Shown here in pieces: positions 1 to 64,000 of a DNA stretch of 64,000 bases. Below the pieces are notes generated by a model. That model searched no databases, was not told the origin of the DNA, and saw only the letters and a list, made by a program, of their open reading frames with translations. Numbering within the stretch: position 1 is the stretch's first letter; every line of letters begins with the position of its first letter. The translations under genes and the position numbers were made by a program. The stretch is from Dermacentor variabilis (Eukaryota > Arthropoda > Arachnida > Ixodida > Ixodidae), in assembly GCF_050947875.1 (NCBI RefSeq), contig NC_134570.1, positions 229,199,265 through 229,263,264 on the forward strand, read 5' to 3'.

Positions 1-469
1 GGGACCGCAAATTCTCGTGGCAGCGGCTTCTCACGCGAAGCACTAGCTCACGATCATCGACTCCTGCGCGCTCTCGTCGCTGTCGTCAGCATTATCCCGG
101 CATGTTCTGAGTGGCACTCCCCTGACGTCATACACAATGTTGACTGTGACTGAGGAGCCGTAACGTAGGGTGTTTGAGGCAATTTAGTAAATTCATTTAT
201 GAAAATCTGTGCAACTCGCCAGCCTTATTTTTTGAGGACGTGACGGGAGTGTGCTGAGGAACCCAGTGAATTTCATCGACGCTCGTTGACATCGAAAAAT
301 CATCAGAGTTGCCCTCAACGAGATGTGCTTATGTCGTTCGAAAGTGGCAAATTCGGAAGCCAAATAGGACAGAGTAAGAAACGCAGATGATGGGAAATTC
401 CCGACGTAAACATTTCCGGATGCTGTGATTTTATCACCGTCATCAACATTATTGCTCCCTTTAGAATAA
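1..469. other. Unassigned non-coding sequence left of a Gypsy LTR
   Basis: No reading frame here resembles a known protein. The only notable point is a short stretch around 430-460, containing ACCGTCATCAACATT, that also occurs near 20483-20500. This suggests a fragment of an interspersed repeat that I cannot name. The LTR of the next element begins at about 470. Confidence 0.4.
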
Positions 470-643
470 TGATACATGCATATTGCGTGTTTTTTGTGGA
501 CGACGCACGCGGGCGCCCCGACGAAGACGACGAACGCTCTCTGGCTCTCGAGCTGTAGGCGGAACTGGCTCAGCGCTGCAGGTATCCTTTGTAAGTATAC
601 TTTGTAAATACTCTCCACTTCTTAATAGTTAGTTCGCGTAACA
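470..643 (+). repeat. 5' LTR of Gypsy-A
   Basis: This LTR of about 174 bp starts TGATACATGC and ends CGTAACA. It aligns by eye along its whole length with the interrupted copy ending at 2040 and the copy at 48085-48255. The following bases, TTTTGGTGGAGG, are the probable primer-binding region. The minus-strand element ending at 33193 has a similar TGGTGGAGG just inside its 5' LTR. Confidence 0.75.
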
Positions 644-1083
644 TTTTGGTGGAGGGTGCCGTTCCCCGTCCTCGATATGGAGCTCCGCAGCGGCCGCACC
701 GTCGTGCTTTCCGCCATGACTCCCGGTGACGACACCTCGTCTGCTTCTACTCCTGCGACCCCGACAACAACGTAGCTTACGGTTGCCAATCCCCGCGATC
801 CGGGCATTTTCTCCGGCCAAGATAATCTCGACGTTGAGGACTGCCTCAGCCTGTATGACCATGTTGGCCGAAACAACCACTGGGACCCTACCATTATGCT
901 AGCGAATATCCTCTTCTACTTTGGTGGAACTCCTCGCGTCTGGTTCCAGACACATGAGGACGAGATGTCTAGCTGAGATGCTTTCAAGGAGAAGCTCACC
1001 GACTTCTTTGGAGGTCCCTCCGGTCGGCAGCTGACTGCTAGAAAAGAGCTTGCTACCCGAGTTCACAATACGTGTGACGTGCT
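644..1083 (+). pseudogene. Gypsy Gag fragment, degenerate
   Basis: Reading from an ATG at 715, the frame encodes the N-terminal part of a Gypsy Gag. It contains D-P-G-I-F-S-G and W-D-P-T-I-M-L-A-N-I-L-F-Y-F-G-G-T-P-R-V, which closely match the Gag of the minus-strand element at 32396-32965. Two in-frame stops break it: TAG at 773-775 and TGA at 974-976. Similarity stops near 1080, where sequence jumps to the element's 3' end, so the C-terminal half and any zinc knuckle are deleted. It cannot make a full capsid protein. Confidence 0.8.
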
Positions 1084-1160
1084 CATTTAAGGGCGGTGAA
1101 GCGGTAAGGTCGATACAGGGCGATGTTGCACCGGGACGGTGCTTCTGCTGCCGGGGATAA

Positions 1161-2040
1161 TGATACATGCATATTGCGTCATATCATAAGAAGCCAACAA
1201 ACACTGACAACAAGGACAACATAGGGGAAATTGTTTGTGCTTAATAAATGAAACAAAGAAACGATAAGTAATGGAAATTAAAGTGGATGAAAAAACAACT
1301 TGCTGCAGGTGGGAATCGAACCCACAACCTTCTCATTTCACGTGCGATGCTTTATCATTTGAGCTACCGCGGCGCTGTTTTCCCATCCACTTTCTTGGGT
1401 ATTTATGTGTCCTAGTAGAACCCTGGGAGTGTTAGCCAGCGCCACCACTCACAGACCTTGGCGGCGGACGTGGAACGTCCTTTTTGCCGCAGGCGTCATG
1501 AGGACGTGATCTTTTTGCGTGAAGGCAACCGGTCAATAAACCCACATATGCTACCTGAAGGCATCAATGTTGCCGGATTCGAGACCCTCTTTATTTAATA
1601 AACGAGAAGAAAGGGGGTTAACCGAGGGGCCCGATTTTTGTTAGTTATACCATAAGAAGCCAACAAACACTGACACCAAGGACAACATAGGGGAAATTAC
1701 TTGTGCTTAATAAATGGAACAAAGAAACGATAAATTAATGGAAGTTAAAGTGGATGAAACAACAACTTGCCGCAGGTGGGAACCGAACCCGCAACCTTCG
1801 CGAAATGCGAAGCTTGTGGGTTCGGTGACTAATAAAAATCGGGCCCCTCGGTCAACCCCCTTTCTTCTCGTTTATGCATATTGCGTGTTTCTTGTAAACG
1901 ATGCACGCGGGCGCCCCGAAGAAGAAGACGAACGCTCTCTGGTTCTCGAGCTGTCGGCTGAACTTGGCAGCACTGCAGTTATCCTTTGTATATATACTTT
2001 GTAAATAGTCTCCAGTTCTTTATCCTTCGTTCCCGTAACA
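1161..2040 (+). repeat. 3' LTR of Gypsy-A, split by a 694-bp insert
   Basis: The first 19 bp of the LTR (1161-1179) and the remaining part (1887-2040) are separated by foreign sequence. Joined, they give about 173 bp, equal to the 5' LTR. The 13 bp ATGCATATTGCGT occur at both edges of the insert (1167-1179 and 1874-1886), which is what a target-site duplication should look like. Confidence 0.8.
1180..1873 (-). repeat. tRNA-like repeat with 466-bp period, about 1.5 units, inside the LTR
   Basis: A sequence starting CATAAGAAGCCAACAAACACTG at 1185 recurs at 1651, a period of 466 bp. Each copy carries, on the minus strand, a tRNA-like stretch. In the first copy the B box GGTTCGATTCC is the complement of 1312-1322 and an A-box-like TAGCTCAAATGATAA lies near 1352-1366. 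The second copy is cut within its tRNA-like part and ends in an inverted segment: 1820-1873 is the near-exact reverse complement of about 1600-1652. From memory such a unit is common in tick genomes, but I cannot name its family. The flanking 13-bp duplication shows it arrived as one insertion. Confidence 0.7.
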
Positions 2041-2690
2041 AGGAATGACGACATGGCAGGACAAAACCAATTAGAGATATGGCAATGGAGCTGCAGGTGT
2101 TTCAGGCGCAAGCAGGGACTCCTGCAGCAATTCATTTATACCAAAGGCACACCAGCTCATATAATTATGCTGAGCAAAGAGTGACTTCCATCGGTCAGGA
2201 GAACGCGGAGGAGGAAATCTGGAGAGAAAAAGATATATTAACAAGATTTAGCGATATTACCAAATTCTATGAAAATCGGAGGCGAGTATTACCACCGCCT
2301 CACACTAAACTGAACAGAGCTGAGTCCGTTACTTGGAGGCGACTACAAACAGAAACTTATACGAGTCCCGTGCAACTAAAAACTTTCTACCCCGATATAT
2401 ACGAGAGCGATATGTGCAAGCTATGCAATTCTGTTAGAGCCACCCTTCAACACATGTTGTGGGGATGTGAAATATACCAAAATAAAATGGCAGTCTCCCC
2501 AGAAAATCTACGGGCGCGCTGGTCGGCCGTGCTGCTCAGCTCAGAACGCCAAGACCAACTTTGGGCCGTCCAGCGAGCCAAGGAAGCCGCACGGGAGCAG
2601 CAGCTCCCAGTGGCCATCGAGGCGGCCCCAGGCCCGGGCCTTCCAATCGCCGGATTCCAAATAAAGTTATCACATCACACAAGAAACTAA
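2041..2690 (+). pseudogene. 5'-truncated non-LTR retrotransposon, C-terminal end of ORF2
   Basis: From about 2176 the frame encodes the C-terminal end of an I-group LINE polyprotein. It has a C-x2-C-x8-H-x4-C zinc-finger-like motif (CKLC ... HMLWGC) preceded by S-V-T-W-R-R-L-Q-T-E-T-Y. The same arrangement occurs at the end of the LINE at 7920-10590 (ASWQRLQTGTF, CPWC, HITWEC), but the sequence differs enough to be another copy or subfamily. Endonuclease, RT and RNase H domains are missing, as is usual for 5'-truncated insertions. The frame ends at 2690 in an AAATAAAG-containing 3' end. Bases 2041-2175 are of unclear origin. Confidence 0.7.
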
Positions 2691-3525
2691 TTGCACACCC
2701 ATGCTGCGAGGGTACAAGTGCCAAGAGAGCGGACGAACCGCAACCCTCGTTAGCAACAAAATTATAGCCATAGCCCATGACGAGATTGAGGATACACTGA
2801 ATGAACATGTAATAACAGAGGTTATACCTAAGAAGAAAAGGAAAGCCAGGAGCAACTTCATAGTAAACCTGTACAGCCCCCCAAGGCAGTAGAAGGCAGA
2901 TTTCATTAAGCTCTTCCCCGGGGCGAGCAAGCTGGCCGGGCAGAACACCCTAATTATAGCGGGAGATTTTAACGCTAAGAGTCCGAGTTGGGGCTACCCC
3001 AAAGACGAAAAGAAGGCGACGAAATATCTGTGTAGGTGCAGAGAGCATCAGATGCGACCTCCTTACGGATGAGAATCAACCAACTAGACAGGGCAACAGC
3101 GATAGCCCATACACGTGTCCCGACCTAACCTTCGTCAAAGGAGCAAAGCAAGTGGAATGGGAGAACCTGCTATAAAACCTTGACAGTGATCATCACATTA
3201 TAAGAATAAGCGCCGTAGCAGAAAATGTCAATAGGAAGATCGGCACCGCTCGCCTCACGGATTGGGACGCCTTCGGACACCACTGCCGGCATCTGGAGGG
3301 CAAGATCACCTCGATAGGGGAGTGGCGCCAACAACTTAAACAAATACAGGAAGTGTATACCAAAGAGGTAGATCGAACCGAAGAAACACCAGAGGTAGAC
3401 AAGAGGCTACTCAAGCTATGGGAGGCAAGACGCGGTCTCACCAGAAGGTGGAAAAGGCAGAAATTTAATAAGAAGTTACAGGAGAAAATAGCTGCTGTAA
3501 CACTCCAAGCAGAAGAGTACGCAAC
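2691..3525 (+). pseudogene. I-group LINE (LINE-alpha), endonuclease part, upstream of Gypsy-1 insertion
   Basis: The region encodes a broken AP-endonuclease-like domain. The motif L-I-I-A-G-D-F-N-A-K-S-P-S-W-G-Y near 2951-2998 is the metal- and DNA-binding G-D-F-N core typical of non-LTR retrotransposon endonucleases. Several frameshifts and stops interrupt the frame between 2890 and 3350. The piece ends at the target-site duplication of Gypsy-1, and the same LINE resumes at 7920: the codons on either side read on sensibly (E-Y-A-T-H then S-E-A/R-V-A-T-V-Q-Y-L). The endonuclease nicks target DNA to prime reverse transcription, but this copy is inactive. Confidence 0.75.
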
Positions 3526-3530
3526 ACACC

Positions 3531-3695
3531 TGTTATGTATCTCCTGGCGCCCCCTACAAATCCGACATTTTTTAATAAAGGCTAGGCCAGTCGTGGCCGC
3601 CAGAGTTGTTGTTCTCAAGAAATGGAGTCTGTCACTCGCGGCTTCGTGCCGTCGCATCTTTGAAACCCTACGCAACAAACCCAAACAACATAACA
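3531..3695 (+). repeat. 5' LTR of Gypsy-1
   Basis: It begins TGTTATG and ends CATAACA, a perfect 7-bp terminal inverted repeat, and contains an AATAAA signal. It aligns without gaps with 7750-7914. The ACACC duplication lies immediately to the left. Confidence 0.9.
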
Positions 3696-3709
3696 TGGTG
3701 TCAGAAGTG
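3696..3709 (+). other. Probable primer-binding site of Gypsy-1
   Basis: TGGTGTCAGAAGTG directly follows the 5' LTR, where the tRNA primer pairs in LTR elements. The same motif (TGGTGTCAGAAGTGGG) follows the 5' LTR of Gypsy-2 at 35898. The primer tRNA cannot be assigned without comparing tRNA 3' ends. Confidence 0.6.
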
Positions 3710-3746
3710 TAAGCAGATCGTCCCCGCAACGCCTGAAATAAACAAA

Positions 3747-4823
3747 ATGGCCAACGTTTTCATCCAGCCCCCGGTTCACTTCGAACCTGGTGACACTCCT
3801 CAGACCGCATGGGAAGAATGGCGGGAAGCATTCACCATATATGAACTGGCTTGTGAGTACAACACTAAGCCTAAATCAGCGCGGAAGGCATTGTTGCTTC
3901 ATGTACTTGGCCCGCATGCTCGTCGCATCGCACAGACGTTCCCTCCAGACCCTGCCGCCGGAAACGAAGACGCAGACCCAGTGAAATACATACTTGACAA
4001 GTTTGGCGAGCTATATCGCCCGTACAAGAACGTCATACAAGCAGCGGCGGTGTTCAACTCGATGGTACAAAAGCCAGGTCAGTCAATTGACGATTTTGTT
4101 ACTGACCTTCGACGACAGGCGCAGAAATGCGATTTCGGTGACAAGTGCGACAGACTCATCGGCGACCGCGTGGTGGTTGGAATCCGCGATGGAGCTCTCC
4201 GCGAACGGCTCTTTCGGGAGCGCGACCTCACTCTGGAAAAAATCGTCTCAGAGTGCACGGCAGCGGAAATATCAAAGAAACATGTGCAAGAGATCGTAAC
4301 CAGTGATCAGCAGCCAGAAGTGAATGCCGTTCACACGTATAATCGGAAACCCACGAAGACAACTGGTCGTCCGCTAGGTATCAACAAACCTCAGCAGCCT
4401 CATCGCTCGTCCCAAAGGTCTAATCGTAAATGTTCTCGCTGCGGAACCTCGCACCCCCCACAACAGTGCCCAGCTTTTGGCAAAAACTGTTACAACTGCG
4501 ACAAACTTGGCTATTTCGCGCACCTGTGCAAGCAGCCACGTCGGCAGACAGCAACGCATCGACCGCGAGGCGGACTGCTTCATGAACATCCACAACAAGA
4601 CTCGCAGGAGGAATTATACTTGGGCTGTTTGACTACGTGCAGTGTCAATGTCGACGCAACAGACTGGAGTGAAAGTGTCAGTGTTAATGGACATGAGGTG
4701 ACATTCAAGTTACACACCGGTTCGGACGTCAACATAATTACAGAACATATGTTCAAGCAGTGGCCGTGCAGAGCAGCAACCAAACCAACCACAGCTAAAG
4801 TGACTACGTACAGTGGCCACTAG
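3747..4823 (+). pseudogene. Gypsy-1 Gag with start of protease
   Basis: The ATG at 3747 lies about 50 bp after the LTR and opens a 358-codon frame. The N-terminal 200 residues are capsid-like (Q-T-A-W-E-E-W, then S-I-D-D-F-V-T-D-L-R-R-Q-A). Residues 229-261 hold two zinc knuckles: CSRC..H..C, then CYNC with Tyr where the second knuckle normally has His. The frame runs into the protease, where the catalytic D-T-G reads H-T-G (codon CAC at 4713-4715). It ends at a TAG (4821-4823) inside the protease. Homologous sequence continues in the same frame, so the TAG is a lesion rather than the natural end. The His in place of Asp should abolish protease activity. Confidence 0.85.
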
Positions 4824-6506
4824 CTTCCAATAGACAGTGAATGTGAACTGTCTTGTGCGGTAAACTACAGGGAGTGCCGTCTCAGATTTCTTCTGGTGAA
4901 GGAGCCCCTCAAGCCGATACTAGGGGCCGCTGCATGCACAACTCTGCACTTACTTTCCCGTGTGAAGACCGTTCAAGCAACGACAAAGTCCACTGACGCA
5001 AGAACAGTTTCAGAAAGCACTGAATGATTTCCCTGACATATTTGAAGGAATAGACCAGCTTCCGAACGTTATAGCATCCAGCTGCGTGAAGGTGCAGTGC
5101 CGACAGTTTGTGCTCCTCGTAGAGTACCTAGTGCACTCGAGGATAAGGTCAAAGCAGAGCTGAAGCGCATGGAGAGGAATGGCGTAATCACGCGAGAGTC
5201 AGAACATAGTGAAAGGGTCCATCCCATAGTGGTGATAACCAAAAAAGACGGAACTGTTCGTTTGTGCCTGGATCCACGGAACCTCAATGCAGCAATAAAA
5301 AGCCAACACTACCGCATACCAGTACCAGAAGAGCTTTTTGCAAGCCTGAATGGCTCAACAGTCTTCTCTGTACTTGATGCGAAGAGTGCTTTCTGGCAAC
5401 TGACTTTGGATCAGCCAAGTTCACGGCTTTGCACATTCGCAACACCATGGGGCTGTTACCATTTTCTTCGAGTACCATTTGGGCTTGCGACAGCCCCAGA
5501 GCTGTTCCAGCAGGCCATTGACAAGGTATTTGAAGGGCAGGTCATTGTGAAGCCGTATTTTGATGATATACTGGTTGCCTCAAGGACTCCAGAAGAACAC
5601 AAAGCCCATCTCAGAACTGTTCTGACCATAGCTAGATATAACAACCTGAAGCTTAACAAATCAAAACTGAAGTTAGGACTTTCAGCTATAAAATATCTGG
5701 GTCACCAGCTCTCCTCAGATGGGCTATCCCCAGACCCTGACAAGGTCAGATCAATTGAGGCCATGTCACTTCCATCAAACAAGTCAGAACTGCAAAGATT
5801 CTTAGGAATGGTGACATATCTCACAAAGCTCATCCCTAATTTTTCAGCAACTACCAGTCCTCTGCGTGAGCTTCTCAAGGCAGATGTAGCGTGGCACTGG
5901 AAAAGCCAGCACACAGAGACTTTCAAGGTCATCAAACATAAGCTCACAACAGCGCCTGTGTTGCGTTATTTTGACCCATCCAAGCCGATCACAATTTCAA
6001 CAGATGCCAGCTCATACGGCCTGGGATCGGTTCTCTTGCAGGAAGGCAGACCAATCGCATATGCTTCTGCAGCCCTTACACCTCCCCAACAACGTTATGC
6101 TCAAATAGAGAAAGAACTTCTAGATGTGGTGTTCGCATGCGAGCGGTTCCACTATTACACTTTTGGACGCTCTGTAACAGTGGAAACAGACCACAAACCT
6201 CTTGTTGGACTGCAGACAAAGGATCTAACAAAAATGTCACCAAGACTGCAAAGACTTTTGCTCCGGCTACAGTGCTATAGCACTAAACTAGTGTATGTAC
6301 CGGGGAAACAGCTAACTGTGGCTGATGCCTTGTCGAGATCCCCAAACCCCGAATCCAAGATGGAAACTGCAGACAGTGATCCAGGACTGTTGGTGTCCAG
6401 TCTGGTTCAAGCGTCGCCCACCAAGCTCAACCAGATCCAGGAAGCAACAAGTCGGGATCCAGTATTGCAACAGCTAACCAAGTACATTCAACAAGGATGG
6501 CCCTAG
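4824..6506 (+). pseudogene. Gypsy-1 end of protease, reverse transcriptase and RNase H
   Basis: After the nonsense codon, protease C-terminal sequence (P-I-L-G-A-A-A) continues, then a frame disturbance with TGA codons lies near 5023-5043. From 5097 the frame is open for 469 codons. RT motifs include V-R-L-C-L-D-P-R-N-L-N, F-S-V-L-D-A-K-S-A-F-W-Q-L and the catalytic Y-F-D-D-I-L-V (5556-5576). RNase H follows with T-D-A-S-S-Y-G-L-G-S-V-L-L-Q, an I-E-K-E-L-L segment and T-D-H-K-P-L; the connection ends with A-D-A-L-S-R-S. These domains look catalytically complete. The frame stops at a TAG (6504-6506) caused by one extra base relative to the integrase frame. Confidence 0.88.
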
Positions 6507-7698
6507 TGATGTTCATCCTATGGCAAGACCATACTTTCACATAAGAAGTGAACTGTATATCACAGACGGCTTCATTTGCTGTGGTCAACGGCTTGTCATT
6601 CCAGCAGTTCTCCAGGCTGATGTTCTTGAGAAACTCCATCAGGCACATTGTGGTATAGTGGCTTGTAAAAGACTAGCAAGCCAGAGTGTTTATTGGCCCA
6701 CACTCAACAAGGACATTGCCACCCTTGTCTCAAGCTGCGACACCTGCCAATCCACCCAGAAGGCAAACCCTCAGCAACCACTGCTTGACAGAGATCTGTC
6801 AGCACGACCATGGAAAAAGTTGGCCGTTGATTTCTTTCACTGTCAAGGCAATACATATATCCTTGTTGTTGACTACTTTTCAAAGTACGTTGAAGTGAAA
6901 CGTATGGAAACCACTACGTCAACTTCAGTTATTTTGGTCCTGAAGGACATCTTTTCACGGTTTGGACTCCCCAATGTGCTTATCTCTGATCAGGGACCAC
7001 CGTTTGACTCGCAGGCATTCAGAGCATTCCTGCAAGAATGGGATATTGCTCATGAACCGTCATCACCCCACTACCCGAGGTCCAATGGGCAGGTCGAGAG
7101 AACAATACAGACTGTCAAGTCCATGCTGATCAAGTCGCACAGCGATGGCAAAGATCTGTCTTTGGTTCGCCTCAACTACCGTGCCACCCCAACCATTGGA
7201 GCATCTTCCCCAGCAGAGTTGCTAATGGGCAGGAAATTGAGAACGTTCATACCGACCTTGCCCCATCATCTGAAACCACACTACCCCACAGATGCACATC
7301 TGAAGCTCCTCAAACGCAGACAGAGTGCACAGCAGAGATATGGAGACAACCACACTCGCATACTTGCACCTCTGAAGAAACATCAACCTGTATGGGTGAG
7401 GCACAAGAATGACTGGAAAAAAGCAGTCGTCACACAGGCTGGTCCTCAACCAAAGCGCTACACAGTGCAAACTACAAGTGGAGCAATTTATGTGCGTAAC
7501 CGTGTGCACCTGAGGCCACGCACTCAGGTGGTCCGTGAAGCAACTCGTACAGCAGAAGACTACACCCTTGATGAATCGGGGCCAACAAGTGCCAACGATG
7601 CTACGCCTCACAACTATCCTGAAGAAGCAAGACATGCTTCGACATGCGTGACAAGGGCTGGAAGAGCCATACGACCACCGGCCAGATTTCAGAACTGA
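6507..7698 (+). pseudogene. Gypsy-1 integrase
   Basis: It lies in a +1 frame relative to RT-RNase H. The N-terminal H-H-C-C zinc domain is present (two His near 6637 and 6645, then C-D-T-C near 6736). The catalytic D-D-E core shows A-V-D-F-F, S-D-Q-G-P-P-F and H-Y-P-R-S-N-G-Q-V-E-R-T with its usual spacing. A C-terminal region with W-V-R-H ... V-R-N-R-V-H-L-R-P follows and the natural stop is TGA at 7696-7698. Integrase inserts the DNA copy, making the 5-bp duplication seen at the ends. Apart from the frameshift at its start it is intact. Confidence 0.88.
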
Positions 7699-7736
7699 AC
7701 GTCATGAAGTGTGTGTTTTATTGTTGTAATCGTCAC

Positions 7737-7749
7737 TCAAAAAGGGGCG
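7737..7749 (+). other. Polypurine tract of Gypsy-1
   Basis: A purine-rich run (TCAAAAAGGGGCG) abuts the 3' LTR at 7750, the usual position of the plus-strand primer. Its position confirms the 3' LTR boundary. Confidence 0.65.
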
Positions 7750-7914
7750 TGTTCTGTATCTCCTGGCGCCGCCTACAAATCCGACATTTTTTAATAAAGG
7801 CTAGGCCAGTCGTGGCCGCCAGAGTTGTTGTTTTCAAGAAATGGAGCCTGTCACTCGCGGCTTCGTGCCGTCTCATCTTTGAAACCCTGCGCAAGAAACC
7901 CAAACAACATAACA
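7750..7914 (+). repeat. 3' LTR of Gypsy-1
   Basis: A 165-bp partner of 3531-3695, beginning TGTTCTG and ending CATAACA. About seven substitutions separate the two LTRs. The target duplication ACACC follows at 7915-7919. Confidence 0.9.
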
Positions 7915-7919
7915 ACACC

Positions 7920-10590
7920 TAGCGAGGCAAGGGTGGCAACAGTTCAGTACCTCGCAGAATGGGACACTTAGCACGGGTAGAACATGGCGTATTCTTAAGG
8001 CTCAAATGGACCCTACCATGACTAAAGCAGAAAGCGGCAAAGCAATTCAAAGGCTAGTGCATCAATATCACGGAACAGACGAGCAGCTCCTCGATGAAGT
8101 CAGAACCAAAGCTACGGCACTGATGAACCCAAGGGCAATTCTCCGAGATTATCTCGGAGAAGAAAACTCAGATATGGACAAGCCTATCACCAGAGAGGAA
8201 GTCACCGCGGCAATGAGAGCCATCACGAAAAACACAGCGGCAGGAGCAGATCGAATTACAAACTCTCTCATAAGGAACCTAAGCGATGGGGCAGTAGTTC
8301 GGCTGACGGCCTACCTCAACAAGCTTTGGAAAGAAGGAAAGATACCAGGCGAGTGTAAACATGCTGTAGTAGTCATGATTCCCAAACCAGGCAAGAAGCT
8401 GCAGATCGAGAATCTCAGGCCAATCTCCCTCACTTCTTGCCTGGGAAAACTATACGACAGGATCGTCACGAAACGCATCCAGCAACACATAGAAAACAAG
8501 AGGCTCTACCCAGACACCATGTTTGGCTTCAGGGCGAACCTCTCGACGCAGGACGTGCTTCTGCAACTTAAATAAGAGGTCCTGGAAACAATGCCCAAGA
8601 ATGGGGAAAACGTAGTCATGGCACTTGATATAAAGGGTGCTTTTGACAACGTCAGCCACGCCGCTATAATGGAGGGGCTAAACAACACCAACTGCGGGAG
8701 AAGAATCTATGACTATGTCAAAGACTTCCTGACCAACAGAACGGCCTCAGTGGGACTAGGGGAGTTGAGGAGTGATGTCTTCGCCACCCCAAGTAAAGGC
8801 CCACACCAAGGCTCGGTCATCCCGCCCATACTCTTTAATGTGGCGATGATCGGCCTAGCAGAAAGACTCAGCAGAATCCAGGGCATCCAGCATGCGATGT
8901 ACGCGGACGACGTCACGGTCTGGTTGAACCATGGATCCCTGGGAGAGAAACAGGAGAAGCTACAACAAGTAGCAAACTGCGTAGAAAGATACGTGAAGGA
9001 GAGAGGATATGCCTGCTCTACAGAGAAGTCTGAGCTACTGAGGGTAGCAACACACCTCACTGATGCACCACTCGAGGTGAAACTGGAGGGGCAATACATC
9101 CCGGAGAGGAACATGATAAGAGTCCTGGAAATGTGGCTACAAGCAAGCAGGAAATGCAGCCACACACTCAGCTTGCTCAGCAAGTCGGCTGAACAGGTAG
9201 GCAGAATGATAACCAGAGTCTCCCACGGAAGCAATGGGATGAAAGAAGACAACACGCTAAAACTCGCCAGAAGCCTCATAGTCAGCAGGGTAATCTACTC
9301 GCTGCCATACCATCCCATGATCAAGAGCGAAACGAAACAAGCAGAGACAATCCTGCGGAAGGCCTACAAGATGGCACTTCACCTACCAAGAAACACACCG
9401 AACGACAAGCTGCTACAGCTAGGGATTAGCAACACCTTCGCCGAACTGGCAGAAGCACAGCTTGGAATACAGTTCTACCGACTCAGAGACACGGCTACGG
9501 GAAGCGCGCTCCTGACAAGATTAGGTCGCGACTCAAGGAGGCATCACGATCGATCCGACGATATACCCGACGAGATCCGTAAGACCCTGCAGGTCAATCC
9601 CATTCCGAAAAACATGGATCCAAATCTCCACGCGGCCAGAAGCCAGGCGCCGACAGATTATGTGGAAAGGCATTTAGCCAAGCTAGAAAACCCCGTTTTC
9701 ACGGATGCAACACTGTATCGATAGAATAGACATACAAATTACATTAAGGCAGCCTCGGTAGTGGTTGACAACGCAGGCAGCTAATCACCTGCGCAACTAC
9801 ACGTGCGCCAGGATTGTGGAAGTGGAGGAAGTCGCTGTTGCGCTGGCAGCAACTGAAGGCTATCGAAAAGACAAATTAATGGTCATTTTAACGGATTCAA
9901 AAGAGACATGCAGGAACTACACAAATAGTAGAATCTGCAGGACTGCCTTAGCTATCCTCCGCAAGGCAGAACACCTCAGACACACCGCAACCCACAAACT
10001 ACTCTAGGTTCCGGCACACACGGGGATAGAAGGAAATGAAAGGGCAGACAGCTTGGCTTGCGAGATCACGTACCGAGTCGAGCGGCCACACGCCCTGGGA
10101 CAGCACTTCACCGTGGAGATCGGCTATTCAGAGTTACTGAACTACCACAGAGGCAAGAGAATTAGATACGCCCCGCCACACAAAGCCTTACCAGAGCAAG
10201 AAGCAGCTAGTTGGCAGAGGCTGCAAACGGGAACCTTCTCTAACTTACATATACTAAGCAAGATGTATCCTACACCATTTAGGAACACTTGCCCGTGGTG
10301 CGGGGCATCCCTCACGCTTTACCATATAACTTGGGAGTGTAAACGTAACTACACATTCCACCAACACAAAATTCCGCGTGCGGAGCAGTGGGAGAGCCGG
10401 CTCACCAGCTGCGAGCTCGCCGCCCAAAGGGCAATGGTGCAGCACGCAAGCGAAGCAGCGCGGCTCAGTGAATCCCTGGACTCGGCGCCCAACCCTGCTA
10501 AGAAGGTCAAGCGTCTGCAGCGATGAAGACGAAGGCCAAACGCTAAACCCTCAATGGACCAAATACTTTTCTCTCTCTCTCTCTCTCCCG
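7920..10590 (+). pseudogene. I-group LINE (LINE-alpha), RT, RNase H and C-terminal part, downstream of Gypsy-1
   Basis: This continues the LINE from 3525. RT motifs run L-R-P-I-S-L-T-S-C-L (near 8418), G-F-R-A-N-L-S-T (8523), D-I-K-G-A-F-D-N-V (8626), and the catalytic Y-A-D-D (8900-8911). One TAA (8573-8575) interrupts an otherwise open frame from 8006 to 9724. After 9724 a frameshifted RNase H-like segment follows, with L-T-D-S-K near 9892 and the H-T-G-I-E-G-N-E-R-A-D-S core near 10016. The C-terminal end (10053-10526) carries a CPWC ... H ... C zinc motif and the frame ends at 10526. A (CT)n run at 10570-10588 closes the 3' end. RNase H after RT places it in the I group. Confidence 0.85.
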
Positions 10591-10840
10591 TAACAATATG
10601 AACTGCTGAGTGCGCTTACATTGCTGGATGCAGACGGCACCAAGTTAGTAGTTTAGATTGCCTACTTCATCGTATCAAATTATTCAACGGAAGTTACAGA
10701 ACACAGGAGGTCATAGCAGGGAACAGACTTCTCTGTTATTCTATAAATAATATTACTGCTATTACCACAACGGGAGCAATGAGCAGTGGAGGACAGTATT
10801 TGCGGATGACAAATGCATTCAGACTACCCACCAACAAGTC
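10591..10840. other. Unassigned spacer between LINE-alpha and RTE-A
   Basis: No coding similarity or clear repeat structure was seen in these 250 bases. Confidence 0.3.
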
Positions 10841-12170
10841 ATCGTCATCACCAGCCTGGTTACGCCCACTGCAGGGCAAAGACCTCTCCCATACTTCTCA
10901 AGCTACCCCGGTCATCTGCTAATTGGGGCCATGTTGTCCTTGCAAACATCTCAATCTCATCCGCCCACCTACCTTTTGGCCGCCCCCCACTACGCTTCCC
11001 TTCCCTTGGAATCGATTCCGTAACCCTGAATGACCATCGGTTATCTTCCCTCCTAATTACATGTCCTGCCCATGCCCATTTCTTTTTTTTAATTTCAACT
11101 AAGATGTCATTAACTCGCGTTTGTTCCCTCATTCAATCTGCTCTGTTCCTATACCTTAACGTTACACCCATCATTATTCTTTAAATAGCTCGTTGCGTCG
11201 TCCTCAATTTAAGTAGAGCCCTTTTCTTAAGCCTCCTGGTTTCTGCCCCGTACGTGAGTACTGGTATAAAGACAGCTGTTATACACTTTTCTCTTGAATA
11301 ATGGCAACCTGCTCTTCATTATCTGAGAATGCCTGCCAAACACACTTCAGTCCATTCTTATTCTTCTGATTATTTCAATCTCACGATACGGATCCGGGGT
11401 CACTACCTGCCCTAAGTAAATGTATTCCCTTACGAATTCCAGTGCCTCGCTACCTATTGTAAGCTGCTGTTCTCTTCCGAGACTGTTAAACATTACATTA
11501 GCTTTCTGCAGATTAATTTTTAGACCCACCTTTCTGCTTTGCCTCTCCAGGTCAGTGAGCATGCAATGCATTTGGTCCGCTGAGTTACTAAGCAGGGCAA
11601 TATAATCAGCGAATCGCAAGTTACTAAGGTATTCTCCATCAACTTTTATCCCCAATTCTTCTCACTCCAGGTCTCTGAATACCTCCTGTAAACATGCTGT
11701 GAATAGCATTGGAGAGATCGTATCTCCCTGTCTGACGCCTTTCTTTATTGGGATTTTGTTGCTTTCTTTGTGGAGGACTACGATGGCTGTGGAGCTGCTA
11801 TAAATATTTTTCAGAATATTTACATACGGCTCGTCTACACCTCGATTCCGTAATGCCTCTATGACTGCTGAGGTTACGACTGAGTCAAACGCTTTCTCGT
11901 AATCAATGAAAGCCATATATAAGGGTTGCTTATAATCCGCACATTTCTCTATCACCTGATTGAAAGTGTGAATATGGTCTATTGTTGTGTAGCCTTTACG
12001 AAATCCTGCCTGGCCTTTTGGTTGACAGAAGTCTAAGGTGTTCCTGATTCTATTTGCGATTACCGTAGTAAATACTTTGTGGGCAACTGACAGTAAGCTG
12101 ATCGGTCTATAATTTTTCAAGCCATTGGCGTCCCCTTTCTTATGGATTAGGCTTATGGAAAAAGTCGTCA
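10841..12170 (-). mobile_element. RTE-type LINE copy A, 5'-truncated
   Basis: Read on the minus strand, it encodes RT from L-I-H-K-K-G-D-A-N-G-L-K-N-Y-R-P-I-S (near 12145) through F-I-D-Y-E-K-A-F-D-S-V, G-V-R-Q-G-D-T-I-S-P and F-A-D-Y-I-A-L-L, to a C-terminal stretch with W-A-G-H-V-I-R-R-E-D-N-R-W. The catalytic F-A-D-D reads F-A-D-Y, so the second Asp is lost. Several frame breaks occur between 11150 and 11400. The 3' end, at left, is GGCGTAACCAGGCTGGTGATGACGATGAC, an RTE-like tail of GATGA-type repeats. The endonuclease is missing. Sequence similarity to copy B next door is high. Confidence 0.85.
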
Positions 12171-12185
12171 TCATCATCAGCCTGA

Positions 12186-13962
12186 TTACGCCCACTGCAG
12201 GGCAAAGGCCTCTCCCATACTTCTCCAAGAACCCCGGTCATGTACTAATTGGGGCCACGTCGTTCCTGCAAACTTCTTAATCTCATCCGCCCACCTAACT
12301 TTCTGCCGCCCCCTGCTACGCTTCCTTTCCCTTGGAATCCAGTCCGTAACCCTTAATGACCATCGGTTATCTTCCCTCCTCATTACATGTCCTGCCCATG
12401 CCCGTTTTTTTTTCTTGATTTCAACACAGATGTCATTAACTCGCGCTTGTTCTCTCACCCAATCTTCTCTTTTCTTATCCCTTAACGTTTCACCCATCAT
12501 TCTTCTTTCCATAGTTCATTGCGTCGTTTTCAATTTAAGTAGAACACTTTTCGTAAGCCTCCAGGTTTCTGCCCTGTAGGCGAGTACTGGTAAGACACAG
12601 CTATTATACACCTTTCTCTTGAGGGATAATGGCAAACCACTGTTCATGATCTGAGAATGCCTGCAAACGCACCCCAGCCCATTCTTATTCTTCTGATTAT
12701 TTGCGTCTCATGATTCTGATCCGCCGTCACTACCTGCCCTAAGTAGATGTATTCCCTTAACACTTCCAGTGCCTCACTACCTATTGTAAATAGTTGTTCT
12801 CTTCCGAGACTGTTCATCATTACTTTAGTTTTCTGCAGATTAATTTTTAGACCCACTCTTCTGCTTTGCCTCACCAGGTCAGTGAGCATGCATTGCGATT
12901 GCTCCCCTGAGTTACTAAGTAAGGCAATATCATCAGCGAATCGCAAGTTACTAAGGTATTCTCTGTTAACTTTGATCCCCAATTCTTCCCAATCCAGGTC
13001 TCTGAATACCTCATGTAAACACGCTGTGAAGAGCATTGGAGAGATCGCATCTCCCGGCCTGACACCTTTCTTTATTGGGATTTTGTTGCTTTCATTATGG
13101 AGGACTACGGTGGCTGTGCAGCCGCTATAGATATCTTTATTATTTTTACATACGGATCGTCTACACTCTGATTCCGCAATGCCTCGATGACCGCTGAGGT
13201 TTCGACTGAATCAAACGCTTTTTCGTAATCAATGAAAGCTATATATAAGGGTTGGTTATATTCCGCACATTTCTCTATCACCTGATTGATAGTGCAAATA
13301 CGGTCTATTATTGAGTAGCCTTTACGGAATCCTGCCTGGTCCTTTGCTTGACAGAAGTCTAAGGTGTTCCTGATTCTATTTGCGATTACCTTAGTAAATA
13401 GTTTGTAGGCAGCCGACAGTATGCTGATGGGTCTATAATTTTTCAAGACTTTGGCGTCCCCTTTCTTATGGATTAAGATTAGGTTAGCGTTCTTGCAATA
13501 TGCCGGTACGCTCGAGGCCAAGAGGAATTGCGTATGCAGGGTGGCCAGTTTCTCGAGAACAATCTGCCCACCATCCTTCAACAAATCTGCTTTTACCTGA
13601 TCCTCTCCAGCTTCCTTCCCTCTTTGCATAGCTCCCAAGGCTTTCTTTACTTCTTCCGGCGTTACCTGTGGGATTTCTAATTCCTCTAGACTATTCTCTC
13701 TTCCATTATCGTCGTGGGTGCCACTAGAACTGCATAAATCTCTATAGAACTCCTCAGCCACTTGAACTATCTCATGCATATTAGTAATGATATTGCCGGC
13801 TTTGTTTCTTAACGCATACATCTGATTCTTGCCAATTCCTAGTTTCTTCTTCACTGCTTTTAGGCTTCCTCCGTTCCTGAGAGCATGTTCAATTCTATCC
13901 ATATTATACTTCCTCATGTCAGATGTCTTACGCTTGTTGATTAACTTCGAAAGTTCTGCCAT
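12186..13962 (-). pseudogene. RTE-B reverse transcriptase and C-terminal domain
   Basis: This is the best-preserved coding stretch of copy B. The frame 13962-13105 (285 codons) covers the linker and RT fingers and palm up to D-P-Y-V-K. A shift near 13100 leads to 13036-12644, which carries F-A-D-D-I-A-L-L-S-N-S and L-K-I-N-L-Q-K-T-K-V-M. A further shift near 12640 leads to the thumb and C-terminal frame 12512-12186. The catalytic aspartates are intact in this copy, unlike copy A. At least two frameshifts separate the parts, so no full enzyme can be made. Confidence 0.8.
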
Positions 13963-15030
13963 TTATATTCTAGCTGTAGGGTTAGAGGCTTTCATACATT
14001 GGTTTTTCTTGATCAGATCTTTCGTCTCCTGCGATAGCTTACTGGTGTCCTGTCTAACGGAGTTATCACCGACTTCTATTGCACGCTCCTCAATGATGCC
14101 CACAAGATTGTCGTTCATTGCTTCAACACTAAGGTCCTCTTCCTGAGTTAAAGCCGAATACCTTTTCTGTAGCTTCATCTGGAAATCCTCTATTTTCCCT
14201 CTTACGGCTAACTCATTGATCGGCTTCTTATGTACCAGTTTCTTCCGTTCCCTACTCAGGTCTAGGCTAATTCGAGTTCGTACCATCCCATGGTCACTGC
14301 AGCGCACCTTGCTGAGCACGGCGACATCTCGTATGATGCCAGGGTTAGCGCAGAGTATGGAGTCTATTTCATTTCTAGTCTGGCCGTTAGGGCTCCTCCA
14401 CGTTCACTTTCGGCTATCACGCTTGCGGAAGAAGGTATTCATTATCCGCATATTATTCTGTTCCGCAAACTCTACTAATAACTCTCCCCTACTATTCCTA
14501 GTGTCTATGCCATGTTCCCCCACTGCCTTGTCTGCAGCCTGCTTCTGCCTACCTTGGCATTGAAGTCGCACATCAGTATAGTGTACTTTGTTTTCACTCT
14601 ACCCATCGCCGATTCCACGCCTTCATAGAAGCTTTCGACTTCCTGGTCATCATGGCTGGATGTAGGGGTGTAGACCTGTACCTGTACAGGTCTACACCCC
14701 TACACCCTGTACAACCTTCATTTTGTACCTCTTATGAAGTTTCGCAAGACCTGCCACCCTCTCGTTAATGCTACAGAATTCGTGTATGTTTCCAGCTATA
14801 TTTTTATTAATCAAGAATCCGACTCCTAGTTCTCGTCTCTCCGCTAAGCCCCGGTAGCACCGGACGTGCCCGCTTTTTAGCACTGTATATGCTTCTTTTG
14901 GCCTCCTAACTTCACTGAGCACTATTATATTCCATTTACTGCCCTCTAATTCCTCCAATAGCTCTGCTAGACTCGCCTCACTTGATAACGTTCTAGCGTT
15001 AAAATTTGCCAGGTTCATATTCCAATGGCG
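13963..15030 (-). pseudogene. RTE-B endonuclease and linker, broken
   Basis: The minus-strand frame ending at 14692 starts the AP-endonuclease: N-A-R-T-L, then W-N-I-I-V-L-S-E-V-R-R with the catalytic Glu, then L-G-V-G-F-L-I-N-K. It breaks off after K-M-K-V-V-Q, where a local inverted duplication was inserted. Downstream codons for T-W-R-S-P-N-G-Q-T-R-N-E-I-D-S-I-L (about 14420-14370) show the D-S-I-L end of the endonuclease in another frame. A frame at 14319-13963 then encodes the linker to RT. Confidence 0.75.
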
Positions 15031-15275
15031 GCCTGTCCGGAGCCAGGGATTCTTAGCACCCTCTGCTGCGTCGCAGGTCTGACCGCCGCCGTGGTCAGTT
15101 GCTTCGCAGCTGCTGGGCACTGAGGGCCGGGGTTTGATTGTTGTGTTCATATAGGAGGTTGTGGCCAAGTACTGCACCAGGGTGGCCAATCCTGCTGTGG
15201 TGAGGGAGTGCGTTACCGGTTCTGGTCACCGGGATCAGGCCACACTCCAGGCCTGTTTGTGCAAATTTATCAACA

Positions 15276-15380
15276 CGCGGTTTTGTTTTAATCCAATAGA
15301 AAATTGCGCGGCACCGGGATTCGAACCCCGGGCCTCTTGCACGCGAGGCGGGTGTTCTACCTCTACGCCTCCGCTGCATG
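15276..15380 (-). repeat. tRNA-like unit at the 5' end of RTE-B
   Basis: On the minus strand, 15376-15309 folds partly like a tRNA. A GCGGAGG start pairs with a TGCCGC end, an A-box-like GGCGTAGAGGTAGAA lies at 15354-15368, and a perfect B box GGTTCGAATCC is the complement of 15317-15327. The unit is followed directly (leftward) by the RTE 5' leader. It may be a SINE next to the LINE, a shared promoter module, or a decayed tRNA gene. The acceptor stem is imperfect, so I do not call a functional tRNA. Confidence 0.6.
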
Positions 15381-15829
15381 GAACAAGTAGGGCCAGCCAA
15401 ATTAGCATTGAGTCGCGAGGAACTAAAGATGGAGTTATAAGGCGTTGGTCTAAGAAGCCTATGCGCGCCATACATAAAGTTGCCACTGGACACTGTGAAT
15501 TCTCGCTGCGCCTGTAATTACTTGCCTTTCTTCTCTTTTGAAGTCGAGAAATAAAAAAAATAGAAAAAATTGATTCAGTAAAAAAGGTTCAAAATTAGCC
15601 AGTTATATATGAACACCAAGTAAAATAACTTAGTCCTGAGCCACGTGTTTCGGTTCTCCTGTGTTTTGAAACGAAAAATATGGCCGGAAAGAGGTAGAGG
15701 CAACTTCAATAGGTGAACCTAATTTCATCGAGATGGGGTTGCTTAATGCAGCTCGAATGTCGCATCGACACGTTCTCTCGATGCTAATTTAAAACGCCAG
15801 AGCCGTTACTGCTCGTGATTCTGGCCTAC
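15381..15829. other. Unassigned sequence between RTE-B and LINE-beta
   Basis: No coding similarity was recognised. An A-rich stretch lies at 15549-15585. The part near 15380-15500 may still belong to the repeat that contains the tRNA-like unit. Confidence 0.3.
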
Positions 15830-18800
15830 AACGTGCGTGTGCCTCGAGCATTCGTCAGCGTAGTGGCTCCAGCTTTTCACTGTAACACCGCAACAGCGTG
15901 TTTCTTTCAAATCTCTCGCTTTGCACCAAGGTAACAGAGAAATTGACATTGCTGAAGAACTCTTCTCAAGACTTGCCAGCTTGTAGGTCCAACGCACACT
16001 TACACCATGTGCCACTCCTGTGCCTCGGGATTCCCGCATGGATGTCATGATTTCGGTGGAGGAGCTTGAAGCGGCACAGGCGTCTTGTAGGCGCTCTTCG
16101 TCACCTGGGCCGGACAACGTTACTTATGCGGCGCTCACCAATCTTGGGCAGAAAGCATGACTCATGCTGCTAAACCATTACGAGTCATTTTGCAACGGTT
16201 TGGTTCCACGTGAATGGAAATGCAGCCGCTTGGTTCCACTTCTTAGACCTGGTAAATCACCGTTAGATTTGTCATCGTACCACCACATCGCTCTGGCCAT
16301 TTGCATAGGGAAAATAATTAAAGTAGTGGTTTTGACGCGCCTGGAATGGTACCTTGAATATTACAACGTGTACCCAGATGCTATCACTGGCTTCCGGCGT
16401 GGGCGCTCATGCATAGGTAATGTCATCGATTTGGTCACGTTTGTTCAACATCAAAAACGTCTGACGCGATTCACTGCGGCATTATTACTTGACATAAAAG
16501 GCGCCTATGATAATATAGCACATTATGTAATTATAGAGGCTCTGATTAAAGCCGGAATCGGTGGCCGCACTTTTCAGTTGCTGTGCTGTTAGTTGACCGA
16601 CAGGCATTTCTTCGTGATGACCAAGGATGACGCCACGACTCAACACCAAACATTCCGTGGAGTATCGCTATCGCAAGGCGGATTGCTGAGTCCGACGCTA
16701 TTCACCCTCATGCTCGTTGGCTTAGTCAGATGCTTGCCCAACACAGTTCAACTATCAATCTTTGCCGATGACATCTGCATTTAGGTGTCTGCTGTAACAC
16801 GACTACAGGTACGACAACGGCTACAAAAGGCAGCTACGTTAACATCACTGTACTTGCGAAAACAGAACTTAGAGCTGTCTTCAGAGAAATGCTGCCTTGT
16901 TACATTCACTCAGAAGGCAATGAAGCGTTATTCTGTAAGTTTCAATGGGCAAGGAGTTGCAAACGCACGGAAACACCGCTTTTTAGGGGTAATTATTGAC
17001 TGCGAGCTATCATGCAGCCCGCACGTTTCGTACCTGAAGAAGAGGTTAGTGACAATAATACATGTCATCAAATTTATCGGCGGAAAGTCGTGGGGCGCGT
17101 CGGTGCGGTCAGTGCTACAGCTTTATAATGCCTTGTTCCTCGGTGTTACCAAGCACAGCCACCCTGTGCTTGGTACCACCTGCAAAACAAACCTGCGTGC
17201 GCTCCAGGGACTACAAGCTCAAGCCCTAAGGACGTGTCTAGGTCTTCCGAGGTGTGCGTCTACAGCGGCAACGATTGTCATAGCTCCAGATCACCCAATA
17301 TCAACGTACAATCAATGCTCTCAGGAGGCATATTCGGCACGTTGCCCGACAACCTGCTCCCCACCTTGCCGCTTTACCCGCAAAAAGGCCACACGCAACT
17401 TTCAGTCGTATAATTGTTGCCAATGATGCCTCATTGCCATCGAACTACATGCCTGCAGCAAGACCATCCTCACCTTTGTTGTACGTGCACAGACCTGAAA
17501 TACGCCTCACCATCCCAGGAATCATGAAGAAAGCTAACGTGCTGTCGTTTGCCCTGAAGCACGCCGCATTAGAACGCTACATGAGGTGCATAATAGCCGC
17601 GTACACGTTTACATCGATGGCTCAGTCACATATGCAAGTTCAGCTGCCGCTATGGTGATACCAACAAGATCCGTGAAAATTAAGCTAAAAACGTCACGTG
17701 TATCATCATCGACAGCTGCTAAATTGGTAGCCCTGCATGCGACTCTTCATTTCATTCAGGAGGAACCACCGCATGCATGGTCAACCTTCTCTGATTCCAA
17801 GGTAGCCCCACAGAGTGCACTCCCAGCCCTGCCCCATGTATCACATGAGCAGCTCATCGCAGAGATCAGAGAATTACACCGTCGCATAGTTGACGAAGGA
17901 CATGTTGTAATATATCAGTGGTTGCCTAGTCGCTGTGGCATACATGGCAACGATCGAGCAGACGCAGCTGCGTGATCTGCCCATAACTGCGTCAACTGCA
18001 TGCGTTGCCATTACTCTTTCGAGAGTCGACGCAGTGAAAAAACTTTCCGCACTTTGCGCGTGGCGTGACATTAGCTGAATGGAATTCATCCGAGTTCACA
18101 AGTGCACACCTTCATACCCTGCACCGTAATTTACAGCTCCGTATTCCGCCCGACCTTCCACGACGTAACTGCAACCTTCTAGTCCGTCTATGGCTTGGAG
18201 CAGCATTTTTAAATGCGTACTACTTCATTGTCGGAATGGCCAACAACCCACTTTATGACTTCCGCGGGTGCAATGAAACAATCGCGCAGCTTCTTTGTCA
18301 ATGCGCTCGTTTCAACCCGCAAAGAGCAGTCCTCTCAGCCACCCTAGACAAACTGGACAAGCGCCCAATGACAGAAAACAAGATTCTTGGAAACTGGCCT
18401 GCGTGAACTTCAGCGCGATCCGGTATGAACAGGCTGCTGCGGTACTTAAAAGACACGGGACTTTCCGACAGATTGTGACTGTACACTGTGTGACGTAGGA
18501 TTGTACCGTGACACTGCGTAACACTATATAGGGACTACTTTGCGGGCTGCGTGACCGTGCCCACAGGAACAGTTAGTGTATGTCGTGCGTACGTGTGTGT
18601 GTGTGTGATTTTTCATTTTTTTATCCCTTGCTCTCTTTCACCTATCGCGTCCATTTGTCCCTCCCCCATTACAGTGTAGCCAACCGGAGATAATCTCTGG
18701 TTAGCCTCCCTGTCTTTCCCTTTGCCTTTCTCTATTTAACTTAACTCTCTAACCTTCAATCTTTATTTACATTTCACCATGCATTATTATCTGATTATAA

Positions 18801-18888
18801 TCCCCCCCCATCTTTTTCTTTCTATAAATATATATATCTATTGCCCCCTCGCCTCTGTAATGCTTCACTGCAAGCGCTAATGGTACTA

Positions 18889-18919
<31 letters not shown>

Positions 18920-18923
18920 ATAT
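15830..18923 (+). mobile_element. LINE-beta: RT and RNase H non-LTR retrotransposon, 5'-truncated
   Basis: The visible coding part starts in the linker (E-I-D-I-A-E-E-L-F-S-R-L near 15930) and runs through RT and RNase H to a long 3' untranslated region. The element ends in an (AAAT)n tail at 18889-18923, typical of target-primed insertion. No endonuclease is seen, so the copy is 5'-truncated. It differs clearly from LINE-alpha, so at least two RNase H-bearing LINE lineages are present. Confidence 0.82.
16009..17975 (+). pseudogene. LINE-beta RT and RNase H
   Basis: One frame covers nearly everything. S-S-P-G-P-D-N-V-T-Y-A-A-L precedes a TGA at 16158-16160. The frame resumes with W-K-C-S-R-L-V-P-L-L, G-F-R-R-G-R-S, D-I-K-G-A-Y-D-N, a TAG (16590-16592), S-Q-G-G-L-L-S-P-T-L-F, the catalytic F-A-D-D, and another TAG (16782-16784). 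The rest of the palm, thumb and connection follow to 17426. After a frame disturbance the RNase H segment appears (Y-I-D-G-S, F-S-D-S-K, G-I-H-G-N-D-R-A-D-A). The lesions are mostly nonsense codons, so the RT itself has been little rearranged. Confidence 0.82.
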
Positions 18924-21900
18924 CAGAAGAAAGTTTCATTGCGTTCCCGCAAATGAAAGGAAGCGCGACGTTTTTGTTGATAAAGCTTCTGTCGACAATG
19001 GAACGTAAAAATAATATATAAAACGCACTTGGCTTCAGTGAAGTGAAGCTCGAAGAAAGCTGGAGTGTCTGTTCATATTTAGTTTTGTTTGTGGGAACAC
19101 AGGTAGCTTTAGGAATACATTATTTTGTTTCGGGAGAAGAAATAGCTGGTAATAACACTGGTTGCCCGCAAGTAGACGTCATTGTAATGTATACGATTCA
19201 ACATTCTAGCATTCGTACACGTAACCGAATTTTAGGGTCTCTCGCAGAAAAAAAAAATAGTTTAGGAGCGTGGACATTTCGACAGCGTGGCATCGCGTCG
19301 CTACTTAGCGTTAAGTACAATATGGAAAGTGAATTCGTGTGTTTTACGAAAACGCCCGAATAATGAATGCTCGATGGGCGCAGACACCTGCCAGTGAGTT
19401 TGAGGCGCTGCCGCAGCGCAGCGGTCGCGAAGACCGCCAGACTAGGCTGCGTGCATCAAGACCTTCTCGAGAACGCATGAGCACGCGGAGCTGAGTACGA
19501 GCCGGGATGACCTTGAGACGGCGCGGGAGCGAGACTGAATACAATTTGGCCTGGGCGGCGTTTTCGTGCACCCCGCCCGCGGGCGAGCTGCCAGCGTTGC
19601 GAGTGCGACGCCGCCGGCAGCCTCTCTCTTGCGTGCGCTGACTCTTCGCACCAGAAGGCAGAGTATACGCGTTGTTGCGAGCAAACAACACATCACTTAT
19701 GAACAACATCTGGCGAGACTCAGTGATACGGGTTCTGCGTGTCACCGCACACGCAGAACCCTCGTAGTTGGAATGTTCTGCAGCGATACTCACAAATTAA
19801 AGCCGTCCTTCGATTGTGGCACGTGAAAATAGCCGCGGAGCTTGAAACTTAACTTCCTCAGCGAGGGGGGGTAGTGACGTTTTCCTACGGAGCATGGATT
19901 GAATTGCCTGCCTACAGCGGGTGCAGTTCGGAAACATGATGCTCTATGAAATACTTGTGAACATTACCACCCTCTGAGCTGTTTGATCTTGAAAGAGTTA
20001 AAAAATGAGGCAAACCGTCTCAGCAGGGCGGGGCGAATATCCCAAGTTTCGAATACGAATTGAATATTGCGCACTAACTATTCGTAGTCGCATTCTTATT
20101 AGAAAAGGGAACTAACCAAATTTTTACCAACAAATGAGTAACGAAGACTCGTTGCTGGTATCCATCTGCTGAAGAAGCCGTCGAAAATTATGAGAACCGA
20201 AATGAGGACAATAATGCAGGAACAAAGTGGATAATGCGAGTTTTTGTATTTGATTTAGCTTTTTGGGTCAAGGAAATATAAAAACTGACCCGTTTACAGG
20301 TGTTTTCAGCGCACAAGTCCTTCAGGAGTTTTTTTACCACAATTTCTGCTCTTTTTTCCAGTAATCGTTTATTTGACGTTTCTTGTTCACCTCTGTTTAA
20401 AACAGCAGCGATTCATTCTTGGAAATAATGTTTGCAACCTAGCTCTAAAGATGTTGAGAGGTTATTAGTGCAGCTTTTAATCACCACCGTCATCAACATT
20501 TATTGTACCCTTAAAGGTCCCGCACGGATATGACACAAGGAGGGTGGGACGGGGGGGGGGGGAGCCGTCAAACAAGTGATAACAAGCATAATAATAATAA
20601 TGACAGTTAGCAATCTCTTGTTTGAGATTAACTCTTTCTTCATGATAATGAGCTGTACTTTTTTGTACTGACGGTTGAGTACAGGTGTGGCGCCTAATTG
20701 CGCAGAAATAAATAAAGCTGCTGTAACTACGCACACGCTGCGATTTACCGTTCGACACTAGGTTTTGCACTCGATGCTTACTATACTCGTATCGGATTCG
20801 TGTCGCCTGCACGTAAACTCGTGTCGCACTCCACAGAGCAGCGTTGATGTGCGGAACCGGCTACTCGTTGATCTCAGCACATGTATGGCAAGGCGACTCG
20901 GTTTTGTTCGCAAAAAAATGTGTTCAGATGCCGGCTGTACTGTTTCCGGTGGGGTTTCACGGAAACTGCTCCAGTACAGCACAATGGTAGTTTACGCAGG
21001 CAGTACAGCACAATGGTAGTTTACGCAGGCAGACGACGCGTAACCTACTAATGGTTAAGTGCAAGAAGCAGTTTAGTTCTTCTCTCGATAAATGAGACGT
21101 AAGGTAAGCTGTGCGGCAACATTGATCAGCTGGGCAGCTCCTAGCCTCAGACGACTAATTCACGAGTAAATCTTATCTTTGGCAATATTAATGCCAACAG
21201 CCAGACTTCCAGTTCAACATGGCGGCGAAATTCCCACTTCCGCTTATACAACTGGTAACAACAAAATGATCTGACGTTTAGTAAAGGAACTTGCGTGCCG
21301 TAGTCTTCTCCGGTGGCTCCTTCTGTGTTACCAGCCTAGCTCAGTTCCACTAGGCGCATTACAATATCGGAAAAGAAGTGATCTTAACATCTTCAAAACC
21401 ACATAGTGAAACGCGCTTACGATACAAAAACACACTTGTCGATCACGATAAAGTAACAAAACTAACGCCAGAAGGCTTTGCTAACCATTGACTTTCTAGG
21501 CAGCACTTCATTTTACTGTTGTGTCGCACTTTCCAACTAGTAAACGACAGCTACCGTCACATTGTTTCTAGCAATTTGGCGAGATATGAGTGCGTGTATA
21601 GAATAGAATATACATCATGCCGCCAAGGATGTGCACAATGCGGCGACGAAGTTGGCAATCAAAAAATAAGAAAGAAAGACAAATTAAAGGAAGGTTACGT
21701 CGCTGCTCCTAAGAGCCGAGTGGTTTTCCTACTTTAAGTCAGATGTGAGTGAGTCTGCACACAAAGAACAAAGAGAAAGGACCGCAATTAGAGCCCTCTT
21801 AGCCGAATTACGACTGGCCGCGCACGGCATGCCAGAGGCACAAGGAATCGCCATCTCGACGTAGGGGCGATTCCCCGCGCAAGCGCTTCTGCGACTGCCT

Positions 21901-22711
21901 CCGCCGCGGGAAAGGAGGTGGCCCGAAATTGAAGGAAGGGACTGGCAGTGAAAACGTCGATGTACTCGCTCTTACCGGGAAAAGAAGGATAAACGCGTAA
22001 GGTCTGTCCATTAAGGCGTTCTTACGGTGATTAGGTGACAAAAAAAATTTTTTTTTAATGCATAAAGGAGAGAGAGAGACAGATGGAGAGGATGTGGAAG
22101 CGGTTGATTTCTGTGAAAGAACTTTCTCTAATCGGCGAAACTCGCGAGTGGCGGAGAGTATAGGGGCGTAAGTGAGAGTTTAGCCAGAGAGAGGAGGGGC
22201 ACACTGACGTTATATAGGCTGCCACACGGCTGGCTGCCCCCCCACGGTCCGTTGCCCATGTGTCGGCCCGGTGCGAGTTCAATCGCGTGCGCTTACCGCA
22301 CGTAAGGTCGCGCGGAAACCTTGGCATCACAGCGGAAGCACGTCGATTTTGAACGTCACTCATTTGACGACGGAGGGAAGGTTGAGTGCGTTGAAAATTT
22401 ATTTTTTGTCTAAATTGGCAAATATTTAACGCTGTGTGCTTCTTTTAATTGCGAGGATAAGTGCAACGAAGCGGCAGCATTTCGCAGGCATTGACGTTGG
22501 AGTGGAGGATCGGGCGACTTCAAGGCGCGCAAATACTGATCGCGGCGCACTTGTGGGTGCCTACGCGAAGCGGAACATTTTGCCTTTAGAGGTGAAGCCT
22601 TGGAATAAGTGACTGTGCACGCCGACGCGCGCTGGGTGGCGATCCAAAACAAGCGCACGAACGGTTCGCGACTTCAGGCACCCCCAGAGCGGTTTGTCCG
22701 AGGCGCGGACC
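18924..22711. other. Non-coding region upstream of the GMC oxidoreductase first exon
   Basis: No protein similarity was recognised in these 3.8 kb. Visible structure: a hairpin with 13-bp perfect arms at 19730-19742 and 19749-19761, a run of 12 G at 20551-20562, and a 29-bp unit repeated exactly in tandem at 20972-21029. The promoter and 5' untranslated region of the downstream gene should lie here. The frame of exon 1 is open back to a TGA at 22610-22612, but I could not locate a convincing TATA box or initiator. Confidence 0.4.
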
Positions 22712-22835
22712 ATGCTGACCAAGGCGGACATCCTAGCCGTGACGCTGCTCTTTACGCACCTCAAACCTGAGCAGCAACCGGAGTACTTTGACATCTCGCC
22801 ACCAGGAATTTACAAGGAATACGATTACATCATAG
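22712..22835 (+). CDS. GMC-family FAD oxidoreductase, first coding exon
   Basis: The ATG at 22712 has A at -3 and is the only in-frame ATG after a TGA at 22610. Forty-one codons end in K-E-Y-D-Y-I-I plus a single G. GMC flavoproteins (glucose and choline dehydrogenase relatives) begin their FAD-binding fold with Y-D-[YF]-[IV]-[IV]-V-G-[GA]-G-[ST]-[AS]-G. The exon at 60930 supplies TG to finish the Val codon and then G-G-G-S-A-G. The junction AG|GCAAGT is a strong GC-type donor; reading through instead meets TAG four bases later. The exon is invisible to length-based ORF searches. Weak hydrophobicity near residues 7-15 might mark a secretion signal. Substrate is unknown. Confidence 0.8.
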
Positions 22836-22884
22836 GCAAGTAGGCTTGTTCTTACATCCGCGCTATTGAAGCGTTTGGTGTTTC

Positions 22885-23087
22885 GCGCCGAGCGAAGCCG
22901 CGAGAGGAAATCCCAGCTACACCGGCTGCATTTCGAAAGGCGTGGAATAGAAAAAAAAACAGCTCTCGTGTGCTTTGCATAGGGGGCGCGTTGAAGAACC
23001 CTAGGTTGTCCAAATTAATCCTGACGGCGTCCCCAATAATTATGTCCTGGTTCTGACGCGTAGAAGCCCACAATTTATTTTAGTGTT
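22885..23087 (+). repeat. Diverged tRNA-derived SINE, Ruka-like
   Basis: The segment from GGCTGCATTTCG through GTGTGCTT, GAAGAACCCTAGGT and GACGGCGTCC to AAGCCCAC aligns, in opposite orientation, with the SINEs at 53388-53625 and 56794-57034. It is much more diverged than those copies and its tRNA-like head is no longer clear. It sits only about 50 bp inside the intron. Confidence 0.6.
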
Positions 23088-24715
23088 TCACGTATTTTTT
23101 TCGAGATAAGCCCCTTGAAACGTCATGGATGTGGAATTACAAGAAAAATAAGAAGTCATCGCCATCATGACCGTCATTGAGGACGAAGGCCTTTCCGATT
23201 GAGCTGCAGGTTAGTCTATGTCATACGTGTGCGGCATCTGTGCCATCCCTTAAAGGTTGGCACTCGCATCACCGTGCCCCTCACGACAGTATTTGCGATC
23301 CACTGGCATCCCTTTCTCAAATAGGCCTCCATGCAGTATCTGCCTTGCGCCTTACTCATTCTTCCTTTTAAGCTGGACTACAGTATCAGTAAGGCCTGTT
23401 CGCCGCCTATGATTATCTGGTAGCGTTATGTTTTTTTTTAAATTCTTTTCCGTCGATCGTGGAACGGTCCTTAGCTCGTTCTCAAATTTCCTTGTTCTCA
23501 ATGAATAAGCTGCCAGACATGGAATTCGGCCTGTCTGCTATTTGTGCTACCTCCCGCTTCTATTTGCCTGGAAATTTCCCGCCATTATACAAGCGAGAAC
23601 GTGCATTAGAGGGCGTGGCCCTTTTACGTCAATAAGGCGCAAACAGCGTACTTGCGCGCAGCATATAATTTACCGCTGTACCAAGCGACGGCACAGAGGC
23701 AGCTAAAGCGACGAAGCCACTAAGTTTTTCGCTGTTGTGGCTCACGCTGCCGCCGGGTTCACTGAACATCATTGTAGAGGCTCACGATGCTGGCAGTGGC
23801 GCTGCACAGTTTTTCCGCACTGTGCGCGCGGCTGGTGCGCACGGTACGAATGTGCCTCGTGGATTGTTGAGATTTGTTCTGACCGTGGCCAGCGACATGC
23901 CACAACATGCGCGTGCGCGTGCGCGTGAACGCTACAGAACACTGCGCCAAGCAAGCCGTTAAGTATTCGCCACACAGTGGCCTATCAGTGAGGTCCTAAG
24001 CATGCCAAGCTTTGTAAATGGTGCACAGCATGTGTATTCATTTTCGGAAAAGTCTCATCCCTTGCTTCAAGACAAAAGCTTCTTTTGATGGACTTAATTT
24101 TTAACTTATAGTACTTTGTGGAATGTGATTTGTCTTGTTTATTACTCTGAATTTAGCGACAGCTCCCCGCTTTTGATTTGATTGTAAAGTCATAATGTAT
24201 GGATTTTTGTTATCCAACAGCGCTGCTGCATTTAATTGTAGGTGTGGTGTTCCAGTGAATTCAATGTCAAAAACTAGGTGAGCGCTGTACCTGTAAAAAC
24301 GTGTTTGCATGTTACGTCTGTTTTTATGTCCACGATGAGTGCTCTTTACTGACAAACTTTCTATTACAGCAAAATTCCCAAGCGACAAAGCTTGTTGTGA
24401 GACGACCTATGCTCGAGTCAGGTCGCACTGTACCCTTGGCAAGCCAACTTTACTTCTTTTCGATTAGTCGGCCACTGGTGTCGCAAGACTTCTATGATCT
24501 GCACTCTCCTCAACCCAAATACACTTAGGATTCCAAGCAAATATTGGGCCTCTTTTGAATGCTGAGATCGAAAAAAATATCGCGTTAGGGGCGTGTCCAT
24601 TGAAGTATGCATTTAGCATGCAGTCTATATGATACTTGCATGCGAAATTTGATCAGCCGTGCGCTAGAACTGCATTTCAGCAATGAACGCTACTAGAAAG
24701 CGACATTTTTTTTTA
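23088..24715. other. Intronic sequence without recognisable genes
   Basis: No coding similarity was found. The stretch near 23158-23260 (CATCGCCATCATGACCGTCA, then GGACGAAGGCCTTTCC) faintly resembles the 3' end of RTE copies A and B and may be a decayed RTE tail. The rest, including several short open frames around 23735-23975, shows nothing I can support. Confidence 0.3.
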
Positions 24716-24742
24716 TGTATTTATTTATTTATTTATTTATTA
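24716..24742 (+). repeat. (TTTA)n simple repeat
   Basis: Six to seven TTTA units follow a T-run. It could be the 3' tail of a minus-strand retroelement, because a minus-strand LINE relic lies to the right (25640-26800), but continuity between the two is not shown. Confidence 0.6.
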
Positions 24743-24779
24743 GTAACACACTATTTATTATTACACTGCTTCTTACAGA

Positions 24780-25303
24780 AGGTGTGGTTCAGGATGCAGT
24801 GCCATACACGAATTACGTATTTCGCAATTGCCTTGAATATAAAGACGAATACGTCATAGGGCCGGTGCCAGCGTGCAATGCAATCGTGAGCGTACGTCGC
24901 GAACATATTCTTCGAGGAAAATCAGTTCTGCGGAAGCCCGTACAGTAGAGGAAGGTTCGTCAAATGGAGTGATCCACCCTACTGCAGAAACCCGTATGGC
25001 TTTGCGTGGCAGCTTCGTGCTACGGATTGGTGGAGGACAATTTTCCCATTTCATATTCAGCGAGGTCAAATAAGGCTGCTCAGAAATAAATTTTTTTCGC
25101 TAAAAATATTTTGCTGCTTTTGATCACCACTACTTAGCAAGAGCACGTTAAAAGACACTGCCACCGAAGGAGTAAAGTGCCGTAATTTGCTGCAGGAATA
25201 TTTGCATGAATGTCCCAGGCTCAGCTTGTGTGACACCAACAGTGATGATGATGGCGCATCAGCAGACTTCTCGTGTTCTGATCTGATTTCTCTTACGTCT
25301 TAA
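24780..25303 (+). pseudogene. Possible coding relic, unassigned
   Basis: Three consecutive protein-like stretches occur in different frames. The first is Y-T-N-Y-V-F-R-N-C-L-E-Y-K-D-E-Y-V-I-G-P-V up to a TAG near 24946. The second is H-P-T-A-E-T-R-M-A-L-R-G-S-F-V-L up to 25073. The third, with no ATG, runs 25124-25303 with C-R-N-L-L-Q-E-Y-L-H-E-C-P-R-L and an acidic S-D-D-D-G. Together they look like one gene broken by two frameshifts, but I do not recognise the family. A decayed transposon gene is the likeliest explanation. Chance open frames cannot be excluded. Confidence 0.3.
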
Positions 25304-25563
25304 GAATCGTCTATCAAACCTAAATTCTTTTCTATTGGTTGTCCCTTTTAAAAATTAAGTTTCTATTGATTTCACAGGTATGTAACGTATTATGCTTCCA
25401 AGAAATATTATGAGCAAATTGAGCACGAATTTATGAGCTGAAACACGTACACAGAATGGTAGTAAGACTAATTTTCGCTTCCCAATTGCTGCGCCATTCC
25501 TTTAACCTTGCTACATCAGGCTGTAATTCTGTGACATCGACAGGGCAAGCTATTAGCCTATAA

Positions 25564-25630
25564 ATCACGCACTCGCCCACGATAGAGGGCGAGTGCGTGA
25601 TATTGATGCCAGAAGCGGGCTTAGCCCGCT
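25564..25630. repeat. Two adjacent perfect hairpins
   Basis: ATCACGCACTCGCCC (25564-25578) pairs perfectly with 25587-25601 across an 8-base loop. Just downstream AGCGGGCT (25614-25621) pairs with 25623-25630 across one base. No terminal repeats or duplications were seen around the pair. Confidence 0.8.
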
Positions 25631-25639
25631 CCCTTGTGA

Positions 25640-26800
25640 AACCCCATATGTTATTCGAGCCGAATTAGATATGAAGCCGTGGAACCTTACCGCTCGGTAT
25701 CGATAGTTTAGAAATTCTGCTATTCACGCCGTTGTTTTGTGATTGAGGTACAGATTACGAATTGGTCGTACTAGCATCAGTCGAATATGGGGAACATGGT
25801 CAAACGTCTTTGAAAAATGAATAAAAATGGCACAATGTAAATGTACATGTGTAATGCTCTCTGTAGGTCGGTTAGGTATGGTACAAGCTCAGAAGGTTGC
25901 GTCCGGCATGACAAGTTTTTCCGGTAACCGTGCTCAGTATTAAGAAGCAAGTTGTTCCAGCTGAGAGGACCCATTACCTGTGAGTGTATGATATAATCGA
26001 GTATTTGTGTTAGATTGATATTGGTGACATTGACCTGTAGTCGTTTGACTGATTACTGTTACCAGATTTAAATATAGATGCGCCATAAACAGATTTGCAA
26101 TGCTTTTGTATACAGCCAGAATCGATGGATTGTTAGAAAATTAAGGTGAGAAGCTTGGGGGAATGAGGGCAGGTTAATTTTTGTAGGTCGACGTTGACGC
26201 CATCGGGACCCGGACTAGTTTTGTGCGGAAGGCGATCGATAGTGCTCGACACACGGCGTTCCGTGACTAAAATTTCTGGGTGAGGCTGTGTAACGGAAAG
26301 CTGTGGCTAATTCAGTGAATAATTTATCGAAAGTTGATTAGCGGAAACCTCAGTGAAGTACTTATTAAAATTTGCACCTAAGTGTTCTGCCAGTGAAGCA
26401 CTGCCGTCTTTACTCGTCGATGCCGATTGTAAGTGTTATTATTAGGATTCACTACATTCAAAAAATTTTTAGAGTCCGTTTTTATTCAGTTAGGGAGCGT
26501 TTCATTAAAATATTTGTCCTTGGAGACTGACGCCTTTTTTAACCAGTAATTTTTTCGTAGTCTGCCCAGTCTTGGGAGCCATTTGAGCGACTCGCTTTAT
26601 CGCAAATCCTATTGCTCTTGTTCAGTCAGCATTTTACGCCTCGGGTAAACCATGGGTCATCTACTATTGCTGTTATTGATACTTTAGAAATACAAGCAGC
26701 CTCGACTGTGCCACTGCTGCCTACAATGAACTTTTCGCATGCAAGTCCCGAGCACGGTTTTCTTCTAACTTTGACTAATTGACAGCAATTTTGAGGTGGC
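25640..26800 (-). mobile_element. Decayed CR1/L2-like LINE fragment
   Basis: Minus-strand translation gives RT pieces. Frame 25974-25777 has E-H-G-Y-R-K-N-L-S-C, the finger motif usually written Q-H-G-F-R-K-G-x-S-C. Further left, F-I-H-F-S-K-T-F-D-H-V-P-H corresponds to the D-F-S-K-A-F-D-x-V palm motif. Upstream, between 26800 and 26050, linker-like sequence is scattered across frames (K-Y-F-N-E-T-L-P-N, F-L-N-V-V-N-P). Frequent stops and frameshifts mark an old copy. The catalytic F-A-D-D region was not found, so the 3' part may be lost or moved. Confidence 0.6.
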
Positions 26801-29800
26801 GAAATCATGCCATAATGCGAGACACGCCTTTCGAATAATTCTAGCCGCGTGGCGTTTCGCTACCATGCACCTACAGCATAGCGCGCACAATCGTTTCTCC
26901 ACTGCCGCACCACAGCCGACAAGCAAAGCGCGACCTCGTGCTCAGCAGCGCGAATGGAGCAAGCCGGCGCGTAACATTAAGTCAGCTCATTTTAAGTCGT
27001 ACTGCTGCAAATAGTTGGAAAAGTATTCTTTCAATTCTTTGAAATCCGCTTCGTGCAGCACCTTCTTCGGGAATTCCTCTTCTGTGCACAGAAGTGCCTA
27101 AGCTTTGTGCAACTTTCACAATGTCCTGCACTTGAAATTTCGCACGCAATCTGCTGGAGCAAAAGAGTGCCGCTCATGCGTGATGTGCAGCAAGGCGTGC
27201 GGAATCTATTTCATCGGGCATTTCCGGCTCCTTGCGTCGGTGTTTAGCTTTGCACGATCAACCAGGTCCCTTCCATAGGAACTGCGCTTGTATGGAGCTG
27301 TAGGTCACCACAGACGTTGGCTTTCATGTAATGAATTCTTGACTTGATCACAGTGCCGGCAAAAGACTTTAAAACTATCCAGTGCACCTGCGACCAAGAA
27401 AACATCCAGCCTGCAGTGAACAGAACAACGGTGGTCCTTCACGTCGCCTTTGCTTCAACAGGCATCACAATTTCATAGTGAATGTGTGTGGTCGATATGA
27501 TCAGTACAGATTTAAAGTGAATGCAACCTGTGGTAGTGAAACCAACATGAATACATAAAAGTGCTATGCCTAATGTTGTGAGTTAGAAAAACAGTTTTCT
27601 TCAATGAAAAAACAAAACAAAAACAATGTAAAGTTGAGGGCGTGTTTGCGGCGACATCTCGTTCTTGCTAATGATGTGGCGCGGTACTTCAAAGGCCTCT
27701 CCGGTTACTGTTCTTGCGTGGTGCCATAATTGCGCAGCGTCGGCACTCAAACCACTACCTTCCCGCAATCCCAACAGTTATTAATGCCGGTGTATTGAAG
27801 AGCGCGGCGCTTTACAAAACCAACGCTAAGAACCGCGGCAGAGTTTTGTCAGTCTCTCGGGCGTTGATTGCTTAAGAATGAGCTGACGTCCCTGCCAGCT
27901 GTGACGAGTCCTCTTGCTAACTGTAGACAGAAGAACCTCCGATGAGGAGGCACTTGTCTTTCTTTTCTGAATTGTCCACCTCCCAGGACGGGGCAGCAGG
28001 AGATCGCTGCGTCAAGTGCTGATTCCTCTGCGCTTTCACAAATTTTTATGCTTTTTCGTATGTCTGCAAAATTACAAAGTGCTTATTATATGGCCGACAA
28101 ATGAACTGTATTAACTAGTCCTGTAGTCCCAGCTACGATGTGTTTTATCTTAGAATCAGAAGTTTTTGTATATGAACGTTGTAAATCATATCTGAATTCT
28201 CCGTTTTGTTCACGGGCAAAAGGCAGCTTATAATTAAAAGTAACTTTCCTGCAGTATTTTCCGATCATCTAAGTTCACTTAAGTTTTGCAAACTGACTTT
28301 AATTCAATGAAACTTGGACCAGAATAGCATAACAATCAATTCTTCTCCCTCTTCGTAATAAGCCGTGCGCTGATCCTCTTACGTCATCATTAGAGAATCC
28401 GCCAGTCGAGAGCGGTTGATTATAAGAAAGGAACACAATGGAATCAACAGAATTGTTGCGCAATGTCGGCATCGAATCACTGATGCCAACGAGAATCGCA
28501 ATGCGGGCGCTCTGTTCGTGCACCGTTCTCGGTGGCGCAAGTGGTGCTCGTCCGTGACACCACGATCCACCCGAGACCTCTTCTGCTAAATCTGATCAAT
28601 ACAACAGATCGAGTTCAACGAGGACAACAGACCCGATATGACAATTATTGTTGTGAGAGTGCGTTAAGCGCGAGCCTCTTCCAAAACACATGACAGGCCA
28701 GATATTACAACCAAGATGGGGAACAGGCTCCTCTTTAAGCATCGGTTTCATTTTCTGGTAGTAAAGGTGCTGATTCGTGGTTCAAGCTGAGTACTGTACG
28801 TCATTCAAATGCTCAATTTTAACATATACGGTATCTGTGGGACAACTTATAGCATGCACAGGGCTGAGTTCCTCCGCCTGTGTGCAGGCCAAACAATCCA
28901 GAGACAAATCAAAAGCTGGCTGCTAGATGAGCGCATGATTTTTCCACTATGTCATTAGAAATAAAGTTTAAAGTTCAAGTTGCTCTGATATGTAGCGACG
29001 TCGCCTAATTCTTGCAATAAACGTTGCTAAAAGATATCGTTCTGTATTCAGCAGTACATAATGGTGGGCTGAGTTTATTAGAGTGAAATACATATACAAT
29101 AATGCACATGATACAAAAGGCTCAGCCGGCTATTGCTACAAAAGGTCGTGGCAAGCCAAATTTTGCCGTATGGCGCTATGAGTAAACTCGGTGCTTTCCG
29201 TTGTAGGAACGTTTGTCTATAGACGATGCGCACATGTGGCAGGCGCTCCCGTCCCCGTGAATCTTTTGTTGCTCACAATCTGTAAGCTGAAATTGTCTGA
29301 GAACTTAGTTTTGTTTGGGCGCGCCTCATTCCGATGCCATTGCTGGCGCTGTAGGTGCTTGAAAGCCATATTAATTCACCCTGCGTTAATAGTCATGACT
29401 AGGCGCATAGTCTGAAAAACAGCGATAACACCCGATGAGGACAACCACTATACAAGCAAGGACTCCGGGGAAGGAGGTACTAAATAAAACAGGAGAGTGG
29501 ATATACAAACTCTGAAGGGGGAGGGGGGGCACTGAGCACACAAACACTACAGCTTGTCGGATTTCTCGCGCTCTCGCACTGCGTCTCAAAACTTTTGCTT
29601 CGACCATTCAGTAGCTCGTTTTGTAAGTGTGCTAGCGTCACTGTCAACGTCAGGGAGACCTAAATGCAGTGAATAAGAATTACAAGACCTTCCACGCTTT
29701 CTCTTTCATAAGCGGCTCTTAATGCGAAGTCGAGGAAGTGACCTTGCCCCTTAGCGCTTGAGAGAGCGGCCGTCCTATGCGAGTTGTGCTTCTCTTACAG

Positions 29801-30506
29801 AAACTATTGTTTTCTGTAATTAAGCAAACTGCAATCGCCGTGCGATGGTCTTTCTCGCATTTTCTCTAGGCTGGCGTCCGAGCTGTAGCGTTTTAATGAC
29901 TTTCTCGGCATGCTAACAGGAAACGGCAAGCTTCCTCGCCTAACGGGCCAGCTATGACTCGCAGGGGAGCGTATACCAAGGTGGTTTCTTGAGCGTACAG
30001 ATTTAAAGAGAGAAAAGTGAAAAAAAAAGGAAACAATACTGCTTCTTACCTACTCAGCACATTAACTCAGCTGGAAGACGACAGCAAAAGAGTGTGAGCA
30101 GTTTGCCGGAACAGCGAAGCAGGTGACAGTGACGGCTGACGCCACGCCTGGAGTTCCCTTCTCATGATTCGGAGTCCCTTTTCTACGTTTCAGCTCACAC
30201 AGCGGCACAGATGCTATTAGAAGTGGGCAGTGAAACCTTGATTTGGGATAGCTATTGCATGCTTGGTTAGAACGCCGCGCGACTGGAACGAGAACAAGAG
30301 ACAACAGGACAAGCACTGGAGTTCAGCCTGTGCACTGAATGGGCAGGAACCGGGCAATTCAATGCAAAATAAGTAATGTGAAGGGAATCAAGCAAAAACA
30401 TGAGAATAGGTATGCTGAAGCCAAATGAAAGAGGATGGAGAGAACGAAATTAGGAAAATGAAGGGAGGTGAGAGCATGCCGTCAATTTGTCATCACCATT
30501 ATATAT
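26801..30506. other. Intronic sequence, mostly unassigned
   Basis: No confident gene. On the minus strand, 27120-27012 reads L-L-C-T-E-E-E-F-P-K-K-V-L-H-E then F-K-E-L-K-E-Y-F-S-N-Y-L before a stop. The same frame can be followed to about 27530 with five stops and scattered Cys and His (CRHCDQ). That stop density is not clearly below chance, so it is only a possible pseudogene. The remaining 3 kb show no repeat or coding pattern that I could identify. Confidence 0.3.
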
Positions 30507-30667
30507 TGTTACGTGTGGAAAGACAGACGAAAGATGCTATTTGCACGCTATTTACACTGGAGCCAGGCAGCCAGGCTGACACTCACTTGTGCCAAGGGCA
30601 CCGACCAACTTCTTCGTCGTTCTCGCGGCGGCTCGTCTCTTGAGCATCGCTCGATAATATCGTAATA
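30507..30667 (-). repeat. 3' LTR of Gypsy-3
   Basis: In plus orientation it begins TGTTACGTGTGG and ends CGTAATA. It matches 33039-33193 throughout, except for a small duplication (AGGCAGCC-type, near 30565) that makes it slightly longer. Confidence 0.8.
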
Positions 30668-30703
30668 TTACCCCCCGGCAGCAAAAGCACCGTCGCGGTT
30701 CTC

Positions 30704-31603
30704 TTAAATATCCAAGGTGCATGGAGAGTTGTAGGACTTGCGTCGGGCAACATGGACAATGTCACTGGTTGTCACAGCGGAGAACGTAGTGGGCGTGGCT
30801 GGAACGATTTCATAGGTGAAATCGGTCACTTTGCGTATCACGCGATATGGGCCTGTGCAACAGGAAAGCAGTTTTTCACAAAGGCCGACTTTACACGATG
30901 GTGACCAAAGCAACACGAGGGCGGTGGGCACAAAATGGACATCACGGCGACGGAGGTCGTAGCGTTGTTTCTGCTTATCTTTAGACACTTGTAGACGAGC
31001 ACGCGCAAGTTGGCGAGCATGGTCAGCATGGGCGATTGCATCACGGGCATAATCGCTAGTTGAAGCTGTGGAGGACGGAAGCACAGTGTCCAGTGGTAGC
31101 GTCGGTTCGCGGCCATACAAGAGGTAAAACGGGGAAAAGCCAGCAGTTTCGAGACGGGAAGAGTTGTATGCAAAGGTAATGTAAGGTAGAGCCAGGTCCC
31201 AGTCACGGTGGTCGTCTGAAACGTATTTGGATAGCGTGTCTGTAAGGGCGCGGTTCAAACGCTCAGTGAGGCTGTTCATTTGGGGGTGGCAGGAGGTGGT
31301 GAATTCATGCTGTATTGAGCAGGCACGCATGATGTAGTCAATGACTTTGGCCAAAAAGTTGTGGCCGCGGTCTGTAAGCAATTGACGCTGAGCACCATGC
31401 ATATAAATGATATCATCTAGGAGGAAGTCCGCAACATCAGTTGCGCAACTGGTCGGAAGAGCACGGGTTAAGGCGTAGCGGGTCGCGTAGTCCTCCGCGA
31501 CTGCAACCCACTTGTTTCCTGATGTGGATTCCGGAAATGGGCCGAGAAGGTCCAAGCCGACACGATGGAAGGCTCGGCAGGGATGTCGAGCGGCAGCAGG
31601 CAA
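30704..31603 (-). pseudogene. Gypsy-3 integrase core and C-terminus
   Basis: A 299-codon frame holds the integrase catalytic core: R-V-G-L-D-L-L-G-P-F (first Asp), L-T-D-R-G-H-N-F (second Asp) and H-P-Q-M-N-S-L-T-E-R-L-N-R (Glu). A Y-N-S-S region, L-L-Y-G-R-E-P-T-L-P-L-D and a C-terminal Y-R-V-I-R-K-V chromatin- or DNA-binding segment follow. Gypsy-4 carries the same arrangement. The core looks catalytically intact, but the preceding zinc domain is in another frame, so a frameshift lies near 31600. Confidence 0.82.
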
Positions 31604-32470
31604 CCAGCGGTGAGCTGGGAAGGCTTCTTACGTCGTTGGCAAAGTTCACAAGCGGCGACGTAACGTCGTACGGAACGGGCAAGGCCCGGCCAGAAAAAAC
31701 AGCGACGTACACGGTCATAGGTTCGAGATACGCCGAGGTGTCCTGCCGTTGGTGCGTCGTGAAGCTCTTCTAAAACGGTGGAGCGAAGGTGTTTAGGTAT
31801 TACAAGCAGGAACTCAGAGCCGTCCGGATCAAGGTTACGACGGTACAGAGTACCGTCGCGGAGGACGAAGAGGCGTAGAGCGGCATCGGCCGGAGAGTGT
31901 TCAAAACGGTCGATGAGTGCTCTGATGTAGGCGTCACGGCGTTGCTCGTCGGCGAAATGAAGCAGCTGTGACACAGAGAATACGTAAGCAGCACTGGTAG
32001 TATCGGAGGAGTCAGGATCGTCAACAGGGTAACGCGACAAGCTGTCAGCGTCTTGGCGCAGGCGGCCAGATTTGTACACCACGGAATATGAAAATTCATG
32101 TAGCCTCAAAGCACATCGACCAAGCCGGCCTGTAGGATCTTTTAGCGATGAGAGCCAGCAGAGAGCCTGATGGTCAGTGACTACGGAAAAAGGGCGACCG
32201 TAAAGGTAAGGACGGAACTTCGCAACCGCCCAGACAACAGCAAGGCATTCGCGTTCCGTAATGGAATTGTTGCGTTCCGATGGTGCTAGGAGGCGGCTCG
32301 CATAAGGAATAACGCGATCCTTGCCGCGCTAACGCTGGGCTAAGACGGCACCTATACCATGACCGCTGGCATCTCTACGTAATTCTGTAGGGGCATCAGG
32401 GTCGAAGTGGGCGAGAATGGGTGGTGAGGTTAAAAGAGTGACGAGACGAGAGAAGGCGGCGGCTTCTGCA
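31468..32470 (-). pseudogene. Gypsy-3 RNase H and integrase zinc domain
   Basis: Reading left from about 32440 on the minus strand, P-P-I-L-A-H-F-D-P and [15 protein letters not shown] form the RNase H start (the usual T-D-A reads R-D-A). T-D-H-Q-A-L-C-W-L-S-S-L follows. The frame 32109-31468 continues with D-A-D-S-L-S-R-Y-P, then the integrase zinc domain (H-L-G-V-S-R-T-Y-D-R-V and C-E-L-C-Q-R). A TAG near 32330 breaks the RNase H. Confidence 0.75.
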
Positions 32471-32965
32471 GCCGAAAACAAGCAAATTGAAAGCGTCGTC
32501 GGCGATGCCTTTTAGCACATGTGCTACTTTATCTGCTTCGGACATATTATCGTCAGCTTTACGGCATAGAGCGAAGACGTCGAGGATGTAGGAAACGTAT
32601 GGCTCTGTAGATGACTGAACGCGAGATGCAAGAGCCTTTCTCGCGGCAGCCTTGCGCCCAATGGGGTCGCCGAATAGTTCCCGTAGCTTTTCTTTGAAAC
32701 TGCCCCAACTGGTTATTTCGTCATCATGCGTTTGGTGACACACGCGTGGGGTGCCGCCGAGATAAAAGATGATATTGGCGAGCATAATGGTTGGGTCCCA
32801 CCTGTTATTAGCACTGGCGTGTTCATACAGCTTGATCCAGTCGTCCACATCCTGTCCCTCCAGGCCAGAGAACACACCTGGGTCACGGTGTGGGGCAACC
32901 GTGACGATTGGAGCAGTCGGACAAGCCGAAGCCGTTGCAGAGGCGGGCTCGTCACCGGGAGGCAT
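32470..32965 (-). pseudogene. Gypsy-3 Gag, truncated at a deletion junction
   Basis: The minus-strand frame from the ATG at 32965 has D-P-G-V-F-S-G-L-E, W-D-P-T-I-M-L-A-N-I-I-F-Y-L-G-G-T-P-R-V and a capsid-like region up to D-A-F-N-L-L-V-F near 32480. There it changes abruptly into sequence that, in Gypsy-4, lies between RT and RNase H. The Gag therefore lacks its nucleocapsid end. Its N-terminal two thirds match the Gag fragment at 644-1083. Confidence 0.82.
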
Positions 32966-33038
32966 GGTGACAAGCTCGGTGTGCCGACCACTTCGCAGTT
33001 CCGTGGTGAGGACGAGGATCGCTAACCTCCACCAGAAA

Positions 33039-33193
33039 TGTTACGTGTGGAAAGACACAGAGGGAAGATGCTATTTACACGCTATTTACATTGGAGCCAG
33101 GCTGACACTCGCTCGTGCCAAGGGCACCGACCAACTTCTTCGTCGTTCTTGTGGCGGCTCGTCTCTTTAGCATCGCTCGATGATATCGTAATA
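33039..33193 (-). repeat. 5' LTR of Gypsy-3
   Basis: In plus orientation it begins TGTTACGTGTGG and ends CGTAATA. Just inside (complement of about 33020-33038) TCTGGTGGAGG is the probable primer-binding region. Confidence 0.8.
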
Positions 33194-35500
33194 ATATATA
33201 TCTATTTAAATTCATCCCTTTAATAGATTTATAAAATGCACTCGACTAATGGCCCCCTTCTCCTTTTCTGAGCCGGTAGGTTCCAGCGCGTTAAATTTCC
33301 TCATCACCATCACGATCATCATCATGATATCTTTAAAGGCACTTTCTTCAGTTGTGTATGAAATAATTTTAGCCACAGTAGCCGATCATATTGCAACCAC
33401 GTATTTATTTTTCGAAAAGAAATGCTGCTCTAGCAACTTGAACTGTAAGTGCCATCACTTTTGAGACGCACACGAAATTGCCACGAGAGTGAGAGGTCAA
33501 GGTAGGGAGGTGAAACATACGCACGTATGGTTTGCGACCCACGCAGGGTAGACAGGTTGAAGGATGATGGAAAATAACAAAGGAAGAAATGGCCACGTCA
33601 CTGAGTGCCTCGCTGAAATGACGTTGAAGCGCGTAGGCCTGCAGGTGCTACATCAGCGCACGTACTGCATAGACGTCAGTAGCGTCGCCTCAGCAACGCC
33701 ATAATAGTCCACTTTTGGTTACGCACAGCAGACCGCCCCAGCTGCAGATGGCAGATTACGTTCCTCAGCGCGTGGCTCGAATTTTAAAACAACATGCACT
33801 TTCAGCTCCTCTTCTACACAGGCGTTGTACAATTACATCTCATTTTCTGCTGTCATCGACTGCGCTTCCGCTCCGTTAGTACCCATTCTGTAACTGTAAT
33901 GATCCACCAGTTACCTACCCTACGCATTAAATGGCCTGCCCAGCTCCATTCTTTTTTCTCTTACCGTCAACTAGAATATCGGCCAGCTCTCCTCTCTTGT
34001 TGACATTTCTCGCGAAACTATGCCGCGCTGCGCGCAACCGGGCTATTGGACTCGCGCATTCGGCAGCAAATCGCGATATCTCAATGCATTGTTATTGCCG
34101 AAGTCATGTTAAAAGAAGTTCATAATGAACTTCGTAAATTGGGCTGTGAGTCGAATCGGCTTCTTTTACCGGCTTTTTATGAAAATAAACATGCCTTATA
34201 AGGCCAGCCAACTGGACTGTTCTCATCAACTGCCGCTACCGGCTACTGCCCAGTTTTTGTGTGTGTTTATTAAAAGAAGGTCACCTATCGCTGCCTTCTA
34301 CTTGCTTTTCTCTGCTTGGGCTTCCTGGGTCTCTCAGATGGACTTGAGAGCTAGACGTCTGGCGATACGAAAAAAATGTACGCATTCTCACGGCACTGCA
34401 AGAACACAATGGAATACGACACACCGACCCATTTGCGGTCCATGTGGAGTTTATGAGCCCAAACGCATTCTCGCTTGAGGAATCATTGTGCTTTATTGAA
34501 CAAAATTTGGATGGACGCGCATCACTACGACAGCGCGCCGGCGAGGAGGCAGAATGTCATTTCTGACTCCGCGTTTAGATTCTTTGACTGCGGCCTGAGG
34601 TGCCTTCTTACCACTATAAGTGAAGCATCAGGGAACCAAAATTTTGCGATAGCCTGCGCACAGTGCCGCACCATACGCGCGCTGAACCGGCCTACGTGCG
34701 ACCATGGAACAGCCGTTCGATGTGTTCGCAGCTACGCTCTGTGGAGCCTTGCCGATTCTTGCAGCGCATCCGCTAACCTTCACTTCCCTGCGCTTCTCGC
34801 GCGCACATCTAAGATACGCCTGCGGTAGAGAGGATTCGTTCCCTAAGTCAAAGCAGCCGCTTCTTTCCCATCTTCCAGGATGAAGCGTCGGAAGGCCGGC
34901 GCACGGTGCTGAGGGCAGCAAAATGCACACATTCTACGTAACGCTCTATCAGCACGTGTATTGAGGCACATCTGTGCAGGTGTGCATGTACCTCGAACGC
35001 GCTCTGCTTAAAAGACCTCGTGCTGTCGCGAGTACTGAGAGGAACAAGCAACAGTTAAGCAAGGGGTTACTGAACACGAACTATGCATTCATAACGTACG
35101 TTCTACGTGCCGCAAATGCACCATAAGCGCTGTCAAAAGCAGGAATCACTCACCTGCAAGGCGTTCATTGTACAGATTCTGAAACGCATAGGTTTCGGCC
35201 TGCGATGGCACGTTAGCATGATTCCGCCAATGAGGGCAAAATTTCCCCCAAATATTCCTTCGTCCGTTGCCATTGCCGTGGCGCGGTACATTTCGTGCAG
35301 GGTTGCATGCGCGTTCATTTCACGAACTTTAGTTCCTCCTGTCCCACCTGGCCGCATCAACATCCGGGAGAGCAGGGTGCAGATAACGCAGTGCAACAAA
35401 ACACGGAGACCAACGCAAACTTGTCCGCACGGCGCCTTTGGCACCGTACGAAACCTACGGTTGCGTAGTATGAAGGATCACCGTGGCGCGCTGCTCAAAG
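33194..35500. other. Intronic sequence with a decayed RTE tail
   Basis: Read on the minus strand, 33795-33990 contains W-A-G-H-L-M-R-R and W-I-I-T-V-T-E-W-V-L-x-x-R-K-R-S-R in shifting frames. That is the C-terminal signature of an RTE-type element, more diverged than copies A and B. The remaining sequence (33194-33790 and 34000-35500), including several short open frames, has no feature that I can support. Confidence 0.4.
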
Positions 35501-35576
35501 GTTTCGCTTAGGGTTACTGTATATGCTACCAAAGGTATACCTTTGGTAGCATATACAGTAACTCTAGTTTCGCTTA
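35501..35576. repeat. 50-bp perfect palindrome flanked by 10-bp direct repeats
   Basis: Bases 35513-35537 are the exact reverse complement of 35538-35562, with no spacer; one mismatch further out, pairing continues to 35509 and 35566. The palindrome lies between two copies of GTTTCGCTTA (35501-35510 and 35567-35576). The inserted part is 56 bp. This is the layout of a tiny foldback insertion with a target duplication, or of a template-switch event. Confidence 0.85.
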
Positions 35577-35735
35577 CGGCGCTCTATAAAAACACCACGC
35601 GGCAGCCCTCCTGGACATTTATGTAAGTACTCTCACAAAGAGGGAAGCTTTTGGCTTGATATAATATGCTTGGGCAAACTGGAAGCGCATGCTTATCGTT
35701 TACAGATGCTATCTCTTTGCCGAATATGTACAGCG

Positions 35736-35897
35736 TGTATCGGGCATGCGCTGTCGGCGCTACCTTATCAGGACAGCACTGATATCACGCGTGTATCTGA
35801 CTATTTAAGTGCGTGCCAATAAACCCCTCGCTGCTTCTTGTTCCTGTCATCGTGTAGTTGCCTCCATCTTTACCAGACAGACGTCGCACACGTTACA
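35736..35897 (+). repeat. 5' LTR of Gypsy-2
   Basis: It starts TGTATCGGGC and ends CGTTACA. A CTATTTAAG TATA-like sequence and an AATAAA signal lie inside. It pairs with 39022-39183 without gaps. Confidence 0.85.
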
Positions 35898-35952
35898 TGG
35901 TGTCAGAAGTGGGCACTTCGGGTCGAAGCGTGGATCCGGCAGAGCCCCAACG

Positions 35953-36611
35953 ATGGAACTACTGAAGGCACCGCCACCCTTGCAACTTACCGGCAATCTC
36001 TCTGAGCAATGGAAGCGCTTCAAACAGAAGTTTGACTTGTTCATAGTGCCAACACGACAAAGAAGCAAACCCGCACGGAAGCTGCAAAAGCGGCACTCCT
36101 TCTGAGTGTGGCTGGTGACAAAGCACTTGACGTGTTCAACACGTTCAAGTTTGAAGCACAAGAATCCAATGAATACTACGCAACAGCCGTTGAAAAGTTC
36201 GAGTCTTACTGCTCTGAGGTAAGCAACGAAGTGCATGAGCGATATCTGTTTCGCTCGAGGAAGCAGGCAGATGGGGAACCGTACGAAAAATTTCTTCGTG
36301 ACCTAAGAAAGCAAGCTGGGCAGTGCAATTTCGGAGAACAGCGTGATTCAATGATCCAGCATCAAATAGTGTTCGGCACGAATAACCCAAAGTTGCGCGA
36401 AAAAATGCTTCGCGAACAACAGTTGACTCTAGTGAAGGCGGAAGAATTTTGCAAGGTCGCCGAATCTGTGGCGCAACGAAACGAGGTCTGGAGGGCCACG
36501 GACAGCCACACTGACGCTATTGCGGGGCACGCAACTACACCGAAAAGCAGAAACGCCCAAGATGGCAACAAGCCACAAATCTCTCCGCCACAGTCCAGTT
36601 CTTTGTCGTAA
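35953..36611 (+). pseudogene. Gypsy-2 Gag
   Basis: The ATG at 35953 starts M-E-L-L-K-A-P-P-P-L then W-K-R-F-K-Q-K-F. A frameshift near 36070 moves the frame to 36108-36611. That part holds the capsid (Y-E-K-F-L-R-D-L-R-K-Q-A, C-N-F-G-E-Q, L-R-E-K-M-L-R-E) and parallels the Gypsy-1 Gag. The frame stops at 36609-36611. Zinc knuckles expected next are absent, replaced by a jump to a protease C-terminal fragment (K-H-G-S-Q-A-I-L-G-L-E-A-S). Confidence 0.78.
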
Positions 36612-38340
36612 AACACGGCAGTCAAGCCATACTAGGACTGGAAGCGAGTGAAGCCTTGGGCCGTTTTCAACGCACAGGGGCCACTAAGCGCTCAACAGAC
36701 TGCGAAGCAGTGACGAATTCCCAGCACCTCTTCCTGCTTGAAGGCTGCTTGAAGCCATTAGGCTTCAAGCAGCCTAATGGCTGCTTGAAGCAACCATACA
36801 GCATGATCCTGCAGCCAACAGCGGTTCCTGTCGTTCAACCAGCGCGCCGTATTCCTCTGTGCCTGCGGGGCCCTCTTCAGGAAGAGCTGCGAAGACTGGA
36901 GCGCGAGGCCATCATCGTAAAGAGAACGACCCCACGGACTGGGTAAGCCCTTTGGTTACCGTCAAGAAAAAGGACGGCAGAATTAGAATTTGCAAGGACC
37001 CCCGGAAAATTAATGAGAACATAAAAAGAGAACACTTCCACCTCCCAAGGCGCGAGGATATGGAAGGAGAATTGGCTGGCGCAACTGTATTTAGTTGCTT
37101 GGACGCAAACTCCGGCTTCCACCAGATCGCACTTGACGAGCAGACGTCGAAAATATGCACTTTTGCTACTCCTTTTGGCAGGTACCGTTACCTCCGATTG
37201 CCCTTCGGCATCGCCTGAGCGCCTGAAATTTTTCAAAGGACGATGACTCAAGTATTTGAGGGCCTTCCCGGTGTACATGTGTACATTGACGATATTTTGG
37301 TGTGGGGAGCAAACAAACAGCCGCATGACCAGAGACTGGTTGCGGTCTTGAAAGCGGCCGAAAAAGCCGGCTTAACGTTCAACGCAAAAAAAATGTCGGT
37401 TTGGTATTACGGAAATACAATTCCTGGGCGATATCATTGGACGTGACGGCATCTCGCCAGACCCAAAACTTATCAAAAGCTTGCTTGAAACGCCGGAACC
37501 CAAAACCAAACGTGATGTTCAGCGCATGCTCGGTGTAATCAACTACTTTGCAAAGTACGTGCCACGGCTTTCTGAGCGGACTGCACTTCTCCGAGCGCTT
37601 ATCGAAACAGACGCAGTATTTGAGCGGACTGAAAACCACAGAAAAGTGTGGAAAGGTATCACTCAAATTCTAACCATGAAACCAGTACTCGCCATCTTTG
37701 ATCCCCAAAGGCAGTCTAAAATAACATGTGATGCATCAAAAGATGGCATGGGTGCAGCGCTCTTGCAGTGTCACGATGGCGATAAGTGGCACCCAGTGGC
37801 ATATGCATCCCGTGCGCTAACACAAGCTGAACAGCGTTACGCGCAGATTGAAAAGGAGACTCTCAGCATTTCGTTCGGCTGTGAGAAGTTTCCCCACTTC
37901 GTGTACGGGCACGAAGTTTTTATTGAAACTGACCATAAACCGTTGCTATCTATTGCTGCGAAAGGGATCTGCGACATGCCTCCCTGCCTTCAGAGGTATT
38001 TTTTAGACTTCTGAAATATCATTTCATTTTGCAGTACCCACCAGGAAAACTCCTCGTCTTGGCCGACATGCTGTCAAGATCGGCTCCGGCTAGTCACGAG
38101 GACATCGCTGGCGCCGCTGACGACGTGCAAGTGCACGCAATGCATGTCCTGGGCTATTTGGTCGCGGGCGCTACGCGACAGAAGCTGGTGCAAGAAACAG
38201 CGCGTGACGGTTACTTGAGCACTGTCATCTCCAATTTGTCAAGCGGTGAGAGCCTGCAGGGTGAACTCAAAGCCGTTGTCGTCAGAGCTTTCCGTCGAGG
38301 ACGGTATATTGCTGAAAGGAACAAAAGTGGTCATACCTAA
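36612..38340 (+). pseudogene. Gypsy-2 protease tail, reverse transcriptase and RNase H
   Basis: Protease remnant and linker lead to an overlapping-hairpin rearrangement at 36742-36791. RT then appears: K-K-D-G-R-I-R-I-C-K-D-P-R, V-F-S-C-L-D-A-N-S-G-F-H-Q-I, a TGA at 37216-37218, and the catalytic Y-I-D-D-I-L-V (37282-37302). A frameshift near 37420 leads to the frame 37481-38014 with the RNase H T-C-D-A-S-K-D-G-M-G-A-A-L-L-Q, I-E-K-E-T-L and T-D-H-K-P-L. A further shift leads to L-A-D-M-L-S-R-S (38050-38075). Active-site residues are mostly kept, but the frame is broken many times. Confidence 0.8.
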
Positions 38341-38990
38341 AAGCATGCGACGTGAAATCCTAGGATGAATTCATACTGGGCACCTAGGATTGCAGAAATG
38401 CAAAGAAAGAGCACGACGTTTGGTTTTTTGGCCTGGGCTCAGCAGCGATTTATCCCTGCTGATTAGTTGCTCTACTTGGAAGTTTTCATACAAGCAACCG
38501 AAAGAACCGTTACTCATGCACGCAATCGGCATTATGCGCATGGGTTCGAGTTGGTGTAGGCATTTTTTCTTTTGGGGGAAGTTCGTACGTCGTAGCGTTT
38601 GACGCGCATTCAAACTTCCCGGAAGTCCAGAAGCTCCAGGACACCACTGCAAGAGCAACAATTTCCGCACTTAGCGCAATGTTTTCCAGGTATGGCGAAC
38701 CTCTGGAGGTGTGCACCGACAACGGGCCGCAGTTTTCAAGTTATGAATTTGCAGAATTCGCAAGAAAATGTGACTTCGCTCATGTCACATCCAGTCCCCG
38801 CTTCCCACAGTCCAACGGTCTGGCAGAAAAAGGCGTACAGATCGTGAAACGCCTCTTGAAGAAAAGTGAAGACTCACGCGCCACGTGCTATCTCCTCCTA
38901 GGCCGACGCCAGTCCCAAGAAGGTCGGGTCGCACCAGTAGGCCACCGCAGCGGCTTCGGTACGACGGGGCCTTTAATCAAGTAACCTGAA
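38341..38990 (+). pseudogene. Gypsy-2 integrase remnant
   Basis: The zinc domain survives only as scattered pieces near 38370-38480. The catalytic core is partly preserved: V-C-T-D-N-G-P-Q-F-S-S and S-P-R-F-P-Q-S-N-G-L-A-E-K in frame 38679-38984 supply the second Asp and the Glu. The first Asp segment is damaged. The C-terminal domain is cut short about 30 bp before the 3' LTR. Confidence 0.72.
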
Positions 38991-39021
38991 CTGTTGTGCT
39001 TCTTCGTTACCCATCAGAGGA

Positions 39022-39183
39022 AGTATCGGGCATGCGCTATCGGCGCTACCTTATCAGGACAGCACTGATATCACGCGTGCGTCTGACTATTTAAGTGCGT
39101 GCGAATAAACCCTTCGCTGCTTCTTGTTCCTGCCATCGTGTAGTTGCCTCGATCTTTACCAGACACACGTCGCACACGTTACA
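39022..39183 (+). repeat. 3' LTR of Gypsy-2
   Basis: It begins AGTATCGGGC (first base changed from T) and ends CGTTACA, followed by CAGTG. A purine-rich CAGAGGA lies just before it. Confidence 0.85.
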
Positions 39184-39399
39184 CAGTGAGCGTCACTGCG
39201 CGTGGTCGCCGCGATGGAGTCTCCCGAGCCGGCTTCTTGCGTGAAAGGTTGGCAGACGCTGAGAGTAAACTATGTGAAATATGTTCTTATAGTGGGCTTC
39301 CTGTATAAACAAATGGAGCATAACAGAATGAAGCCTCAATGCAGCGATCGCACGGGTTCACAGCGACCGACTGCGCTTCTGTATTCATGTCCGCGCACA

Positions 39400-39600
39400 A
39401 TGTTTTAACGCTTAGCGCTAAGGAGCTCGTGTCGCAGAAAAGCCGGTGTCGGCGGCGGCGTTGGCCATTAGCGAAAAATGGCGGAAGGCAATTCATAAAT
39501 AAAAACTACTTGCAACGTGGGCTGGGTGGGAATCGAACCAGTTTCTCCAGGGTGTGAGACGGAGACGCTACCATTTAGCCATGACTTCGATGCTTCAAAG
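39400..39600 (-). repeat. tRNA-derived SINE
   Basis: The minus-strand head at about 39590-39525 has an A-box-like TGGCTAAATGGTAGC and a perfect B box GGTTCGATTCC, with GCCCACGTTGCAAG after it. The body extends left through a GCCGCCGCCGACACCGG segment to about 39400. It is not the same family as the Ruka-like copies. No clear target duplication was found, so the ends are approximate. Confidence 0.65.
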
Positions 39601-42600
39601 CGGGACAAAAGCGCCTATAGTGAATGAGGTGTTGCCCTAGAAACGTTCCGTAGAAAGTTATACTGCGGTGTATCGGTAATTATCAGCATGTAAATTACAG
39701 AAGTCGCAGTACAACTAGTAGCGAGGTACGCTTCCGCTACATTACTTCTACGCTTGGCACGCACGCACAGCCATCTTGCGGCAAACACGCTGCCCCGATA
39801 GGTGGCGTGCCACTCGCCCGCTTCTCCCCTTCGTCTTCATGCCGCGTTGCGGCCCGGCTGTCCGTGCCGATCACGACGTTTGGCTCGCGTAGATCGTTTC
39901 TCCCTCCGAGACACCGAGTTCTTTGGTTCGCTCCGCTTTCTCAGGCGCAGGTTTCGTCTTTGTGTGACTCAAGAGCATGCCGAGCCAATGAGTGGGCGGT
40001 GCGAACGGGGTGCAGTAACGTTATCGCATTCCACTCTTGAAGGCGAAGCTTAAGCGTCCTCCAATTTCTTGCTTTCGCACCGTGCCGTGAGCTTTAGGCC
40101 GCTGCATATGAGCATTTGACAGTACACTGGCAATCATTGTCGCGTGGACGCTAACAGAACTGTTCCAAGATAACTTCGTTATAGAGATTTAGAGGCATAC
40201 AGCGACTGCATATGTGGCGTCGTCACGATTCGATCTTTTTTTTGTCTTCTAAATTATTGGGCATTTCAATATTGTTTCTCAAGTTGCGTCGCACTGTATG
40301 TTTATCGGTCTTCTCAGCGTGCGATTTCCCTCTGCTTCTTTTTCGTAATCCAGTGCAATAATTCATAACACAAACTTGCCCATATGCCATGCCTTCTTTT
40401 ATTGTGCGTATTACCGCATCCTTTCCGTTCCAGTGAACTTGCCAGTATCTAGCATCAACAAATTCATAGACCAAAACCGTCATTACATTAGCCGGGCAAC
40501 GGGCGTGGGCGAGCGTCTCAGCGCACGTTTTCTGCTGCTCAGCGAACATCGCAGTCCCGGCGCCGTAGCAGAAATCTGTAGGTGCTTTGTAACCTGACAT
40601 TCGTTTGTTGCCTGTCACTTTCAAAATTCTGACGAATAATTTTGTCACGAATGTAAGACCTGGTATGAGCGACTTCAGTGATAAAACGGTGTGGCAATAT
40701 AACCCTCATATGCCGCATGTCATTTAACATCGCATGGTATGTAGCATACACCTACCTAAGTCTATAAAAACCCTTACAGTGACACCGACGGCTACGACGA
40801 CGGCAAAATTCGCATGGAGTGTTCATTGCTATCGGAATAGGATCTCGAACACGCTTCCCTTGTAGATATGTCGCACTTTTTTTCTTTGGTTCCGATTGCC
40901 CTTCTTATCCCCTGCTTACAAACTCTTTTACTTGAACCTCGAGCTATCGTTGAGGCTCACATGATCACTGCAAATAACTGTGGCACGGAAGTGGTCGTAC
41001 CCAGTATGGAACAGGACAATAGTGTCTGACGTCATGAAACATGAAAACACAGACCTTCGCTTCATAAACAGTGTGCCTGACAAGCGCTTGCTCTTCCTAA
41101 TTGGAGAGTGCGCTCCTCTGCACTGCACAGCTGCCCAAATAATAGCGGTACCGGTCACCGTTCAAATGAAGATTAAGCGTTAGCTCATCTTCACCACGAG
41201 AGGCACAAGTCTACAGGGTTGTGCCAAACTGGCCTGGTTTGCGCGCACTGAAGGGAATCGACATGACGAGCGCCGGGTCCGCTGTCTATAATACTTCACG
41301 CGGAGTCCCGTCTTTTGCGCTGTTTAGCTTCTTTTCAGCCACGTCTACATTTCCCATGTCATACAACAGCAAACTGTGTTTGCACACGCTGTTAAAACAG
41401 CAACTAAAAACAACAAAATAACCTGCTTTGCAGTCATCATTTGGGCCACTACCTAGCCCGGAAGCTGGCTTTACAATTATGAAAATTGTCTGATTGGTTG
41501 ACGTGCCTGATTCATCCTTCCGCTAAGAATTTGTGAGAACTAGGGAGGATAGGACCTTGATACATTTGATGCTTAGTAAATACAACTGGGTGTATAATAG
41601 CAATGGATGCAGTCAACGTCTTCGATTCACGTGAAGGCATTGCAGTATTTTGTTGTGCCAGCGCGTTTTCCTTCCTTGATTATTGAAAAAAAAAATGCTG
41701 GCCACTGACATTACCCGTAAAAATCGCGCACGAGAGAAAATGGAGGGAGGCGGCATTTCGCTTGAACGGGATGTCAGTCTCGCCGACTTTCTAGTTTTGC
41801 GTTCGCCTCACCAGATTCTCCGCGTCTCCGATGTTTTCGCCTCGGCGTCTCATTTCTCCATAGGCTGCGTGCTCAGGAGGCGCACAGATGTCAGCAAAGG
41901 CCTATCCGAAATTAGCATCTCCTGTGCGAAAATATTTCTTTCGTTTGTTACAACGCTACTAGGTGTGCGACCATGCATGTAAATATGTGCATCGTTGACT
42001 CGCTACTAGTAACTCAGAGCCAGGAGTGAGGCGTAGCGACTCGGTTTCCAGCGTATACTTAACGTGTCTGTAACATACACATAGTGCGCGAGCATTTGCT
42101 TAAAAGCTGAAAGATAAACTACAAGCAAAAAGGTAGCCAGTAGGAGCTTATGTGGCAAGCAGGTAGCCAGTAGGAGCTTACGTGAAATTCTTTTACACGT
42201 GAGCTAGAAGAGTCGCACTAGAAAAACTTGGGCATACAGGTTAGCAATACCTTCGGCCAGTACTGAAATATTATTCGCCCGCAAAGAGCCATCTGCAAAA
42301 CACCAGAGATCCGTAACTTTGTCTCGTTGCTTTTAATTCGAGGCGATACTGGCATGCATACCTGTCAGTTTTGTTGCCAATGGCAACGTATCAGCTTTGG
42401 TCTGAAAGGGCCCTCCAAACAAAACAAGACGCTCTTCCTTATATTTTCCGGCAAGGTATATCGGTTTTTTAATCTTCGCAGCTCTAAACCTAGCGTTCAT
42501 CCAATCGCTGAACGCGCGCTAAGTAGCAGCTTCACGTAGACATCAGACTCCGGATCGTTCCTTGCACCCAGTGCAGTGATTTAGTGCAGCTTTCATGTAC

Positions 42601-42718
42601 TTACACCGTTAACTTGAATGGTGAACTACGGCGGAGCTAAATTTATTTCACTACGTCACAGAAATACTAGCTTTTACTGAATCCACACGCATGCTTTCTG
42701 CAATGCTTTCTGCATTGC
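39601..42718. other. Intronic sequence without recognisable genes
   Basis: Only small duplications stand out: AGGTAGCCAGTAGGAGCTTA at 42131-42150 and again at 42161-42180, and GCATGCTTTCTGCA at 42689-42702 and 42727-42740 with a partial copy between. No coding similarity was recognised. Confidence 0.35.
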
Positions 42719-44135
42719 TTGCTTCCGCATGCTTTCTGCAGGTCTTGTGATATAGATGGCATTCAAATCTCACCTGTAAAATTTGTCCTCACTCTAATAG
42801 CACCAGTATTAACTTATATTTATAACATTGCCTTATCAAGCGGGTCCTTTCCAAAGCAGATGCAGAAATCTAAGGTAATAGTATTATATAAAAGCGGTGA
42901 TAAAAATAGCATGTCAAGTTACCGACCGATTTCCATTTTACCGCTTTTTTCGAAAGGGTTGGAGAAAATTATTGAAAAACGGTTAATAAAATTTTGCAAT
43001 AGGTTTAAATTGTTATCAACAGCACAACATGGCTTTTTGCGAGGTAAATCTACCGAATCAGCTTTATTGTCTCAAAAAGAAATTATTCTTAACGCTTTTG
43101 AAAATAAAGAATTGTGCGTCGGCGTCTTCATTGATTTCTCAAAGGCTTTCGATCGCCTTAATCATAATACCTTACTTAAAAAATTAGACCTCTATGGCAT
43201 ACGTGGCACTCCACTTGAACTACTGAAATCGTACTTGCGTCATCGTGTACAATGCGTTAAAATAGGGCCACATATATCTTCATTTCAAACTATTACTGCT
43301 GGTGTCCCACAGGGTAGTATTTTAGGACCTCTACTTTTTATTTTATATATAAATGACCTTGTTTTGACTGTTAGCCAGCCGAAATTTGTAATTTATGCTG
43401 ACGATGCAAGTTTATTTTTTTTTCACAGGTAGTTCCATACAATCTCTGGTTTCTGTTACTAACAATGCTCTTGATAAACTTAAGGAATGGTCTGAAGCAA
43501 ACTCTACTCATAAACACGAAAAAAACTAAAGCGGTTCTATTCAGCACAAGACAGTTTCCCACTCAACCCGATATACATATATACATAGGCGATTCACGTG
43601 TCCAGTTTGTAGACACTGTCAAGATTTTGGGGGTAATTTTTAGCAAGACAATGAGCTGGGACACTGAAGTTCAGTTCATTATGAGAGTAAACTGGCAACG
43701 TGCACCGGAATTCTCGCAAAATTTCGGCATTTTCTGCCCGAACGCATAAAATTAATTATTTACAATGCGCTGTTTGTATCCCACCTAAATTATTGTTTCT
43801 TGGTTTGGGGTACTACCACTAAAACAAATAATAATAAAATATACATGGTTCAAAAGAAAGCTGTACGCTACATTGCGAACGTAGATTACCTTGCTCACAC
43901 TCAGGAACTGTTTGCTCGTTACCAAATTTTGCCGATTAATACCGTGTACGAATATTACTTAGCATTAAAATACAAGCGTTGTATCCAAAATAACCAGCTA
44001 GTTTTCTTGAATTACCCTGTCTCAGTCAAAGTCTTTCAGAATACTCCTTTCGCAGAAAAGAAATTTGGCACATTCCCTTCTCCCGTACAATGTACGGGCA
44101 ACAGATGCTCCGACATAGCCTGCCCACTGTTTTGA
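42719..44135 (+). pseudogene. LINE-delta reverse transcriptase
   Basis: Frame 42719-43432 has V-I-V-L-Y-K-S-G-D, Y-R-P-I-S-I-L-P-L, Q-H-G-F-L-R-G-K-S-T, F-I-D-F-S-K-A-F-D, G-V-P-Q-G-S-I-L-G-P-L and the catalytic Y-A-D-D-A, then stops just after (T-run slippage near 43417-43425). Frame 43465-43749 continues with N-T-K-K-T-K and L-G-V-I-F. A third frame, 43750-44135, gives L-N-Y-C-F-L-V-W-G-T and Q-K-K-A-V-R-Y-I. Two frameshifts therefore break an otherwise recognisable RT. Confidence 0.82.
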
Positions 44136-44556
44136 ATAAATTATTGTCAAGGGGTATAATTCCTGAAACATGTTCACTTGTTGACATGAGAAGTGCACTA
44201 ATTCACTAATATCTTCTTTTTGAAAGCCGCGTTCATGTATTTTTTTTTTCGTATCTTGCTGCGATGCATCCTGTGTAATTTTATCTTGCTGCTATGCATG
44301 TCTGTGTTTTTTTCTTACTATTATGCTGTGTTTTTTTTGTTTATGCTTTGTCCACAAACTCATGCATATACGAGATATTATTGCCCTTGTTAAATAGCCA
44401 GAGTGTTACTATGACTTTTACACTTTACGTTTTCGCTGTATGCCTTGTACAGGGGGGCTCGGGCGTCCCTCAAGTGATTGTGTTCACTTTTTGCCCGGGC
44501 CTACCCGTATCGTTGATTTTTTGGCGATATAAATAAACTTCAACTTCAACTTCAAT
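42719..44556 (+). mobile_element. CR1/L2-like LINE (LINE-delta), 5'-truncated within RT
   Basis: The copy starts in RT at D-I-D-G-I-Q and continues through RT into a 3' untranslated region. It ends in AATAAA followed by three AACTTC-type repeats (44537-44556), the junction with Gypsy-4. The absence of RNase H and the style of the RT motifs point to the CR1/L2/Jockey side of the non-LTR tree; the exact clade needs a tree. Its codons are much more AT-rich than those of the neighbouring Gypsy elements. Confidence 0.8.
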
Positions 44557-44589
44557 GCTCAGTGGTCATATTGCTGCATTAACTTCGTG

Positions 44590-45290
44590 TCGAAATCCTC
44601 CATTGACGCTCCCAAGGAACCAGAACTTGATGTTCACGTCGACGGTGTCTATTTGACAGCGTTAATAGATACTGAAGCCCAGGTGTCCATAGTGAGTTGT
44701 AACCTCCGTCGCCCACTGAAAAGGTTCCCACGCCTCCTACTACTCGAGCCGTGCGCGTGGCCGATGGCAGCACTGTTGACGTCACCGGAATGTGTACTTC
44801 CCGTATAAACATCGCCGGTAGCCACGTTCCTATTCTTCTTGCAGTGCTAACCAATTGTCCCCTTGACCTAATCCTCGGACTCGGCTTTCTTACGGCGCAC
44901 TCAGCTTTGATCGACTGTTCTGCCGGGACCCTTTGCCTCGAACTTCCTCTACTCGCATATATTCGTGCCGAACTGCCGAACAACTTTAGTGCGACCGCAT
45001 TCGTCCACCTGCCGCCTAAAGCCTTGACTTTCGTAGATTTGCTATCATCTTTTCCTGTGCCCGATGATGATTACGTCGCCACACCTGTTCCTAATGTCCT
45101 TTTGATGCGCAATATCAATGTGTCCCACTCCGTCTTCACCGTCGCCGATAACCGGACATGCCTCCCCGTCGTCTACTTTGGCCTGATATAGGAAGTTCTA
45201 GACCAAGGCATATCAGTTGCAACGCTCTGTGCTATCGGAGATGGCACCGTCACGACGTTTTCCGTAGACGTCTGCTAAGATTCTTCACCA
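44590..45290 (+). pseudogene. Gypsy-4 protease and linker
   Basis: Frame 44587-44808 reads A-L-I-D-T-E-A-Q-V-S-I-V-S. The aspartic protease signature is D-T-G, and here Gly is Glu (GAA at 44674-44676), which should disable the active site. A frameshift near 44725 leads to frame 44751-45191 with L-I-L-G-L-G-F-L and S-A-L-I-D, the second half of a retropepsin, and the linker to RT. The frame ends at TAG 45189-45191. Confidence 0.8.
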
Positions 45291-45332
45291 TGTCCACAGG
45301 ATGCTATTTTCTCTGACAGAACATTTCGTCCG

Positions 45333-46202
45333 ATGATTGCCGCGGACCTGCTGCCTGAACATCCAGCAGCTCTGTGTCGCCTTTTGGTTTCGTACCACGA
45401 CATCTTCGATCTCAGCAATCGTCAATTGGGCCAGACTTCAATTGTTAAGCATCACATAAATACTGGTGATCTCAGTCCTATTCATCGCCTGCCATGTCGA
45501 CTTTCTGCTTCAGAGCGTAAGGTTATTCAACATGAAGTGAACAAGATGCTTGCCAAAGGCATTGTTCAACCTTTGCCGAGCCCTTGGGCGTCGCCCGTGG
45601 TGCTTGCTAAAAAGAAAGATGGCGCATGGCGTTTCTGCGTAGATTATCGACATCTAAACCGCATTACCAAGAAAGACGTCTACCCCTCGCCTCGCATTGA
45701 CGACGCCCTCGATTGTCTCCATGGTGCCAACTACTTTCCATCAACAGACCTGCGGTTTGGTTATTGGCAGATTTCTGTGGATGAAAAAGACACAGAGAAG
45801 ACCCCGTTCGCCACTCCTGATGGTCTATATCAATTCAAAGCCATGCCATTCTGTCTATGCAACGCCCGATCAACGTTCGAACGTATGATGGACTCTCTGT
45901 TTCAAGGGTTCAAATGGTCAACATGTCTGTGCTACCTAGACGACGTTCTCGTATTTTCGCCCACATTTGAGACACACATTGAGCGCTTATCAGCCGTTCT
46001 TCAAGTCTTCCGCGAGGCTGGGCTCCAGCTAAATTCATCGAAGTGTCACTTCGGTCGTCGGCAGTTTACAGTGCTGGGCCACCTCGTCGACGCTTCCGGT
46101 ATTCAACCACACCCGGAGAAAATTCGTGCTGTCACATCTTTTCCAGTACGTCAGTCTGTCAAAGACGTCCGAAGTTTTGTAGGACTCTGCCCCTACTTCT
46201 GA
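45333..46202 (+). pseudogene. Gypsy-4 reverse transcriptase
   Basis: An open frame of 289 codons covers S-P-W-A-S-P-V-V-L-A-K-K-K-D-G, F-C-V-D-Y-R-H-L-N, T-D-L-R-F-G-Y-W-Q-I, A-T-P-D-G-L-Y-Q-F and the catalytic Y-L-D-D-V-L-V (45934-45954). V-L-G-H-L-V and F-V-G-L-C follow and the frame stops at TGA 46200-46202. The next base triplets resume the expected sequence, so the TGA is a late nonsense change. The RT active site looks intact. Confidence 0.85.
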
Positions 46203-47110
46203 TGCTTCGTTCAAGACTTCGCAGTGATTGCCCGACCTCTTACTGATCTTCCGAAGGACGTGCCGTTTATGTGGAGCCCCGCTCAAACTGCCCTGTTTGT
46301 CCACTTCACCAACATTCTCACCACGCCCCCTATACTTGCCCACTTTGACCCGTCCTCTCCTACAGAGGTGCGTACCGATGCCAGAGGTCACGGTATCGGA
46401 GCCGTCTTAGCCCAGCACCAACAGGGTCAAGATCGCGTTATCGCATACGCTAGCGGCCTCCTCACAGCAGCGCAGCGCAACTATTCGATCACAGATCGTG
46501 AATGCCTGGCTCTCGTCTGGGCGGTTTCCAAATTCCGCCCGTACTTGTATGGCACGCACTTCTTCGTAATCACGGACCACCACGTGCTCTGCTGGCTTTC
46601 CTCACTCAAGGATCCTACCGGTCGGCTTGGTCGCTGGGATCTGCGGCTGCAGGAATATTCCTATGCAGTAGTGTACAGGTCGGGCCGATTACATCAAGAC
46701 GCAGACTGTTTTTCACGCTATCCAGTGGACGAACCACCCAGCGACCCTGACCCCGATACCGACGCTTGCGTTTTCTCCGTTTCTCAGCTGCTACATGTTG
46801 CCGACGAGCAACGCCATGATGCCCCTTTGCGCACCATCATTGATGGCTTGGAATCTTCGCCTTCTGATTCGTCCCTTCACGTGTTTGTTCTCCGGGATGG
46901 TGTATTATACCGCTACAATGTACGCCCCGACGGTCCTGCCCTACTCCTCGTCATTCCTAAACACTTACGGTCAGCCGTTCTCCAAGAACTTCAAGATTTA
47001 CCAACGGTAGGTCACCTTGGCGTCTCCCGCAACAACGACCGGATTCGCCGACGCTTTTTTTGACCAAGCCTTGCCCGCTCCGTCCGGAAATACGTTGCGG
47101 CGTGTGAAAA
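46203..47110 (+). pseudogene. Gypsy-4 RNase H and integrase zinc domain
   Basis: Frame 46224-47063 has [23 protein letters not shown] and T-D-H-H-V-L-C-W (RNase H catalytic region), then D-A-D-C-F-S-R-Y-P and the start of the integrase zinc domain (H-L-G-V-S-R-N-N-D-R-I). A shift in the T-run at 47056-47061 leads to a second frame in which the two Cys of the zinc domain are only partly visible. Confidence 0.8.
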
Positions 47111-48084
47111 AGGCCAGCGCCGAAAAAGACCATCGACGTTCCCTACCGGTTGCCTTCAACCGCTCGACATTCCTTCGGAGCCGTTCTTTCGCATTTTCTT
47201 GGACTTACTTGGCCCTTTCCCTCTATCCACGTCTGGCAACAAGTGGGTCGCTGTGGCGACAGATAGCCACGCGCTACGCCATCACCAGAGCACTTGCAAC
47301 AAGCTGCGGCGCAGATGTCCCCGACTTGCTTTTACGTGACGTGATTCTGCAGCATGGTGATCCACACAATTAAACTGCTCACACAGTGTGGTCAGACATT
47401 TCTTCGTCAAGTCATCGCCAACATCCTGCAGTCCTGCTCCACCAAGCACAAGCTGACTACGTCTTACCATCCACAGACTAATGGTCTCACTGAGCGTCTC
47501 AATCGCATCCTAACAGACATGCTTGAAAAGTACGTCTCGTCCAACCATCCTGATTGGGACCTTGCCCTACCAGATGTCACTTTTGCATATAATATTTCGC
47601 GTGACGACACTGCTGGTTATTCCCCGTTTCTGATGTTCGGCCGAGAACCCACATTGCCACTGGACGCATCCCTTCCATCCGCCGCAACAGAGACCAGCGA
47701 GTATGCACTTGACGCCATCCCCAGTGCAGCCCAAGCACGCGAAATTGCCAGCGCTCGCCTCCTGGCCTCTCAAGACAAGCAATGGCACTTGTTCGATCGG
47801 CAACACAGAGACGTCCACTTTTCGCCTGGGTGTCTGGTACCCCTGTGGTCCCCGACTTGCCACGTTGGCCTGTCAGAAAAACTCCTGTCTCTGTACACAG
47901 GCCCATATCGAGTGCTGCGGGCCATGACTCCTGTTACGTACGAAATCGCCCCAGTCAGTACCAGTGCCTCATCTGCCCCAAATTTCACTGACGTCGTGCA
48001 TGTCACACGCCTCAAGCCATACTACTCTCCTGTTACCACCGATATTTCGACGCCCCGTGACGGTGCTTCTGCCGCCGTGTGCAA
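47111..48084 (+). pseudogene. Gypsy-4 integrase core and C-terminus
   Basis: The first catalytic Asp segment (F-F-R-I-F-L-D-L-L-G-P-F, near 47180-47220) is followed by a frame change near 47360. The normal second-Asp block L-T-D-R-G reads L-T-Q-C-G, so that catalytic Asp is lost. H-P-Q-T-N-G-L-T-E-R-L-N-R supplies the Glu, then F-A-Y-N and L-M-F-G-R-E-P-T-L-P-L-D, and a C-terminal Y-R-V-L-R-A-M. The frame passes straight into the LTR and ends at 48220. Confidence 0.8.
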
Positions 48085-48255
48085 TGATACATGCATGTTG
48101 CGTGTTTCTTGTGGACAATGCACGCGGGCTCCCGACGAACACGACGAACGCTCTCTGGCTCTCGAGCTGTTGGCTGAACTGGCCAGCGCTGCAGTTACCC
48201 CTTGTAAATGTACTTTGTAAATAGTCTCCAGTCTTAATCCTTCGTTCGCGTAGCA
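48085..48255 (+). repeat. 3' LTR of Gypsy-4, same family as Gypsy-A LTRs
   Basis: It starts TGATACATGC and ends CGTAGCA, about 171 bp. The integrase frame runs into it, as in the Gypsy-A copy. Confidence 0.8.
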
Positions 48256-48405
48256 ATATAAAGCTATGCTGTTGAGGAATGCGGCGGTGACTTCGAGCAC
48301 TGGCCACTGATTTGGAGCTTTCAGAGGAGTGAAACAACACAAAAACGCTCGCTTAAATATACATAGATTTGTGTCAAACACCAGCATGGTGCTTCAAAAT
48401 ACCCT

Positions 48406-48704
48406 AGGCCTGTATCCACAAAAAGCTGTCATGCAAGAAATTTTCGTAAGAGAAAATCTCACCCAATCTTGTCGTTGAACATATCATTAACGAAGGTGAC
48501 CAGACAATGGCAAAGAACACTTACGAACGAAAAGCTTTGTGAATGAAGCCTATCGACCTGTATTCACAAAAAGCTTATTTCGCTAGAGGTGTTCGTAAAA
48601 GGAAATTCTTGCGAATCACGTTGCGGCGCATATATTTAGCAAAGGCGACTGGGCAATCGAAAAAGGAGCACTTGCAAACAAAAAGCTTTGTGAACTGGAT
48701 TCCT
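48406..48704. repeat. Two tandem MITE-like units
   Basis: Unit 1 (48406-48551) starts AGGCCTGTATCCACAAAAAGC and ends GCTTTGTGAATGAAGCCT. Unit 2 (48555-48704) starts ACCTGTATTCACAAAAAGC and ends GCTTTGTGAACTGGATTCCT. In each the end is roughly the reverse complement of the start (about 18-20 bp), with related interiors (ACTTAC/ACTTGC, GCAAAG/GGCAAAG). They look like short terminal-inverted-repeat elements without coding capacity. The parent transposon is unknown. Confidence 0.6.
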
Positions 48705-51700
48705 CGAAAACCACAATGAAGTGCTTCTCATACATGGACCATAGCTGACGTTTCGGACGTTTAACCTCGAGAAATATTAAAATGCACATTCATGCGCCAA
48801 AGCTATTGACCCTACTCCACACTGCGATTGCGTGTGACCTTATGGCAAAATCGTCATAACGTTAAATGATGTACCTAAGAATGAAAAGAATTTCTTAGGT
48901 ACAGTGGTCTCTTTCCCTTACTCTTGCGCGCATAAGTACATGAAATAGGGGCTATACAAGAACTTAGCAAAAGTGGATATACTCCTTGTCGGCGTACCCA
49001 AATGACCAGAGCCTTTCCGATCAATTCCAGAGGCTAAACGGGGTTGCACTTCTGGGGAATACTTTCGCAAAGTATGATGAGCTCGGCCTTATATAGCTGT
49101 CACTTTGTTCTCTTTGGGATTCGCTCATCTGTCCGTGCAGGCTTAACTGGAAGCTGTGTTCATAGCGAAGTGATTTGTCAATGGAGCATTATTAAGCGGT
49201 CCCCGACTGCCATTATCGTTTTCTCTCTTCGACTGTCTTTGCTGGTGCCCAAGAGGCATTAAATGTCGGACTGTGTTATGACTCGGAACGAAGCTCTTTT
49301 GTGTGAGAGAACAATTGCTCTGACATTAGCTAGAAGGACAAACGAAGTGACCCGGTGCTCCCTAAATGACGGAAAACACCAAGTCTTCCTCAAGTGAACA
49401 GCGTAGACGCCTGTTTTTGAGTAAGCAGCAAAAGGACGTGAACGTACGAGGAATATTTTCACGGGCACGCGGACCGCGGCACGAGGCTGGCGCTAACCAG
49501 AAGCGTTCGCCGATGGCGGGACGACAAGTTCATGGCTGTGCTAGGCGATCGTGGCACACAGTTGCCTGCAAAGCGGGCAGGGCACGCATAACATGGCCAG
49601 CATTTATAGTCATGAGCACACGCGGGCTCTTTCTTGCTTTCCACCAATTCACTTCTGGAAGTCTACGCGCTCTTGCAACTACACCTTCGGCTTGCTCACG
49701 GTCCGCAGAGCTTAGGGAGTCAGTTGGCCTAGCCACTAAACGACGCGTACATCGCAGCAAAGCGGACAGGCGCGTTGAGGTGGGATATAATCGATATAGA
49801 ATTCCTAAAATGATAAGACTGCTCACTAAATGCATGCAGAACGAACCACTAATTAAAGATAAACTAAGTGCAACATCTGTGCTTCGCTCCTTACGGTGTA
49901 CGTCCGGTTCTCAATCCGCGTAGTCAGCAGCGCGGCTTAGAAATTGAGGACCTCATTGTACAGGCCGGTTTACATGGAGATGGAATGACTCAGCTATGAT
50001 GGAGAAAAATGCATACTACAAAAAACAATTTCAAATATTACCTAACGAAGCAATAGGCGCAGGCTGAAAAAGCGAATGCCGGCACAGCAGAGAAGATAAC
50101 TCTATACTACATAGCACTGCGCACAAATAAATTGCCTTCTGCCGCGGCCTTTCTGTGTACTGACTGCAGAAAACTACCCTTTTGGGGCGTTATGCATAGA
50201 ACCATTTCTTGGACGGATAGTTGGACGAGTCTGCAGAACTGGGTCCAACTGGTTCCAAATTTCTTGTGGAATCGGATCCATCGGGATTACGTGAGGAAAC
50301 TGCCATCAGGGGCAAAAGGGCTTGCGTGGCTGACATCACCAAAAGTGCGCAACACATAGTTTTTTATAACCGTGCATACAGTGACACACGTGTTTCGAAA
50401 CTGTAGCGCACGCCGCACGCGCCAGTCATGCTTGACTGAATGCGTGCACTTGTTTCGTTTACTCCAGAACACCGCGGCCGTTCACAGCGGGTGGCGTTGA
50501 AGTGGTGCTGAGAATGGCGCCATTCGGCGGCGCGTGCGTTTTCCCGAATGCTCCAGCCTGCACGATATCGCACTGTCCGGGACAGCTTTCAAGCGTGTAC
50601 AACAGAACAATGTTATGACCACAAGAAAGCAACACTCATGAATATAAGTACACCTTTAGATGATTCACGTTGTATGATTCACGTTGTATAGTTCTACTTA
50701 GAAAAAAACAATGGTATCAAAACCTATTGAAAATGAAGGGCATATGACAATTGTTTTATTCGTGTGGGTCTTTGCGGGCATTACATGAAGACGGGGGGTG
50801 GCTATAATACGCAGGTGTTTCGTTCACAACTTAATGGAGAGCAATACGAAAACGCTGTTGAATTACGAAGCAAGCCAGTGCGCGTGAAATATGTGGAAAA
50901 GTGTGATGGGCGGGTCTGATGTGGGAGACTGAACATGACGATTCGCTATGATGGACCCTGCGGAAGCGATCCAGTACAGGGCGCCGACCCTTCAAGTGCG
51001 GACAGTTTCGATGAGGCTCTGATATTAGTCAGACTGTACAGACGTGTATACGTTCTCGTGATAAAGTGGGTTACCTTATTTTGCATGGCTTGAACGTTGT
51101 TAATCAAATATGACCCACTAGGATTTCAACTAAGGGCGGGGAATTCTATTTTTGTGTCAACTAAAGTTGTGTAACCAATGAATTTGGCAGACTGGTTAGC
51201 AGAGTGCAAATTTCACTTAAGAAAGCCGAGCGCTTTTAAGGCCGTACTCTTGACTGCTGAACGTGCGCATAAAATATTGTTTTAAGATAATTTGATATCT
51301 GCATATTGTAGAAGCATGTTTGCTTCTGTGAACCAGAAGAAAGTGTTTTCTTCTGTCAAGACGGAAATAATAACCAGCATTTAGTTTTGTCACATCCTCT
51401 GATGACGAAAGTACACCGTCCTTAGATATTTGCACTATGTTGACGAAGACAGCTTGAGGCTAACTATATTCCAGAATATTTTCTATTCCCTTTTAGCAGT
51501 ATTGTTATGTCGTGGGAAAAAGGTTCCTTCGGCCACTTCGTTTTAAATTCTCTCTGGTTTAGATTGCTTGCGGTAATTTTTACAATCACCATCACATGAC
51601 GACTGCGTTACCTCAGCCGTTTTCCTCTTTCACACAACGTTTGGCATGCGAGTTGAATAACGCGCTTCGGTAGATGTGTGTGTCGCAAAAGGTTAGGAAA

Positions 51701-53372
51701 GTAACGAAGAAACTTCCAGAAAGAATCACTCACTCACGACTAAGTTTATTTCGCGAAAACTCAAGCACATATAGAATGCCTCAAAGCGCAGATCCAAAGG
51801 GCGCCAGGAAAAGCGGTTTCAAGAGGTGACTTCACTTTTAGGAATAGACTTTTCTCTTATATTAGTCAGTGAGCCCTTTCTAATTAGGATGTCCGTCTTC
51901 ATATGTATTGCGAAGCGACAAGGTGCGCGAGATTTCCATAGAAAGACAGATGACAGGTTAATAGTGATCCCAACATGTGCTATCATAAGAAAAGAGTGTC
52001 ATAAATTTCGTTTATTTCTTCGTTAATTTCGATGTCATCGTAATAACAGGGCCACGGCTTGTATCTACATCATTTGTGGAAACATGACCCAATACGCAGA
52101 GCGAAGAAGCCCCAAACGCTGCCACTCGAGACACGACCGCCTGTTAAGGAGATGCGCGTTAGTACAATCGCGATTGGCTGTCGTCAGCTAGTACTCCAAC
52201 TACCTAGGGCGATATCAATAGGCAATACGGTAGCGGGAGATTACAATGAAAGATTCACCAAGAGGACACAAGTGTAAAACAAAATGCGACATGTTCGGGC
52301 TTGCGGCATATCGTGGAGAGCCAGCTAAATGAAGTCTTGGAGCGCCGTTACAAATACTTAACTTGAAGGTATATTAGCCAAGTCACTTGGCATTAGATTC
52401 CAGTGTCGAATATAGTATTGAAAAAAAGATGATTTACTTAACCATCAGGTTTTACACGAAGCGTATTTAAGATATTAAGGAAACCTAGTCAGGTGAACGT
52501 ATAATTTTCGTGTGACACGTCCACCCTACGTGCTTCTTTGCTTCCGTCGCACTCCCAAATGCAAGCAGCACATCTGTATTCTGCACCCGCTCTGATTTCG
52601 CCATTAACGCGGTGAAGGTCACAGGGACACGCGGCGACTCTTCGCGCAAGCAGCAGTAGCGTCGTCGACCTTAATGGGTCCCCGGGGAGGGCGGCGAGAG
52701 CGGGGCCACCCCTCGCCCCCGCTTCGTCGTCGTGCATTCCCTTGGCGCTCGTGCATTCATCTCTCCCCGTCCTCGACCACGTGACTCTCCTGTTTCCGGT
52801 CGCGCGCCCTTGGCAGTGCGTGACATGCGACGTCATGGTATTTTTTTTTTTCTTTCTTTAGTGTGGCGCGCGTAAGAGGAAATTTTACACCGATGCCAAC
52901 TCCTGTTTCCCCACTGAATTACATGTAAAACGCAGAAGTGCTTTTGTAATAGAAGCACAGCACAAATTTAAATAAAGGATGCAGCTTCTGACAGACACAG
53001 TGTAGTGACTGTAAGGAGCAAGATTTGGATTTTGTGCTTTGCAATTTCTAATTATAACGTGCCAGTGGGCCAGTTAGTAAATCATGGTAGAATGATGCAG
53101 ACAGTTTTAGTACAGCGCTCGTGTTTGTTCACTCTGTGCCATGTGCTTGTTTGGAAGTGCGCTACCATATTCCATGGATTTCTGCAAACGTTCGCGAAAA
53201 TGGGTTACAAAAAGATAGAAGCTAGAAGCTTGCAAGCCCGTAAACCAACACCAGAAACACATCGCAGTTTTATAACTTCCATCTGGGAGAGCATCTAAAG
53301 CGGACAAATTTGACGCATAAATTTACACGCTAGGTGAAATGGTTGCAACCTTTACGAGGGTTTCGTAGAAGG
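48705..53372. other. Intronic sequence without recognisable genes
   Basis: No coding similarity was found in this 4.7 kb. A 14-bp unit, ATGATTCACGTTGT, is repeated exactly at 50660-50673 and 50674-50687. The 185-codon frame at 49366-49923 shows no domain features and is probably chance. A CpG-rich stretch lies near 52600-52800. Confidence 0.35.
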
Positions 53373-53640
53373 TCTACCAACAAATTAATAATAATATTTG
53401 GGGTTTTACGGGCCAAAACCACTTTCTGATTATGAGGCACGCCGTAGTGGAGGACTCCGGAAATTTTTGACCACCTGGGGTTCTTTAACGTGCACCTAAA
53501 TCTAAGCACACGGGTGTTTTCGCATTTCGCCCCCATCGAAAATGCGGCCGCCGTGGCCGGGATTCGATCCCGCGACCTCGTGCTCAGCAGCCCAACACCA
53601 TAGCCACTGAGCAACCACGGCGGGTTCTACCAACAAATTA
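53373..53640 (-). repeat. Ruka-like tRNA-derived SINE with 15-bp target duplication
   Basis: The minus-strand head (53620-53560) has an A-box-like GGTTGCTCAGTGGCTA and the B box GGATCGAATCC (complement of 53560-53570). The body continues left to an ATATTATTAT tail near 53388. TCTACCAACAAATTA occurs at 53373-53387 and 53626-53640 as the target-site duplication. Ruka is a named ixodid tick SINE; the match is from memory. Confidence 0.85.
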
Positions 53641-56600
53641 GTGATATATATATTAGTGCGGTGAATAATTGATCAGAATAGAACTCTTTGAATGTCTTAG
53701 CAGGCGCACATCCGATAATTATGATATTTTTATTCATTACTTAGTTACGGAGTTGAGAGCTTAATGCTGTGTTTTCTGTAATTTTGTATTGTGCAATTTT
53801 CAACAATACAAAAAAAACATTGACGACCTGAATGAAGAATTCACTTGCGACAGCTCAACCTATTTTTCTTTTTCTGCTCGACTTCGGTACAGTGGTTGCC
53901 GAGAAAAGTAATTTGTGCGTTTTCATTCACTTAAGAGCTCCCGGGCTAAATATCTTACGGAGGATTGCACAACGATTTTTGTACGGCTGTGGTTAAAGCC
54001 AACGTATCAAGTGTCAGTCGAAGAGCAGCCAGCGCAGGATATTCCAGGTGGCCATTTGACTGTGCGATCGGTGCGCAGCCTGACACCGGTCACCGTTGGC
54101 GATGAGCCACCAGCGGCGGGAGCCTCCCTAATGCGTCGTCCGATCACGCAGGGTGACGCGGCCGTCGGCATAACAGAGAGTTGTTATTGAGTACCAAGCT
54201 CGGTAAGTATTTGGAAACGTTCGCGGTAGCGATGGAGAGATTGCGTCCAGTCGCCGGCGACCCTGGCACTGGCAGAGCGCTCAAGGCGCACTGCGAAGAA
54301 GCGGCAAACTTTATGTTACGTTCGCCCCAGTGCCGACAACTGACGATAAACTGTCTCTTCGCTATTACGGACTATGGATGAGCCGCTATGATCTCGTTTG
54401 GTCGGAAGTTTAGGCGGTGGTTAAACGGGCGAGGGAGGTAGCAAAGCGCGTCGTCTTTTGTCGTACCTAAATTAAGGCGCATTTGAAGCAACACTCACTG
54501 CAGAAAGTCCTCAGATAGGCTAAAAAAGTCTCCAGCGAAATTCAACATATTTCTCTCTCTTCTTCTTCGTAATTTGGGAGAGGGAATGTAGGCTTAATTC
54601 TGCAGCCCATATGGGAGCACGGCGCAGCGTATTGGAGATGGGGGCGGGGGATGAAGGATGAGGGGATAGAGGGGGAAAGCGAGAGCAGGTTACAGGCAGC
54701 ATACGTCATGCATCATCCAAGGGCGATGGCAAGCCAGGGAGGCCCATGGGAGGCCGCACTCTAGTGGCGATCTGGGAGCCCGTTGATGTACACGTATTCA
54801 AGCAGGCTTGCCAGTGCTGAAAGGTGGTAGCGGGCCGGGGACAGTAGCTGTGTTTCTGAGGTAGCCGGGTGTCCCTACCGTCGGTAGGTGGCAGAGAGGA
54901 ACCACTTCCCTTCACGCACGCGCAGAAAAAGCGGTTAACTCCAATTTGGATGTTGTCGCTAGGGCTAGAAGGAAGAACGTTCTAGAATATGGAGGTACGT
55001 TTCTCAAGAATTCCCATGCAGTGTCAGTGAAGTGCATTGACCACTTCTGTCGAATGACGGCGAGTCGAGGTGGAGGGCTGAGAGCAGGGAAGTTCAAGAT
55101 GCGGAGGTTAGGCATGGTATGCAGTCTAGTTAGAAGTGAGTTAGAACTGCCCGTGTCCTTCGCTGCCGTCGTTTTGGACCGCAGGGGCGTTCCTGCGGCG
55201 TCAGCGCTGTAACCGAGTGAACGAGCACATGTGAAAGAGCGAACGCAGAGCGGGAAATGAAAGACGGGAGCCGTACACGGCGGGGACCAATGAGAGCGGG
55301 GACGTGCGCGCTGGAGATTGTTGCCACGCGGACTGGCCCGACCGTTCGATGCGTGCTCATGCGTGTTCTCAGCTGTTTCCTACTATCGTCTGGGCGCGTC
55401 AGCTCGCACTTGTTTGGTTAGCTTAGTTTTGTTTCGTTCTGTTTCTTTAGATTGTCATGGTTTCCAATTGTTTGGTAATCTGGCTGTATGCGCGACGTAA
55501 ATTGTGTAGTACTTTCTGAAAGCTACGCGGCACCAGCGATTACACTGGAACCTTCGACGAGTCATGTGTAAAAGCCGACGCGCTTGACCCGTAGATCATA
55601 TTATCGACAATCGCGACTCTGCTACATGTCTCTCTCAAATTCTTTGCCTCAATATATCGCGAACTGAAAACACATATAGAGTTGCGCTCAAATTTTGCAT
55701 TAGGGAGTATCGCGATCGTTGATTCTTTTTTTTTTTTTTTTGCTTTAGCGCCACGCATGTCACGCAGTAAATACCCAATGCGCCTGGTTCGAGATCGTCC
55801 AGAAGCGAAGAGCCACGCGGGCGAGCTTCGCTCATGAGTGCTACACGTTTTTGGCGATTGCCCGGCACCGATTCAATCGCAGACCCTTAAACAATTTGAA
55901 CTGGGATAATGTCGCGATTCCTGCCGCTCAGTTCTGTTCCTTTACTTTTATTGCCCAGGACCTGCAGATCCCAGCTACGACGTAGGTTGACCAGCGCCGG
56001 AAGCACTGGTGAATGGCGAAGAGGAAAAAAATGAAATGCAGCCGTCACTGATTTCGATTTTCCTGTGACAGCGAAAGATTACTTTCAGCGCGCGTTACAT
56101 TTTTTTTATTCCTTCGATGCATCATACGTTGATATCTGGTTGAGAATGTTTGAGTGACAGTGTGATGGACGTAATAGGTGGTTTCCGGGACACGTGTCCA
56201 AAGTGCACGAGAAGTAGACCCCGGCATGCGCTAACATGTTGGGCAAGCCTCCTTCGAGACATTATTGTTCCCACGCACGCACTACCAAACCAACCAGCCT
56301 GCACAGTTAAATTGAAAGAACTGGTTGTACGGCTAGTTCGCTAGGCATGTTGCAATTTCCCTACGCAAAACGTGAAAACGAAGCAGACAAGTCAAGAAAA
56401 GGCAAAACGATGTTTATCTACTCAGGTTTGTTCGATTCTGTATAAAATATAGTTCCGGTGAAAGAGTGGCTTTTGAACAATATATGATTGACACAGATGA
56501 TTGATATGTGGCACATTGGTCTTATCTAATTAGTCATCCGCTATTTTTGCGCTGTGAAATATCACCGGCATAAAATGGTGGCCCAGCGGTACATGTTGGG

Positions 56601-56781
56601 ACCCATGCCGCGAGGGCACCACCGTCGTGCTCGCTTATCGCAGGCCAACAGATAAGTTCGAGCATGAATAGGCAAGACGCACGAGCAGGGTGGTTGCGCG
56701 CGCTAATGCATGCTTAGAAGTAACAGAGGTGCAGTGTATGTGTCGAAACCAAACTACTTGTTATGTTCTGAGCTGGCGATG
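53641..56781. other. Intronic sequence without recognisable genes
   Basis: Several short frames occur, for example 53915-54190, 54946-55212 and 55130-55360, but none shows family features. A GC-rich stretch lies near 54580-54900 and a T-run at 55726-55741. Confidence 0.35.
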
Positions 56782-57046
56782 GAATGCAGAAGTTACAAAA
56801 TTAAAATATGGGGTTTTACGAGCCAAAACCACTTTCTGATTATGAGGCACGCCATAGTGGAGGAATCCGGCAATTTCGACCACCTGGGGTTCCTTAACGT
56901 GCACCTAAATCTAAGCACACGGGTGTCATCGTATTTCACCCCCATCGAAATGCGGCCACCGTGGCCAGGATTCGATCCCGCGACCTCGTGCTCAGCAGCC
57001 CAACACCATAGCCACTGAGCAACCACGGCAGGTCGAATGCAGAAGT
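56782..57046 (-). repeat. Ruka-like tRNA-derived SINE with 12-bp target duplication
   Basis: Same family and orientation as 53388-53625 and very similar to it. The B box is the complement of 56968-56978. GAATGCAGAAGT at 56782-56793 and 57035-57046 is the target-site duplication. The tail near 56794-56812 is A-rich in plus orientation (TTTTAATTTTG on the SINE strand). Confidence 0.85.
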
Positions 57047-58860
57047 GGACCGCTCGGGTGTTCTATATACAAGTGCGCATGGGGGCTATACATGGACAAC
57101 ATAAACATGGCCCTTCTCTGTCCGGTGAAATTAGTGCTTCGTTCGAAGAACGACCACGAGGACGGGCCATAATGTTTACCAGTGAAAACATGGAAGAAAC
57201 ACGGTTCCCATGACACGTCCCAATGTGCGGCCGCTTTCTTCCACGCAACAGAGGGAAGTTCGGTGCGCACCTCCGCTGAAAGCAGCTTCTATGCCTTGCA
57301 TTTCGTGTGCGCGGTATAGTTTTGGGCTCAACGCTGCGTTTAACTGGCTGCTCGAGCTCTCTGTTAATTGCAATAAATCGGGTCTAAACTATCTCTTCGC
57401 ATCTGTGGTGGCTAATAGCAGTCACGTGCCATCAAAAATTTATATCTTGAGGGACGTGTGAATGATCGCAACTGCTCCTTACGTCGCCCCACGGGAGCAT
57501 GAACCTATTTAAATAAATAAATAAATAACAAGACAGACAGATTACGGTTGTCTTTTCAGCTATACTGTACTCTATTGGTGAGACATACTGCGCATTTGGA
57601 GGTGTTTATTTTTTCTCCATAAGGAATTTCTTGGGCATTTGTCTGGGCCACACACACGTGCGTGGAAGCTCGGACGCGATAGGTGCGGCAATAGCACGGG
57701 CCACTAGGAATCGCCCCCCAAAGGCTTTCGCACTTCCGCCCCCGGACGCAGCTCTCACCGCCTGAAGAGACGAACGCCACGACTTCGTGTTTGTTGGCAC
57801 GATGTCACGGTGCCCACACGACCACTGAAGAGCAGTCATTGCTTACAATATGGAGGACAAGACCCGAACTATTCTGAAACAGCGGAAAACGAGACAAGCA
57901 CACGCCATGTCACCCGGAGACAAACTTGCCGCCGTTATAATTCTTACGGGCAGCGCGCACGCATGTCCACACCGGGCGTTTCAAAACTGACGTGCAGTCG
58001 GTCAACGGTGACGAATGTAAACGAAAGCTGCGATTGCGTGCGCAAGATTTCGCAAAGTTTGGCGCGCATACTCCGGCAACTACGGCCGAACAATCGTTCG
58101 TATCTAAAGTGAGCGCTCGTGTATGGGCGAATCTCCATGAGAATAGAGGGATCAATCCGGGAACAAACCGATAATAAAACGACTTTTCTTTGTTAAACAG
58201 TTTTCGCGTTCACGGCGGATTAAGAGGCCACCTTCAATTTTTTCCGTAGATTTCATGAGAGATGATTATCGGATGCGATAAGCGGCAGCTGTTGACATTC
58301 TAGAGCTGCTTCACAATGGGCTACGAGGGACATCGCGGGGCCGAGGAATGTGCGCCAATGTTGATCATATTGTTTATCGAAGAAGCAGTAGGGGCAAATT
58401 TCTGAGTGAATATGTTCATGGTTACACAGGCCCCGTTTAAGTTGAGCGCTGGCTTTTGCTGCCACGAAATATAGTGGAAAATGAGCGAAAGTAATAAAAT
58501 AAGGAAACGTTCTCTTTTCACAGAATTATTTTGACTCAATGTCTGGGAAGAAAATTGTTGCAATCATTTATAAGGCTCCAATTTACAACATGAACGCCGA
58601 CAGGAATACGATTACTTTTTTATAATGCACGCAAAAACTGAAATAAGAGCATTAAAATGTCAAAAGAAAACAGAAGAATCAGGTGTCGTGCTACAACAAT
58701 ATTTCCGTATAGATATACATGCTCCATATGCAAGTGTTAACATGCTTTTAGTTTGCGGATTCTACAAAGGATGACATGTTGAACACCAAGATATTTGAAT
58801 ATGTTAGGAATGCAATGCAACTCCTGCTGTTGTCGCGGTAGCACTTGGTAATCATAAGAC
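57047..58860. other. Intronic sequence without recognisable genes
   Basis: An (AAAT)n run lies at 57508-57529. Overlapping frames on both strands between 57550 and 58180 show no family features. Confidence 0.35.
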
Positions 58861-58875
58861 CACACACACACACAC

Positions 58876-58936
<61 letters not shown>

Positions 58937-58946
58937 TATAGATATT
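58861..58946. repeat. (CA)n(TA)n microsatellite
   Basis: About seven CA units pass into about thirty TA units, then GATATA variants. The compound structure is typical of a mutable microsatellite. Confidence 0.95.
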
Positions 58947-59079
58947 TTCTTCACTAGCCCTTCACATAATGACACAATAATGGATTTATGGATTTAAGAA
59001 AACCGGCCTTCTCTAGACGATTGAGTTGTTGTGAAAAGCTCAGATTGGCGAGGTAGTGGCATGACTTTCTAAATAAAGA

Positions 59080-59830
59080 AAGGGGAAGCACCCCAAAGAC
59101 ACATCGAAGAAGTTAAAAAGTACGCAGTCATCCCTTATGTACATCAGATGGGGCATGGGCTAAAAAAGACAGCCATGAAATATGGTGTTCAAGTAATATT
59201 TTCAGCAAATAATTCCTTAAACAAGATTTGCAATCTTGTCAATAGACCTAAACAGGCGTCCAAAGCCACATGCCACGTCAAACACTCGGGGCAGCTTGTG
59301 GCATGCTCGGTGGGAGTGGTCTACGTCATTACACTTTCGTGCGGCAAAATGTACTTTGGGCAGACGGGTCGCTGCCTTAACATCCGCCTTAGGGAGCACC
59401 AAGGTGCGATCAGGAATGAAACAGGTTCCAATCTGGCCGCGCATTGTAGAGTTTGCTCATGCAAACGCATGTTTGAACAAACGGAAATATTGTATAAAAA
59501 TATGCATCAAATTAAACGCGAGATTGTAGAGGCCTACTTCATGCATGTGAACTCAGGCGCATGCGTCAGCCAGACTTCTATCACTCTGCAGGATAACGAA
59601 ACTGATTTTTTTAATGCCAAGATAGGCTAACACCCTCGTAAACGTCCCTTTACATGTGCTCACATTTTCTGTATATTATAGTCCGTTGCTTGAAACAATA
59701 AACCAGTTGTTAGTCTGCGCTCGTGTTGTGTACTTCCTCTCGTCCTTCGTCCGGGCTGCGCTGCCCAAACATAGGAACATGTTCAATCACCAACTCGCCC
59801 AGCTTGCCGTCTTAAAAAAGGTACGGATGT
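59080..59830 (+). mobile_element. Penelope-like element, 3' part with GIY-YIG endonuclease
   Basis: From about 59085 the frame reads H-I-E-E-V-K-K-Y-A-V-I-P-Y-V-H and continues to a TAA (about 59628-59630). The GIY-YIG-type core is G-V-V-Y (59313-59324) and Y-F-G-Q-T-G-R (from 59352), followed by R-L-R-E-H and the helix with R-E-I-V-E-A-Y. Penelope-like elements carry RT followed by this endonuclease, which opens target DNA; RT is absent, so the copy is 5'-truncated. The 3' region contains AATAAACC and a CCCAAAC...CATGTTCAATCACCAAC stretch. The endonuclease frame of about 160 codons is uninterrupted, so the insertion may be fairly young. Confidence 0.8.
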
Positions 59831-60467
59831 AAGGACACGGACAAAAAGAAAACACAAATTCGGCTTGGCTAGGTCTCTGTTCCCTGCCGGCTTTTTCGGC
59901 AGCAGGTATCAAAATCTGCACAGTGCGTTAATACGATACATGAATTTGTATATAAGTACATAGCAAATAACCTAGCAAAATAATATACAGACAAAGCATG
60001 TGCGTTGAGAGAACCTGTAAGCTCAAGGTTATTTTGGCACAGCAGCAAACATTCACATCCATGGATAAACACTCATTTCATACGATATTCAAAAACACAT
60101 TAACACAAACATAAGCCAATTTTCGCTTAAAGGGAACTTCAATAGAAATACATCTATGAATACATCACTGTGCACTTGCAGCTTAAAATCCATGTTGATC
60201 AGAAAAAGAAAACAACAAAAACGCAAGTGCACTCATGTAAATAAAAGTATGAACGACAAGTTAGGACAAGGAGATCTTTCTGACCGCCCAGCTACCTGAA
60301 CATTGCCCTGACCCATGAGTCAGGCTCATGATGATCTTTGTTCTTAGCCGTGAGCAATGCAAAGCCCACTCAAGAGCTAGAATAACGAACCAATGTAACG
60401 TGGTGCAAATAAAACGGATGTGTGAAAAAAATCATTTCTTTAAAGCAGCATTTTAGGATGATATACA
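59831..60467. other. Intronic sequence, unassigned
   Basis: No coding or repeat signal that I can name. Short open frames are present only. Confidence 0.3.
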
Positions 60468-60790
60468 AGGTGTTCTTTTTTAGCTGCACCAAATTTTTTC
60501 AAGATTGCCTATGGCAGATAGGACAATTTTAATCCTTGATCTAAATTACTCGACGAGGCGGCCATTCTATGAGAAATCAAAATTTTCAGTTAAATAAGTA
60601 ACATAGTTAGGGTAACTAACTTTTTCATTCATTGCTTTACGCCACACATTTCAACCTAAGAAGTATTGCCGCAGAGTTGGCATGGCGTATCAACTTGGAA
60701 CGAATTCTGCGGACATTACCAAGTGTTCGTCGATATACGTTGGCGTTGCAGTGACATTTTTAGAAACCCCTGTTTTATGCATCGAATCAC
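60468..60790. repeat. Probable interspersed repeat
   Basis: ACAAGGTGTTCTTTTTTAGC, then CAAGATTGCCTATGGCAGAT and CATTGCTTTACGCCACACAT resemble, from memory, a common tick repeat that starts with a GTGTT-type end. Boundaries and class are not certain. Confidence 0.35.
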
Positions 60791-60929
60791 AAAAGTAACT
60801 CTCCGAAGCAGTCGCTTTGTTAATCAAAACAAAATTAAGCAGACAAAAAAAAAGAGACACTCGAAATGGCTAAACGATGGTTAAGCGTGCTGCAGTGGCG
60901 CCTCGCTGACCGTTCGCCTCGTTCGGCAG

Positions 60930-61132
60930 TGGGCGGCGGCTCGGCGGGATCGGTGCTGGCGAACCGGCTGTCCGCGGAGCCGTCGACGCGGGTGCTGCTG
61001 CTCGAGGCGGGCGGCCCGGAGGACACGGTGACCGACGTGCCCTTCTTCACCACCGTCAGCCAGGGCTCGGACATTGACTGGGCCTTCTACACCGAGACGC
61101 AGGGGAACTGCGGATTCGCCACCGTCAAGCAG
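60930..61132 (+). CDS. GMC-family FAD oxidoreductase, second visible coding exon
   Basis: The 203-bp exon follows a pyrimidine-rich tract and CAG (60927-60929) and ends CAG|GTAGG. TG completes the Val codon from exon 1, then 67 whole codons follow: G-G-G-S-A-G-S-V-L-A-N-R-L-S, V-L-L-L-E-A-G-G (end of the second beta strand, Glu contacting the FAD ribose), D-V-P-F-F, and D-W-A-F-Y-T-E-T-Q before the junction. The expected next block (the W-P-R-G-K-x-L-G-G-S type flavin site) is not in the remaining 2.9 kb. The two exons code about 110 of the roughly 550-650 residues usual in the family. GMC enzymes oxidise alcohols or sugars using FAD. Composition is markedly GC-rich compared with the flanking sequence. 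Confidence 0.9.
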
Positions 61133-61555
61133 GTAGGACGCTGTTGGCCGAGCAGGTCGTGCGAAAAAGAAATCCTGGGGGGGGGGCATCAAACTCTGAT
61201 GCCACAGTCGCACGCGTAATTCTGTCGTGCCAACCACACGATCGCTGCTTGTGTGTGCCCTGCACGCCGCGAGAGATCTCGTGCATCGTTTTCTTTGACG
61301 CCGAGGACGAAGGCAGTGAATTCGTCGAATCTTTCACTGAGCGCATCACGAAAGCTTCGCGTCACATAAATCCCAATATGTGTGTTGGATCTGGTTAAAT
61401 GTTTTATACATGAGACCACATGTTTATAAGTGAGCCTTCTGATACGGCTTTATATTATTTTTCTCTCTTTCTCTCTCTCTGGACGGCTAGCCTTCTATTC
61501 CATGTGTACAGCTAGATTAGCAACAGTTTTTGCGGTTACACTAGTATTGATTCTG
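61133..61555 (+). other. Start of the next GMC intron
   Basis: After the donor GTAGGACG, a G-run lies at about 61176-61185 and a (CT)n stretch at 61461-61480. No exon was recognised. Confidence 0.5.
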
Positions 61556-64000
61556 TTTTTTTAATTCTTTATTAAACAATTTATTTCAGTAATACTGACA
61601 GCTTTCGGTTGAAGGCCCTTGGCAGGAGTGGGTGTTACATGAAGCACAGAAAAGTACAAGGCAATAATAAGAGGCCACAATAACAAAACGATTGTGTTAC
61701 GCCAACCAACGCCTACTTAAAGACAAAGTCACGCTCACGGAATCACCAACGAAGAATGCTGTGCACTTTATGCAAGACCAGGCCTTGTACACGACTGATA
61801 CGCCCAATGTTGACAGTGAAGGTGATAACGTCGCTATCATACACTCGCTGTCATATTTCGCTATTATACAACACTAAAACAAAAGGGCGTGAAGTGCGAA
61901 TTCGCCTGTGACAGCAAGCGTAGCGACATTTCAAAAAATATGAATACGGGCGTGCGCACACAGGAGCGAGAAGAAAAATAGCGAGACTATCCGAGTAAGA
62001 TAACCAATGATACATAATGCGAGATCAAAGCTTAAAGAAGGATAGGCAAAGGTAAGTAAAAACCAAGTTTGTAAACAAAATAAATTATTTCAAGCATCTT
62101 AAAAAAATTCTCGAGAGTTAGACACTCCATGGCATTGTGGTGCACGCGAATGGTTCGCGGGAACAAGGAATTTTTAAAACTGTCCATCTTACAAGCAAAA
62201 TCTTTTAGCTTCTTATAATGATGCGATTGCGTTGGGTGTCGAGAAACGTGATCAATGTAGTGATTTCTGTTTAGGTTAAGCTTACCATGGTAGATCAAGT
62301 GCATGTATTTCAGACTTTCTTGACGTCTTCATACCTGCAATGTTTCTAGGTAAGCACTGACCAAAAGAACACTCGGAGATGATTTCCTACTATAAGAACT
62401 TAAGATGCATTTAACGTATTTTCTTTGAGCATTTCCACATTTTGTTATGTTTGCATGGGTTTACGGATCCCAAATTACCGCGGACTATTCCAAGATAGGC
62501 CTAACGAACGTTTTATACTCTATTAATTTGACTTCATGTGTGGACTCTCGCAAGGACTTTCTTTAAAAACCTACTTTGCGCATAGCTTTATTTGTATATA
62601 AGTAACATGGTCAGTTTCATTTAGGATCTGATGTGATGATGACGCCTAGATATTTGTAGGTATCTACGAAGGATAAATGCTGACCGTTAGTCGTATAAGA
62701 AAATGTTAATGGCTGCTTTTTTGACCTATTCTCACAGCTACTGTCTTTTTCTGATTAATTTTCACCTGCCATGTTGAGCACCAAATTCAATTTCGGATAA
62801 AGCTACCTGTAGGGAGGCATGATCGCTTGGGCTTTTTATCTCATGATAAATGATACAATCAGCCACAAATAACTTAATATTCACAGGTATATCACGAAGG
62901 ATGTCGTTAATAAAAACCAAAAAGAAAAGTGGATCCAGCACGGAGCCCTACGGTATACCGGACTGAACCGATGCTGCACTTGAACTTACGCTTTGAAAAA
63001 ATACACTCTGTTGCCGATCGCATAAATAGACCTCAATCCAAGCAAGCAGCGTACTGTGTTTTAATATGTCTTGCAGTTTTAAAAGTAGGTTCTGGTGGCA
63101 TACACGATCAAAGCCTTTTCAGAATCTAGATGTATGATATCGATTTGGCCTTGCTTAACCAAAACTTCAGCGAAATCATGGATTGTTTCCCTTACCTGCG
63201 TTATTGTCGACAGCCCTTTGCGGAAGCCATGTTATCTGGAATGAATGAAGTTATTGTTTTCTGGAAAAGCGGGCACGTGCTCAACGTTAATGTGCTCGAT
63301 TGTCTTGGCGCACGAGGATAGTCATGAAATTGGCGTACAAAGACCAGGTAGCGAGGTGTTTGGTGATTTAGCTATAGGTATCATCTTTCCGTATTTCCAG
63401 TCTTTTGGAATGTCTGCTCGCAATAACGTTTCATTGAACAATACGCACAAGTACTTTGAACACCATTCAGCATGTCTGACAAGGAAGGCATTGGGTACAC
63501 CATCGATACCTGGCGATATTTTGCATAAATGTTTAACAAGAGCGAGAACTATCTCTTCTGATATCTCTTCTGATATTTCTTCTATATCTTCTATAATATC
63601 TTCTATGATATCTATGATATCTCTTCTGATATTTCCACATTATTAATTGAAGAGTAGTCCCCGTTATACAATTCGAAACTTGCCCATCTACCCTTATCGT
63701 CCATGAACACTGAACAGAAGAACTGGTTGAACGAATTTGCAATTATTGAGTTGTCTGCTATAGTTACTCCATCACTGCAAAGGTTTACTATGGACTTCTG
63801 ACGCCTGAAAGGCCGCTATAATTTTGCTGGGGACGAGAGAAGAAAATTTTTCATTGACACATTATGGTAGTATGGCTTTTTTATGGACTGCTTCAGCTGC
63901 AGACGCACCTCAGCCAGTCAAGAAGCGTTATGCATGGATGAGAGATTTTGGTGCTGTTTTCTTATCGTTCTTGTCTTTCGATCGTCCAAACCGTACAACC
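61556..64000 (-). mobile_element. CR1/L2-like LINE (LINE-epsilon), minus strand, running off the window
   Basis: The minus strand reads, from the right edge leftwards: linker (N-S-F-N-Q-F-F-C-S-V-F near 63730), RT fingers H-G-F-R-K-G-L-S-T (near 63225), F-D-R-V (near 63110), G-S-V-L-D-P-L-L-F-L-V-F-I-N-D-I-L (near 62935-62890), a catalytic block, and a decayed thumb region. A 3' untranslated segment with GGCAGGAGTGGGTGTTACAT on the plus strand lies near 61620 and the end is a T-rich stretch at about 61556. The catalytic motif expected as F-A-D-D reads F-V-A-D near 62860-62872, so the first Asp is lost. The element continues past base 64000. Confidence 0.75.
63551..63636. repeat. (TCTTCTGATA)-type short tandem repeat inside LINE-epsilon
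   Basis: ATCTCTTCTGAT, TTCTTCTATATCT and TATGATATC variants alternate over about 85 bp, replacing linker coding sequence of the LINE. It is a local expansion of a TCTTCTGATATC-like unit. Confidence 0.8.

Follow-up and report, generated by a model that had tools for sequence, protein, structure and literature searches.

The first two coding exons of a GMC-family oxidoreductase gene in Dermacentor variabilis lie 38 kb apart, separated by a GC-AG intron

A split 5′ end of a GMC oxidoreductase gene

Two short exons in the 64,000-nt stretch of Dermacentor variabilis DNA analysed here (the window) are, with a probability of about 96%, the first two coding exons of a host gene for a GMC-family FAD oxidoreductase of ~652 residues, the 5′ end of which lies in the window. 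Coding exon 1 (22712–22835, + strand, 124 bp) contains the start codon, 41 codons and a G as the first base of codon 42; it encodes an N-terminal hydrophobic stretch, then a linker, then the first FAD-binding beta strand (YDYII). Coding exon 2 (60930–61132, + strand, 203 bp) provides the remainder of codon 42 and continues with GGGSAGSVLANRL..., the dinucleotide-binding loop, up to Gln109. Joined, the exons give 327 bp, i.e., 109 codons free of stops, with codon 42 (GTG, Val) divided 1+2 over the junction. The sequence-only reading had proposed two exons 38 kb apart, a start codon in the first of them, a split Val codon in agreeing phase and membership in the GMC family, and all four claims held. 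Its further statement that one host gene spans the window is right in that there is a single gene, but too loosely worded: the gene begins at 22712 and is cut off by the end of the window at 64000. Exon 2 ends in the donor CAG/GTAGGA, the following intron has phase 0, and a tblastn search of the window with 120 GMC proteins found no exon 3 there.

The closest relative is a 652-aa protein of D. andersoni in nr (P0121, “glucose dehydrogenase [FAD, quinone]-like”), to residues 1–109 of which the joined peptide is 98% identical (100% coverage, E 1.6e-63). In tblastn against the window this protein recovered exon 1 with 41/41 identical residues (E = 2e-20) and exon 2 with 66/68 (residues 42–109; E = 7e-36). 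P0121 shares the start codon and the residues that meet where the exons join, continues after residue 109 with RDLWIQGKVLGGG..., and differs, in a comparison of proteins only, at two Gly/Ala positions, both in exon 2. The best match elsewhere in the window to any of the 120 GMC proteins (240–727 aa) had E = 0.029, so that chance is excluded and no other GMC exon was found. These results also bear on whether exon 2 might have its true first coding exon somewhere else within the 38 kb, with the exon at 22712 unrelated or a relict. The length of the interval and a donor that is not GT speak for such an arrangement; the joined exons nevertheless reproduce the first 109 residues of a 652-aa protein with two differences, and the search offered no competing exon, which makes it scarcely credible.

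The pairing of these two exons recurs in other ticks. Indirect transcript evidence comes from two relatives, whose transcript-sized contigs encode this N-terminus in joined form: P0122 (92%; contigs no longer than 4,204 bases) and P0123 (70%; no longer than 3,197 bases). The Ixodes hexagonus protein P0124 reads on at both sides of the junction (YVI-GKPLC... and ...RFA-VGGGS, vs YII-GK*AC and RSA-VGGGS in the window), and this read-through indicates that the intron has the same position in a prostriate tick. A search of IMG/VR with the exon 2 peptide gave 50 pattern matches, none of which was confirmed.

The first intron and its GC donor

Intron 1 (22836–60929, + strand, phase 1) is 38,094 bp long and is bounded by GC and AG. 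Its acceptor reads ...GGCAG/TGGGCGG (AG at 60928–60929), and its donor at 22836 reads ATAG/GCAAGTAGG, i.e., AG/GCAAGT, with GC and not GT. The earlier claim of agreeing splice signals had overlooked that the donor is GC. We scored 180 combinations of GT or GC donors at 22760–22899 with AG acceptors at 60800–60999. GC at 22836 with the AG ending at 60929 ranked first, with a score of 556 against a self-score of 564, and the second-best combination (539) contained a stop. GT donors near exon 1 gave no correct product: four of the five best GT combinations listed contain a stop, and the fifth (donor 22840, acceptor ending at 60885) separates the strand from the Val-Gly loop by 16 inserted residues. 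The features of a U2-type GC-AG intron are present, namely a GC 5′ end in AG/GCAAGT context (22834–22841) and an AG 3′ end (60928–60929), and we infer from the sequence that intron 1 is spliced out in D. variabilis.

The sequence AG/GCAAGT is a classic, strong context of GC donors, which argues against the idea that the donor is really GT, position 22837 of an ordinary GT-AG intron having been wrongly sequenced or assembled or showing a rare allele. Ortholog models of R. microplus and I. hexagonus, judged from the proteins and not from genomic DNA, likewise fail at the donor as if a GT were missing there. A GT would turn the site into AG/GTAAGT, a perfect consensus, and GC donors are rare, at <1% in model organisms (PMC7072748); on balance we regard an underlying GT as unlikely, if well worth keeping in mind. 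As for intron length, long introns are described for the tick Ixodes scapularis (PMC4748124).

The intron holds retroelement remains. Two probable LTR retrotransposons were recognized, one on the − strand (30569–33196; flanked by 102-nt direct repeats that are 93% alike) with an integrase domain in the ORF 30704–31603 and further ORFs that are gag-like by eye only, the other on the + strand (35737–39188; flanked by 166-nt direct repeats that are 94% alike) with an RNase H domain in the ORF 37481–38014. On the + strand there are also coding remains resembling an LTR retrotransposon (44751–48220; RVT_1 in the ORF 45333–46202, other ORFs by eye) and a reverse-transcriptase fragment (42719–43432; RVT_1 E 4.5e-29) that looks non-LTR by eye. 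So many remains inside the intron, together with the location of exon 3 and later exons outside the window, could suit a pseudogene whose first two exons are intact and which is broken further on. Two substitutions in 109 residues relative to another tick's protein, a frame free of frameshifts and stops, and usable splice sites all speak against a pseudogene, which appears very improbable.

Family membership and predicted fold

The joined exons contain the N-terminal beta-alpha-beta FAD-binding motif of GMC proteins (strand, GxGxxG, helix, acidic residue) as YDYIIV-GGGSAGSVLANRL...VLLLEAGG. In an alignment of 44 sequences including P0121, G43, G45, G48, E67, A68 and G69 are invariant, as is H531 of P0121, which lies in the part coded beyond the window and which we take to be the catalytic His of the GMC C-terminal substrate domain. 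The 109-aa peptide matched 39 distinct PDB sequences at E <= 0.001 and aligned across the exon junction in the three PDB alignments listed. By itself it stayed below the Pfam GMC models, with two weak matches under the cut-off, whereas full-length P0121 matched two of them, GMC_oxred_N at E 1.2e-49 and GMC_oxred_C at E 2.5e-35; family membership thus rests on the full-length relative and the PDB matches.

The predicted structure of P0121 has a pLDDT of 87.3 and a pTM of 0.87, with low confidence for the N-terminal helix (pLDDT about 55, residues 1–20). In this model the first FAD-binding strand (E36–42) ends at the junction residue, i.e., the exon boundary coincides with the last residue of the strand. 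Among nine relatives scanned for hydropathy, all except P0131, which is without exon 1, have an N-terminal hydrophobic stretch (8/9), and in seven there is also a C-terminal stretch that reaches about 2 or higher, the values being lower in P0131 (1.57) and P0133 (1.13).

In the reading that we favour, exon 1 provides the start codon, an N-terminal hydrophobic segment, probably a signal peptide, and the beta strand that opens the FAD-binding Rossmann fold; the glycine-rich loop and the helix after it come from exon 2. Splicing would remove the 38,094-bp phase-1 GC-AG intron, which retroelements have enlarged, and join the two exons. The product would be a secreted or membrane-tethered flavoenzyme oxidising a sugar or an alcohol via the usual GMC active site. 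The exon sequences, their phase, the GC dinucleotide, the match to a full-length protein and the predicted fold of that protein are documented directly; splicing in the animal, secretion, tethering and substrate are what we infer.

Annotation of the junction in other ticks

The sequence-only reading had also forecast that the gene is likely to be mis-annotated with a wrong start. In the ortholog clade of a tree of 27 proteins (chosen by hand from 318; P0134 fills 49% of columns), the junction is intact in one of seven annotation-derived tick proteins and faulty in six, in which the exon for the first FAD-binding strand and the signal-like segment before it was lost, replaced or garbled; both proteins from transcript-sized contigs have it (2/2). 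The forecast therefore came true for most of this clade, but not for the closest ortholog, that of D. andersoni, where the junction is correct, and for only 9 of 35 tick-named GMC proteins when paralogs are included. Each database row counted represents a cluster at 90% identity (27 sequences in the case of P0121), so that correct members may hide inside clusters. The count of 9/35 includes P0002, P0004 and P0006, which are fragments by selection since the listing favoured short proteins; the tree places them outside the nine-member clade, and they are thus absent from the count of one in seven.

P0244 and the D. silvarum chimera P0242 lie outside the 35, the other tick-named rows of their listing having been examined in part. 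The N-terminus of P0242 resembles a retroelement integrase; against the window it gave two weak matches only, both upstream of the gene (6970–7050, E 0.003; 14204–14365, E 0.69), and the insert of P0129 gave no match in the window, so we claim no shared insertion. As the donor is GC, part of the annotation trouble may stem, beyond the shortness of exon 1, from gene finders that expect GT.

A GC donor combined with repeated annotation failure at one junction is mildly unusual. Tentatively, and as a possibility that we would not favour at present, the GC donor could be conserved across hard ticks and, together with the great length of the intron, make first-exon splicing slow or regulated; annotations would then lose the exon for the signal peptide and first FAD strand, leaving the whole tick GMC clade in databases mostly as proteins unable to fold as drawn. 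The gene itself is real and already in databases, and its detection here is correct but ordinary. The main importance concerns annotation: whoever expresses or compares such predicted models works with broken proteins, and the exon pair with its GC donor shows where to look.

Comparison with known GMC enzymes and genes

The predicted fold of P0121 matches alcohol oxidase (8rpf, E 8.3e-52), fatty acid photodecarboxylase (6zh7/5ncc) and choline oxidase (4mjw, E 4.4e-50; 2jbv) over 573–615 alignment columns. Solved GMC enzymes are only 22–32% identical among the 50 matches listed, and a substrate is not transferable from them. Among the papers listed in our literature search, one of which deals with a tick salivary transcriptome, none was recognized by title or abstract opening as treating a tick GMC gene.

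Insect GMC oxidoreductases (GLD, GOX and the Flo-2 intron cluster) belong to the same family and have the same FAD-binding N-terminus (PMC1891103). One mosquito GMC gene has its FAD-binding part on an N-terminal exon of its own, common to alternative C-terminal exons, and in this separate N-terminal exon the mosquito and tick genes are alike (PMC1891103). In the four insects treated there, most GMC genes are clustered inside an intron of Flo-2 (PMC1891103), whereas in the tick a 38-kb intron interrupts a single GMC gene, and tblastn with the 120 GMC proteins revealed no further set of GMC exons in the window.

Exon join and splice sites

The 124-bp exon at 22712 and the exon at 60930 are consecutive in one gene of the glucose-methanol-choline (GMC) oxidoreductase family, 38 kb apart, as the sequence-only reading had claimed: their joined peptide matches the N terminus of P0121, a Dermacentor andersoni "glucose dehydrogenase [FAD, quinone]-like" protein of 652 aa. 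That interpretation of the gene was right and needs one correction, the GC donor, which it had left unmentioned. Coding exon 1 (22712–22835) opens with the ATG at 22712 and holds 41 codons plus one base, and coding exon 2 (60930–61132) has 203 bases; together they form 109 stop-free codons ending in ...CGFATVKQ. Searched against longer proteins, the joined peptide was 98% identical to P0121 across residues 1–109 (E 1.6e-63), with 41/41 identical residues in exon 1 and 66/68 in exon 2, where both mismatches are Gly/Ala. The same joined N terminus exists in two further database proteins, P0122 (92%; longest contig 4,204 bases) and P0123 (70%; longest contig 3,197 bases), whose source contigs are too small for an intron of this type. 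Both are probably assembled transcripts, and we take their source tag "lgn" to denote Logan assemblies.

Intron 1 (22836–60929; 38,094 bp, phase 1) starts with GC, the exon 1 donor being ATAG/GCAAGTAGG and the acceptor before exon 2 ...GGCAG/TG; the exon 2 donor is CAG/GTAGGA. Splice-site pairs near both exons were scored in 180 donor/acceptor combinations, and the top score (556 vs a self-score of 564) went to the GC at 22836 paired with the AG that ends at 60929. The rows ranked below it contained extra residues, and a stop was present in 6 of the 7 further rows listed. Searching the whole window by tblastn with 120 listed GMC proteins recovered exons 1 and 2, exon 3 lying beyond 64000, and no competing exon or second GMC gene was seen (other hits E ≥ 0.029). 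The join of exon 1 to exon 2 is correct.

An Ixodes hexagonus protein, P0124, reads through beyond the junction on both sides, and its residues are identical to those of the window at both sites (GK follows the strand, and VGGG is preceded by A). Therefore, the position of intron 1 is common to Ixodes and D. variabilis, in a comparison at the protein level, where GGC-AAG and GGT-AAG both give Gly-Lys and a GC donor looks the same as a GT donor.

Retroelements in intron 1 and upstream of the gene

Two elements of probable LTR type lie in intron 1, flanked by repeats that are 93–94% alike, along with other retroelement coding remains and one more reverse-transcriptase piece. Introns of great length are already documented in I. 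scapularis (PMC4748124). Inverted retroelement stretches at 32015–32435 and 46315–46735 form 421-nt arms, 73% complementary, which could pair in the long pre-mRNA. A 160-aa ORF at 59148–59630 (+) has a GIY-YIG-like look (VVYVITLSCGKMYFGQTGRCLNIRLREH), typical of Penelope-like elements, and had no Pfam match at E 0.001; an AT-repeat microsatellite of 70 bases lies at 58876–58945.

Upstream, a probable LTR retrotransposon (3531–7914, + strand; 165-nt flanking repeats, 96% alike) encodes RT/RNase H in ORF 5097–6506; ORF 6520–7698 appears integrase-like by eye, and ORF 3606–4823 gave no Pfam hit. Several reverse-transcriptase pieces are located 5′ of the gene. The region 10833–13441 carries reverse-transcriptase ORFs (RVT_1 in 13108–13962) and a tandem duplication of ~1,326 bp with copies 88–90% alike. 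Additionally, ARAGORN identified a tRNA-Ser with anticodon TGA at 1301–1373 (−), also a tRNA by Rfam, and a TATA-like ttatataggc was found at 22210–22219 (+), ~500 bases 5′ of the start codon.

Features of the encoded enzyme

The full-length P0121 contains both GMC Pfam domains; the 109-aa joined piece by itself reached neither in Pfam. A structure model of P0121, built on a 44-sequence alignment, was confident across the enzyme body (mean pLDDT 87.3, pTM 0.87), but confidence dropped near the C terminus and over residues 1–30 (block means 54, 55 and 44). It matched solved GMC enzymes, the best being 8rpf, fatty acid photodecarboxylase and choline oxidase. The name "glucose dehydrogenase" is a database label. 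The first FAD-binding strand comprises residues 36–42 of the model; therefore, intron 1 interrupts codon 42, where the strand ends. Exon 1 is thus predicted to encode this strand minus its last residue, together with a low-confidence N-terminal helix (residues 4–17).

Eight of nine relatives scanned possess a hydrophobic N-terminal stretch, suggestive of a signal peptide; the exception, P0131 from I. scapularis, is missing exon 1. The C-terminal stretch is strongly hydrophobic (mean hydropathy about 2 or more across 15 residues) in seven of the nine, and might perhaps serve as a GPI-type or tail anchor. The two exceptions reached 1.57 (P0131) and 1.13 (P0133, under its own core maximum of 1.63).

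Annotation of the tick orthologs

In a tree of 27 proteins chosen by us, P0121 belongs to a nine-sequence clade (support 98/98) of seven tick-named proteins and two unnamed ones from transcript-sized contigs. Both unnamed proteins have an intact junction, compared with only one of the seven annotation-derived proteins, P0121 itself. Hence, the forecast that the gene would be misannotated holds for six of these seven clade relatives and fails for D. andersoni. The faults differ: P0134 (R. microplus) keeps exon 1 at its start but leaves out both the strand and the glycine loop; P0124 is the read-through; in P0131 and in the I. persulcatus protein P0130, which is labelled partial, unrelated letters replace exon 1; P0244 (I. 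pacificus) starts four residues ahead of the exon 2 end; and P0242 (D. silvarum) fuses a retroelement-integrase-like N terminus (rve, E 0.0023, below Pfam's cut-off) to the later enzyme part.

Across all 35 listed tick-named proteins, distant paralogs included and counted as cluster representatives, the junction was intact in 26 and faulty in nine (P0002, P0004, P0006, P0124, P0129, P0130, P0131, P0134 and P0214). Eight of the nine fall in the tree's nearest clades, and P0214 is a more distant paralog outside the tree. P0129, a D. silvarum paralog, carries ~75 extra residues exactly at the exon junction (residues 42–117). The insert preserves the reading frame and is either a cassette exon or an artefact of the gene model; it had no match in the window.

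The finding is chiefly of use to annotators: the gene is an ordinary one with a long tick intron, already present in databases.
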